Shown here piece by piece: positions 1 to 64,000 of a stretch of DNA of 64,000 nt. The position numbers and the translations under genes were made by a program. Position 1 is the stretch's first letter. Every line of letters begins with the position of its first letter. The notes under the pieces are model-generated. The model did no database searches and was not told the origin of the DNA. It was given only the letters and a program-made list of their open reading frames with translations. Origin of the DNA: Erodium maritimum (Eukaryota > Streptophyta > Magnoliopsida > Geraniales > Geraniaceae); NCBI GenBank assembly GCA_963921825.1, contig OY997592.1, positions 64,066,336-64,130,335 of the forward strand, given 5' to 3'.

Positions 1-1274
1 CTTTAACCGGGCAACAATAAAGATTGTTGTTGGACACATAGTTGTCTATGTGAGAGACGTGGTTGACTAATAAGGGATTTGTCACTCATGTAAATATGAG
101 AGATATCGTTTGGGCCCCTTGATAAGTGAGATTGCGGAAATGCATGGCCATACGAATTGATAAAAGAGTTATCACTTGCAGTCTACTTAAGATCAAGAAA
201 CGGCGATCGAATAAAATAAGGATGACGGTCCTATGCCCTATTCGATCGAGATATCGATGACAAAGGGATTAAGATATTGGCGGTAAAAGGTTAAGTCGTA
301 CTGACGATGATCATACACGTTTGGGTAGTCATAATGCCTTGCTAGAGGCCAACTATGACATGTGGACGAAACGGGAATTTCGGGTCCACTACCAAACAAA
401 TCGAATTGGACTTTGAAGTCTGAGCCGATCGGTCATACTTCCAAGCCGATCGGCTAAGTGAATAAAATAATATTATATTTGATACAATATTTATTTATTC
501 ATTAACTCGTTTTTCAATTACTAATATAATTAGATTATATTAGCAATTTAAAATGCAAAATAACTCTTTAATTTATGAAATTAAAATAGGGTTATCTTGC
601 ACATCCACTAACTCCTAAATTGTCTCCACTAGTCATGTTTAGAGAGGCCATAATGTGGTCACTTTTGGGAATTAGATAAGCATGCAAGAGGAGAGAAAAA
701 AAATTAGATTTTTCATTTGGGTTGAGAATGTTTCTCAAAGAGTAGAGAGAAAAACGAGTAGAGAGAAAAGAGAGAGGAAAATGTGTTCTTCATCTTGTGC
801 TAGCACACAAACGATTTTGGGAAGCATTGTTCAAGAACTACGTGTCTTTGATTCCTCCAAGAGGTTACGTAGGCGTCTTGGAAGACTCAAGTCAAATCAA
901 TTTGTTTCAGGTGTTCTTTGTTTGCAAGAGGAGAAGAAAAACGTGCCCAGATTTTTCTGCCCAGAATCTGTCCGACCAGCCACTGTAATGAGCACGATCG
1001 GAGGTTTATCCGAGATCCGATCGAGCTGATTCTTGAATTGAACGTTCTACACATATTGGTCTTCAATCTGACCGGAGGGATTTTCATTTCAACGGTTCGT
1101 TTCTGAGATATACGAGCTGCAAGTTGGTCCCTGTCTCGAACCAAGCTGAAAAATTGAAAGAGATAATTTCTCCTTTAATTTTGTTTGTCGGTTTACTCGG
1201 TATTACATGGATCCTGAGGCTATTCTAGGGAAGTTTTTTATTTTCCGCTGCGTTTTGCTCCCTAGAATTCAACA
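1..1274 (+). mobile_element. 3' portion of a Copia-type LTR (fossil, probably solo LTR)
   Basis: This stretch shares ordered blocks with the LTRs of the Copia element at 54373-62796. Examples are AAGGATGACGG followed by a CTATGCC block near 220, the 17-mer TACGTAGGCGTCTTGGA at 866-882 (also at 55869), and TTTTCCGCTGCG near 1232 before an end in CAACA at 1274. Between the blocks the sequence is strongly diverged, so this is an older or different subfamily. No primer-binding site follows 1274; LINE-derived sequence follows instead, which suggests a solo LTR. The left end lies outside the window, so its length and target duplication cannot be seen. Confidence 0.6.
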
Positions 1275-3046
1275 GTTCCAAATATGCTCGGGATAAGAAA
1301 GGGCCAGAGTCTACAACTTATTTGTGATCGGCTCGTGACTAAGATTGGATTGTAGGATGGCTAGATGATATCTGCAGGAGGCAAGAAGGTAATGATCCGT
1401 TCAGTCTTATAGGCCATGCTGATATATTCCATGAGTGCCTTTTTGCTTCCTGAAGGCTCTATTAATCAAATACACATTACACTGGCCCGATACTAGTAAG
1501 AGGGTACCCCGCGAAGAAAAAACTGATCATATGGAAATATTGGGAGAATATATGCAAGCCGAAGGAGGAGGGGGCATGACTTTCAGGGACATGAGGGACA
1601 TAAACATTTTCTTGTTGGCGAAAATGGGCTGAAAATTTCTTACTCAACCGGATAGGTTGGTGGCTCGGGTTTTTAAAGCTCGATATTACCCGAAGGGTGA
1701 CTTTCTCACAATAAATAAGGGACGTAACCCGAGCCATTTATGGATAGGGGTATGGGCTACACAGAGTCTTCTTTGTCAAGGCCTATGTCAGACTATTGGG
1801 GATGGTCGGTCAACACTAGTTGAAGGTATTCCGTGGCTTTTGGGGAATGATCCTATCATACCCTCTTACATGGTTCTCACACCAAATATGGTGGTCTCGG
1901 ATCTTGTTACACTATAGGGGGCGAGTGGGATGAACCGAAGCTCCGGGAAAATTTTCCCTAGGGGATTGTGGAGGATATTCTGCAGGTACCAGTCCTGATA
2001 CTTCATCATGATGACAAATGGTATTGGACATGCAATGTGCGAGGTGTATACACCTGTAAGGAGAGGTATAGGGCTCTGTCACGGGAAAACGGAAGGTGAC
2101 ATTATACAGGGGGAGTCACGATCTGGACATGTATGTGGGACCTGGACATACAACCTTGTATCAAGATCTTCTTATGGCTGGCTCTTTCGGGTACACTTCA
2201 GGTAGCGGAAAATCTCTGGAAAAAACGTGTCCCAATTCTAGAGGACTGCTCCCTCTATTAGATAGGGATAGAGACAGCTTCACACCTTCTCATGCATTGC
2301 ATTTTCGCATAGGGAGCTTGAGATTTGGCCAATCTACAAGTCCCAATCCTCCCATATTATACACTGATTGATTGGCTCTCACTAGTTCTGGCATTACTAG
2401 ATATAGACAAGAAATGCAAGATAGCAATGACCATGTGGGAAATCTAGAAAGCTAGAAATGGAATTGTTTCGGACCAATCTCACACGCTCCCTCAGAGTAT
2501 CATCGTTATAGTGCGGAGTAACCAGCATAGCTGGACTGGGGCGCATCTAGGACGGGAAAAGCTGAGCATACCTATCCGAAGAAGACAAAGGGGATGGTCC
2601 CTACCCCATGGCATGGACAACAATAAATGTGGATGGAGCTACCTTTGTTGATTCAAGTCAGATCAGATGGGGATGGATATGTAGATCAAAGCAAGGGGTC
2701 GTTTTAAAAGGCTGGAGTGGTACAAGTCAATGACATCTAGGGTCTGAGTTTGCAGAGGTACATGCAATCTTGCACGCCCTTCAGTGGGCACATGATCTCT
2801 CTCAGTCTAGGATTTTAGTGCGCAGTGATGCACAATATATGGTGCACTTGATCTAACGGAATAATCTAGTCTTTTCCCCTCTGGGTCGGCTAGTTGGTGG
2901 TTGTCAATTCATTTTATATTCTCTCAATGATGTTAAACTTGAGTATATTCCTAGGACAGCGGGCAGCCCAGTGGTTAGCCCGGGAGGCCCATTTTGTGTT
3001 TGTCCAGTCGTGGTCCGGATACCATATTACATATGCACTTGGTTGT
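1275..3046 (+). mobile_element. Decayed L1-type LINE, 3' part of ORF2 (zf-RVT and RNase H regions)
   Basis: Translation around 1640-1915 gives the segment found just after the reverse transcriptase in plant L1 LINEs (VARVFKARYYPKGDF, then IGDGRSTLVEGIPWL). Around 2730-2860 comes a plant LINE RNase H segment (EFAEVHAILHALQWAHD, then ILVRSDAQYMVHLI). The pieces lie in different frames with many stops, so this is a dead remnant of a LINE's last third. Its 5' side abuts the LTR ending at 1274, and its 3' side is interrupted by the foldback element at 3055. The RT core and endonuclease are absent. Confidence 0.75.
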
Positions 3047-3054
3047 ATTTTGAA

Positions 3055-3528
3055 GGGTTAATTATTGAAACTTACTCTTAAGTATTGGTCACGAACACTA
3101 CACTACCCAACATTTCAAAATGACAAATGCAATACCTAAAGTATTGGTCACGCAATTTCGTTAGTAAAAATGGATGAAATATTTCTTTTCATTAGTCATA
3201 TGACCTCAAATTTCATATAATGGATGGTAAAATGACGTTTTTCCTTAATTATTTGACTTTTATACATTTTATAAGGAACATTACCATTGTACCCTCGTTA
3301 TTGTTCCTTATATAATGTATAGAGGTCAAATACTTAAGGGGGAAAACGTCATTTTATCATCCATTATATGACACTTTAGGTCATATGAGTAATGGAATGG
3401 AATATTCCGTCCATTTTTACTAACAAAATCGCGTGACTAATACTTAAAGTACTGCATTTGTCATTTTAAATGTTAGGTAGTGTAGTGTTCGTGATTAATA
3501 CTTAAGAGTAATTTTCAATATTTAACCC
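3055..3528. mobile_element. Mutator-type foldback MITE, 474 bp
   Basis: Almost the whole element is one imperfect palindrome: the left arm starts GGGTTAATTATTGAAA and the right arm is its near reverse complement, ending TTTAACCC. The flanks are TATTTTGAA (3046-3054) and TATTTTGGA (3529-3537), a 9-bp target duplication with one mismatch. Long inverted repeats with a 9-bp duplication are the mark of Mutator-like elements. There is no coding capacity. It is inserted at the decayed end of the LINE. Confidence 0.85.
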
Positions 3529-3537
3529 TATTTTGGA

Positions 3538-5040
3538 ACACTTCGAATTCAGATAATAATATCCACATCTACGATTTAAAAACATTAACATGTCTTAAAG
3601 TAGGAAATATTACATTAGTTAAACGTGAAATATTAAATTAATTAAAATACAAATCACCTAATCTCTATTAAGGAAGTATTAAATAATCTAATCATCAATT
3701 AAGAAATCCTAAATAACTTCATCATAAATTAAAAAAATATAAGATTCAACATATCGTAAAGTAAGGAAACTTAAATTAATTAAAATATGAAATATTAAAA
3801 GCCTAATCTTTAAGTAATAAATGGTCTTACCACGTGACAATTTGGTATAAGATGGCATGGCAGAATCGACATGTATGAGATGTCGATGAATCTTCGACGT
3901 CTAGTTAGAACTCATGGATTTGAGACACAAATTCGACCCAAAAAATATGATTACACCTTGTTTTCGGGATTTTGAGACCGAATCAACCCATGTAATAGAC
4001 CTCATTGCATATGCTCTTATGGTTTCACTTTATACATAAACACACCATCAAGATATGAAAGAAAATTATCTTTTATTAATTAATTAATATAATTTATCTT
4101 ATTAGGTTAATCATGGCATAATTCTTTAGATCACATAATATCTCGTATATGCGGCTAAAAAAACATAATATCGCATATACAAACACATGTATCGCAAAGG
4201 GTTAAGGGCTCTCTAGACCCTAGTGTTCGTTAATCGTCATGTACACGTTGTGTTGAAGTCGCCGCACAACCGCCACACAAGATCTTCATGAGTCTCATAG
4301 TCTTCATTTTGGAAGTCCTTGTGCTTTTCTCTCCAACGCCTCTAAAATCTAAGCGTCATCGTGTCTGAAGGACGATGCATCTCTGTCGATAATCGGCGGC
4401 TAGTTGTCGTGGTGGTTCTCCTCTTCCTCATGCTAGCTTCTCGCCCGTCATGATCGTGGCCAAGAGCAAGTGTACACCTGACGACATAACTAGACCACGA
4501 GTTCTCACCGCCGATGACGAGCGGGATTCAATATCAGGTGTTTTTATTGGCTCACACAATCAAGCGAGGTATGATACAGACACTTGTAAAGAACTGGGAC
4601 GACAGAAAGAGAAGCGTCACGCTCCCCTCACGATTTACTCTAGTCTTTTTACACGTGTATTGCGTTTGAGGTAAATGGATAACACATATAAAATATTGGA
4701 AGGATCTAGGCTTAGATTTAGGTGGGTGTCCCTTAATGCCAGCCATAGTTCAAACCATCTAAAGTAAACATTTTTTAGCACAAGCAAATTTGAAATACTC
4801 TAAAGAACACACATACATAATTGTTCAACCGTGAATCAACATTGGCTACGACATGGGAGTAATTAAAAGAGGAGAAAGCAGTATGAGGCTCCACGTTACA
4901 CAACACATTATATCCAACTAACATGCATACGTACGCAGATCTAGAAGTCAAACCAAAATATTATATCTCCGCTTCAACATCCCTCAGCTCATCTTCTTTC
5001 TCATCATTCAAATAATAGAAATATCCCACGAAAAGGATGC
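3538..5040. other. AT-rich intergenic DNA upstream of laccase 1
   Basis: I see no gene here. The DNA is AT-rich to about 4200, then mixed to 4680. A 74-codon frame at 4450-4674 has no recognisable motif. A short direct repeat, CATAATATC plus flanking bases, occurs near 4135 and 4167. The last few hundred bases presumably hold the laccase 1 promoter. Confidence 0.6.
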
Positions 5041-5048
5041 ATCCCAAG

Positions 5049-5057
5049 TATATATAA
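5049..5057 (+). promoter_or_regulatory. Possible TATA box of laccase 1
   Basis: TATATATAA lies 39 bp before the ATG at 5096. If used, the 5' leader would be only about 10-20 nt. A more distal AT-rich motif near 4955 is an alternative. Confidence 0.35.
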
Positions 5058-5095
5058 TTAGCCACCTTTCTTCTTATTCTCATAAGTTGGTCATC

Positions 5096-8000
5096 ATGGA
5101 GAAGCTTCAACATCTTCTCCCATGGCTTCTTCTGGGTATTGTCTTCTTCGTCGTCACGATGAGTGGCATTGCGAAGGGAGAAGTTCACTACCATGATTTC
5201 ATCGTGAGTGTCAAGACTCCATCTTCTATATCTTTCTTCCTCCTTTTCTTCTCGTCTCTTTTCGTGAACTCGTTCTTCTTCTTCTTCTTTGGTGTCATAT
5301 AGGTGAAGGAGAAGAACTTCACAAGATTGTGCAAGACCAAGAGCATGCTTGTGGTGAACGAGCAATTTCCTGGACCGACAGTTTATGTTCGTAAAGGCGA
5401 TACTATGTTTGTTAACGTCCAGAATCAAGGAGGTTACGGATTTACTATTCATTGGTAAGTGTCCTCACTTGTCAAGTGAAGTGCTCATGTCTTTTATTTA
5501 GTTATTTTTGGTTTGTACTTGCATATATGTTTCGATATTTGCATTCCAAATAAACAAATCAATATGGGGAATGTTAGGTGAGAAAGCAATAAAAGATATA
5601 TTAATTTGCATTCATGGTTGGGTGGAAGCTGTCTAGTGAAGTCAGATGAATTTATTCTGTAGTAGATTTCTTTTATGTTTCATAGATTTGGGGACCTATT
5701 TGTAATACACAAAACTAGCAATTTCAAAATATAATCCAACTTCACACATTACATAAAATAGTGCAAATGAGGACAAACAGAGTCAACATGGTCTATAGTA
5801 ATGTTTAGTGTTGTACTACTAATACTTAATTATTGATTAATTGATATCATCACAAATATCCGTGTAAGGACAAGTTGTTATTATTGGCATAATGACACCT
5901 ATATAGAGTAGTTATAATTTGGGTAAACTACAAATACATACCTCAAACTTGTCACGATTAACTGATATTTATCCTCATGTTTTTTTGTAACCGATACATA
6001 CTTAAATGTTTCGAAAATTAACGCAAAGCCCCTGTAAACAGGTAAAATGACGAAAATACCCTGAAGTGATTTTTTAAATAATTTTTAAAAAATAAAACTG
6101 AAGTGATTTTTTAAATAGAACTGAAGTGATTTAATAAGTACATATATATACCTAACAAAAGTGATTTTTAATTTTTTTTTAAGTAATTACTGAAATGTAG
6201 TTGAGGGCATTTTCGTCATTTTACCTGTCTGCTTGGGCTATCTGTTAATAAACTAAACATTTGAGTATGTATCGGTTACAAAAAAACATGAGGATAGGTA
6301 CCAGTTAATCGTGACAAGTTTGGGGTAGGTATTTGTAGTTTACCCTTATAATTTTAAGGGTATGTCAGTAGAAATCATTTAAAGTGAATCATATATGTCG
6401 ATAAAGATACAACGAATTTTAACAAGATTTATTTTGTTTGTTTTGTTTCAAGGCATGGAGTAAAACAACCTAGAAATCCATGGTCAGACGGTCCAGAATA
6501 CGTAACACAGTGTGCGATTGAACCTGGACAAAACTTCACTTACGAGGTTATATTCAGTATAGAACAAGGAACGTTATGGTGGCATGCACATAGTAATTGG
6601 ACAAGAAATACAGTTCATGGTGCCATTGTTATCCAACCAGCTGAGGGGACCATGTATCCCTTCCCCAAACCTTACGGGGAACAAACCCTTATATTAGGTA
6701 ATAATATTACCAAATCAGTACATATGTTTTTCAGTTTTAATTTTATTCATGTTATGATATATATGGGACCTCTTCTACCTAGAGCTTGTGTGTGTCCTTT
6801 GTTAGGATTTTCTCTCTTCTTTTTTCACTTGCTTGTTCAGTGTTTTTTTTGTGTGGAATAAATTGGTTTTGTAAATTTTACAGGATCTTGGTATGAATAC
6901 GATGTGAATTTATTAGTTGAAGAGGATCTGGAAACCGGAGCTGACTTGCCTGTCTCAAATTCTTACCTAATTAATGGTCAGCCAGGAGATTTCATGGCGT
7001 GCTCTAAAGGTATCAGCCGCTAACGTTTCTCATTAAATTAATTATATTTATCTAGAGATCTCCAAAACTAATCTAGCTGACTGTTGAAAACAAAAGTAAG
7101 ATAGAAAAAAAAAGTAAACGAGGGAAAGCAAAAAAATATTAAAATACTCCCATCAGCCGGTAACGTATCCGTTGACGGTAAGTTTACCTACGACGCGAAC
7201 AGCCGACGGATAGAAGATTGTGAAGAATATAACTCCAACAACCAGCGCTATCAGCCTACCACTGAAGGCCGCTAGTTGATAATGTTGGCTGATAATTTTT
7301 TTTAATTTTTTTTATTCGAATAGCAAATACACACAACCTATCACTGAAGATATTCTTATACTCATTTTCTACCTCGGTATTCTATCTTTCTCAAAATTTC
7401 AAGTTAGAAGAACATGATAACAATGTGAAAATCGATGACGCCCAGACAAACTAGGCACATGAAAAACTGACATAATTTAATGTAACGAGGTCTAATTAAC
7501 CATTCTAACTATTTTGATCCATGCTTTTCAAGAATTCATATTTTACACCTAAAAATAGATTATGAAACTTTCCTATCTTGGTTTATACAGATTCAACTTT
7601 CCGTTGGTCGGTTGATTATGGCGAGACCTATCTTCTTCGCATCATCAATGCGGTGATGAACGCCGAGGTTTTCTTCGAGATCGCCGGCCACAATCTAACG
7701 GTGGTCGGGATGGACGCCGCTTACTTAAAACCATTAGTGACCAGCTACATCATGATAGCTCCGGGACAGACCATGGACGTTTTGGTCACTGCAAACCAAC
7801 CATCCCTAGGCCGATACTACATGGCCGCTAGGCAATTATACACCGACAAAGCATCTTACACCGACTTTGACCACACCAACACTACTGCCATTTTGGAGTA
7901 CAACGGTGGTGACTCCGCCGCCACTCCGACCTTCCCGGAGAGCCTTCCGATGTACACGGACTCCGCCGCCGGATACGCCTTCATGACACAGCTACGAAGC

Positions 8001-10003
8001 CTTGCCAATGAAGAGTACCCTGTGAATGTTCCTACGAACATCACAACCCGCATGTTCATTACGGTTTCATTGGCGTTATATGTTTATGATATCGACACCG
8101 ATTATGACAAGGTTTCCATTGGTGCCAGCATGAACAACATTAGTTGGGTTAATCCAGCAACCGATGTTCTCCAGGCTTACTACAGGTATAATTTCTTTAT
8201 TACTTTACTCTTTTGTTAGAACATAAGATTATAATTGACGTTTGGGAAAACTCTGGGTCCTAACTTTTTTGAACGTTTCGTTTTGACGTCCTAACCCAGA
8301 CCAACGTTTCGTTACAGTTTCATACACGAAAGGTTGGAACTTTTACAAAACCTGATATGAACCGTTCAAATTAACAATTTCGTTAACATAGGAAGTGAAA
8401 AATCGAAACTACAACTCCATTCACGCTAACCTTTCAACTCCTCATGCCCGTTAAACATGCAATTAGAACACTTAGTATACATATCCAACAATTTTTCAAC
8501 ACTGAATTTCAAAATAATGCATTATTTTGGGAAAGAGGAGCTGAAAGGTTAACGTGAATGGAATTGTAGTTTCGACTTTTCACTTCCTATGTTAACGAAA
8601 TCGTTAATTTGAACGGTTCATATCAGGTTTTGTAAAAGTTCCAACCTTTCGTGTATGGAACTGTAACGAAACGTTGGTCTGGGCTAGGACGTCAAAACGA
8701 AATGTTGAAAAATATTAGGAACCAGAGTCATCCCTTGAGGTTTTAACTCTCAGCTTGACCTGTTAATCGAGTACATCCACCGTATCAGAGTTTGGTACTT
8801 GTACCTCACCGACACATTCAAATCCCATTCCCTTCAAAAATATATAGTTTGATGTTTACTTAGAGCATCCACAACGCCAAACGCTGGTATTGACAGGGAT
8901 TTGCTGGCTGGAAGGATTAAAAAATTGTTTTTGAGTCTTACCGCCAGCAGGAACAACCGACACACTCCAGTCCTAGGTGGTAAGAGCTGGTAATTAATAA
9001 GTGCCTTTTTCTTCATAATTTTGCTCGCCGCCGGCGTTGAGCTCATCGTCAACCCTCACTGCCAGCGTTTTCCCCGCCAACTCACCGTCAATTCTCTGTC
9101 GTTGATTGCTCACCGCCAGCTCCCCCTAGCAATGTGGATGCTCTTATCTAACTTGTCCTTACACTAAATCAGAAAGACACTTGCCCAACCGAAAATTTAG
9201 TTTGACCTAATCACCGACCGAATAGGTTGGTCGGTGATAAATGCTTCCGGAGCAGTGTTAGTGAACCAGGCCTTGTATTAGGAATTTTGTTAAATTTCCT
9301 TTTTCATTACAAGAAGTAATAGTATATTGTTATGATTATTTGAATGTACATAGTTTTTGACCATTATGGCAGGAACCTAAGTGGTTTTTTTACGGAAGAC
9401 TTCCCGGATGAGCCACCAACTTACTACAACTTTACAGCTGATGATTTGGGAATCAATACTACGGTCCCAATCAGGGCAACCAAAGTGAAGATGCTCGATT
9501 TCAACGAACAAGTGGAGATTGTGTACCAATCCACGAACGTGCTAAACGCGTCCGAGGATCACCCGATGCATTTGCACGGGCATAGTTTTTACGTCGTTGG
9601 AGCTGGCGGAGGAATATTCAATCCTGAAATTCATCCCAAGACTTACAATTTGATCGATCCGCCTTTCGTGAACACTGCTACCCTTCCAAAGAATGGTTGG
9701 CTTACTATCCGATTCACTGCAAACAATCCTGGTACGTTCCTTGTTTATAATAAGATCAATTAGCATAATGTCACATTTTTATTGATGTGACTTTTGTTTT
9801 GTTTAGGAGTATGGCTGTGGCATTGTCACTTGGACCGGCACCTGAGTTGGGGGATGAACACGGTTTTCATAGTAAGGAATGGCGGCACGGTCGAGTCCAC
9901 GATGCGAGACCCGCCGCTGGACATGCCCTCCTGCAAGGCTTCATCGGTGGTTCTACTACACGAGGCTTTCAATTTAGTTGAGGAAAGAAAATCTGTTGTT
10001 TAA
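5096..10003 (+). CDS. Laccase 1 (LAC14/15-like multicopper oxidase), 7 exons
   Basis: Secreted blue-copper oxidase expected to couple one-electron oxidation of phenolics to reduction of O2 to water in the apoplast. Exons: 5096-5203, 5303-5454, 6453-6697, 6884-7009, 7591-8185, 9373-9731, 9807-10003; all introns are GT-AG and the frame gives 593 aa. Residues 1-28 form a hydrophobic signal peptide. Copper motifs are complete: HWHG (exons 2/3), WWHAHS (exon 3), [10 protein letters not shown] (exon 6) and [12 protein letters not shown] (exon 7). The axial type-1 position is Met rather than the Leu usual in plant laccases. Many N-glycosylation sites are present. The ATG at 5096 is the only one in frame that leads the signal peptide. 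Exon lengths 152, 245 and 126 match laccase 2 exactly. Intron 2 carries a foldback element, and intron 5 carries a foldback and a PIF/Harbinger element. Overall sequence character suggests the LAC14/15 (TT10-like) group; assignment within it is inference. Confidence 0.93.
5921..6345. mobile_element. Mutator-type foldback MITE in laccase 1 intron 2 (copy 1)
   Basis: A 425-bp element with ends GGGTAAACTACAAATAC and GTATTTGTAGTTTACCC. It is flanked on both sides by the perfect 9-bp duplication TTATAATTT (5912-5920 and 6346-6354). The interior has repeated AAGTGATTTTTTAAA blocks and no coding capacity. A close relative, inverted, lies in laccase 2 intron 5 (18357-18766). Confidence 0.92.
8244..8734. 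mobile_element. Mutator-type foldback MITE in laccase 1 intron 5
   Basis: A 491-bp near-perfect palindrome. The left arm reads GGGAAAACTCTGGGTCCTAA and the right arm returns as TTAGGAACCAGAGTCATCCC; the arms stay complementary for more than 200 bp. Flanks TTGACGTTT (8235-8243) and TTGAGGTTT (8735-8743) form a 9-bp duplication with one mismatch. A diverged relative lies at 26644-27590. Confidence 0.87.
8863..9143. mobile_element. PIF/Harbinger-type MITE in laccase 1 intron 5
   Basis: A 281-bp element with inverted ends GAGCATCCACA and TGTGGATGCTC and the duplication TTA at 8860-8862 and 9144-9146. The subterminal sequence is rich in CGCCAGC/GCTGGC words. Ends and duplication match the coding PIF/Harbinger elements at 14058-15723 and 39660-41630, so it is probably mobilised by the same machinery. 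Confidence 0.88.
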
Positions 10004-10300
10004 AATGAGGTGTTGGGTATTGTATTGTATGTTTGGGAGAGAATCAAATAAAATTATATATTAAATTTTCAAATATTTTTTTTGATCAGCAAATAGAAGG
10101 ATCCTTGGCTATAAAAAGAACAAGAAACAAGGGCAAGCCCTTAAAGTATAGACACGGGCATTGCAAACAATGAAACCCTAAAATAAGATCTAAAAATCTA
10201 AATTTACCAAACATGAAGTACAGATCATGGAAGCCACGGTGATTTCTCAGTAAAATTTCAAATATAAATGCCAACACATGATATAATTATACGTGTGTTT
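10004..10300 (-). other. Laccase 1 3' flank and possible LINE tail
   Basis: AATAAA near 10047 is a plausible polyadenylation signal for laccase 1. From about 10080, read on the - strand, sequence ending TTTGCTGATCAAAAAAAA resembles the A-rich 3' tail of a plant LINE. Only about 200 bp can be assigned and no protein domain is visible. Confidence 0.35.
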
Positions 10301-13300
10301 AGATGATAATTACAAAAAATTAAATGATTGTTATAAAATCAGAACCATCTTCTTAATGTTATTGCTATCGTAGCCACAATCAAGGAGCACAAAGCTCTGG
10401 CGGCGGCTTAGGGTGCTTCTCGGCCACAGTTTGATTGGAATAAGCTGAGAAGAGGGGAGGTGACGTCCTGTTGAGAGATGTTTCTCCTCTGCAACAGTGG
10501 CGGAGCATGTTAGATCCAACGACCAAAATACAGTCTCACGATGGTCAAGAGCAAGGAGGGCCGGCGAGTTTGGTTGGTGTATCTTATATGAAGTAGACGT
10601 AAAGCGAGCATGAAGGGCTTGTGCAGTGTTTGTCGACGCTCTATTTGTTGTTCTCGGTCCTACGGCTTGGGACAATAGTCAATAGGACGACGGTAGAGAT
10701 AGGGGTGACGGGATACAGACGTCTTCCCCGAGTTCACAGTGGTGGAAAGCATGTCATCTCCGATGTATGTCCAACACAATTTTTCTCGCGTTCCGACGTT
10801 TGGGGGGGGGGGTGTGCTGGTGATCGATACTCGGATTGAGGGAAATGTCGGGGTTTCATCCTCCGAGAAGCTATTGGAGATCGTGACTAGGGGCGTCATA
10901 TGTGGTGGCCACGAGGAGTTGGGCTTCATGGTTTGTAGGGAACCGATGATATACCGCACGCGGTTAGGGTGCGGCTCATTGTGCCTCCGACGCTAGGGTT
11001 TGCGTTTGAGGTTGATATCCTTATACGTGGCATAAGGTCGATTGATGGCTAGGACAAGGAGGATGGAGGAGTGTGTTGGGCTGGTGGAAGCATGGTTGGA
11101 GGTTGGTTGATCGTGGTTCTTACAGTGGTGGATGGAAGTGGGTGTGGTGATGGCCCACCCACATATTAAAAGAACGTTACGAAGTCCGAGGAGGGATCAG
11201 ACTAACCAGCAAGGGACGCTAAAACGCTCGTCTCGATCAATGAGGAACTCGTGGTCCACTAGGGGTCGGCTAGCAATACCGCCCAATGAATGTAAGGTGG
11301 CAGTGGTTCCACCAAATTCTGGTACACTACTCTCCTACCCTCTCGGCGACCAGCACTCTCGCGTTTTTGGAACCCTACTCTATCATTTCAGGGAGAAGGA
11401 CGCATACTGGCAACCCGGGAGAGTCTTTAGGACACCTCAGCGCTACCCCGAAAATGGACCGGCTCTACCCTAGCTCCTAGTTCAGACTTGTTGTATTGGT
11501 GTCATTTGATGCTACCACAACGTTAGATTCTGAACATCTCAGTGGAACGGTTCGGTTACCTAAGCATCTTTATATTCAGTTTGGTCTCATGATGTTAGGA
11601 CTGTTTGTTTAGTATTCTATTTATTTTATTGTGTTGTGTTCACTTTGAATTAGATTTTTTTCTACTTAATATATTATCCTCGTATCCTATTAAAAGGGGA
11701 TAATCTAAAGAGGGTTTTGACGCATAGTCATCCCCACTCATCACCAGCCGTCAAACACGGATGGGGACCCCCAGATTTAGCCTTAAGGACAAGAGGGCCT
11801 TAGCCCAATGCCAGCCATGAAAAAGAGAAGTCTGGATGACCCCATAAAAATCAAGGCGCAAGCTTCCCCGGAACAGGAAGAGTCAAGATCTTCAAAGCAG
11901 CCTCGCCAGGGTAAATGAGTAGCCTGCCGAGAAACGGAGTGTGTATAGGGATGCATACTCCGCCCTGCTATGCTCCGTGTAAACCCGAGGCCCTGGTCCC
12001 CCGATCTCCTAGAGTTCTCCCTGACAATTTGTGCATCCCACAACATCTCTCAAGCTTCAACCGTGAATGTCAAGTCGAGTCAGGATATGTGATGAAGTTC
12101 ACTGATACCTCCCTTATTTTAAGAGTCTGCTTTCTTTCGTTAATCACTGGTATAACCGAATACCTTCTTATAGGGTCGAGCGTTCCATACCCACGGGTTA
12201 GAATAGAGTCTCTCCCTTTTCTTAATTTGTTTTCCGTTCTAGATCTAGTTCATGTTATCCATCTTGTATTTTGATTTCTAGTATCAATACGGTTCCCATA
12301 ATATGCTAAAAAAAATTAAAAGATGTAGCAAAAGTTATTCAAACTTAAATATAATTATAAGAAGCCTATACATAATTGAAGGAGTAACAGAGAAATAAAC
12401 ACATCTATTGACATACATTAATCAGATATAGAGATGTTCTCTAATTCATTTTTTAGGGTTTCAAGTCGTTGATTGCGGTATCCTCTCTGGGCCTCGTCCC
12501 GTCCGTCACCTACACCATCACAGATCAGACATTGTCTCTCTATTGTTTCTCCCACTACCGAGTGGGATCGAGCACATCCTCCTCCTTCTCCTCCAACGAC
12601 CAACCAGCCACCACCTCCGTCTCTGCCTCCGCCACTGCCTTCACTTCCCTTACCTCCTCCGTTGACTCCTCCGCCTGCTTCGCACCTCTACAATCTCCTT
12701 CGCCACCTCCGCCTCTACTGCCACCATCGTTGCCTCTGTTACGTTTGTCGCCTCTGATCCAAACTCATTGGAGGCATGACCTAGGGTCCGATGATCAGCT
12801 CAGGACGCACCTGATGACTAAGGGGCTCCGTGTAGGGCCTCTTCAATCCCTTTCGCTGGATCGGACTCTGACACCCCCGATAGGCCTCAGGGAGAGTGGA
12901 ATTACCGGCTGCTCATGTTGGGAGCGGCCGGAGAAAGCTCGGTAGTGACGTAGTGTCGTCGTGGAATAATGATAACATCCCTTGTTGGCCCAAACAACAT
13001 GGCGAGGTCTGCTACGCAGCCTCGCCCGGTCCAATGAGTCTAAGGACGAACAACGGGGTGTGTGTGGGAAAACATACCCTGTCCTGCCCGGGTTAGAGTC
13101 AATTGTGACCCACTATAACCCATTTTTCCTGGTGTTCTCCCTAGATATCCGACATTCCCTCAATTGCCCCAAAATGATCTTCCCCGAGAGATCAGCGTGT
13201 TCAACAAACACCAAATGTATTTTTAAGTCGGGTCAAGAAAGGATCGAAGTAGGTAATATTTAAATTGTCATTATTAGAAGAGTCATATGAATTAACCGAA

Positions 13301-14057
13301 TATTTTATTCATAAAGCCAACGCCTCTAATATATTGTTGGGACTATGTGTTGTCCTTTTAGTTAGTTTATATATGTTTTTACTACTATCTTTTTTGAATT
13401 ATATCCATTAATAAAATTCCCTTTCCATCCTAAAAAAAGTTAGTCAGAGACAAAATCAACCAATCTTAAATAACACAAACCCATGTATGTGTCCAAATCT
13501 TGCAATTAATTTTTGTACATAACCTAATACCTAATGGTTGATTATATCCCAATCTGACAGTCATGAGTATCAACTCTCTTACACATTCCCTTAAATGTTG
13601 CTTAAGTGGTGGTATTCGTTTAGGGTTTCCAACTAACTGTCCAAATGCACGTTTTTGTTCTCTCTTTGGTGTTTGGATTTTGGTCATTCATTGGGATATA
13701 GGGGACAACCCTCTGTCTGTACATAAGAAAAGGTGAACGTGTCATGCATATTAGCCATAAATAAATACAGGCACGTGATGTTTCAGATTTAAACATACAC
13801 TGTCAAAGACTACTTGTTACTGAAATCTCGTTGTCACCAATTAAAGAGACTACGTAGTACATACTATCTCTCTCTTTTTGTTGTTTTGTTTGTCACCACA
13901 CATTCAAATCGATCAATTTATTGGAATCGGTATTGAAAATCCATATCTTCCTTTCTCGCTATCTATCATGACATGTTTTCTTTTTTTCCTGAAAGGGAAG
14001 ATGTTTGGTGATTGATGATGATGACTGTGTAGAACTTGGGACTGTGAATGCCTCTTA
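10301..14057. other. Gene-free spacer between the laccases, unclassified repeat-like DNA
   Basis: No convincing gene. A run of 11 G lies at 10802-10812. Two weakly similar segments, about 11900-12120 and 13010-13250, share words such as GCAGCCTCGCC, AATGAGT, GTGTGT and GTTCTCCCT in the same order. They look like two old copies of one repeat. An A-rich end follows CCATTAATAAAATTCCC near 13410-13437, suggesting a retroposon tail. The frames at 12469-12945 are Pro/Ser-rich because of CCTCC repeats. Confidence 0.4.
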
Positions 14058-14238
14058 GAGCATCTATAGTCGTTGGCGGGGAGAAAACAACGGCGAGGAG
14101 CTGTTGGGGAGCTGGCGGAGAGGTCGTTGGCGGGGAAGCTAGCCGTTAAGCTTATCTCTGGCACTCCTCGCTGGCGTTGTTGACTGGTCTGCCATGGTCG
14201 CCGCGCCGGATGTTGGCTGCTGACGTGCTGGCGACACG

Positions 14239-14281
14239 TGTCGTTCGATCTCTACGAGTGGGGCCCCATATTTAGGTCGTT
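14239..14281 (+). repeat. 43-bp direct repeat of the Myb-like gene's first codons
   Basis: TGTCGTTCGATCT and the following bases to 14281 recur at 14361-14403, offset 122 bp, with two mismatches. The second copy is the start of the Myb-like reading frame, so the leader contains a duplicated fragment of its coding start without an ATG (GTG in its place). Confidence 0.85.
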
Positions 14282-14359
14282 CTAATTCATTTTCACCCAC
14301 ACTTCTACTTTTCTTCTCTCTATTCTATCTACATTCTACTATTTTTTTTCCTTTTGGCA

Positions 14360-15167
14360 ATGTCGTTCGATCTCAACGAGTGGGGCCCCATGTTTAGGTC
14401 GTTGCAGGACGACACAATGACGCAAGAGTTTTTTCCACCAAACCTTCCATCCGATCCCACAAACTTTGCACCTCCAACGCTTACCGAGGCCGCCAGCGTG
14501 GTTCCACCAAAACCTAAAAGGAAGCGATGTATGTGGAGCGCCGAGGAGGACGAGCGGTTAGTTCGAGCTTGGATGCACCATTCGTACGACTCAATTCACG
14601 GGAATCATAAACATAATCTGAAGTACTGGGCGGCCATCGTCGAAGAAGTTGCTGGAACTCGTGGACTTACTGATCCGGTAAGGTCAGATAAGCAGTGCAA
14701 AGACACTGGGGTCAAGTCAATACGAGAGTGACGAGCTTCCAGGGGATGTTCGTCAAGAACTGCAGGGACCACAGGAGCGGTCGCTCCGATGATGAAATCA
14801 TGTCATTGACCGAGCAACAGTACGAATAGGTGAATGGACATCCATTCACTTGGAAATGTTGGTGGAAACTAGTGAAAGACCAACACAAGTGGAATTCAAA
14901 ATATTTTGTCGTGGATCAGCCCGAGGAAGACAATGGAGGCACTTTGTGCACCCAATTCAATGTCGACGAGTCTACGGACTCGGGCAAGCGCAGTCGTGAC
15001 GAAACGACGTTCGAGGAGAGTCAGCAGACCACGAGTGCTACTACAGAGTGCCAAACGTCGTACAAGCGGCCTATGCGTCAGAAGGTTGCCAAAGCTGCAA
15101 AGCTCAGAGCTAAAAACCCTGTAGCATCTAAGAAAGAGAATGTTTACACGATGCCCGGCCGGGGCCA
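14360..15167 (+). pseudogene. Myb/SANT-like accessory protein of PIF/Harbinger (ORF1), disrupted
   Basis: The ATG at 14360 opens MSFDLNEWGPMF. A basic patch (PKPKRKRCMWSAEEDERLV) leads into a SANT/Myb fold with spaced Trp residues and a DKQCKD segment. The frame is lost near 14705: the KDRWGQVN stretch expected in this family is frameshifted. It continues in the next frame (FQGMFVKNCRDHRSG), meets one TAG at 14827, then resumes through FTWKCWWKLVKDQHKW and a Lys-rich tail. So there is one frameshift and one stop. In this superfamily the Myb-like protein works with the transposase to bind transposon DNA and promote nuclear import. This copy could not make a full protein without correction. Confidence 0.8.
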
Positions 15168-15470
15168 AATAATAGGTACTGGCCGGAAGTTTTCGCCAAT
15201 TTTATCCAAAATGCTCCGGCCGATGCCCCACCGCGCACCCATAAGCAGTGCAGGGACCACTGGCAGCATCTAGCCCGGAAAATCCACCGTTTTGAAATTT
15301 GCTACCGTCAAGCAGTTCAGGACACCCCGCTGGGACAAACCGAAGCATACTTTCGATCTACAGCGGCGGACGAGTATGCTAGACGACATGGCCATCAATT
15401 CATGAAGTATTATGTTTGGGAGGTCGTTAAAGACCAGCCCAAATTCCTCCAGTACGTTCACGAGCTGTAA
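15153..15470 (+). pseudogene. C-terminal half of a second Myb/SANT-like protein
   Basis: From 15153 one open frame reads NNRYWPEVFANFIQNAP, then THKQCRDHWQHLARKIHRF, then YARRHGHQFMKYYVWEVV, to a TAA at 15468. The W, CRDHW and KYYVWEVV positions repeat the layout of the first SANT protein (KYWAAIVEE, KQCKDRWG, FTWKCWW), but the sequence is clearly different. This is therefore a second paralogous SANT gene lacking its N-terminal part, joined directly to the tail of the first, probably by an internal deletion. Confidence 0.65.
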
Positions 15471-15726
15471 ATCGTGAATATGTAATTTTATTTCTGTTAT
15501 TCTCTATCTTCTGTGTGTGCTAATTATCGTAATAACAATAAATTATCGTCAGAATTTATAATAAATTTAATTTCTTTAAATGTATTTTTTATCCTTACCG
15601 TCGGCAGCTCCCCGCCGGAAAAAAATGCCACTGTAGCGTGCGCAGACGGTGAGCTGGCTGGGAAAGAAAAAATAACTTTTTAATCCTCCCCGCCAGCTGC
15701 CGGCAAGATGATTGTAGATGCTCTTA

Positions 15727-16322
15727 CCCAATTGAACTGCATTTCCTTGTTTTGCAATGCACGCTTAAGAACTCTAACCTACCCTTGAGAACTCCAATCG
15801 TCACCCATCGTTGACTCGGAACTTAGTGTTTGAAGACCCGCGCGCCACAACACCGAATGACAGACCACCACACAAAAGGAATAGACCACCCAAAAACGCC
15901 GACACAAGGAGATCGTACCATTAGACTCAAAATAGACGAATCGGATCTATTCCCACTGTAAGGTGATTTGAATTAGACCTACGAATCGAATCCATTCTCT
16001 ACTAATTTCTCCAAAATTTAATTCAATCAGACCGGGATTAAACTAATTCAATCTAATCTCGTTGTGACAGGTCTTACATACATCAATAGTTTGAAGAAAC
16101 ATACCATATGGAGCATAATTCAAGACAAGAGTCATTATCATATCAGAAAACTATTTTCTTTCTTGGAATTGGAACATTTTGAATAACATAGTAATTAAGC
16201 CACATGCATACAATTTGGTGTGTGCCCACAGATACATAATTTACCTAAACATCATACCTCCCTATTCCTACCTAACTAACAATTGAACTGAGCGTCAAGT
16301 CAACATGACCCAAACTTGTCTC
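15727..16322. other. Upstream region of laccase 2
   Basis: No gene is visible. The last 150 bp contain AC-rich motifs and a TATA box, listed separately. Confidence 0.6.
16270..16276 (+). promoter_or_regulatory. AC-III-like MYB site upstream of laccase 2
   Basis: ACCTAAC inside TTCCTACCTAACTAAC, about 53 bp upstream of the TATA box. AC elements of this form bind R2R3-MYB factors in phenylpropanoid and laccase promoters. Function here is inferred from sequence only. Confidence 0.4.
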
Positions 16323-16330
16323 TATAAATA
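16323..16330 (+). promoter_or_regulatory. TATA box of laccase 2
   Basis: TATAAATA lies 82 bp before the ATG at 16405, implying a leader of roughly 50 nt. Confidence 0.6.
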
Positions 16331-16404
16331 AAGATATATATGTGTTCAAAAACTCTCTAACTCAGCTTCCCGTCTCTTCTTCATCCATAAGTTTAGGGCA
16401 CAAG

Positions 16405-18785
16405 ATGGCTCGGTTGCCGGCGCCGGAACCGGCAATGTCATGGTTGCTTATTGTTTTTCTCGGTGCTCTTCTTCCCATTTTGGCTCACGCTAAAACCCAT
16501 TACCATGATTTCGTTGTAAGTATATACATATCTACATGTTTGGAGATAAATATTGAAGATAAAAGGTTTATCAACTTTTAGTTTAAGTTACTCTTACTCG
16601 TTTTTCATTTTGGTTGATAGTTGAAAAATAAAAACTTCACGAGGTTATGCGAATCAAAGAGCATGCTAGTTGTGAACGAAAGCTTCCCCGGACCTACTAT
16701 TTATGTGAACAAAGGAGATATAGCGTATATTAATGTTCATAACCAAGGCGACTATGGTATCACCATACACTGGTACGTACTTCAAAACCTTATTAATGGC
16801 TCGAAATGACAATTGACATCGATCTTTAAATGTCTAATGGGACGATACATATAGGCACGGCGTTAAGCAGCCGAGAAATCCATGGTCGGACGGTCCAGAA
16901 TTCGTTACACAATGTCCGATTGAACCCGGTGCAAATTTCACCTACGAGGTCATATTTTCGGTAGAAGAAGGAACTTTGTGGTGGCACGCTCATAGCAACT
17001 GGACGAGGAACACCGTCCACGGTGCCATTGTCATTTACCCCGACGAAGGGACCACGTATCCGTACCCCAAACCCGATGGTGAAGAAATACTTATACTAGG
17101 TAATATATTTGACTGTTTTTTTTTTTACATTCCAGACGATGTGGATTTGATTTATTGAATCGTATGATCGTAATTTGTGTAGGATCATGGTACAAGTACG
17201 ATGTGAATTTAGTGGTGGAATACGACCTAAATGGAGGGTACGACTTGCCTATTTCAAGTTCTTACCTTATTAATGGCCAACCGGGAGATTTTTGTAATTG
17301 CTCTAGAGGTACACTCGCCGTTCCCTTTCTCGTCATTTCTTCAATTGAACCGTTCTAAAAGATAATATCATTTAACTATAGCATTATTAGATTTTACATA
17401 ATTACATTTACGGATGATACAAACTTTCACGTTACTTTCTTGTTTTTAAAAATAACGTGAAAATTTTAAAATCTTAAACATTGTTCAGACGAATTTTTTA
17501 GTTACAGAAAACATGTGAAAATTGATCTTAATTAGATGTAATTAAAGCTTTTATTGCTATGAAAGTTAGGTGTGGGTTGTATTATCTATTAGTAGTGAAT
17601 AGCCGATGATTATTTTGGGTACTTGGCAAACCAAATGTTCCGAGCTAGTGTTCTTTAGCGGAAAGTCAATAGTAACACTATTGTTTTTGCTACAGATTCG
17701 ACCTATAGATGGAAAGTTGACTACGGAAAAACATATTTGGTACGAATAGTCAACGCAATCATGAACGCCGAAGTCTTTTTCGCGATCTCCGACCATAACA
17801 TGACGGTGGTCGGAACCGACGCGGCGTACCTGAAACCCTTCTCGACGAGCTACCTGATGCTCGGGCCGGGACAGACCATGGACGTTTTGGTCACGGCCAA
17901 TCAAGCCCTAAGCGAGTACTACATGGCTCTCCATCAATACTACACGGACAAAGTCATTTTCACCGAGTATGACAAAACGAACATAACGGCGATCGTTGAG
18001 TACAACGGCAACTATACGAAACCAGCCTCACCGTCATTGCCTCCTCTTCCCGCTTACGCTGACTACGACGCCGGGATGAATTTCAACAAGAACCTCCGGA
18101 GCCTCGCCAGCGCCGAACATCCCGTTAACGTCCCTATGAACGTTACTACTCGGATGTACGTGACCACGGCGGTGAATCAGTACTTTTACAACGATAGTGG
18201 AGATACATCCATATTCTTGGCTTCGAGCCTCAACAATGTCAGCTGGATAAACCCTTATATGGATGTTCTACAATCTTACTACAGGTACGAGGATAAACTC
18301 CATCTTCTGTTGTGTAATAAATTATGAGTCAAGCGTGTCACATCGAATATTTTAAAGGGTACACTACATATACATACCCCAAACTTGTAGCGTTTAATTG
18401 ACACATACCCAAAAGTTTTTTTTTAAACTGATACCTGGATGTTTAGTTTTTAACAGAAAGCCCAAACAGACATGTAAAATGACGAAAATGCCCTCAACTA
18501 CATTTCAGTAATTACTTTAAAAAATATTTAAAAAATCACTTTTGTTAGGTATACGTAGGTACTTATTAAATCACTTCAGTTTTATTTAAAAAATCACTTC
18601 AGTTTTATTTTTAAAAAATCACTTCAGGGCATTTTCGTCATTTTACTTGTCTGCTTGGGCTATCTGTTAAAAAACTAAACATCTGAGTAGGTATCAGTTA
18701 AAAAAAACTTTAGGGTATGTATCAATTAAACGCTACAAGTTTGGGGTAAGTGTTTGTAGTTTACCCTATTTTAAAAAAACTAAAG

Positions 18786-18820
<35 letters not shown>

Positions 18821-19559
18821 CTCGGGATCTGATCGGCTAGTCTTTTGAATTAAATAAGATAGCTTAATTTAATAAAAATGTTGTTTGATTGAAAAATTCA
18901 GGAACATAAGTGGGTTTTACACGAATGATTTTCCGGACCAGCCGCCATACTTCTATGACTTCATTGCCGATGATTTGGGAGTTAACACGACAAACCCATT
19001 GAAGGGGACAAAAGTTAAGGTGGTCGAATACAATGAAGAGCTTGAGATAATATTTCAATCCACCAATGTCCTTAATGCATCCGAGGATCATCCCATGCAT
19101 TTGCATGGTCACAGCTTCTACGTTGTTGGTTTTGGTGCTGGCATTTTCGACGCCGATAGAGACCCGTTGGACTATAATTTTGTGGATCCGCCCTTTGTCA
19201 ACACCGCCTCACTTCCCAAGAACGGCTGGCTTACCATCAGATTCAAAGCAAACAATCCAGGTACGCTTGATAATTCTCGTTGATGTTTGCATATTAATAT
19301 GTTTATATATAGTGGTAGAGTACATAAATGACTCGAGGAGTAATATTGTTGTACAGGAGTGTGGTTATGGCACTGTCATCTAGACCGGCACCTGAGTTGG
19401 GGGATGAACACTGTGCTTATAGTGAAGAATGGTGGCACCCCAGAGTCGACCATGCGTGACCCTCCGCTGGACATGCCTTCTTGCAAAGTTTCTTCATCAT
19501 CTTCCCTACAGCTCTATAAGTATAGCAATCAAGTAGAACAACAGTTGAACAAAATGTGA
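16405..19559 (+). CDS. Laccase 2 (LAC14/15-like multicopper oxidase), 7 exons
   Basis: Tandem paralogue of laccase 1 with the same seven-exon plan: 16405-16515, 16621-16772, 16855-17099, 17183-17308, 17696-18284, 18902-19260, 19357-19559, giving 594 aa. An N-terminal hydrophobic segment (residues about 11-29, ending HA) is a signal peptide for secretion. Copper-binding motifs [20 protein letters not shown] and [12 protein letters not shown] are all intact, again with Met at the axial type-1 position. The sequence CATCTAGAC in exon 7 contains TAG out of frame and is not a stop. Exons 2, 3, 4 and 6 have the same lengths as in laccase 1. The C-terminal tail after MPSC is Ser/Gln/Asn-rich and unlike laccase 1. 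Intron 5 contains a foldback element and an AT microsatellite. Expected role: oxidation of apoplastic phenolics or flavonoids. Confidence 0.93.
18357..18766. mobile_element. Mutator-type foldback MITE in laccase 2 intron 5 (copy 2)
   Basis: A 410-bp element with ends GGGTACACTACATATAC and TTTGTAGTTTACCC and a perfect 9-bp duplication TATTTTAAA at 18348-18356 and 18767-18775. The interior matches the element in laccase 1 intron 2 but in reverse orientation. Confidence 0.92.
18788..18817. repeat. (AT)n microsatellite
   Basis: About 15 uninterrupted AT units in laccase 2 intron 5, just after the foldback element. Confidence 0.95.
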
Positions 19560-21738
19560 TGTGCAATGCCAATAAATTTATGTATTTGATAATTTTGTTT
19601 TATTCTGAATTCAGAATCGCAGGTACCCATATACCTTATATATAATTCTTTCTTTTTCTCTACAAATAATATTGATTTATGTAATTGTGGGAGTAAGATT
19701 CCTGATTTTCTTATTGATTGTATTGTGTATATATACAAAGATTAATCATGGTTGAATACATGATATATATGATTAATAAATTCAAATTACAAATGACTTT
19801 TATCTTACTTAACATACCCTCTTAGTCAGAACGGGAGGAGACAAGACGTTCAAACTGACCCTAAAATCTGAGGAGTGGTGTCTACTGTTGTCGCTCTTCA
19901 TCCTCCGTCTAGTTTGTCGCCGGCGGCCGTGAGGAGTGGCGTCTGGCTTGCGGTAGTGGTACGCTCGCCAGGTTCGGGTTTTGCAGGCTTGGGGTAAACA
20001 AGATCTGCCTCATATCTGAGTAGGTCCTCTCCGATCTTGCTCGATTTTGTAGCTCGTGACAGTCTCCGACGTTGCCATGTCGTTCTCGTCCGCTCGCTAG
20101 TTCTGCAGTTCGTGATAGTCGCAGGCGTAGCGATGCTCCGGTGACAACCGGTGCGGGCCGGCTCCTCCGTGTGCGACTGTTTTCGTCGGTGGGTTCGCAG
20201 GTCGCTTTGTCTGTCTTTTCCCGGTGTCTCGTTTCAAATCTGATGTGGGTCACGTTTTTCGTCCTTTGATCATAGATCGTTGCGGACTTGGATGTCTCGC
20301 TCTCGGTGCTCCCGTCTGTTGTTCAACGGTTATTCCTCTCTGTGTGGTGGTGGATGTGATAGCTATGCTGTTCACCAGCGCAGAGGCTAGGATTAGGAGG
20401 CGAGGATGAATTTAGCTTTGGTTTAATTGTTATTTGTTACTATTGAAGTTTATATGATGATAAAATTGTTACTTGTTACTATTTAAGTTTATATTATTTA
20501 ATTGATCACTTGAAAGTTTGGACATGATTCATGAACATATATATTTTACAATTTTTCCTTGATCTTTGTCTTGTAATTACCTTTGTATGTGGATATGTTC
20601 GATGTCAATACTTAATTGTGTCAATACTTAGTCATGTCATATTTAATCAATAATTTGTTTCTTTCTAATTAGCTTTGTATATGGATATATTATATATATG
20701 AGTATGTTACAAGTCAATGTTAATACTCAAGTTATAAAGGGGTCGGGATAGGTTATACCCGACCCTTGGATGAAAATTGGGACGGGTAAAACTGAGTAAG
20801 GACAGAATATATATAGTGGGTACGGGTATCACAAAACCCGTCATGTTGCCATCAGAACACTTAAGCCAAAATCGCCATTGGTTTCTTGTCTCAACTTGTA
20901 TTTATAAATTGCAAACATGACACTCCCTATAAAGGCGAGCCAATAAATTGAGCAATCAGTTATCCAGCATCCATATGCCGACACTGTATCCTCAATTATG
21001 AACCAATGGTTGAACATGTTGACTACCAGTTAAAAAAGGAGGGAGAGTGGATAGGGAGCTGTTTTATCAGCGAGGAAAAGGAGATGAAGTCTTGTGGGGA
21101 GGAATGGTTGGCAGAGTTTGATGTGGTAACTGTTATGGATGGTTGAGAGGTGGAGACGTGATCATTCCACAACCATCAACTTAGACAAGAGCTGTAGATT
21201 TTGCCCCGCACCGACACACCAAGGATGTATCGCCACCGATTCCTATCAGTTTCTTCTGGTTTCAAATGACAGTAAGAGAATAATGTGAAGAGTTCAGATC
21301 ACTAGGTTACAAAAAAAATGCAAACTTAAGACAGGGAAAAACATATTGCTGGCATAGATAAGAAAGATGAAGCTGCTGCAGTAATAAAGTAAACACGGCA
21401 TAGAATGGAATAACTAAAGAACAGAGTCAACCTCCAAGGTTTCGCATTACCCATCATTCAGTGCTTATGCCTTGTGCCACAAAAAAACAAGGCAAGCACT
21501 CACTCAGCTTCTAAACCAAAGCTCCAAAAATACTTATGGCCAACCCGACTCAGTCGAATCTACCTTTTTGCCAAAACTAGGCTATCTTTGAATGAAAAAG
21601 GTCAAATCACAGTCACGCATGCCTCAATCAGACATGCATAGTATACAGCGTGTACAAAAAATGGCGATTACTGGAAATGGCCAGAATAGGAATAAAAGGA
21701 TGGAGATGAATCTGGCAATTCATTTAGTTGGTTCTAAC
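19560..21738. other. Intergenic DNA between laccase 2 and the Rab gene
   Basis: AATAAATTTA near 19569 may serve laccase 2 polyadenylation. From 19850 to 20410 the DNA is GC-rich with loose internal repeats (CGTGACAGTC/CGTGATAGTC) and no convincing frame; it resembles the GC-rich leader of a retroposon. Around 20735-20850, ACGGGTATC...AAACCCGTC...TTGCCATC resembles a truncated end of the hAT miniature element at 32641-33386. The last few hundred bases probably hold the 3' UTR of the Rab gene. Confidence 0.4.
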
Positions 21739-24700
21739 TCAGCATGCACAGCCACCTCTCTGTTCTGTCTCAACAGCCTCCGGTATCCCCTGGAAGTATC
21801 TGTAAACAACATCGACCAAACATCTCATAGAATTAGTTAAGATATGACAATAATATTATTTACATGTGCTGCGGAGTTCAGTTTTCTACTATCTAAAATA
21901 AGATTAACTTATTGCATATAACTAAACTAAAACATATAGCTCTAGAAACAGGGAGGCTCACTCATGTCAAGAAAAGAAATTGATAGTGCAATAAACAGAA
22001 CCATACTAGAAACCATCATTTTACACTTCAAACATCAGCATATGTTAATGTAAATTGGTATTCCGGTTGCAATGGTAAACGGTTAATTGCACAATTCACA
22101 CATTATAAAGAAATATTTTTAAGTTAATTTGGGAGATAGCGTTTGATTTCACATTCATGATTTCAGTGCCAATGTTTCAAATACAAAATCAACTCTAGAG
22201 TTTGGGAATTAGCATTTTTTTTATACTCTATGCTTAAGGATCCCACTCCTCTCATCCACTTTGAAGGACTCAGAATCATTACGGGAATATAAATGAACGA
22301 AGGAAAATACCAGTTCCTTCCAACAAAATGCTGCCTTCATATTAAAAGGTATCTAAAAATTTCAAAATAAAAATGGATGCCATGTGCACTACAGATTGGC
22401 TTTAGCCTAAAACAGAATTCCAACTTACGTGAAGAACATGGATAATTACTACACACAAAAAAAAACTAAGCGGGAGTATCTCAAATCTTCATAATGGCCA
22501 TCACCATGCTTTATAACAGAACATTAAGATAGATGTACAGAGACAAGTTGCACCCACTATCCTACAGGAACCATAGTGATGCTTCACAATGTACACCAAG
22601 AGTTCCACACACTTTGTGTTATATAAACAAAACTGAAGGTTTTACAGTCATTCCTTATTCCAGGAAATGGTGCAAACCTTCATCATCTCTACCAAACCAC
22701 GGTTATAACTGATCAGCAGCCACAAATGCATCTTTTGTCGTCTTTTCATTTACTTCTTTCGCTCTATTACTTGTGTTCGACAATGGTAACAGTTGATTAT
22801 TAGATGTGTATCCATTATGCAGATGTTCTCTATTTTCCTTAATGGTCTGTTATGTATATAGTAATGTAAATAGGGATTTGGAAAGAATAAAAATCTGTCT
22901 CAGGATTTGGCATCCTATGCACATCTGTTATGTACTTCACATCAACCAAAACTGATTCAACGAGTTTTTTAAAAAGGCTAATGTCTAAGACTGTGATAGG
23001 AAAATGTTACCGATGCAAGGTCAGCAGGCTTTAGATACCTAGCCTGTGGGCATCCTTAGCATTAATGATCGTACATATCCTAATTACGTTATACTAACCC
23101 TTCTCCACAGTTTTAGGCCATTAACATTTTAGTTTTATTCCCTTAAAAAAAACATTGTAGTTTTATGTGATAAGCACCTAACCAAGTAGTTATAACCATA
23201 ATAAATGTCAAATTAGTGCATATAATAGATGGTGGAATTTTAGCTTGGGAACCATTATCCTCTTATGACTGTCACTATTACGTAAGAAGCCACACATATT
23301 ATGCCAACTTCATATAAGGTAGAAACTGGCTGTCAAGTAAACTTACATGTCCTGATCATGCTCATTGGCTAAAGCAGCTTTGGCAATGCAAAGGAATGCT
23401 GCATCAACATTGTAGTCCTCTTTCGCTGATGTTTCAAAGTATGGTATGTTACCTTTTGAAGCACACCATTCCTTTGCTTTCTTCTCAGAAACCTGTACAC
23501 GACAACAGATTAGACCAACATTAAATGAAAATGATTTAGCTAATTCTATAGTTGTATATCCTTACCACTCGACTATTCCCTCCATCAATGTCAATCTTGT
23601 TGCCAAGCAATATAAAAGGGAAGGTCCCGGGATCAGGTGGATTTGCCTAGGACAGCGCGAATTTGAAAGCAAGTCAATACTCCAAACAGGAAACAAAGTT
23701 ATTCGTAAGGATTTTGCAATAAAAACTCAAGGAACTACAAGTGAACCAAAAATGGTAGGCAACTGAAAATGGTTGTATTGTATGAGAAACGGAGAAACGT
23801 AATACTACAAACAATTAAAACACATAATTGTACATCATATGAAGATCCAGATACCAAAGCTAGTAGATGGATGACAATTATGCACCATTTTATGGCATCG
23901 TGCCGGCTAAAAGAGCCACGGAAATGTGGATGTCAAAGGACCAGGTTGAGCAACACTTTTCACCAGCAATATTGTCAGAAATTGAACACTAAAATCTACA
24001 TTTCAGCTTTTGTCAAAGCTTTCTGATAAAAAAATATATGCATCCCAAAGTAATGGGAATACAAAAGAATTTTTCAACAGTCAAATTTTCTCTATCCATC
24101 ACCCTCACAAACCTCTATAATCCTTCTAAACATTGATAGAACTATAATTATTTTTATAGGGTGGAGAAAATATCATAGATGAAAAAAAAACAGATCAAGG
24201 CATCATATTTCTCAAATTGTATATACATCAGAAACACACAAAAAATATTTCAAATTGATCAGGGAGACAAAAGCCATCATTAGACAAAATAATCAGTAAT
24301 GCATGTTTTCACCTTCACACTGTTGTATTGATCAAAATTGTTTTAAGATTGTGCTTCAAAGCATAAGAATCTATTCGAAAGAGAGCAAATATCGCAACAT
24401 AAACTGTCAGTTAGATCGAGAAAATCAACATGCTCCCACTCCAAACAATTGTTACTGAATACACTAATTTTAAAAATCAAGTCAACCATGAACCGTAAAA
24501 GCACTAAGTTTTCAAATTAATCATGGGTGGCTTTCACAGAACAAAATAAAGATCAAACAATCTACAAAATCCAGCTAATCATTAGAAAACCCTGCACTCA
24601 TAACTTTAATTTTGGCAGGTACAAAGTTTAAGTAAAACAGTCAAGGATTTCGCTTCCCACATTGATTACCTTTCTAGTTTACACTCATTCCACTTAAAGA

Positions 24701-25770
24701 AAACTAAACACATTAATCCAATATTAAAGGAAACATATTAACATGTTATGTAGAAGAACCCACGAGTATATAATTGGGGGTGGGGGGGATTTACCGTTAC
24801 AAATTCACTTTACCATTTTCAGGATATATTACAAAGGTTTGATCGCCCCAACAATCGAGAGACATAATGGGAGAAACGACCTATCGCTACAACATTATTC
24901 AAGGAATTAAAAGGAAAGAAAAGATTGAATCAAAAGAAAGAACGCTAAGTTAGTGTACCTGTTTGAGAAATTCCTCATGCCAATTGTCAAGAGTGTCAAA
25001 GGACTTCATCACATTAACATCATACACCAGAACACAACAATCAGCTCCTCTATAGAACGCAACTCCAAGACTCTGAAATCGCTCTTGCCCAGCTGTGTCC
25101 CATATCTTCAAATGCAGACACAGGAAATTAGCATATAAGTACCCCCTCCGTACCACCCAAAAAGGAACTTCTAAACAACACCAAATTGCAATTAAAATGA
25201 ATAAAGAGAAACCCACTTGAAGAGTAACAAGCCTGTCATCAATTTGGAGTTCCTTGGTCACAAAATCAGCACCAATTGTAGCTTTATACTGTTGACTGAA
25301 CTTCTTATGCACATATCTAAACAAAGGCTAAAGATCCACAACCATCAACAACTCGAACAGAAAACAAATAAGTTATAGCAAATACATTTCAATCAAAACG
25401 GAACCAAAACCTTAATTGCATACACAACACAATGCACCACTGTAACCTACTCAACTAATTAATTAGAAAACAGACAAAAATAAATCGTACGAATATTAAA
25501 AAAACACAAATTTCAGAGATCTCGAACCAGAGAAATAACAATAGACACAGAGCGAACTCTATTCAGAAGTTGAAGGATACTGGTTCATCAACGACGTCTT
25601 CCCAACCCTGACACCACAAAACCACAAATCAGACACACAATACATACACAGGAATGGTAAGCGACGGACAATGACTGAAGAGAAAAAAAATGCGAGAGCG
25701 TAACCCTAGGAACGTACCCGCTGTCGCCGAGAACGATGACCTTGAGCAAAGTGCGCCTGCGCAGAGACAT
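21739..25770 (-). CDS. RABG3: Rab7-type small GTPase (RABG3 group), 7 exons
   Basis: Rab7 GTPases control fusion at the late endosome and vacuole. Exons on the - strand: 25770-25718, 25607-25581, 25316-25217, 25105-24959, 23646-23566, 23492-23347, 21799-21739, giving 204 aa, close to the usual 206. Nucleotide motifs are intact: GDSGVGKTS (P-loop, split by intron 1), the effector loop [25 protein letters not shown] and ETSAK. The start [18 protein letters not shown] is typical of RABG3 proteins. The C-terminus GGCAC is a CXC double-geranylgeranylation signal for membrane anchoring. Exon 2 is only 27 nt. The last intron is about 1.5 kb and holds nothing recognisable. The gene looks intact; which RABG3 member (a-f) it is cannot be settled here. 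Confidence 0.95.
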
Positions 25771-26351
25771 GGCGGAGCAGAGGAGAAGAAGGTACAAAAA
25801 GAGTCGACGGAACGCGCGAGAATGGAAATTCGGTGAATCAAGGCCAGACTCAGACTCAGACTCAGAGCTGTGAGGTCGAAGCGATGGAGTTGTCTAGACC
25901 CGACCCGAATGTCTGGTTTCGGGTTCGAGAAGAGCTTCGAGAGAGAAAGGAGAAGGAGAAAGGGGCGCGAATTTCGATCCTCTCTCGGTGTTGCGTGAAT
26001 CGAATGAATATTGATTTAGCCTTTTGATTTGGTGGCTCTTTCTGTTTAAGGACACGTTTGGTTTTGGGTTCTGCGCAAGCCTAATATTCTCAAACATTTT
26101 CGCTTTTTCAAAAATTTTACCAAACGCCTTTTTCTAGATTTACTTTTACGAATTGTAATTTATTAGAATAAAATTAGATTTAGAAAGCAGCACGAGACGA
26201 CACCGTCCTATTCCTAGGAAAGTAGGAGTAGAATCTAAGTTTCGCATAAAAATAATAAAACCAAACCAACCTACCATTTTGCTTGGAACTAATGTTTGTA
26301 CAAATTGATTTGTAAACTTTTTATAATTTATAAAAATAATAATGTTCCACC
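25771..26351. other. 5' flank of the Rab gene
   Basis: The first ~80 bp are probably the Rab 5' UTR. A short CAGACT repeat lies at 25847-25865. I see no other gene, and the remainder is AT-rich. Confidence 0.5.
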
Positions 26352-26643
26352 ATCTATAGTAGAGGTGGGCAAAAAAAACCGAAACCGCTAAAACCAACCA
26401 CCACCAATCAAAAACCGTACCGGAGAACTCGGAACCGGGATCACCGGCGACATTTTCGGTGGAGAGACGTCCGAACCGAAAAATTAAGGTTGGTTGTCGC
26501 TTTTTAAAACGTCAAACCATCGGTTAACCAACTAAACCGGTATTAATCATCATATACATGTGGCTTCATAATAGTCACTGATCCGATGCAGATGAATAGC
26601 CCGTGAGCACTCTTCCGCGTCACACGGATTGTCAACATAGAAC

Positions 26644-27590
26644 ACGATAACACAGGTTCCTAACCTTCTTGAACTTTTGGTTATCACGTCTTAACCCAGA
26701 CCAACCTTTGGTTACAATTCCAAACATGAAAGGTTGGGAATTTTACAAAAAGTATAAAAATTTGTCCAAGTTAACATCACTGTTGGACAACAGAACATGT
26801 GCATGTCACGTGTACTGTTTTAAATTTAAATATGACTATTTCGCCCTCAACCTTTGTTACACATCTTAACATTCACCGACATTTGTTACACATCCTAACC
26901 CTTACTATGCATTATTTCACACAAACCATCAAAATCACATTCACAACTCATTAGTTCTGAATTTTTTATGGGTTCTAGCTTCTTTTCATGAATTTTGACG
27001 TTGAATCTTTTATGGGTTCTAGCTTTTTTTCATGAATATGGTAAAAATGATTGTTATTATTTTGTTTCTAAGTGTTTGGACAGAGAGAAAATGAAAGAAA
27101 AATAATACAAATGACAAAAATTATGGACTTTTAATCCTTTATATTTATGGGTTTGATCTTTTCTTCATGAATTTGCTTCTGAGTGTTTGGATAGAGAGAA
27201 AATGAAAGAAAAACAGTAAATATGAGAAACATAAAAAAATATTTGACTTTTAATCCTTACTGGGGTTTGAGCTTTTTTTTCATGAATTCGCTTCCGAGTG
27301 TTTGGATACCGAGAAAACGAAAAAAAATGTGCAATATTTTTACCTAACATCCATAGAAGTTTCAAGGTCTGAAAACAGAGCAAAAAAGAAAGTGAGGGAG
27401 GTTGAAGAAGAGGGCTTGAGGACATAAAAGACATTTCATAACTAAAACTAACATCATCCAAATTTTTAACAGTTTTTTATACTAATTGTAAAATTCTGAA
27501 CATTTCATGTATGGAATTGTAACCAAAAGTTAGTCTGGATTAGGACGTGATAACCAAAGGTTCAAAAAGGTTAGGAACCAGCGTTTTCCC
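26644..27590. mobile_element. Foldback element related to 8244-8734, nested in the hAT element
   Basis: The left arm (CAGGTTCCTAACC...GTCTTAACCCAGACCAACC) and right arm (TTAGTCTGGATTAGGACGTG...AGGTTAGGAACCAGCG) are inverted and match the arms of the element in laccase 1 intron 5. The outer 10-13 bp of the left end are degraded, and no 9-bp duplication is clear. The interior holds tandem repeats instead of a continuous palindrome. Confidence 0.7.
26967..27330. repeat. Degenerate tandem repeat, unit about 115-130 bp
   Basis: The motif TATGGGTT(C/T), a run of T, CATGAATTTG, then AGTGTTTGGA(C/T)AGAGAGAAAATG and GACTTTTAATCCT, recurs near 27010, 27145 and 27260 with a partial copy at 26967. It lies inside the foldback element. 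Confidence 0.8.
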
Positions 27591-27869
27591 ATTTTTCCTT
27601 TTGTTTTGGAGAATATAGTAATATGTTTTTGCTTGAAATAGAAACATGTGTATAGTTATTGGTATTCATATTTATACTTAGATGTAGTAAAGTGGCTGGT
27701 TGGTTAAAATCACTAACCAACCGGTCAGTAAACTGGTTGATTTCACTATGAAGAATTGGTCTTTGGGTTGAGGCTGATTCCAAGATCCATTAAACCAAGA
27801 ACATGGGGTTGGGTTCGTGAAAGAGTTCATTGGGTGGTTAACCACCCAATTCCCACCCCTAATCTATAG

Positions 27870-28293
27870 TTTCTATGCAATAATTGTCTTAAAATCCTTC
27901 TCATCATATGGGTTTTTGACAAATACAACATACCAAAGTATCATATATTATAGGGGATTTTGTTGTATCATCTCAGCTTTTAGGGATTAAAAAACTGAGT
28001 TTTAGTGAAAGATTGATCTAAGAAAGTTGTTCATTTTCATTCTAAGTTAGTACTTGTATCTTCTGATCCTTTACTTTTTAAAATCTAAACAAAATAAATA
28101 AGTAGTGCGGGAACTTCTAAAAACCAATAAATCATCATCAAACTTGAAATGCTGCACAATTGGAAAACCTCTTATTCTAATACAGCTTTGTTCAACAAAA
28201 TTTGAAAACAAACTTATATGAAAACAGAAATACACAGACAGCTCTACAAAAAAGAAATTGTCCTTCTTCCTCGTTAAGGGAAAGGGATTGTGT
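27870..28293. other. Intergenic, 3' side of the two-span membrane protein gene
   Basis: AT-rich, no reading frame with recognisable features. It probably includes the 3' UTR of the - strand gene that ends at 28294. Confidence 0.5.
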
Positions 28294-31036
28294 TCAGTAA
28301 CCATATTTTTTCAGAAAGTCTCTGGTTCTCTTACTCATGCGAGTAAAAATAATCACCACACAAGCAAGAATCCATGGAGGGAAGCTGAAGCCATAAATGT
28401 TCAGCTTATTGTTCCAATTTGGATATTGTTGAGAAACCAGTGTGATCAAGAGAGTTATAACCGCTACTCCCACCAAGATCTTGGTCACAGGCAGGAGCAT
28501 GGAGTCCTGAAATAAAAGAATGTGGATGAACTTAATAGTATTCAAGCAATAAAACACATATCAGATAAGGGAGTTGTTAAGTTTTAGAGATGTAGATGAA
28601 CAGGGATTGTGGTTGCAGGATGCTTAAGACATATGATGAGTTCCTTGGTTAATGCAATACCAATGGCATGATCGCATATGTAACTGAATACAAACAAGTT
28701 AACTGAAAGCATTGTTTTAAAAATCGGTCGAGGCAAGGTGAACATTTTTAACCTTAAGGCGGCGCCTCTCGGACAAATTTCAAGTTTATACCTCAGGTGC
28801 TTTCGAAGCACCTGAGGTGTGCGCCTCACCACTGAAGCGGTGAGGCACACCTCGTATTTTTGGGTGTTTTTGATCAGCCATCTCTCACCAATCTCCCTTA
28901 GAATTCTCACGTAAACCTTGTTATATTTGTATCAGAGTTCTGTCAATCCAATGGGCTTTAGAATTTAGGCCCGTTTTCTTATCTGATTTCCAAATCAACC
29001 CTTGTGTAGTATATACATATGATCTCATACAAGTTTTGAATCATCAAATACAAAAGTAAATTCCTAATATTAGCATAGTATCAGAGCCTTTGTTCTCTTT
29101 CTTGCCTATTTCCAGTTCTCACTATCCTCGTCTCTGAGTTCCATGATCGAGTTTCTGAAGACCCATGGCAGTGCATCATGTCTCACGACATCCCGTTTCC
29201 TAATCTAATTTTCTAATAAATGCACCTTGATTAGTATATATATGTGTTCTTGTACAAGTCTTGAATCATCAAATACAAAGGTAAATTCCTAAGATTAGCA
29301 AGTTCATGATCAGTAGCATGGATTGAAGGCTTTATAGATTGGGAAGCCTAATTTCTGTGCAGCTTAAGAAACTTCTATTAGATGCTATGTTAGGGTGAGT
29401 AGATCGTAACTGAGACTAAGTAACAAGGATAGTAAGAAGATAGGAATCATATTGTAAGCAAACGATTGTTTGTGACCCGGTCTCGGCGAGCCAACAATCA
29501 AGTTAGAATTCTCAAAATACCTGCAACCTCTACTCATCTCCTCTTATATAGAGACAGCCAAATATGGCTTCTCCACCACCTTCTGGTGATTGTACTAATC
29601 ACCTTGTCAGTTACTCGATCCCCAAATTAACCATTTTAATCATGCAATCATTAATGGTGATTATAATCACCCATGACCATGCAATCAGAGATCTCGATTA
29701 CTTGGACTTGCTAAGTTGGTTTGCATTATTTACTCTCCTTAATTAAGACATAGTTGACTACCTACCTTGCCACCTCAACACCTGATTCTCCTTCACCCTT
29801 AACCATGCAATCACTGATGGTGATTAGAATCACCCTTAATATGTTGCAACTGAAGCTGCTCATTTAATTGAATGCTTGAAGTTTGCTATGAGTTATGGCC
29901 TGGTTGAGATTTTTTAGACTTTTGTGTTGATGATTGATGAATGTTATATTTTTCTCGGGTTGATTTATAAGAATAAAAAAGATAAACTATTACATGCCTG
30001 CAAATATATGAATATGTTTCAAGACCAAGTGAAAGAAACAATGGATAACTCCACAAAATAACTGTTCTTTGACTTCCATTTTCACATCCTACTATTCGTG
30101 ACTTTTCGTTTCACTTCCTACCTGTATGGTAACGTAGTTTTTACATAAAACTAACGTTGATTTCTACAAATTGATGGTAGGAAGTGAAACAAAAGTCACT
30201 AATAGTAGGATGTGAAAATGGAAGTCAAAGAACAGTTATTTCCTGGAGTTATCCCAAGAAACAACTCAAAGCAAAACTTCATATAGATACATAAACACCC
30301 ATTCACATGATACACACAAGTATTACAACTATACATCCTTTAACACAAGTCAGCAACAACATAATTCCATATTTTATACTAGCCATAAACCAAGAACACC
30401 AGCAATATCTCTCAGCAGAGGCAATTACTCAAAAAAAAAGGCAATACCTCAATTTAACACAAATAAAGTCAAGACAATAAAAATGCATTGTAAAGAACAT
30501 ACTTAAAATTTGAAATTATGTTCTATAAAACCTTAAGGAAGCTTCCTTGGTGGAATCATATGACGAACAGAATCAAACCCAAATACTAATTGATCAAATG
30601 AAAAATACCCAAATCGAAAAAAGCTCAAAAAAAGCAAGCAGAGAATAATTACCTTAGGTTCTCCATCGATGTAAACCACGGAGCCATCCTTGTAGGCGAG
30701 CATGGACCTGCCGTTCCTGGGGCTGAAGCGGATGGGGGCGCCCCGACCGGTACCGGGAGTGAAGGCGAAGATGGCCTTGAGGCCGTACTTGTCGCAGATG
30801 TCGCGGGCCTCGAGCTGGTCCTGGTCCCAACCTCCGAGGCTTGACTTGAACTTGTCGATCGGACCCTTCCCTCGCCGGTACAAATGGACCTCGACCTCCG
30901 GCACCTTGGTTCTGACGGTCTTCGGATGCGGGTTTGAATGAGACCCCATTGAGGACTTGAGGGTCGTTTCCTGGATCTCTGTGCTTCCTTCGGCCTTCTC
31001 CTCCATTTTGGATTCACCCTCTTCACCTTTTTCCAT
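28294..31036 (-). CDS. Plant-specific protein with two membrane spans, function unknown, 2 exons
   Basis: Exon 1 is 31036-30653 (128 codons) and exon 2 is 28506-28294, joined in phase 0 by a 2.1-kb GT-AG intron, giving 198 aa. Residues 1-45 are charged and low complexity. Residues 46-128 form a soluble domain containing EVEVHLYRRGKGPIDKFKSS, GGWDQDQLEARDICDKYG, RNGRSML and VVYIDGEP, with the look of a conserved domain. Exon 2 encodes two hydrophobic helices (about residues 136-152 and 172-186) and a basic tail ending RDFLKKYGY. I recognise the pattern as a widespread plant membrane protein family but know no proven function. The start is the first in-frame ATG, followed at once by an acidic stretch. 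The intron holds an LTR remnant and a foldback element. Confidence 0.85.
28720..28862. repeat. GC-rich inverted-repeat segment in the intron
   Basis: CCTCAGGTGCTTTCGAAGCACCTGAGG (28791-28817) is a perfect hairpin, next to a second one, GTGCGCCTCACC...GGTGAGGCACAC. It is probably a small repeat element; family not recognised. Confidence 0.5.
28970..29305 (-). mobile_element. LTR retrotransposon remnant: two LTR ends and a primer-binding site
   Basis: The segment 28970-29075 recurs, diverged, at about 29192-29305: both contain TTGAATCATCAAATACAAA and TAAATTCCTAA(T/G)ATTAGCA. The first copy is followed at 29076 by TAGTATCAGAGCC, the usual plant primer-binding-site form. This is a small broken fossil inside the intron of the membrane protein gene. 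The + strand carries the LTR sense, but the host gene runs on the - strand. Confidence 0.55.
30042..30255. mobile_element. Mutator-type foldback MITE, 214 bp, in intron
   Basis: A near-perfect palindrome: the left arm begins TGGATAACTCC and the right arm ends GGAGTTATCCC, with ACTTCCATTTTCACATCCTA mirrored on both sides. The perfect 9-bp duplication AAGAAACAA lies at 30033-30041 and 30256-30264. Confidence 0.92.
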
Positions 31037-31183
31037 TAATCGTCTTTGGCTTCAAGCTCGAATTCAGAATGTAACTCAATGTTATTATTGTTGCATCTAC
31101 AAATAAGGTTAATTTCATGAATAATATATATTCAAAAAATTGAATATACTACATAATTTTTAAATACCAGGTTGCAAACATAT

Positions 31184-31188
31184 GCGGG

Positions 31189-31231
<43 letters not shown>

Positions 31232-31256
31232 AGGTGTTCGATCCACCTTCACCGCA
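31184..31256 (+). tRNA. tRNA-Phe: tRNA-Phe (anticodon GAA)
   Basis: A 73-nt gene without intron. The acceptor strand GCGGGGA pairs with TCACCGC, and A is the discriminator. The D arm carries the A box TAGCTCAGTTGGG, the anticodon loop reads CTGAAGA, and the T arm TTCGATC is part of the B box. It differs from the plant tRNA-Phe sequence I know only in two T-stem pairs, which change together (AGGTG pairing CACCT in place of GCGTG pairing CACGC). TTTT at 31262 is a Pol III stop. It lies about 150 bp from the divergently read membrane protein gene. Confidence 0.95.
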
Positions 31257-31261
31257 TATAC

Positions 31262-31265
31262 TTTT
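31262..31265 (+). terminator. Pol III terminator of tRNA-Phe
   Basis: TTTT six bases after the tRNA 3' end. Confidence 0.7.
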
Positions 31266-31544
31266 CTGTTTTTGATAGCAAATATCCACGAAAACTCGTA
31301 TTCATTGCTGGTGTAATCACACGACAGTTAACATTTTTAAAAAAAAATATGCTGCCATGCATTTATGGAAAATATTAGTTGTTGTTGAGTGGGTATGAGT
31401 GTGGCATGTCCACTCGAGCTATATAGATGAGCATCTAGAGTTTTTTTATATATATAAGAAGCAAAATGATTAATATTATACAAAAAGATTGAGTCTAATA
31501 ACCTGTACAGTTGATCAAATTATCACAAGTTAACTTAGCTATCA

Positions 31545-33543
31545 GCAACTTTGCGGCCGTCAACAAGAGCTTGCTTTTGAAGTGGTGGTGGCGGTTTGTC
31601 ACGGAGCGGACTTTCTTATGACGGAGGGTGTTATGTGCTCGGCATGGCTGGGTCGAGTACGAGTGGAATCTCTCTTGTCTTCCGCTCGCTCATTGCTCCT
31701 CTTCTCTGTTTCTTCGTCATATTGCTCATCTAGCTCAAGATCCTCGCTTTCCTGAGATTTTTGGTCCGGGGAAGGTCCGTTGGGTGTTAGGTTCTGGGTG
31801 TTTCATCCGATTCTGGGAGGATGCTTGGGGCACAGATGTTCCTTTTTCGACTCTGTTTCCTCGCCTTTACCTCTTGTTGGTAGAGCAAAGTCACAGTTAT
31901 TCACTTCAAAGTGAACGATGGGTGGAATTTCACTTTCCGTCGTTACCTCTTAGATAGAGAGCTCCTCGCCTTGAAGGACATATGCACCTTTCTCTTGGGC
32001 GTTCGCCTCAACTTCTCAGGTCCTGACAGATTGTCCTCCTGGTCCTTATATCCCCACGGTTTTTCGACATCGGCAGCTTTTAATGCCTTTTCCAACGTCG
32101 ACGGGGTGGACTTTGTTTTCTGGGCTTGCATAGTTTGGAAGAGCGCTGATTCGTCTAAGGTCCAATCTTTTGCTTGGCTTGTCGCTCTGGATGCCATCCC
32201 TACTAGATCTTTCTTGGCGGCGAGGGGTTTCTCGATCCCTGTGTGTCTTTGATTGTGCCCTATGTGTGGCAGACACATCGAGGACACATCTCACCTTTCT
32301 TATTACTTGTGGATGGGCTGGGCAAGTGTAGTCCTTGGTTCTTCAATTGTGGGGGGTCTTCTCAGCTCTCCCTTCTTCTCATGCTTTGTTCATCTCGTAA
32401 TGGCATTCAATTTGTGGGGTGCGCCGCCTGCGTAAATCTTGGTCTCGTCTCAGCTTTTTGGTATTATGATTCCTTTGGTTAGCTCGGAACGCCAAAAGTT
32501 TCCAAGGAGCTCCGATCCCTGATCCGTTTATCATTCTTCGGAGAATTTAGTTCGGGGAACTTACGTTGCTTCAAGCGAATCGTCGAGCCACATCTCCTAG
32601 CTCCTGGATGGTGTCGCTGACTCTTGCTCTATCTCAGCATTAGGGATGGCAGAAAAACCCGAACCCGATGGGGACCCGAGGTCCCCGACCCGATCGGGGC
32701 GGGGAAAACCCGATCAACCGGGTATTTGACCGGGGACGGGGCGGGGACGGGATTGGTACCACCCGCCCCGAACCCGCCCCGGTATTATTATTAAATACAA
32801 AAATATGTTATGAAGCAAATAAGTAACATTGGTGTAGTGGTAAAAGGCTTCCTTATTTGTCCAAGGACTTGGTTTTGATTCTCCACAATATCAAGAATTT
32901 TTATTTTTGTTTTGATTTGTTAAACTTAAATCACAAAATAAGTAGAACTTGTATGTTTCGAAACCAAGACCTCATGTAGCCAAGATTACCTGGAGTACCA
33001 CTGAGCTATGTATACATTTGCGTTAGTTGATTATTTCTATTGTATATGTAGTATTTAATCAATACGTAAAACACAAAGTTTCAAGTCCCACATCGCCCGC
33101 GTACAAGGTGTTCATCACTTTGCTTCTCTATAAAATGAAGCATTAGTTTGCTTTACTTACAACTTATTTATGGGCTTATTCTACCATAATAATCTAGTAA
33201 ATTTTTGGGTCTATATTAAATATGGCCTAACATTTTTTATAGTTGACAAATTTTTATTTATTTTAGTTCTGAATTTTTTGGAACATATTTGTAAAATCGG
33301 GGCGGGTCAATTTCGGGGCAAGGTGAAATCGGGGCGGGGTCGGGTATCATGAAACCCGCCCCATACCCGCCCCGTTGCCATCCCTACTCAGCATGCTTGA
33401 GCTCCTCCTTTTTTTCATCTTTTTCGGCCTCTTGGGTCATGTAGACTTTGTCTGGATCTTTTTATTGGTTTGGTGGTTTGTGGTTTTGTTTCCCGGAACC
33501 TACATCACTTATTAATGCATTATTTATTTTCTTATTAAAAAAA
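31545..33543 (+). mobile_element. 5'-truncated LINE (zf-RVT end of ORF2), split by an hAT MITE
   Basis: Translation gives segments of the zinc-binding region after the reverse transcriptase of plant LINEs: ALLLKWWWRFVTER, then VRWVLGSGCFIRFWEDAWG, then SSKVQSFAWLVALDAIPTR, then CPMCGRHIEDTSHL. Frames shift between segments, so it is dead. The 3' UTR resumes at 33395 (TGTCTGGATCTTTTTATTGG) after the hAT element and ends in an A-run at 33537-33543. The missing 5' two thirds are typical of incomplete reverse transcription. Confidence 0.8.
32641..33386. mobile_element. hAT-type MITE, 746 bp, inside the LINE
   Basis: Inverted ends TAGGGATGGCA and TGCCATCCCTA, with the perfect 8-bp duplication CTCAGCAT at 32633-32640 and 33387-33394. 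CGGGGCGGGG-type repeats lie under both ends. There is no coding capacity. Confidence 0.93.
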
Positions 33544-34470
33544 CTTTTATTACTATTCTGAGATACAAATAGACCATCACATCTCCTAGAGAATTTAAAG
33601 AGAGTCATATATTCTTAATAATAGAACCATCTAAAGTATCAAACGATCAATAAAAAACGATTAAGATTACACTTAAGACAACCGACTCCCCTCCAAAACC
33701 TGCCAACAAAGCACTATACTTTACTTTGAACCCTCACGATCAAAACCAAACACTAACACGCTGAGTGCAGAAAACTCCTGCTTGGAAGCAGCTTTTACAC
33801 CAAGGAATGTTCATAACGTGATTTCTACCCACCATGCCCAAGTCAATCCTCATTTTTCCGAACCCCGACATCCATATTTAGTTTTAAACCTCCAATCGAA
33901 GGAATTTACCATCTCAAAGTATAAACGTGAGCCTGTCCACCTACATGACACTACCTCTATAAAATAAAGGAGTGGAAATCCTGAAATCAGTCATCGTTAC
34001 TAGATATGAGTCTCTACCAAGATCTCCACGAGCATCTAGAGTTAGACGATAAACCATTTTTATTTAATCATTTGGGCTAAGCCGATTAGCGATTGAGTTA
34101 TATTTAAGAGAACATACAATAGGACCTTGAACACATGGTGGTGGGAACTCGATTGAGCTCCCGAAATCGAATCTGGTGCATGTTGTTGTCAAGTAAAGTT
34201 AGGCAGCTATAGGAGATTTAGAGGTTGTGGGGATGGGAGAAGAGGTGGAAAGTAAAAGAGAATGGTCGGTCGCTGGTGTGGGGTAGTAGTTGGAGGGAAG
34301 ATCAGATGTAATAGAGGTGGACAAAATTGGGGTAGAAAGGAGGAGTATTGTTGGATGAGCTCGGCCATACTCTGACGATAGCATAAGAAGGAAAACATAA
34401 AAGGAAACTCCATTTTGTTTTAAAAAGTAAAGAGAGAATGTGAGAGGAATAAACTCAGAGCACGCGAGTG
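33544..34470. other. Intergenic, nothing recognised
   Basis: Mixed-composition DNA with only short frames lacking known motifs. Part of it may be old repeat sequence. Confidence 0.5.
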
Positions 34471-34499
34471 AGATGCTCAAGACACCTTAAAATTTTAGA

Positions 34500-34990
34500 C
34501 AGAGTAGTGTTTTACAACTATTGGATGAGGCTGGGAGTTACAGCTCAACCACACCCACTAGTATCGGTGAAGATTACACGCCTCTCGATGGTGACTCCCA
34601 ACATGATTGTCCATATTCCGATCCGACAGAAGGAGGTTCTCAAGAAATACCCCCTTCACATACGACGGAAGGAGGTGGGTCGGAAGGTCATTCATCTCAT
34701 ACGATCGAGGGAGGCTCTTCTCGAACACCCCCTCCTGAAAGACCGCTGGGCAAGAAGGCTTCGAAGAGGAAGGAGCAGGTCCTCACCGACCAAATGACTG
34801 CCTATTGGACACTCAACGAGCAAAAGCCGAGATAGCTCGAGTAAACCTAGAAAGGGGTCGTCAATATCATGATTTACAACCGCAATGACAAAAATTATAC
34901 GACAAGTATGAGGCCTTGCAGGATAAAGATGTCTCCGACTACAACGAAGACCAGGTGACCCAACACATCAGATGTCATGATTGTAGGCAT
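34500..34990 (+). pseudogene. Possible C-terminal fragment of a transposon Myb/SANT-like protein
   Basis: The frame at 34521-34835 has repeats of the form EGG(S/G)...PSHTTEGG, then PLGKKASKRKEQVLTDQM. A frame shift near 34830 leads to KAEIARVNLERGRQYHDLQ. Acidic linker, basic KKASKRK patch and charged helix resemble the tail of Myb/NAM-like accessory proteins of PIF/Harbinger elements. No element ends were found around it. It could also be an unrelated gene fragment. Confidence 0.3.
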
Positions 34991-35073
34991 GACTGGAAGA
35001 CCTTGAGACATTCGTCAAGACCCACAACTATGAGGCGAACATGGAATATATGCTTCAACTTATATTTTGTTGA

Positions 35074-35100
35074 ATCTTATAATATATAATAGCAAAGTTA
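35074..35100 (+). other. Possible Helitron 5' end
   Basis: TCTTATAATATATAATAGC, preceded by A and followed by TTAACAGTTGACATGGC, resembles the TC-starting, AT-rich 5' ends of plant Helitrons. It might pair with the 3' end at 42821-42841. Low certainty. Confidence 0.3.
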
Positions 35101-35164
35101 ACAGTTGACATGGCAGCTGACGTGGCGTTCTATACTTACTAAAAATCTCATTTCTTGGCTCTAA

Positions 35165-35988
35165 GAGCATCCACATCTCCAGCATTATCTTAGCATCACT
35201 TAAGGAGAGAAAAACAAGTGTCACGTGGAAAAGAGATAATACTTTTTAGTGATGATTAATTTTTTGTTTGCAATGGAGAAATGCTAAGGTAAAATTAAAA
35301 TTAAAATTTTATTTTATTACTATTTTATTGAATTACTTAATTTATTTTTATTTTCCAAATAAAATGTAATGTAATACAATAAATATGTAATTTATTTCAA
35401 AATATCGACTGCACATGAAATTGAGCTATAAAAAATATATTTTTGGAATTTAAAAAATGTGTCAAAAATATATATTATGAAAATATAAAATTTGAAAACC
35501 TATTATATTTTTAATCTTCGAAATAAAAAATTAATTACTCTTGAAACTAAAAAAAATAGTATTATATTTTACAAATCTCAAAAAATGATTTGATAATTGA
35601 TGGTTTGAAAATATGGTTGCATTACACTTCAAAAAGAATTTATTTTTAATTTTCTTTGAATTAAATCAGTTTTTCCCTAATTTTTTAGTGGGTCAAAACT
35701 CAAAACCAATTAATGTTTGTCAGATTTCAATTAATTCCGAAATTTAAAAAAAAAGACAGTAATGCTAATACACGACTGATTGTAAAATTTAAAATGAAAG
35801 GAAATAAATTGATATCCAACCGCTTGGATAAAGTTGAATAAAAAATAAAAATAAAGTAATGGATAGCGCTACCGGCACATATGGCGTTGGCGGCTCGAGA
35901 CCGTTACCCAACCATTTGGTTCTGCAGCCCAGACGTTGGTGTGGCATTGAATTAGCGTGGGATTAACATCTCATGGTTGTGGATGCTC
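35165..35988. mobile_element. Non-coding PIF/Harbinger element, 824 bp
   Basis: Ends GAGCATCCACA and TTGTGGATGCTC with the duplication TAA at 35162-35164 and 35989-35991. The middle is very AT-rich with no frame. Ends match the other three PIF/Harbinger elements in the window. Confidence 0.88.
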
Positions 35989-35991
35989 TAA

Positions 35992-36580
35992 GTTTGTTCG
36001 GACTCGGCTCCCTCTTCCTTTTTCAGTTTGGCGTTCGTCTGTTACGAGTCTTAAACTCTTCCTGTTGTTATCCTTCTATCAATGTGCAATTAAACCGTCC
36101 TCAATGGTGCTAATACCTCTAAGCCCTCTTAATTAGGTCCTAGGTTTCAATTACTTTCAATGCTCGGCCGTTTCATTTTTCCCTTCTCTCAATTCATATC
36201 TGATGCGTTTCTGGTATATTAGGGACGATTCTGATTGTGATTGTCATAAGTAGAAGTCAATAGAAACGAGTTCAACTCTGATAGAGAGTTTCACCCGAGT
36301 ACTGTTCGTGGATCGATGGATTGGATCAGAGATGTTGAAATTGACATGGGAATGGACGAGCCACGAAGGCGGATGAAGAAAAGGAAGAGTTTTGGGTCAT
36401 CCGGTTTTGTATAAGAGTTCGGCTCCGATCATCTCTGATTTCCTCTCCGTAAGTTCTTACCTAACTTCTAGATTTCTATGATTTTGATTTTTGAATGGTA
36501 TATGGTGCGTGATTTTTGAGTCTGCGATGCTATGCATATGAGTTTTTTTGTTCAAGTCTCTGGTCTTTCCGTTGCACACG
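35992..36580 (+). other. Unassigned sequence with leader-like features
   Basis: A short frame from the ATG at 36316 (MDWIRDVEIDMGMDEPRRR) ends after about 32 codons. CTCTCCGTAAGTTCTTACC near 36443 looks like a 5' splice site. This may be the 5' leader of a lost or captured gene, cut off by the solo LTR at 36586. Confidence 0.3.
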
Positions 36581-36585
36581 CCATT

Positions 36586-39543
36586 TGTCACGTCCCAAAT
36601 CCGGTTTTGACCGGACTCGAGACGTGACCTGAGTTGAAATAATTAGGAAACGTAAACGATAGATAAAGGTTCCAAAATCTCATACCAACTTCGTCAAAAA
36701 CGACATATCAGTAAATAGTTTAAAACAGCGTGAGTCACAGCTCAACATAAATAGTCAAATAAGGTATGTCCAACACAAGAGACCAACATAACTCTAGTGC
36801 GAACCCGAAGAGTCCCAAAGCTCCCTAGCCTCGGCCTCTCTAGACATCCGGTACTCCTGTAAAACAGTTAGAAACCAAAGGGGGTGAGCTGACGCTCAGT
36901 AGGAAAAACCTTAATGATTCAACCCTTAAGTTAAAGATGAACTGTCTACGAATGTAACCCGAACGACAGGACGATATAATAAACAAGGAAATGATAAGAA
37001 TAAGAAATAATTGCAACAACGTAATAGTATCCAAGTAACAGTGACATAAATAAATTCATAATAAATAATTTAAAGGACGAATAATAATAAACTGGGAAAT
37101 ATCAGTATCTTGCCAACCACTTGCTTTCTCAAGCCTCCGATCCGTGAATAGATTCTGGGATCACCTCGGTTCCCATAACCCGATCCACCAGAGTATCCAC
37201 ATCACGTCAGATTTTCCCTCGGTCCAGAGGAGGTACATGCACCGAGGCACCGAAACTAATTCGGAAATGCCACCTAAGGACCATATGTCATAGGGGACCA
37301 AGTAGTGCACCCACTGGGATGCAGTTCCTTGGGGTGAAACCATAAGTAATCCTTTCCCCGCAGGGTAAAATATCCAGTTGCCCGCAGGCCCAATAATCCA
37401 TGCCCCGCAGGGTCCCATAACCAATTGCCCGTATGCCCAATAATCAATGCCCCGCAGGGTCCCATAGCCAATTGCCCGCAGGCCCAATAATCAATGCCCC
37501 GCAGGGTCCCATAACCAACTGATATCCCGCAGGATCTGCCAATACTCAACTCTCATAATATCCAGTAACCAATACTCTCACGCTCTAAAACTCGGTCAAT
37601 AACTCACTGTAACTGTCCAACTCCAACCACCTCATCGGCACCGGATTACCCACCCACCCCCCCGGTGTAGTACCAAACCAAGCAAACAAATAGCTAAACC
37701 AATAAATGAGCATACAATCAAGAACAAGAAAGAAAAAAAAAGGAAAAAGTACTTCGTTCACCCATCAAGCATCACACATCAGAACACACTTTCATCATAA
37801 CCAAGACAACAACACCATTTCATACTTACCGTGTACTTACCTGTCTCCAACCATCGGTACATCGATCACCTGATTGTACCCCTTTGGCACAATCAGTCAT
37901 ACTCGATCATCCGTTCAACCAACAATTATATCAGCATAAATACTAGATCAACCAAGTGTACATTCCACCAATCAATCATCATGTGAATACACCAAATAGC
38001 ATTCAATCATATGAGATAATCTAGTTTCATTAGACTCTTAAGTTAACCGAGCAATTAGCAACCAAACATGTGAACCTAGCACACAACTAATCCGAGAGCT
38101 CTTCACAGCCTCTCTACCAGTAAATCAATTTCCCAAGTATTGAAAGCACACTTCACTAATTGTCACTCATCCGTTTATTAGTAATGGAAATACGATTATT
38201 CTAGTTATTCGCACCCTATAGGCAGTTCTAGGACCTTTCCGATTTTATTATCCTAAACATGCATTCTAAGCGGTAATGAAGTAATTAAGGCTTTCCCTAC
38301 CTTGCGGTCTTCCGACGAACAAATACTCCTATCAACAGCTGTCCGGCTCGCCTCGTCACCTCGGCGAAGTCCCAGCTACGAATCTGGGTTTACACACAAA
38401 CGATCCAAAATCAGATCGGGTCCAGATTAACCAGTTCTTTAAATTAACAGATCTTCATTTCCGTTGATTAACCGCTTAATCTGATAAAAGTCTGACTTAG
38501 TCCCAAGTGTCGTTTAAATCAGTTTTAAAAGATTAATTAAACGAGTTTGTCCAAACGGTCCGTATCCGATCCAGTCCCGGGGTCAGGCCCGAGTCCGGAC
38601 CCGAAGACCAGAGTCAGTCTGGGCCAAGGCCCAGACCAGATTCGAGCCCAAGGCCCAAATCCTGTCCAGGCCGAAGCCCAGCTGAGCTCCGAGCCCGAGC
38701 CCAAGGTCTCGCCTCGTCCGGTTTGAGCTGAAGACGCCGTGGCTGAGGTTAGGTTTCCGGCGACTCCGGCGGCGGTGGCGTCAGGGTTTCGACGGCGGCT
38801 CCGGCGTCTGATGGGTTGACATAGGGTCAGGACTCAACGGAAACGAGGGTTGGGGTGAGGTCCGAACCCTCCCGACCAGATCTGGCGGCTAACCGGCTCG
38901 CCGGCGACGTGAATCGCGGATCTAGAACTCGGAGAGTTCGACGACGCTCCCGACCTCCTCTGTGAGCCTGACGCCCCTTAAATCGACGCGAGAAGAAGGG
39001 GGACGGGGAGGAACCAGTGAGGAACGACTCACCGTGTGAAGTTCTGCCTGAATCAGGCACGGTGGGCTCGTCCTTGTCGGCGGCGGCGTTGAATCGGAGA
39101 GGGAGAAGACGGGTGGGGGTGCTGGGTTTCTGGCACGTCGGGTAGAAGAAGACGGAGAAGAGGAAGAAGAAGAAGTGGTGGGTGTGAGGGAGCTCGGAGA
39201 AGAAGAAGGTGAGGTCGCCGGGGAAGGAGAGGGAGACGGCGAGGAAGGGTCTCGGTTCGAAGGGAGAGAGACAGGTCTCGTCTCGGTCGGCGTGCAAAAC
39301 TGAGGCTGAAGAAGGGTCAAGAGCCCTTTTAAGGCTAGGGTTTGACGGGGTTTAGGCTCGGGTCATCCGGGCCTGCGCACGAGTGGCGTGGGCCTACTGG
39401 CTCGGGCCCAACTCGCGTCTGCCTCTGTCCAGCCCAGAAATGCTCTTAGTCCCTTTTTTTTTTTAAACCAACCTCGATGAAAAAACAAACCCCAAGTAAC
39501 AGTTTGCACTTTAATACCCTTTTAAACCAAACCGGGTTTTACA
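36586..39543. mobile_element. Gypsy-type solo LTR, 2,958 bp (fossil)
   Basis: Begins TGTCACGTCCC and ends GGGTTTTACA, giving the TG...CA ends of an LTR. It is flanked by the perfect 5-bp duplication CCATT at 36581-36585 and 39544-39548. There is no internal region or second LTR, so it is a solo LTR left by recombination. Length and layout (a 47-bp tandem repeat region, then a GC-rich promoter-like end) resemble LTRs of large plant Gypsy elements such as the Tekay/Del group; that assignment is from memory. The GC-rich end with CCTTAAAAGGGCTC read on the - strand suggests - strand transcription. Confidence 0.85.
37355..37530. repeat. 47-bp tandem repeat inside the solo LTR, about 3.6 copies
   Basis: GCCCCGCAGGGTCCCATA recurs at 37402, 37449 and 37496 with constant 47-bp spacing. 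A diverged copy lies near 37355, and the last copy is partial. Confidence 0.9.
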
Positions 39544-39659
39544 CCATTGATTGGGTAATTTAGTTTCATGTTCTGACGGTTTTGAGCCAAATTTAGGTGT
39601 CCAAGCATTGATAGGTTTTGATGTTTTCTACTTATATTGGGAGTTGGACTACGTACTTA

Positions 39660-41630
39660 GAGCACCCACAGTCGTGGGCGAGGAGCAGCTGGCGAGATGT
39701 CTTCGCCGGCGAGGAGGAGGCGGGGAGCTGGCGAGGAGCAGGCGAGATCAGCGCTGGGGAGGACCGTTGGCGACGTGCTTCTCGCTGGCAGTTCACGCCG
39801 GCGAGATGAGATGAAGATCTCATAAATCTTTTTTGTCCAATAAAAAAATGCATGGTTTCAATGCTATTTGTTTTGAAAATTTAACCTCACCTATATTATC
39901 CAACAAATATATGTACGTCCAATCGAATAACCTTGATCGTCGCTCACCATAACTACAACATTTATAATAAACCTAACCAAAACCTTACATAAACCCACCC
40001 TCACAAACTAAAAATGCACACACTCTCTACTATTCATCCTTTTCATCTTAGAATCGTCCCGACAGTCATCCTTGTTTGTCCGTCATCATGGAATTCGATC
40101 CCGAGGATATGGAATTCAATTCTATGTTGAATGACATGCTCGAAGACTGTCTGTCAACCGAGGAGACGCTTTGGTGGATTCTCCACCAAAGAAGCGCAAA
40201 TACATTCGACGTGACCGGGTAGCCGCAAACGAACGGTTAATGAATGACTACTTCAACACCAACCCTGTGTACACCGAGGTGCAGTTTCGGCGTCGGTTTA
40301 GAATGCCAAAGTCGGTGTTCCTCCGTATCGTTCATACATTGGAGCAGCACGACGATTACTTCAAGGTTTCCTTTGATGCATTGGGTCAAGTTTCATTATC
40401 TACTTACCAGAAATGTACTGCCGCCATTAGGCAATTATGTTACGGAATTGCAGCTGATGCGTTGGACGAGTATGTGAAGATAGGGGAAACAACAACTTTG
40501 GAATGTTTGCGCACATTTTGCAGTGCACTGAATAAAGTCTTTGGTGCTACATACCGGCGGAAGCCTACACAATCTGATATGGACCACATTTTGGCGGTTA
40601 ATGAAGCGCGCAGATTCCCGGGCATGCTAGGAAGTCTTGACTGCATGCACTGGGAATGGAAGAACTGCCCAAAGGCCCTTCGAGGGTCACATTCCCGAAG
40701 GGACCACGGTAATCGACCAACCGTGGTCCTTGAGGCGGTTGCAACTCGTGACTTATGGATTTGGCACTCTTTCTTCGGCATGGCGGGGTCGAACAACGAT
40801 TTGACGGTCCTGAATCATTCGAAGCTGTTCGCGGACGTTATCAACGGTTGGCAACCACCGGTTGCATACACCATAAACGGTAATGATTACACACTTCCTT
40901 ATTATCTTGCTGACGGTATTTACCCTTCGTGGCCAGTGTTCGTAAAAACAATTTCGTTACCGTCAACGCTGAAGCAGGAAGGATGTGGAACGAGCTTTCG
41001 ACGTACTACAAGCTCGGTTTCACATTATCAAACAACCGACCCGCTTGTGGGCTCCTAAGTCGATCGGTTTGGTCATGAATGCGTGCATTATACTGCACAA
41101 TATGATAGTTGAGGCTGAACGTCATACGTACGACGGGTATCGTGAACAAACAGAAGAAGGTAGTACAAGTCAACCACATATTTCACGAGGAGGCTTCGTC
41201 CCGACCAATGTCATACTTGGAAACACTGAGAGGATGCAAAGTGAACGTATGCATTTCCGTTTGAAGGACGATCTTGTCGAACATCTCTGGAATAAATTTG
41301 GAGACGCGTAGATGTTAGTTGGTGTAGTTTCCTTTGTATTACGTTGCTTGGTTTTTAATTTCCTTTGTTTTGGTTTCTTAATGAGTACCTCTATCCTTTT
41401 ATGTTATCGGGCGTTCCATCTTATCGATGTTTACTATTTTATTCAAAATCTGGGTTGTTAAATAAAAAAACATTAAAAACCTAAATTTCTTTGCATCTCG
41501 CCGGCGCCTCCTCGCCAGCCCACTGTAGAGCTCGCTGGCGGGGAGCTGGCGAGATGATTTAATTCTATTATTTTATTCCATCTCGTCGGCGCCATCTCGC
41601 CGGCAGCCGGCGAGATGAGTGTGGATGCTC
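39660..41630 (+). mobile_element. PIF/Harbinger element B, carrying transposase sequence only
   Basis: The 1,971-bp element begins GAGCACCCACAGTCGTGGGC and ends with the inverted GTGTGGATGCTC. TTA duplications lie at 39657-39659 and 41631-41633. CGCCGGCGAG/GCTGGCGAG words crowd both ends. It encodes a Harbinger-type transposase but no Myb-like partner. Confidence 0.9.
40088..41311 (+). pseudogene. Harbinger-type (DDE) transposase, disrupted
   Basis: From the ATG at 40088 the acidic N-terminus (MEFDPEDMEFNSMLNDML) runs about 25 codons. The frame then shifts before the main frame (VDSPPKKRKYIRRDR from about 40171), which contains FRRRFRMPKSVFLRI, GSLDCMHWEWKNCPKA and FFGMAGSNNDLTVL, then YYLADGIYPSWPVFVKTI. 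A second shift near 40980, probably a small deletion at a repeated GGATGT/GATGT, leads to VERAFDVLQARFHI and ACIILHNMIVEAE, ending at a TAG at 41309. The catalytic Asp (LDC), Asp (NNDL) and Glu (VERAF) are all encoded, but in different frames. This enzyme class cuts and pastes elements at TTA/TAA sites. Two frameshifts and no internal stop suggest recent loss. Confidence 0.87.
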
Positions 41631-41633
41631 TTA

Positions 41634-42820
41634 GAGAATGGGAAAAACCAGAGACTTGAATTCTGCATACAGTTTGCATTCAGGTGTTCAACCAGATTGC
41701 ACCAGTTTTGTGATTTTAATACTGCATTTGCATTCATCGACTACTTTTTATTTATTTATTATACTTGTCCTTTTTATACAAACTTATATTAATTGCGATT
41801 TTAATTTTTACCTTTGTTAACAATTTATGTTAATTGATTAATAGTATAACTAAAAATGGTAGTGGTTGTTCAATATTTTGATGCAAGATTTCTCTCAGTG
41901 AGTCAAAGAAGGATAAAACTATAGAGGCTATCCCTTTTTTTGTGAAGATTGGTGACCCGAAGCTTGCTCAACTAACACTTCACAATTGAGTTGAATGAGA
42001 TGCAAGCCTATTCTACGGTAACCAAATTGAATTGAAGAGCTTTGTTACAAAATGGCGAGCCTTCTTGCATATGCAGATGATCGATGCTTTAAGTGTATGC
42101 CACTTGTATGCATGAGTGTTAGCAATGCTTGCTATTCATCTCCGATTGAATTAAAACCGAGTTTTTTTTCTTCACATTATCTTGCAATTTGTAGTAGTTA
42201 ATGATTAGATTGTGATTATGCTTCTCGATTTTTGCAATTTGTAGTATTTATTGATTAGACTATAATTATGCTTACTAACAAATAATAACCTTTGTTGATT
42301 GTTAAGAACTAGATGGTTTACATATTTGTTTTGACACATAATGGAATATCAATTCTTTTATTTCAAGTGTTTAATCTGGATAAAATGTGGGCGGTTTTCA
42401 TCATCAGTGTTAAAATAAGTTGTCTCATGAGTCATGACAGAAGAGCAATAGTAAATTATGTCGCTACAGTCAGTATAGTTGTATGGTTACAACAAACTTG
42501 AGGGTGCCTTAAGTTTTATGAGTTTATCCAATAGTGTCGACAACAACTTAAAGTAGTACTATTGTAATATAATTGTTGAACATACATTTAGTTATCGATT
42601 TTATCTTTACCGTCAATAAATATGGCCCAAAATAACTAATTAGCATGTTGTGATTGTTAGACCGTGGTACAAAAAATTAAAATGTACTACATTTTAAACT
42701 CTCCGATATTTTATTTCACTTACTTTCATGTATTGTTTTTTAGGTTCAATTTTGCTCAATTATTTGAGCCTGGATTGACCTATAGAAAAACGTATAATTT
42801 ATCTAATAATATACCGCGCA
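41634..42820. other. Gene-free AT-rich DNA
   Basis: A short stretch at 41890-41990 could be an exon remnant (reads SKKDKTIEAIPFFVKIGDPK in one frame, then stops). The rest is AT-rich with no frame of note. Confidence 0.35.
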
Positions 42821-42841
42821 TCGCGCGGTGCTCACACCTAG
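42821..42841 (+). mobile_element. Helitron 3' terminus
   Basis: A GC hairpin ACCGCGC-AT-CGCGCGGT-type stem is followed after about 8 nt by CTAG, then T. A short GC palindrome just upstream of CTRR with insertion before T is the Helitron 3' signature. The 5' end is uncertain; a candidate is near 35074, which would make the element a large one hit by several later insertions. Confidence 0.6.
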
Positions 42842-43027
42842 TTTGTATTAAAAGGAGATAGAACAAAATTTGAGGTTCATTTTTGTGTGTTAAAATCATT
42901 TATAAGTAACCTATTTTATTATTAATTATTTTTTTATATCAATTTTAATTTTATATAATGTTTAATATTTTAATAAAACATTTAATTAAATCAAAATATC
43001 AATTCAATTCAGCCTACAACTCATAAT

Positions 43028-43130
43028 ACGATTTGATCATCCGGTTTATACCACTGCAGAACATAATTTATTTTAAAGATTGTAAACCAGTTGGTATACG
43101 GTTTGATCATCCGGTCTAACCCACTGTACA
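43028..43130. repeat. Short direct repeat
   Basis: TTTGATCATCCGGT followed by an ACCCACTG-like tail occurs at about 43030 and 43100, 70 bp apart. Confidence 0.7.
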
Positions 43131-43185
43131 TGCTATTAGATTGTTCGGACAATATGCATACGATATAAATAAGACTGACTCGGAA

Positions 43186-44237
43186 CTAGTTGGAAGGCGG
43201 AATCAAAAATAGACAGTTATGGATTGATGGATGCTTAACCTGGAAGTAGAAGACTTGTCTGGCAACATAATAAACCTCCGTATCTGAAGGAGAAGAAGAA
43301 CGACAGGCCAGTGAAAACTTTTTGAATCCCCAAACAATTTTGTCACCATCACGACTTTTGGCTGTTCTACCAGAAGAAAAGTAGAGATAGCCTCCATGTG
43401 CAAAACGAGGTCGCATAACCAATTTTTCTGGAATTCCAAAGACTCTGTACCACTTTTCAATTCGAAAAGGATCAGACCCCAACTTGAAGATTACACAGCA
43501 GGGGCGGTCTGCTATGCAGGTAGCAAAAAATCTACCTCCTCCCAAATCTATTGCACACTCCGTCTTCAGAGTTGTTGGTAAGAAGGGCAATATGTCCCAA
43601 GAATGAAGCCCAACAGACGCCTCCCTAAATTTACGAGTCATATATCTCCAATCTGTCCATCCCTTTTCCGGATGGGCCGTGTCGAACGCAGACAGCCACT
43701 CGTGTCCTGTACAGAGGAGGATCTGGGTTTTGAGGACTAGAAAACTATTATGGGCAACGTCCCGAGGATGGTTCGGTTCCGGAAGACAATCTGTAGTCTC
43801 CGTCTCCGGATTGAAAACCTCGAATCTCGACGGCGGTGCAGGGTCTTGGTATGGCCTTGGATGGGCGAAATTGGTAGGAAAGGTGTAGATCTTGTCGCCG
43901 ATTGCGACGGCGTTGCGGTACCGGACCTTGGCTTTGAGGGCGGAAGGGATTTTCCTGACGATCTGAGCCACATCATTGGTGTGGAGCTTGTCCGTGTCCA
44001 CCACGAAGATGTCGGTCGAAATCAGTGTATGATTGTAGACACCGCCGAACATGTAGATTTTGGAACCGACGGAGGCAAAAGTACCGACGGATAGACTTTC
44101 GTGGTAGGGGGAAGGCGAAAATTCGAGTACTCTGGCTTATCATCGCCTTGCAATTCGCTTACCTTCCACCGGTAGATCGCCAAGTCTAGGTTGCCACCAT
44201 CGTTATGGTAAACACCGCACAGATATTCTTCACCCAT
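43186..44237 (-). pseudogene. Kelch-like beta-propeller protein gene with one frameshift
   Basis: The - strand ATG at 44237 opens MGEEYLCGVYHNDGGNLDL. The frame shifts in a run of five C (+ strand G run near 44107), then a 288-codon frame continues with VGSKIYMFGGVYN, YRNAVAIGDKIYTFP, FEVFNPETET and DLGGGRFFATCI. Repeated (K/R)IY.F/MFGG strands and aromatic spacing are kelch-like, about 350 aa in all and apparently one exon. No F-box is visible. The last codons (YFQ, then VKHPS) may be intron read-through, since CAGGTTAAG could be a splice donor. One indel in a homopolymer may be a true pseudogene mutation or an assembly error. Function unknown; such proteins bind other proteins. Confidence 0.7.
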
Positions 44238-44499
44238 GGATGGACTCTTTCGTCTTCTTCGCTTTCTAGGGTTTCAGAACATTGGGATCTTACACTTCTA
44301 CTTATACCTATCGAAGCATCAGGCCAAAACAACTCAAGAATTAACGTGGGATTAACTCTCAAGCCCATATTCTAATATCGGATAACTGTATTTTAATGTA
44401 CCCATTTTTCACTTTATTGGCCCAAGCTTTAAAAATATCTTGTCGCTCTTTTATTTTACCCAAAATGCCTCCATTAACAATTATAAAGGATTGAAAAAT

Positions 44500-47400
44500 C
44501 AAAATCATAAGATATAGTACGCTCGACCGAGTCCGAGCTTGCGTCCCAGATGAATTTTTAGAGTGAGGTGGGGAGAAATACCGATATGGCTTGGCGGCAA
44601 AGGTGTTGTCGGATAAATCGATTCGAGTGAATGTGTTATGTGTTGTGATGAAGAATATTTGGAACGCGAAGGGGATCCTTACACAAACTCCGGCGCCTGG
44701 AGTCACGGGTTTCTTCTTTGCCAATGATAGAGATCGTCGTCGAGTGCTGGACATGAAACCATGGAACTTTAATAAAGCATCGGTGACTTTAACGAAGTAA
44801 TCTAGAGAGGAAAACGTAGATGATCTGGTGTTTTAAGAGTACAATATTGTGGGTACTGGCTTCTAACCTTCCTTTCATTGCTCTTTCTAAATCTGTCGAG
44901 AAGATTAATGGTAATAGGTTGGGGGGGGAGTGGTGGAGGTCGATGTCAATGAGGAGGGGAGAGCTTGGGATGAGTTTCTCCATATTAGGGTGAGCTGCAA
45001 CATCAATACCCCCCTAAGGAACACATTGAAACTATGGTTGGGTGAACAAGAGAAACTCATCCCAATATGGCGAGGTTGGGAATGTAGAAACTGACAGTGG
45101 GAGCGCTTGTCCCAAGAGAAACTGTCAATGTAGAAACTCCCCTAAGAAATGAAAGAGGTCAAGAAAAGTGGGAGAGGAGAAGAATGTACAAACTAACAGT
45201 GGGAGCGGGTCACGAAAAAGAAAATGTAATGTGGACGATCAACCTTTAAAGTCTGAAGTACTTACTTCCGCGATAAAGGAGGCTGGTTCATCTGAAATGG
45301 CGAGGGGTGCGAAGCAACTCCGCTAAGCATAATGTTAACCATAGCTTGGAACTACCGAGGGCTTGGGAACCCCTGGGCAGTAGAGTTCATTGTTGAGTTC
45401 TTAACTCAAAAGTCGCCCGAGGTGGTCTTTCTTAGCGAGATTAAGGTGGATGAGGAAGTGATTCAAGACATCAGGAGGCAGACGAGAATGGAGGAAGCAT
45501 TCGTGGTTAAAGGGAGAGGGGCAAGTAGAGGTATATCGATGCTTTGGCGAAACAAAGAGGTGGGTATACTGCATACCTATTCCAAGAATCATGTGGATTT
45601 AAACTATAGATCACCCTCTGGAGTGAGTTTCAGGGTGACAAGGATTTATGGAGAACCTCGCAGGGAGGAGCGACATAAGACGTGGGCCGTAGTTCGTTCA
45701 TTGGAAAGGGAGGCAGTACAACCGTGGCTAATGCTTATGGACTTTAATAATGTGCTGAGTGATGCAAATGCTAAGGGAGCCCAACATTATCCCCAAGCGC
45801 TGATTGACGAGTTCCGAAATGCTCTTTCAGATAGCGGGTTGCAGGATCTGGAAATTCAGGGTACACAGGAGAGATGGTATGGAGATCCAATTGGATAGAG
45901 CAGTAATCAGTAGGGAATGGGATGATGTGTTTCCTAATACTCGGTTGGTGCATGGAGGTCTCTCGCCCTCGGATCATGCACCTATACTTGTCTATGCTGA
46001 ACATGAGGAGGTGGGGGGAAGACCGAGAGTATTCAGGTTCGAACAAGGATAGGTGGGAGATGCAGGTTGTGCAAAAACTTTGAAAACAGCTTGGGACAGA
46101 TAAAAGGATGTTTCTATCCGTGAGCAGAGTAGTAGAGTGGCACTAGAATTATGGAAATGGGCCAAGGAACACTACAGAGCGCTGGATAACGACATAAGGA
46201 GGTATCAAAAGGAACTGAACGAACAGTAGGGACCCTAGAATCCAATCCGAGGGGTTCGAGCCTAACAAATTCGTGGTATTCTTAATGAGTTACGCCGAAA
46301 GAAGACCATGGCCTGGAGATGGAGGGCGAAACAGTTCTGGTTGTCTAAAGATGATGCGAATACAAAGTACTTCCACTCCAAGGATTCGAAGAGAAGACGC
46401 ATGAATAGAATTCGGAAGTTACTAAATGAGGCAGGGGAATGGAAACATTGGGGTAATTGGTTGGAGGGTTACTTTAATAACATGTACTGTAAGGAGGGAG
46501 GCGTCCAAGATGGAGTCAGTGAATTGATACCAAAAACGATCAATCCGGAGGATAATGATAGGTTAATGAGACTAGTTTCAGTGGATGAGGTTCGGTGTGC
46601 GATATTCAGCTTGGAACCGTTGAAGTCGTCAGAGCCAGATGGGTTCAATCCGGGGTTCTACCAGGCCTACTAGGACACGGTGGGACCTGATATTATGAAG
46701 ATGGTACAAGATTTTTTCCTTTTAGGATTTTTTCCTGAAGATTTAAATGATACAAATTTGGTATTGATACCAAAATGTGGAAATCACGAGAAGGTTAGTG
46801 AATTCAGACCTATAACACTCTGCAATGTTTTATATAAAGTGATTACAAAGGTCATGATAAACAGAATGAAAATTTTGCTGAATAAGGTGGCACTGAATCC
46901 CAAAGTGCTTTTATGCATGGTCGGCTCATAAATAACAATATTTTTGTGTCTGGAGAACTTTTACACTATATCAGAGAACAGAAGGCATGTAGAAGTGGAA
47001 GTATGGCTATCAGAATAGACATGGTTAAAGCTTATGACAGGGTAGAATGGTCGTATTTGGAAAAAGTTCTTCTTACTATGGGTTTCTGCAAGAAATGGAT
47101 AGCGATGATAATGGAGTGTGTCCGGACCGCAAAGCTTTGGGTGTCAGCTGAGGGTAGACGGGTGGGATCACTGAAAATGGACAGAGGTATCAGACAAGGA
47201 GATCAATTGTCGCCTTACTTGTTCATTATCTGTACATAAGGACTATCTCAGTTAATAGCAAGGGAGGAACAGATAGGGAGAATCAAAGGGTGTAAGATAG
47301 CTAGAGGAGCACCTGCTATTACACACTTATTTTTTTTGCTGATGATAGTTATTTTTTCTCCAGAGCCTCACATTCGGAAGCATTATATTGGAGATATTTA

Positions 47401-48493
47401 CTTAGACAGTATGAAAGTTCTTCGTGACATAGTATATATGTTACAATATCTTCTCTTATGTTCCGTCCGTGTGTGAGGGAGGACGTGTGACAGGCAGTCT
47501 CGACAACATTAGAAATAGGGGTGGTGACGGACCCGAGACTATTTGGGGCTATCGTCGACCATCCAGAGGAACAGATACATGTCTTTCAGTTTTATTAAAG
47601 ACAAGATTATTAAACGGCTCCAGAACTGGGATGAACTCTTACTCAGTAAAGCGGGTAAGGTGTTACTGAAAGCTGTAATTCAAGCTCTCCCTATGTACAC
47701 TATGAGGGTTTATAAAATTCCAAAAAGGTTGGTGAATGAAATTGAAGTAGTTATGAACCGATTATGATGGTATCATGATGTTAGAATTGGGAGAAGGATT
47801 CAGTGGCAGACATGGAGAAGATTATGTGCCCACAAGGAACAGAGTGGTATGGGCTTTAAATATTTATTGGACTTTAATCAGGCTCTCTTGGGTAAGCAAT
47901 GCTGACGACTCCTTAATTACCCTGATAACTTGGTGGAGAAGGTCTTTAAAGCTAAATACTATTCGAACTGTAATTTTCTGTCAGCTACAACAAAACAAGT
48001 TTGCAGCTACCTCTGGACCAGCTTATTAGAAGGGCATGCGCTGATCCGAGAGGTAGCTCGACGAAGAGTGGGAAACGGGCGCTCTACTCTAGTACATAGG
48101 GGTGACAGATGGATCCCATCTGACTTGGGGAGCCTGTGTTACTTATAGGCTTGATAGTTATTACTAATTAGCTTGATAGTTCAAGTTAATGGTGTTATCC
48201 TGTCTATGGGTGCGGGTTGTCAGGCAAGAGGTTGGCCTTATGAGCGTTGACAGTTTAATGATACAAGATACACGAAGGTGGGATAGGAACTTAATTGAGG
48301 ACCTCTTTGGTCTTACGTCAACTATCGAGATAATAACCATTCTTTTAAGCCAGTTTGGTGGAGAGGATGGCCGGTATTGGAGGGATGCTCGAGATGGTCA
48401 ATATAGGGTGAAAGAAGCCTATAAGCTGATATAGAAAATGGAAGGAAGGTGGAGCGCCCAAATGAGAAGGGAGGAATATAGGTGGAGTCGAAA

Positions 48494-48525
<32 letters not shown>

Positions 48526-49397
48526 GTGAAGCACTTCTTGAGGGGGAGGTATGTGCCGGTTAGTGGGAATTGTGGGAGGTGCGACATGATGATGGGCATG
48601 TTTTGTTTGACTGCCATTTCACGAAAGGAGTTTGGGGACACATTCGGTTAGATCCTTGGGAACAGGTTCTACTTGAGGATTGGTTACAGATGGTGTGGGG
48701 ATTGGGGGTTGAAGGGCTTATGGAAAAGACGGTAATGTTGTGCGAACTTTGGAATGCTAGGAATCTACGGGTTTGACAACAAAAGGAGAAAAGTGTGCAG
48801 CTGATATGAGAGATTGCTATGAAACAGTTGAAAGAGTGGGAGGAGGCTCAACTCAAGGAGTAGAGGACCCACAAGGCTCCGTTGTCTACAGGGCCGACTC
48901 GTAGGGGGGAGGAAGCCAACACTCGGGAAGGAGAAGATTAATGTAAATGGGGGAGTGTAGTCCAGAGACAACAATGATATGACTACAACAACGGAATGCT
49001 TTGTCATACCAGGACAACGGAATCCGGAGGTGATTGAAGCTATTACATTGTCTGAAGCGCTGACTTGGATATTTGAGGCTAGTTAGCCGGTGGGAGTGGT
49101 GGAGTCGGACTGCTTAGGGTTGGTGCAGACGGTTGATGGGAGTGAGCATATGACTTTGCCGTTTGGTATTATAGTGACTGAATACATAGCAAAGTTGAAG
49201 GCTCTTCCAGGCTTTCTTTGATACATCATACATGTACGAAGAGAGGCAAATAAGATAACTCATTGTTTAGCTCAAAATACTAGTGTTTGGGATACTGTTG
49301 ATTGAGTGATTACACCGTTACCGGATAAATTGCCTGTAGTATTAAATGACGTTTCGATCGAGTAATACAATTTCCAAATTTACCTCAAAAAATAATA
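44500..49397 (+). mobile_element. L1-type LINE with ORF1 and ORF2 remnants, about 4.9 kb, decayed
   Basis: ORF1: a DUF4283-type segment at 44591-44800 (LAAKVLSDKSIRVNVL, RRRVLDMKPWNFNKA), then a segment near 44930-45060 like the region before the ORF1 zinc knuckle. ORF2: endonuclease from 45332 (MLTIAWNYRGLGNPWAVEF), reverse transcriptase about 46560-47390 (MAIRIDMVKAYDRVEWSYL, GIRQGDQLSPYLF, and an FADD box near 47340), zf-RVT about 47930-48700 and RNase H about 49000-49310. Each part is cut by stops and frameshifts, so it is dead. The A-rich tail CCTCAAAAAATAATAAT ends near 49397. The 5' limit is uncertain. Confidence 0.85.
48495..48523. repeat. Poly-C tract, 29 bases
   Basis: An uninterrupted run of 29 C on the + strand within LINE ORF2. 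It is guanine on the other strand and so capable of forming a G-quadruplex. Confidence 0.95.
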
Positions 49398-49619
49398 ATA
49401 TTTGGATACGCAGAACGTGTATAGAATATAGATAGGACCATGCTATTTGATGCAATCATCAACGTTGATTGAAACAGAAACTTGTTACTTATGTTGGATT
49501 TGATACAACGTTAGAGGCTGAGGTTTGGGCGAGGGAAACTCGGATCCTTCTTCTCCAACGAACCACTTAATTCTCTATTTCGTCCCCAAATCCGAAATCG
49601 AGAGAAGAAGAAAGAGAAA
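49398..49619 (+). promoter_or_regulatory. Short promoter/leader interval of capping protein beta
   Basis: Only about 220 bp separate the LINE tail from the ATG at 49620. It should contain the transcription start. The last 60 bp are CT- then GA-rich, like a plant 5' UTR. No clear TATA box is seen. Confidence 0.4.
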
Positions 49620-52358
49620 ATGGAAGCAGCAATGGGATTGATAAGAAGGATTCACCCAAAGCAGTCGGAGACGGCACTCGCCGCCCTCCTCGGCCTCCTA
49701 CCCGAGCACTCCTCCGATCTCCTCTCCCAGGTCGATCAGCCCCTTCAGGTTCCGACTCCTCCTTCTTCATCCATTTTCATACAATCTGTTTGTTTCCAAA
49801 GGGAATGTTGCTGATCCACTAATTTCAATTCTAATTTTTTTTTTGGGCAATTTTGGTTTTTGTTTAATAATATGTGTTGAGAATGAGATGGAGTAAATTG
49901 AATCCAGAAAGAATAGGAAAATGTAAATTGAATCCAATTTGTGCATTTGGGTGAGAGACAGGTTTTATGTGACATGGATTGTGGAAAAGAGTTCATTCTC
50001 TGTGAATACAACAGAGATGCCGATTCTTACAGGTACATATGTTTTTTTAACATATGCTTTGGAATGTTTGGTTGTCGTAAAATAATGTGGTTCACCTAAG
50101 CTGTGTTCAATTTGCAATCAATCTTGGGATTATGAGTAAGTATTTAAAACTGAAAGTATTCACAAGGCAGTATGGGAAGAGATAACACATGACTAGTCAT
50201 TGAAAGATTTACTCGGATGAGAACAAAATCCATAGTGGCATTCGCTTCGTTTGTTCGAAAAACTTCAGGATTATGATGAGAATTTTAGAGTTCATGGCCC
50301 GATTATAAGTGATCTAATTTAGTTATGTGTGTCTAAGGCACCTTATAATAACTAGAAATGTGTAGAATTTAATTCTAATCATTAATCAGTCGATTAGTAA
50401 TTGAGTGGTTAAGTGTATTGGGGCTATGTTACCCAGTTGTATGCAGCAACATCTATATATGACTCTATTTTCCCTTTGATAAGCTCTTCTTCGAGAGAAA
50501 AAATTACTTAGGCTGCACCACAACTAGAAGATCCATGGTCAAACACAGAGGCAAATTGTTCTTGTGGATTCAATTAGCATTCTGATCAGATCTATCTCCT
50601 CTTTCTTTACCGCTTTGACATAAAATTTTGGCTAGTTAAGGTTTATCCAACAATTACAGTCGCAGTCAATTATGTGAAATCAATAAGGAAAGCAGAAGAA
50701 ATAATGAAGGGTACCTGATTCCTTAAGAGTCTTTTACCAACTTTGAGTTATGGATCTTCCAATTGAGGCGTCAGACATGAGTCTTTCTCCACCTACAATT
50801 AGGGACCATAATTCTGATTAGCTCTACTTTGACTTAATTACTAACATACCAATCAATAAGTAGAATTAAGTCTATACTTATTTAAGTTTGACCTCGTATT
50901 TACTATAAGATAGACATAACATAAATAGATCATTTAAAAATTAAACTTTAAAGTAATGTAAGGTATACAATCATAAATGTTTGCTTGCTTGATGCATGCA
51001 CATGATATAAGTCCATTACAAATTTAACAATATATCCTTAATGTAATGATGTATAAGTGCATGTGCTAATGCCTTATTTCTACTATTAATGTCGACCATC
51101 TAGTTATGGACTAAATTGAATATATCAAGATAGTGAATCTCAGTCTCACATCAAATAAAAACACAAGGGAAGAATCAAACTTGACTATTAATGTTGACCA
51201 TCTAGTTATGGACTTTTACTTGATATTTTAAAATTTCAAAGTAGGCAACCATGATTTTGTAAGTTTCAGCTAACTGGTTCATTGTCATATTCTTTAGTTA
51301 GTTAGGAGTTTCAGCTAATTCTCACATTTTGTCTCGATGTTACTGTATAGATCGCCTTGGTCAAATAAATACCATCCACTACTGGAAGATGGAGATATGC
51401 CATCTTTAGAGTTGAGGAAACTTGAAATCGAAGCTAACGACGTCTTTGCCATTTACTGTGACCAGTGAGGTTCTTTAATTTTTCTTGAATTTAGGTATCC
51501 AATGCGCCATTGACGAGCTAGTAAAATGACAGGTACTATGAAGGCGGAACATCATCAGTGTACATGTGGGAAGATGAAGATGATGACGGTTTTGTAGGGT
51601 GCTTTTTAGTGAAAAAAGGTGAGCCCTTTCCTTAAAGCATGGCATTTGACACAAGTGTTACTGATGTGGTATAATTTGAGGATGAAGATGGTTCGAAAAC
51701 TGGACACGGTCGAAGAGGATACCTAGAAGAGGGATCATGGGATGCTGTACATGTGATTCAGGTTGTAGGTTGTGGATATAGGAAGAAGTTTCGTTTTGTT
51801 GAACAAGTTTGTATTAGCCATGGTAGGCTTTTGTAGGTGGGACCTGAGGAGGAAGAGACCCGTTACTGCTTGAATAGTACTGTGATGCTGTCTTTGACTA
51901 CAGAGGAGGAAAAATCAGGCAAGTTCAGTTTGTCAGGATCGATTCGAAGACAGGTAGTCAAGTGTTTCTTTTGTTTGTTTAAGGTTGTAGATCCAGGTTG
52001 TGATTCCCTTGGTATCCATTACATTAGTGGTGTGGTGTTGGTAGATGCATATGGATCTTTCCATTAGAGAGGGTCATCTTTGTAACATGGGAAGGATGAT
52101 AGAGGAAATGGAAAGTAAACTGAGAAACTCTTTGGATCAGGTATGCATGTATGTTACCCTTTGGCATACATTCATGCTATGTTAACCATTGCGCATTGCC
52201 ATTTGACATACATACCATACATACACACATACATATACATACATTTAATGTATATTTATTATATGATATTGCAGGTTTACTTTGGAAAGACAAAAGAAAT
52301 GGTTTGGACTTTACGGCCCCCAGCAGAGGGAGCACAGCTTAGTTTGCCCGGCAAATAG
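49620..52358 (+). CDS. CPB: F-actin-capping protein subunit beta, 8 exons
   Basis: The beta subunit pairs with the alpha subunit to cap barbed ends of actin filaments in the cytoplasm. Exons: 49620-49748, 49962-50032, 51351-51464, 51533-51618, 51688-51761, 51837-51953, 52045-52140, 52275-52358, giving 256 aa, the usual plant length. Recognisable blocks in order: [118 protein letters not shown] and [18 protein letters not shown]. The start is the first ATG and gives the family N-terminus ([10 protein letters not shown]). All introns are GT-AG; the intron 1 donor (GTTCCG) is weak. The gene looks intact. Intron 2 (1.3 kb) holds a short direct repeat. Confidence 0.95.
51083..51214. repeat. Direct repeat in capping protein intron 2
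   Basis: CTATTAATGT(C/T)GACCATC followed by TAGTTATGGAC occurs at about 51083 and 51185, 102 bp apart, with one mismatch in about 29 bp. Confidence 0.8.
52204..52247. repeat. ATAC-type microsatellite
   Basis: Imperfect CATA/CACA units in intron 7 of the capping protein gene. Confidence 0.85.
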
Positions 52359-53036
52359 TATTACTCTTACTGTCTTCAACATACTCAACCATTTGATTTG
52401 TTTGTCTTTGCACTTCCCCTTCCATTGCTGCAATCAGATGCTTTATGCCATTTCCTATACATATAGTTACATATTTTTATCTTTTTTATAAGTAAACATT
52501 GTATTTTTTAATTTATTATGTATCGATCGTGAAGATATAACTATTATGAACCATATTGCATACTAAAGTTTGACTCGGATATTGCTTAACAACCACACCA
52601 ACAATTAACGGGCTCCAATACGAAGACAATCGTGGGATAACGCAAGAAAAATTATAATATGTAGACAAGAATAATTTTATTGGGACTTGCATTCGACAAA
52701 CAACCTTTGTAATTAAATTTGATATCCTTAAAAAAAATACAGCAAGAGGTGATGTGCATAACAATTTCTTTTTTGTATCCTCGACAGAAGGTTTGATTGT
52801 TTTTTTCTTCTTAAACCTAAAACATTTTAAGAAAACATAAAGCACGTATAGTGAAATGGGTTGTGCAAGGCTGCCCATACTATTGGTAGAAATGCTCATG
52901 AGCGGGCTATGTTGAACTTGAAGTGGCATGATAATGTTTCTTCTCCTAGCTGTTTGTTTACTCATTGTAATCCTAGATTCAGCTTAATATATATGCAGGT
53001 TTTTCTTCGGAAAAAAAAACCACAATATGTCAAAGT
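52359..53036. other. Intergenic DNA after the capping protein gene
   Basis: No gene recognised. A short open stretch near 52860-52990 (AHTIGRNAHERAMLNLKW) has no family I know. The - strand frame at 52516-52965 is likewise unrecognised. Confidence 0.4.
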
Positions 53037-53375
53037 CCAATCCAACTTAAAAGCTCAAATTTATAGGTGGAGGCATTAATATATTATAAGTGTTCAATTT
53101 GATCACTCACTTTTTATGTGGAATTTATATTTTAATACTCTCTCTCACGTGTAGGACTGGATATCTACACGTGAGTCATAACAAAACTGGACATCTGCAT
53201 ATGGACCGGAGACCACAAGGTGGAGGTGAGAAACGGGTCTTGGGCCGAATTAACTCGGATACCATGTTAAAGCTCAATTCAACCCAAAAACTCGAATTTA
53301 TGAGTGGAGGCACTAATATGCTTATCAAGTGTTCAATTTATCCATACACTTTCAATGTAGGACTTATACTTCAAC
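53037..53375. repeat. Direct repeat pair, offset about 234 bp
   Basis: A block like CCAACTTAAAAGCTC then TTTAT, GTGGAGGCA(C)TAATAT and AAGTGTTCAATTT at 53037-53110 recurs at about 53271-53345. They are probably parts of one old repeat element; family unknown. Confidence 0.65.
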
Positions 53376-53449
53376 CCAATATATAGACAATGTTGGGACA
53401 TATTTGTCAAAAACATTAGTATCAATGACACATTGTTTTTAAGAATTCC

Positions 53450-54367
53450 TTGGTAACTCTCTCTACAAACGCTCTACTTGTTCACAACCCTAGTGACCCT
53501 TCTAGATCTCACTGGTGACGGCCACGGCCACGACTGTGGTCGCTGCCGGCGGAGATCTTCTTCCCTGTCCTTCCTTTCCCTTTCCCATCGATCAATTTCC
53601 CTTTTTCCCTTCTTCTTCATCCCTCCTCTCTAGCCTCGCCTGTTGTCGCCAGTTCGCCCGAGTCTCTTCCTGTTGGTTCTAATCGATGCGAAATCTATAG
53701 GTGGGGCGCGTTTCCTCGCTCTTTCCGACCTGGATCGTGGTGGGTTTTGCTCGGTTTTGTCGATGTGGTTGTCGAACTCTCTCCGTCGACAGTGGGGTCT
53801 CCAAATTCCGGCCGTGGGACTCCCTTCCATGCCACTCTGGTGTGGATCAAAGCGGTTTTTGAGCTTCCGACTTGTTGGTGGTGGGCTCTTGGCGACGATA
53901 CTTCTTCCCTTCGCTTCCCCGTCTCCGGCCGTTGTTTTGGGTTTCAGATCGGACAACCCTTTGTGCCAGGACAATGCTCGGTAGAAATACCGTCATCTGA
54001 TGATCGTTCTCTGGGGTTGGCCGACTCGTAGGGATGGCTGGGCCCGCATTCTGATTTTGGGGATCTGAAGGATGCTCTGTTACCTTGGTATGTTTTTCTC
54101 CCTATTCTGGCTGGGTAAGTCTTCTCCCTCCCGTACTTTCTTCCCTAGGCTGTTTTGTTTCACTTCATCTCGCCCATGTGTGGGTCGAGCTCGCCGGTCA
54201 AGGGGTTGGCCGCCGGCGATGTCTCAGGGTAATTTCTGCCTATTCAGAAGCAACAGTTAGGGTTTAGAAGGTAATTCGAGTTTGCCTCGCCGTTGCGGTG
54301 CTGGCCGCCAGCAATAGACCCTGGATTCCACTCTGGTGGGAATACATTCTATGGCTTGGAAGTTGAC
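53450..54367 (+). mobile_element. 5' part of a LINE-like retroposon split by the Copia element
   Basis: A GC-rich leader-like sequence without a clear long frame that continues, after removal of the Copia element and one CTGTC copy, at 62802. The tentative LINE-like call rests on the A-run tail of the right part (near 63259) and the style of the 3' UTR. No reverse transcriptase is present, so it may be an internally deleted copy. Confidence 0.4.
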
Positions 54368-54372
54368 CTGTC

Positions 54373-56060
54373 TGTTAGTCTTAGTGCCCGTAGTTCAATC
54401 CTAAATGTCCAAATGTATATATCATCGTTAGCAATAAAATTAAAGCGGCTTTATATTACTTATGTGTTGGAGTAATATATCGATGTGTGCTCTGATCTAT
54501 GCCCACCATGCGAATAGAACCATAGATCGAGATAGATCACACTCGATGGGTCCCTAGTCAACAAAGTTTCACTAGAAGCGACTAGTATGAAAGATGGCTC
54601 TTTATGGCTTACGTTCTGTTAGTCATTGGAATGGGATTCCGGAGTTTGATCATAGATATCATGTGGGACATGATATTGGACGACCCGCCCTGAATATGTG
54701 CCATAGATTAAGTCATGAACATATTCAGTGTTGTAGCTTGTCATGTATCCTTAGACCAAGGAGTCTTTGTGATCGCTATGTAGTCAACAACTGAGTTTGA
54801 CCTGAGCCTAACGTTGTCCGTAACAGGGCTTCCATACCGACCAGGATTGGCTTGGGGACGGGCTACATGAGTGACACGAAAGACGGCTAAGGGATTTATC
54901 CCTCATACTAAGGTATGGGAAAGATATCGGTTCTCGGCCACTTGATCGAGAGTGACTGGAAGAATAGCATGGCCATGCACATGATACTGGGTATCATATC
55001 TTCAGTCATCTCACATATCAAGGAACGGTGATTGAGAATAATAAGGATGACGGCTCTATGCCTTATCTCAATCAGGATATCGGAGATAAAAGGATAATGA
55101 CAGGGACGACGGAAAGGTTAGAATCGACAGGGTCGATTCGTTATGTAGTGTCAGGCAATACTAAAGTCTCGTTAGTTGCCACTTAAATAGGATCAAGTAA
55201 AATGGGATTTTACGTTGATCTATTGACATGCATAAACCTAAGGGTCACACCGGAGGATGAAACTCATTGACACATTTATGGAGAATGGCCAAAAGGGAGT
55301 TGTCTCGGGACATGACCAAAACTGGGTTTTGGGTCATGTGCCCGTAAGTGAATAGGACTTCACAGATCGAGACAAGGCTTGGAGTCTTGGGATTGATCGC
55401 GTCGGATAATGTTGGACATTTCCGGTATGGAAGGCATGGAGGCGATGAGCGAATCACGGGACCTCGTTGGAAATGGCCACGGGCCATGTTCCAAGAGGCC
55501 CATGAAAGGCCCATGCAACCAAGACCCATGGAACTAATTAATCAAGTCTTGATTAATTAGTACTAAGTAAGCAAGACAAGGATTAAGGTGTTGGTGATTC
55601 ACCACCTAACCCAATCTTGTCTTGCCATACTTTGTCCTATTTACACCTTACTTGACACCATGCTTGTCTCATGCCTTTAGTTGGACAAGTATGGGTTTTG
55701 TTATGTTTAAGTCATATTTTTTCAACATAACAAACACAAGACAAGAATAGGAAACACATTTTCTCTCCCTCTTCCATGGCCATTTCGGGTTTGGCTAGTT
55801 TCCACCTCCATGTTTGTGTTCTTGAGTCCTCAAAGAGAAGAACTACGTGGCTTTGATTCCCATGCGGATACGTAGGCGTCTTGGAAACTCAAGCCAATCA
55901 TTTGTTAACCGGTGTTCTTGTTTTGGTAAGAACTAGTGCTGAATTTTTCTCTTGTTAATCCATTCTTTGTTAGTTGTTTCATGATTTTAATTGTCTCTTG
56001 GTTTTCATTGATTTTCCGCTGCGAGTTGGTTCATTTCCAACCCTACCTCGAGACCCAACA
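54373..56060 (+). repeat. Copia 5' LTR
   Basis: Begins TGTTAGTCTTAGTGCCCG and ends GAGACCCAACA, directly before the primer-binding site. Confidence 0.93.
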
Positions 56061-59000
56061 GTGGTATCAGAGTCGTGCTAGCTTCGGGATTCACAAGACG
56101 GTGTTCAAAGTTTCGGTTTTGCTTGAAAGTTTCGTTTTTGGCATGTTGTTTTGCTAAATTGTTTGATAACATGTTTTAAATTATTGTTTATGGATTTAAT
56201 GCATGTAAAATGAATTTTTGAAAATTATTTCAAATCTGGAAATTTTGAAAAAAATTTGATTTTTCGGGTCTCGGGAGCGGGACTCTCGGGGAGCCGAAAC
56301 CGGGACCGAACGGGGCTCCGTTGGACGGAGCTAGGCCAAGCATGACCATTGGATGGTTGATATGCCAAGGCTAAACCGTTTTGTTAGTTATGACGAGTTT
56401 GGAACCGTCATGATGAACTCGAAGATCAAATGTTCAAAAGTTTCATTTTTGAACGGTTTCGATAAACCGAGCATCAAAAAATTTCGAAACTTGGCTATTA
56501 ATTAAAACCGGAAAATCACATGATGTTTGATAACATGCTTGTTTGATAACACGATGTGTGATGTGATGTTGGCATGATGTACATAATAGCCCCGAGCTCA
56601 ATGTAATTATTTATCGCTTTTCACGGCCTGCGATACGTTAGAGTTAACGTGTAATTATTCTTTCAAGGTGTGGTCGTCGAACCACTTGTTTGTAATATTT
56701 ATTTATTCCCGACCTGCGAGTCGTGTATTAAATTGTAATATTTTACTCAAGACGAAGAAAGGGCGAAAAGGTCATTTGGTGGCTTTTCGGGTGTTGGCAT
56801 CGGCTTGGAGTCGGTGGAGCTCAAGAAGCTAGTGGGAGTTAGTTTAGGGGGCTATTATGTGCACATTTATCGCTTTATGCTTGGTTTAGTTTATGCATGA
56901 TTAATTCTATGTGTTTTAGAATTGCATGCTTAACTTTATTTACCGAGCATATCACCTCACATGCAAAGATAAAATTGGAATTTTAATCCTTGTGTGTGAA
57001 CCCTTAGAACCGTCATTGCATTGGATGTAATTTGAGGCATCATTGCATTTGGAATGTAGTTGATGTGCTCATCGCATCTAGGATGTGCCAAAGTTTTGAA
57101 CACAACTGGACAAGTAAAAGCGGGTCATGTCCAATACCTCCCAATCATCAACACCTTACTACCTCCCCGTCCTATGGTTGTCGTGCGCATTAGCGGAGCA
57201 TCCATGGGGAAGCGGGGTAGTAGGTTTGGACGACATATGTGGGTGTCGTGCGCATTAGCGGAGCACCTACATAGTGACGAGCCATAGTTGAAAATTGGTG
57301 GACCCGACTACGATTCTCGGCCTGAGGTTGAGCTAGGGTAACAGATAGGGTAAGTCGTGTACATAAGTACATACCCTAGCCAAGAGTCACATTGGATGTG
57401 ATTGGAAGGAGTCCTACCTACATAGCTCGATTAAGTGGTGAGCATTAGTTCAGCTTAATCGAGTGAATCAAGGATCTTGGTTTCAGATTCTAAAGGTTTA
57501 GAATTGATTGTTGGTGTTTAAGCTTGATCTTCATAAAATTTATTCAGTTTACTGATTGAATTTTATCTGTTGTAGATCAAATGGCAAATTCAGCGAACAT
57601 TAATAGTTTGTCATTAAAAACCATTCTTGACAGGGTCAAGCTAAATGGGACAAACTATTTGGACTGGTACAGAATTTTGAGGATAGTCCTCAAGTCTGAA
57701 CGCAAAGAATATGTCCTTGACAAGGCTGTCTCTAAGACCATATCAGAGTTACATGAAGTGTCATCAGCTGCTGAGAAGAATATCTCAGGGATCTGGGATC
57801 CAAGGATATTCTGATGGTCAACAAGGGAATTGGAAGTGGCAAGGGCTGGGCCCATGCGCACTTGGCAGGAAAGATGAGACACCTGAGAATGTCTGCTTCT
57901 ACTGCCAACAGCCTGGTCATTGGAACCGGGATTACAGGAAGTTCACGGCTGATCTGAAGAAGGGCAGTGGGACTGCGCCTTCATCAAATAGCCTGGATGA
58001 TCTGAAGAAGGGCAGTAGGACTGCGCCTTCATCAGGAAACCTGGATGATCTAAGGAAGGGCGGTGGGATCGTGCCTTCATTCAGTATTAACTCTATAGAG
58101 CTACATCTCTCTACTTCCAAAGATTCATGGGTATTAGATACCATGACTGAATCTCACACATGCACTAATATATGGTGGTTGAAAGTAGGAGAGATTTGGA
58201 AAGCACGAAATGGACCTCAGAGTTGTGGCAACTGCTGTAGGATCCATGAGTCTTGCTTTGCCAAGAGGTCTTGTCTTAGTATTGTATAATGTATATTGCA
58301 TACCTACTTTTAGTAGGAATATTATATCTGTATCCGTGTTTGACAAGGAAGGATATAATGTTAATATTGGAAATGGAGTTTTCAATGTTCTATGCAATGA
58401 TATGTTTTATACCAGTACTGACATGGTTGGAGGATTGTACATATTAGATATGGGTAACAATGCCTCAAGTTCTATATATTCCGTTAATACCAAGAGGTCT
58501 AAATCCAACGATTTAAACCTAACTCTGTTATGGTACTGTCATTTGGGTCGCATAAACAAGAAGCGCCTATCAGCACTTCAGAAGTGCGGGCTTTCAGGTT
58601 CATTCGAATTCCATTCGATCGATAGGTGCAAGGTTTGTTTGATGGGAAAAATGACTAAAGTGCCCTTTATCGATTGCGATGAAAGGGCGGGTGAATTATT
58701 GGGGCTGATACACTCGAATGTGTGTAGACCAATAAGTTCACTTGCCAGGAGGGGTTTTAGCTACTTTATCACATTTACTGATGATTACAGTAAATATGGT
58801 TATGTCTATTCGGTGAGACATAAGTCTGAAGCTTTTGATAAATTCAAAGAGTTTAAGACTATAGTAGAAAACCAGCTCGACAAAGGTATTAAGGCACTTC
58901 GATTGGATCGAGGTGGAAAATACTTGACCACAGAGTTATTAGATCATCTAAAAGAGAATGGGATCCTTTTGGAATGGACTCCTCTTAGGTCACTGTAGTT

Positions 59001-61109
59001 GAAAGGTGTAGCCAAACGGAGAAATCGGACATTGTTAGACAATGGTCTGTTCCATGATTAGTTGGACTGATCTCCCAATATCTTTTAGGGGTTTTGCTCT
59101 AGAGACGACCGCATTCGTAGTGAATCGGGCTTCGACGAATGGTGTGGAAGGGACACCATTTTAAAAATGGTACGGGATGATGCCCGCTTTGTCCTTCCTA
59201 AAGATTTGTGGTTGCGAGGCTTATGTGAAACATTTGGTTTCGACTAAGCTCGAACCAAGATCTGAGATATGCACCTTCGTGTGGTATCCCAAAGCAACAA
59301 GGGGATACTATTTCTACAATCCCAGTGAGAACATGGTGTTCGTCGCTTGGGGTGGGGTCTTTATGGAAAAGAAGTTTTGTTTCCAAAGACGTCATTGGGA
59401 GGACTGTGCATCTCGAAGAAATTCAGGATGGTACAGATCTGTCTAAACCAATTGGCAACCCAGTAGAAAGGAGCCAGAGATTGTCGTAGAGTAAGAACCA
59501 ATTCCTGTTACAATTCCGGAAGGTCCAAGGCGATTTGAAAGGATCAATCTTCCACCTCCAAGATATGGTATCCGGAGGTGACAATGAAGTCATGGTGGAT
59601 CACGATGATCCAGCCACCTTTCAGGAAGTCGTGGATGGGCCCAACTCCGAGTTATGGCTGGGAGCCATGAGGGAGGAAATGCAATCCATGTCGGACAACC
59701 CAGTCTGGGAACCGGTTGATCCCATCAATGGTGTGAGGACCATAGGATGCAAATGGATCTTCAAGGTGAAGATGGACATGGACGGCAACCCTCTGACCTA
59801 CAAAGCTCAACTGGTGGCGAAAGGTTATAGGCAGATCCAATGGATTGATTATGAGGAAACCTTCTCCTTAGTGGCTATGGTCAAAATCGATCCAAATTCT
59901 TATTGACATAACTGCGTATCATAATTACGAGATATGGCAAGTGGATGTCAAAACCGCTTTCCTAAATGGAAATTTGACTGAGTACGTTTGTATGTCTCGG
60001 CCCAAAGGTTTTGACGATCTGAAGAATAAAGGAAAGATTTATAAGTTGTTGAAATCCATTTATGGATTGAAACGAACTTCTCGGAGTTGGATCCTTCGTT
60101 TTGATGAAGCTGTAATTGGATTTGGCTTAATCAAGAACGAGGATGAATCTTGCGTTTATAAGAAGGCTAGTGGGAGCAATATTACCTTTCTGGTTCTCAT
60201 TGAAAACGACATCCCAACCTTGCACGAGACTAAAGCTTGGTTGAGGAAGTGTTTTTCAATAAAGGACTTAGGTGATGCTTCTCATATCTTAAGGATTAAG
60301 ATATGTAGAGATCGCACCAAGAGGGTCTTGGATTTAAGTCAGGGAACCTATGTGAACAAGGCATTGAGTAGGTTCTTAATGCTCGATTCAAAGAAAGGAC
60401 TCTTACCCACTAGTCATGGCATTCATCTCAGCAAGACTCAGTGTCCTAAGACACCTGATGAGCTGAAAAGGATGATGAGAATCCTATGCGCCTGGGGGCA
60501 GGATCGATCATATATGTCATGACATGTATGAGACCAGACGTCTCGTAAGCCTTATGTTGTACCAGTAGACATCATTCTAACCCGGGGGAAAGATGATGCT
60601 GAACTAGTCGTCGAAGGATGAGTAGACGCTAGTTTTCCAAGACAAATCCAGATGACTTTAGAAGTCAATCAGGATATGTGTTTACGCTGAATGGCAGAGC
60701 TTTAGCTGGGAAAGCGTAAAGCAAGATACCATTGCCGAATCTACGACAGAGGCCAAGTACATGGATGCTGCAGAGGCAGCTAAGGAGGCTATGTGGATTT
60801 GGAAATTCATGGCAGGGCTGGGTGTAATTAAAAACCCATCCAGTCCGGTGAATCCATTTTGCGACAACACAAGGGCCATTGCGCAAGCTAAAAGCCTAGA
60901 TCGCATAACAAATCCAAACATGTACTGCGGCGTATCCACCTCATCAGATAAATACTGAACTGAGGTGAAGTGAAGATAACCGATATTGCAACAGATGATA
61001 ACATAGCCAACCCTTTGACTAAGGCAATGTCACTGCCTGAACATGTTAGACATGTAAAGTCGATGGGGACATATTGGAGTTTAGATTGGAACTAGGGCAA
61101 GTGGGAGAT

Positions 61110-62796
61110 TGTTAGTCTTAGTGCCCGTAGTTCAATCCTAAATGTCCAAATGTATATATCATCGTTAGCAATAAAATTAAAGCGGCTTTATATTACTTAT
61201 GTGTTGGAGTAATATATCGATGTGTGCTCTGATCTATGCCCACCATGCGAATAGAACCATAGATCGAGATAGATCACACTCGATGGGTCCCTAGTCAACA
61301 AAGCTTCACTAGAAGCGACTAGTATGAAAGATGGCTCTTTATGGCTTACGTCCTGTTAGTCATTGGAATGGGATTCCGGAGTCTGATCATAGATATCATG
61401 TGGGACATGATATTGGACGACCCGCCCTGAATATGTGCCATAGATTAAGTCATGAACATATTCAGTGTTGTAGCTTGTCATGTATCCTTAGACCAAGGAG
61501 TCTTTGTGATCGCTATGTAGTCAACAACTGAGTTTGACCTGAGCCTAACGTTGTCCGTAACAGGGCTTCCATAACGGCCAGGATTGGCTTGGGGACGGGC
61601 TACATGAGTGACACGAAAGACGGCTAAGGGATTTATCCCTCATACTAAGGTATGGGAAAGATATCGGTTCTCGGCCACTTGATCGAGAGTGACTGGAAGA
61701 ATAGCATGGCCATGCACATGATACTGGGTATCATATCTTCAGTCATCTCACATATCAAGGAACGGTGATTGAGAATAATAAGGATGACGGCTCTATGCCT
61801 TATCTCAATCAGGATATCGGAGATAAAAGGATAATGACAGGGACGACGGAAAGGTTAGAATCGACAGGGTCGATTCGTTATGTAGTGTCAGGCAATACTA
61901 AAGTCTCGTTAGTTTCCACTTAAATAGGATCAAGTAAAATGGGATTTTACGTTGATCTATTGACATGCATAAACCTAAGGGTCACACCGGAGGATGAAAC
62001 TCATTGACACATTTATGGAGAATGGCCAAAAGGGAGTTGTCTCGGGACATGACCAAACTGGGTTTTGGGTCATGTGCCCGTAAGTGAATAGGACTTCACA
62101 GATCGAGACAAGGCTTGGAGTCTTGGGATTGATCGCGTCGGATAATGTTGGACATTTCCGGTATGGAAGGCATGGAGGCGATGAGCGAATCACGGGACCT
62201 CGTTGGAAATGGCCACGGGCCATGTTCCAAGAGGCCCATGAAAGGCTCATGCAACCAAGGCCCATGGAACTAATTAATCAAGTCTTGATTAATTAGTACT
62301 AAGTAAGCAAGACAAGGATTAAGGTGTTGGTGATTCACCACCTAACCCAATCTTGTCTTGCCATACTTTGTCCTATTTACACCTTACTTGACACCATACT
62401 TGTCCCATGCCTTTAGTTGGACAAGTATGGGTTTTGTTATGTTTAAGTCATCTTTTTTCAACATAACAAACACAAGACAAGAATAGGAAACACATTTTCT
62501 CTCCCTCTTCCATGGCCATTTCGGGTTTGGCTAGTTTCCACCTCCATGTTTGTGTTCTTGAGTCCTCAAAGAGAAGAACTATGTGGCTTTGATTCCCATG
62601 CGGATACGTAGGCGTCTTGGAGACTCAAGCCAATCATTCGTTAACCGGTGTTCTTGTTTTGGTAAGAACTAATGCTGAATTTTTCTCTTGTTAATCCATT
62701 CTTTGTTAGTTGTTTCATGGTTTTAATTGTCTCTTGGTTTTCATTGATTTTCCGCTGCGAGTTGGTTCATCTCCAACCCTACCTTGAGACCCAATA
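61110..62796 (+). repeat. Copia 3' LTR
   Basis: Same start as the 5' LTR, preceded by AAGTGGGAGAT. It ends GAGACCCAATA next to the CTGTC duplication. Confidence 0.93.
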
Positions 62797-62801
62797 CTGT
62801 C

Positions 62802-63266
62802 CTCCTAGGTTTGGGTTTCAAGTTGCCATCTGACTCGGCTTGGGGTTTTGGAGGCTCTTCTTCTTTCATTTCATTTTGGTTAACCTGCATTTGGGTTTCT
62901 CATTTCCTCGAAGCTTCATGGTTAAAGCTTTTTCATTGCAAGTTTCCTTGGGGGTCTCATATCATTCCCCGGTCATTAGGGTGCATTTCTTACTTCAGTT
63001 GCCGCAGAAATTCAATTCAGAGAAGGCTCTTCAAGACTAAGTTTGTTGTATTTATGTATTAGGCCTGTCTCTTTTGTTGGTGTGGTATTGGTCATTCGCA
63101 GTTTGTCATTGAATTGCTGTGGAGGGGTTTTCATTTTCATCGCCTGTTGTTTCTTTGTTGGGTGTTCTTTTTTGTGCTTGGTCTGTAGTTGGACCTCAAG
63201 CTTGTACTCCTCCTTTGCTTCTAAGGAGGTTTTAATTTAAATCTGTCTTGCTGATACAAAAAATTA
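62802..63266 (+). mobile_element. 3' part of the LINE-like retroposon split by the Copia element
   Basis: Continues the sequence left of the Copia insertion. It ends in TCTGTCTTGCTGATAC plus an A-run at 63260-63265, typical of a retroposed 3' end. The frames here have no recognised domain. Confidence 0.45.
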
Positions 63267-64000
63267 CACATTGTTTTTTTATTAATACGATAAAATATGA
63301 CATGGTTTGTTTTTTTGTTCAAATATACTTTCAGCAAGCATACAATGGCATGATACATTGATCATATTGATGTATGATCAATGTATTGGTGGGAATGGTC
63401 GACTCCACTATAGATGGTCGCCGTGGAGGACCTCGCGGGAGATTGGTGGTCTGGTTCGGCCTTGCATGTGGGAATTGGAGGTTCGATCACGACGGAGCAA
63501 TGGTTGCTCGGGGCGTCGCAGGACGGTGGGGGTTGAGATCGCTCCTTGCGATGATTGCTTCGAGAGCGAGAGAGAGGAGACGACCACGATGGTGGGCGGC
63601 GGTGGGAGGGAGGAGATGGCCACGGTGGTGGCAGCGACAATGTTGCTTGTCGAAGCCCCATGGCGAAGCCTCCTTCTGTTGCTAGGCCTGTACCAGTGAG
63701 AGGGTGTTCCGATAACAATAGGGTGAAGATGGTCACGGTGGTGGGCGGCTATGGTAGTCTGTCGACTAGGATGAACGGTGATAGATTCTAGGGTAGAGAG
63801 ACGAAAAAGAGAAAAAAAGGAAGAAATGTCTTTAGGTGACCTAATTCAGTTTTTTAGACTCTTTTTCGTGCTGCGTTTTCAAACACGAATGAGTTACTTA
63901 TATCTTTTAAATATACTCAATATTATTTTAAAAGTATTGATTTTTTGAAAAATTAGGTTGTATTTTACGGTAAAGAAAAAAGAAAAAGAAAAAGGTAGGC
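63267..64000. other. Terminal region, no gene identified
   Basis: A hairpin TACATTGATCATA...TATGATCAATGTA lies at 63354-63385. GC-rich GGTGG/CGGTGG repeats at 63410-63780 give spurious frames on both strands. The end is AT-rich. Confidence 0.5.

Follow-up and report, generated by a model that had tools for sequence, protein, structure and literature searches.

Transposase and Myb-like genes on separate PIF/Harbinger elements with related ends: a probable bipartite transposon system in Erodium maritimum

Virtually all characterised coding PIF/Harbinger elements carry two genes, one for a Myb-like ORF1 protein and one for a DDE transposase (open-access text of PMC2836001). The Ping/Pong system needs ORF1 as well as the transposase, and experiments in yeast delivered the two from separate vectors; mutation of the Myb-like domain abolished detectable excision and mutation of the catalytic domain reduced it approximately 150-fold, according to the same text (PMC2836001). 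As suggested in PMC4055405, the Myb-like protein binds the subterminal regions and recruits the transposase. Complete transposase elements without a detected orf1 are described in Medicago, at 11 of 22 in the body of the article and 8 of 22 in its Table 2, with deletion invoked for two of them (PMC2213677, text and Table 2).

The DNA analysed here, a stretch of 64,000 nucleotides that we refer to as the window, contains two TTA-flanked elements, A and B. The original prediction described these as PIF/Harbinger elements with matching ends, A with Myb-like sequence only and B with a transposase only, and proposed either a split pair acting in trans or two copies that had each lost the other gene by deletion. 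We consider it probable, at roughly two chances in three, that A and B both belong to a bipartite, Pong-like PIF/Harbinger system and have since decayed. Their features, in window positions, are as follows.

14055..14057, no strand: TTA target-site duplication, left of A (read from the sequence)
14058..15723, plus strand: element A, a Myb-only PIF/Harbinger element, internally deleted (relatives with matching flanks are 2,168-2,327 bp)
14058..14078, plus strand: 5' terminal repeat of A, GAGCATCTATAGTCGTTGGCG (end pattern search)
14363..15143, plus strand: gene 1 of A, Myb domain and part of the C-terminal region (tblastn with P0003, Pfam, deletion junction)
15143..15144, no strand: internal-deletion junction of A, 618-622 bp relative to L030 and L010 (comparison with relatives)
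15144..15449, plus strand: gene 2 fragment of A, residues 22-123 of a short second Myb/trihelix-like protein (79% to gene 2 of L020)
15705..15723, plus strand: 3' terminal repeat of A (3' pattern search)
15724..15726, no strand: TTA target-site duplication, right of A (read from the sequence)
39657..39659, no strand: TTA target-site duplication, left of B (read from the sequence)
39660..41630, plus strand: element B, a transposase-only PIF/Harbinger element (Pong-like), defective copy
39660..39680, plus strand: 5' terminal repeat of B, GAGCACCCACAGTCGTGGGCG (end pattern search)
39678..39808, plus strand: 5' subterminal repeats of B, GCYGGCGAG type
40088..41308, plus strand: Plant_tran DDE transposase gene of B, 421 aa in intact sisters (Pfam, alignment to a sister)
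41494..41630, plus strand: 3' subterminal repeats and 3' terminal repeat of B
41631..41633, no strand: TTA target-site duplication, right of B (read from the sequence)

The coordinates originally given for the two elements proved exact to the base. Element A reads as TTA, GAGCATCTATAGTCGTTGGCG...AAGATGATTGTAGATGCTC, TTA, with inverted ends of 15 nt at 87% complementarity, and B as TTA, GAGCACCCACAGTCGTGGGCG...GAGATGAGTGTGGATGCTC, TTA, with a terminal inverted repeat in which GAGCACCCA agrees with GAGCATCCA, the complement of the 3' end, at 8 of 9 positions. A 21-nt pattern spanning both 5' ends occurs, with at most three mismatches, at two places in the 64 kb, namely A and B, compared with 0.02 expected from shuffling, which together with the TTA on both sides of each element bears out the claim of related ends. 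The 3' pattern also finds only A and B in the window but is a weak test by itself, since 0.39 occurrences are expected and two or more were obtained in 7 of 100 shuffles. The subterminal DNA, described beforehand as rich in GCTGGCG, indeed holds six and seven CYGGCG/CGCCRG motifs in the outer 260 bp of the two ends of B and four and two in those of A, compared with 54 in the whole 64 kb. The same outer 260 bp contain 6-9 motifs per end in B, in its intact sister L003 and in L073, a Myb-only element of a second family, and fewer in A; when the ends of L003, L073 and A are shuffled base by base, the mean is less than one. Weaker cases are the L073 5' end and the two ends of A, for each of which the largest count in 2,000 shuffles equals or exceeds the observed count.

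Both window copies are dead or damaged. Gene 1 of A has a frameshift near 14704 and lost its 3' end to the deletion at 15143/15144, where 618-622 bp are absent by comparison with two full-length relatives and the start of gene 1 is joined to the gene 2 fragment. The Myb-like sequence of A matches PF00249 (2.4e-5, Pfam) and no transposase is present in A, so the predicted division of gene content stands for both elements except in one respect: A contains pieces of two different Myb-like genes and not one. Comparison with an intact sister shows that the transposase gene of B is broken by two deletions, one of 10 bp at 40170 and one of 32 bp at 40973. Elsewhere in the window, A is flanked by two open reading frames (7578-8219 and 17737-18327) that we take, by their likeness, to be related to multicopper oxidases/laccases. 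A 47-bp tandem repeat (3.5 copies, 89% matches) lies at 37356-37518, and Copia-like retrotransposon remnants occupy 57711-60522, with a 48-bp tandem repeat at 57950-58080; the open reading frames of these remnants presumably derive from a gag zinc knuckle, an integrase and a reverse transcriptase-like sequence.

Relatives of both elements were sought in the genome (763 Mb, 40 contigs). A nucleotide search with B gave 2,984 first-look candidates, of which the best 40, B included, were scored; 39 of these 40 match B in a single alignment of 1,930-2,041 bp that covers at least 97% of it, with identities of 91-96% for the copies other than B. Among 28 B copies that were read, 15 retain the full 421-aa open reading frame. 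TTA or TAA flanks match on the two sides in 23 of the 28; of the remaining five, L008 and L058 have unlike flanks, and the alignments of L042, L050 and L051 are truncated or displaced at one end. The best 99 of 11,090 candidates from a protein query were all at least 89% identical, and 48 of them lack an internal stop. The intact sister L003 encodes a 421-aa protein with matches to Plant_tran (PF04827, 3.8e-89) and DDE_Tnp_4 (PF13359, 9.1e-11), which we take to belong to the branch of PIF/Harbinger transposases called Pong-like. D188, D241 and E315 are invariant in six transposase copies and may form the catalytic DDE triad. Structural comparison added little, as the predicted transposase model was unusable (pLDDT 31) and a sequence search of the PDB gave a best E value of 0.68 for the transposase and no match for gene 1. 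The 15 intact transposases have a dN/dS of 0.48 at a dS of 0.033 (Nei-Gojobori), a ratio that is biased downward because intact copies were selected. The genome also has a large load of other Plant_tran (Pong-like) sequences: a PF04827 search gave 8,912 candidates, the best 150 of which were scored and include many long open frames. These 150 places are distinct from the 99 scored for the B-type transposase and represent other Plant_tran families, whose Myb partners may fall outside the Myb lists compared below.

Element A likewise belongs to a recurrent type. When the best 40 of 1,353 candidates from a nucleotide search were scored, A included, the alignment of most relatives broke near position 1081-1088 of A, and the 618-622 bp absent from A were present in L030 and L010. 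These relatives are approximately 2.2-2.4 kb long and carry two Myb-like genes and no transposase. The ends of ten loci were checked: six (L010, L013, L024, L030, L031 and L033) are 2,168-2,327 bp long with matching TTA/TAA flanks, L034 (2,223 bp) and L011 have unlike flanks, and L017 and L035 have no recognised 3' end. We therefore rejected the idea that A is simply B minus its transposase, as the genes inside A form another set, found again in its 2.2-2.4 kb relatives. A second Myb-only family, of which one copy (L073) was read, has the same plan. L073 is a TTA-flanked element of 2,403 bp with no transposase, an intact gene 1 of 327 aa (PF00249, 4.7e-7; PF13837, 1.6e-6; NAM-associated PF14303, 6e-10) and a gene 2 with one stop (L073:1032-1421, minus strand). 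The best 40 of 1,861 candidates related to it, L073 included, contain 29 that align end to end, at 2,337-2,416 bp.

Gene 1 of L073, used as a query, matched over residues 1-327 without a stop in 24 of 122 scored matches. Gene 2, which lies downstream of gene 1, encodes a short Myb/trihelix-like protein of approximately 125 aa and is free of stops in 57 of 150 scored matches, one of which is A's own fragment. It resembles the gene 1 domain at 24% identity (E 7e-12), its Pfam Myb scores fall below the curated cut-offs and it has no NAM-associated match. Its predicted fold, from a five-row alignment, has five helices with a mean pLDDT of 83; compared with the PDB, this gave 32 matches, none with E at or below 0.001, the best being the DNA-binding domain of fission-yeast Sap1 (E 0.93). 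We found no description of a second short Myb-like gene on a PIF/Harbinger element in the portions of the open-access literature that deal with these elements. All 44 of the sequences examined that have a gene 1 match also have a gene 2 match, but several are overlapping loci and, because the two genes are distantly related, some of the joint matches are cross-hits (e.g. L040). Single-copy pairwise comparisons of L073 with members of the A family (Nei-Gojobori) give dN/dS values of 0.33 and 0.27 for gene 1 (dS 0.95 and 1.08), and 0.33 and 0.44 for gene 2 (dS 0.76 and 0.55), where the L073 sequence has one stop; between A-family copies they are 0.46 for gene 1 and 0.53 for gene 2. The ratios between the subfamilies indicate that both Myb genes were kept for their proteins and are signs of purifying selection. 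If the Myb-only layout was inherited and did not arise twice, it was already present when the subfamilies split.

The original prediction treated A and B as a matched pair, and this part did not hold up. At the 5' end L073 and L003, an intact B copy, have 102 bp in common at 83% identity, and at the 3' end 146 bp at 82%, all other matches between them being at most 41 bp. The ends of 28 elements (19 of the 28 B copies read, eight A-family elements and the one L073 copy) were then compared over 100 bp at the 5' side and 150 bp at the 3' side. L073 has a mean identity of 79% (5') and 75% (3') with the 19 B copies, and of 54% and 56% with the eight A-family elements, even though genes 1 and 2 are common to both Myb families; A-family and B ends agree at 51% and 54%. 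Judged by these outer sequences, and from the single L073 copy read, A is not the nearest partner of B and the L073 family is the better match. The ends follow the presumed partner and not the Myb genes, and the pairing is supported by 20 scored Myb places just inside exact B-type 5' ends. The A-type 5' end pattern occurs at four places genome-wide, one being A itself and the other three lying just before a scored Myb match. With four places only, A's own transposase partner cannot be traced by this end, and the genome-wide search with the pattern found none for the A family.

The genome holds 380 exact copies of the 21-nt B-type 5' end, GAGCAYCCACAGTSGTGGGCG, and 316 matches to the 3' end pattern, compared with none for the backwards control of either. 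The first 100 of the 380 5' ends, covering C1 and the first 31 Mb of C2, were listed and inspected for genes within 2.45 kb inward, on either strand. Fifteen have a scored transposase, 20 a scored Myb match, none both and 65 neither. An exact 3' partner was found for 28 of the 100: nine at 307-340 bp, five at 920-1,400 bp, four at 1,936-2,009 bp (all with a transposase), nine at 2,246-2,405 bp (seven with a Myb match) and one at 7,904 bp (C1:30041518-30049421), with none between 2,405 and 7,904 bp. The 7,904-bp pair has no scored match inside and may reflect nested insertion, two adjacent elements or one large element. The same-ended pairs of approximately 330 bp (e.g. C1:73026292-73026630) are, judged from their ends, candidate MITEs of this system.

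Within the scored lists, the two genes are also not linked beyond chance. Among 256 transposase and 374 Myb places, all distinct and drawn from the top-scoring lists, two pairs lie within 10 kb of each other, with 2.5 expected at random, and in both the Myb match is outside B's own ends. As a control for this joining of best-scoring lists, 73 of 150 gene 2 matches proved to have gene 1 on their own strand, no more than 4 kb upstream. Both candidate two-gene elements were rejected, C1:117756236 because the Myb fragment is approximately 360 bp outside the B ends, and C5:7601477 because the Myb match is approximately 590 bp past the B end and on the opposite strand. The former locus (L040/L072, C1:117.754-117.759 Mb), where a B copy and an old Myb-element fragment are neighbouring insertions, is the only one of the B loci read at which Myb sequence was seen. 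Neither the best-scoring matches nor the 100 listed 5' ends yielded a two-gene relative with such ends, the fractions of first-look candidates scored being 40 of 2,984, 40 of 1,353, 149 of 7,228, 99 of 11,090, 40 of 1,861 and 150 of 8,912. The check proposed with the original prediction, whether single-gene elements recur, thus has a positive answer, as transposase-only and Myb-only copies each recur and no two-gene element appears among the matches listed. The split arrangement itself is upheld as a recurrent layout in which each type is multi-copy with many intact frames; A and B themselves are dead copies of it.

These elements have the usual traits of PIF/Harbinger transposons, with TWA duplications (TTA in A, B and L073; TTA or TAA in 23 of 28 B copies), terminal inverted repeats and a Plant_tran/DDE_Tnp_4 transposase. 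Gene 1 supplies the Myb-like domain of a conventional ORF1, but among the matches listed the two genes never share an element. Two single-gene lineages with shared ends explain the data and separate accidental losses in A and B, the simpler alternative offered at the outset, do not, because the relatives of A and those of B each carry the same single-gene layout. This is compatible with their having arisen long ago from a two-gene element through complementary deletions. We propose that the B family (approximately 2.0 kb) would supply only the DDE transposase, and the A and L073 families (approximately 2.2-2.4 kb) only Myb-like proteins, namely gene 1, with Myb and NAM-associated regions, and the approximately 125-aa gene 2. 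A Myb protein encoded by one element would bind the GCYGGCG-type subterminal repeats of both types, and of the approximately 330-bp elements, and recruit the transposase encoded by the other, so that each type would depend on the other and common ends would persist because one protein pair must recognise both. Action in trans is an inference from the work on Ping/Pong, whose mechanism has no requirement for the genes to share one element. This two-element account with common ends is the most economical. Its fullest form is plausible but somewhat short of probable: a truly bipartite, mutually dependent system, in which common-ended lineages have long been separate, Myb subfamilies at a dS of approximately 0.5-1.1 keep their two genes, ends match the element's own transposase partner over its Myb relatives, and the short second Myb protein sets dose.

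The main rival is a living two-gene Pong-like master that mobilises both types, which would be its internal-deletion products, with the single-gene state incidental. Internal deletion is common in the superfamily, and the approximately 620-bp deletion of A and the end pairs at 307-1,400 bp fit such a history, as do the orf1-lacking elements described in the open-access texts on Medicago (PMC2213677) and an orchid (PMC6327408). The shared ends of approximately 100 bp (5') and 146 bp (3') would be expected from a common two-gene ancestor, a rare master could be missed when only the best-scoring fraction of candidates is examined, and 65 of the 100 5' ends in the list had no assignment to either gene. 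We nevertheless regard a living master as unlikely, given that both genes lie inside 0 of 100 listed B-type ends with no excess linkage, that none of the 28 exact end pairs falls between 2,405 and 7,904 bp, and that many open frames and a dN/dS well below 1 between Myb subfamilies are not what passive passengers would show.

A self-sufficient B, whose own transposase binds its ends and for which the Myb elements are independent passengers or regulators, is less likely again. The numerous and mutually similar B copies would suit it, and a transposase without orf1 is known from the low-copy MtPH-E elements of Medicago, as far as these are described in PMC2213677; against it, Ping/Pong needs both proteins (experiments in PMC2836001), Myb genes 1 and 2 are open in many scored copies with low dN/dS, and the Myb family that has B-type ends is also present in multiple copies. 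We give very little weight to a last reading in which gene 2, Myb-like and lacking the NAM-associated tail, would compete by occupying the ends and so restrain transposition, making the Myb element part helper and part repressor. Its short sequence related to the gene 1 domain, the missing NAM-associated match, the position of gene 1 upstream in 73 of 150 matches and the 57 of 150 stop-free copies would all suit a competitor, but would equally suit a second required subunit, and neither the sub-threshold Myb scores nor the predicted fold, with no significant PDB match, favours it.

If the bipartite reading is true, a transposon can survive as a cooperating pair, its genes being divided between two elements for each of which tens of copies were scored. 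It would become testable how such a pair avoids losing a partner, why unlinked elements keep matched ends, and whether splitting aids escape from silencing or feeds the short same-ended elements. For excision assays, the two families would also offer naturally separate sources of the Myb protein and the transposase. Transposase elements without orf1 were known; what appears new is the reciprocal pair of single-gene families. For such reciprocal transposase-only and Myb-only PIF/Harbinger families we found no report in the accessible part of the open-access literature, as distinct from subscription journals and Repbase.

On the bipartite reading, the two-segment layout is comparable to that of a segmented virus. 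Full-length L1 persists beside HAL1 (half-L1), an ORF1-only LINE. HAL1 is similarly a single-gene derivative of a two-gene transposon that forms its own lineage and arose several times, but it is a retrotransposon (PMC5753468). The orchid PIF PePIF1 has remnant copies lacking ORF1 or the transposase; it differs in having 66 putative autonomous two-gene elements, its remnants being called defective in the available text (PMC6327408), whereas no two-gene form occurs among the matches listed here. The MtPH-E elements of Medicago include complete elements with a transposase and no orf1, but they number three, two of them with a transposase, have a different terminal inverted repeat (GGGCCTGTTTG...), and have no reciprocal Myb-only element in the portion of PMC2213677 that describes them. 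Rice Ping, Pong and mPing are similar in having a separate Myb-like ORF1 protein and a DDE transposase, together with short same-ended non-coding elements to which the approximately 330-bp elements may correspond (open-access account in PMC2836001); in Ping and Pong both genes lie on one element, whereas here they lie on two, and the Myb element carries a second Myb-like gene.
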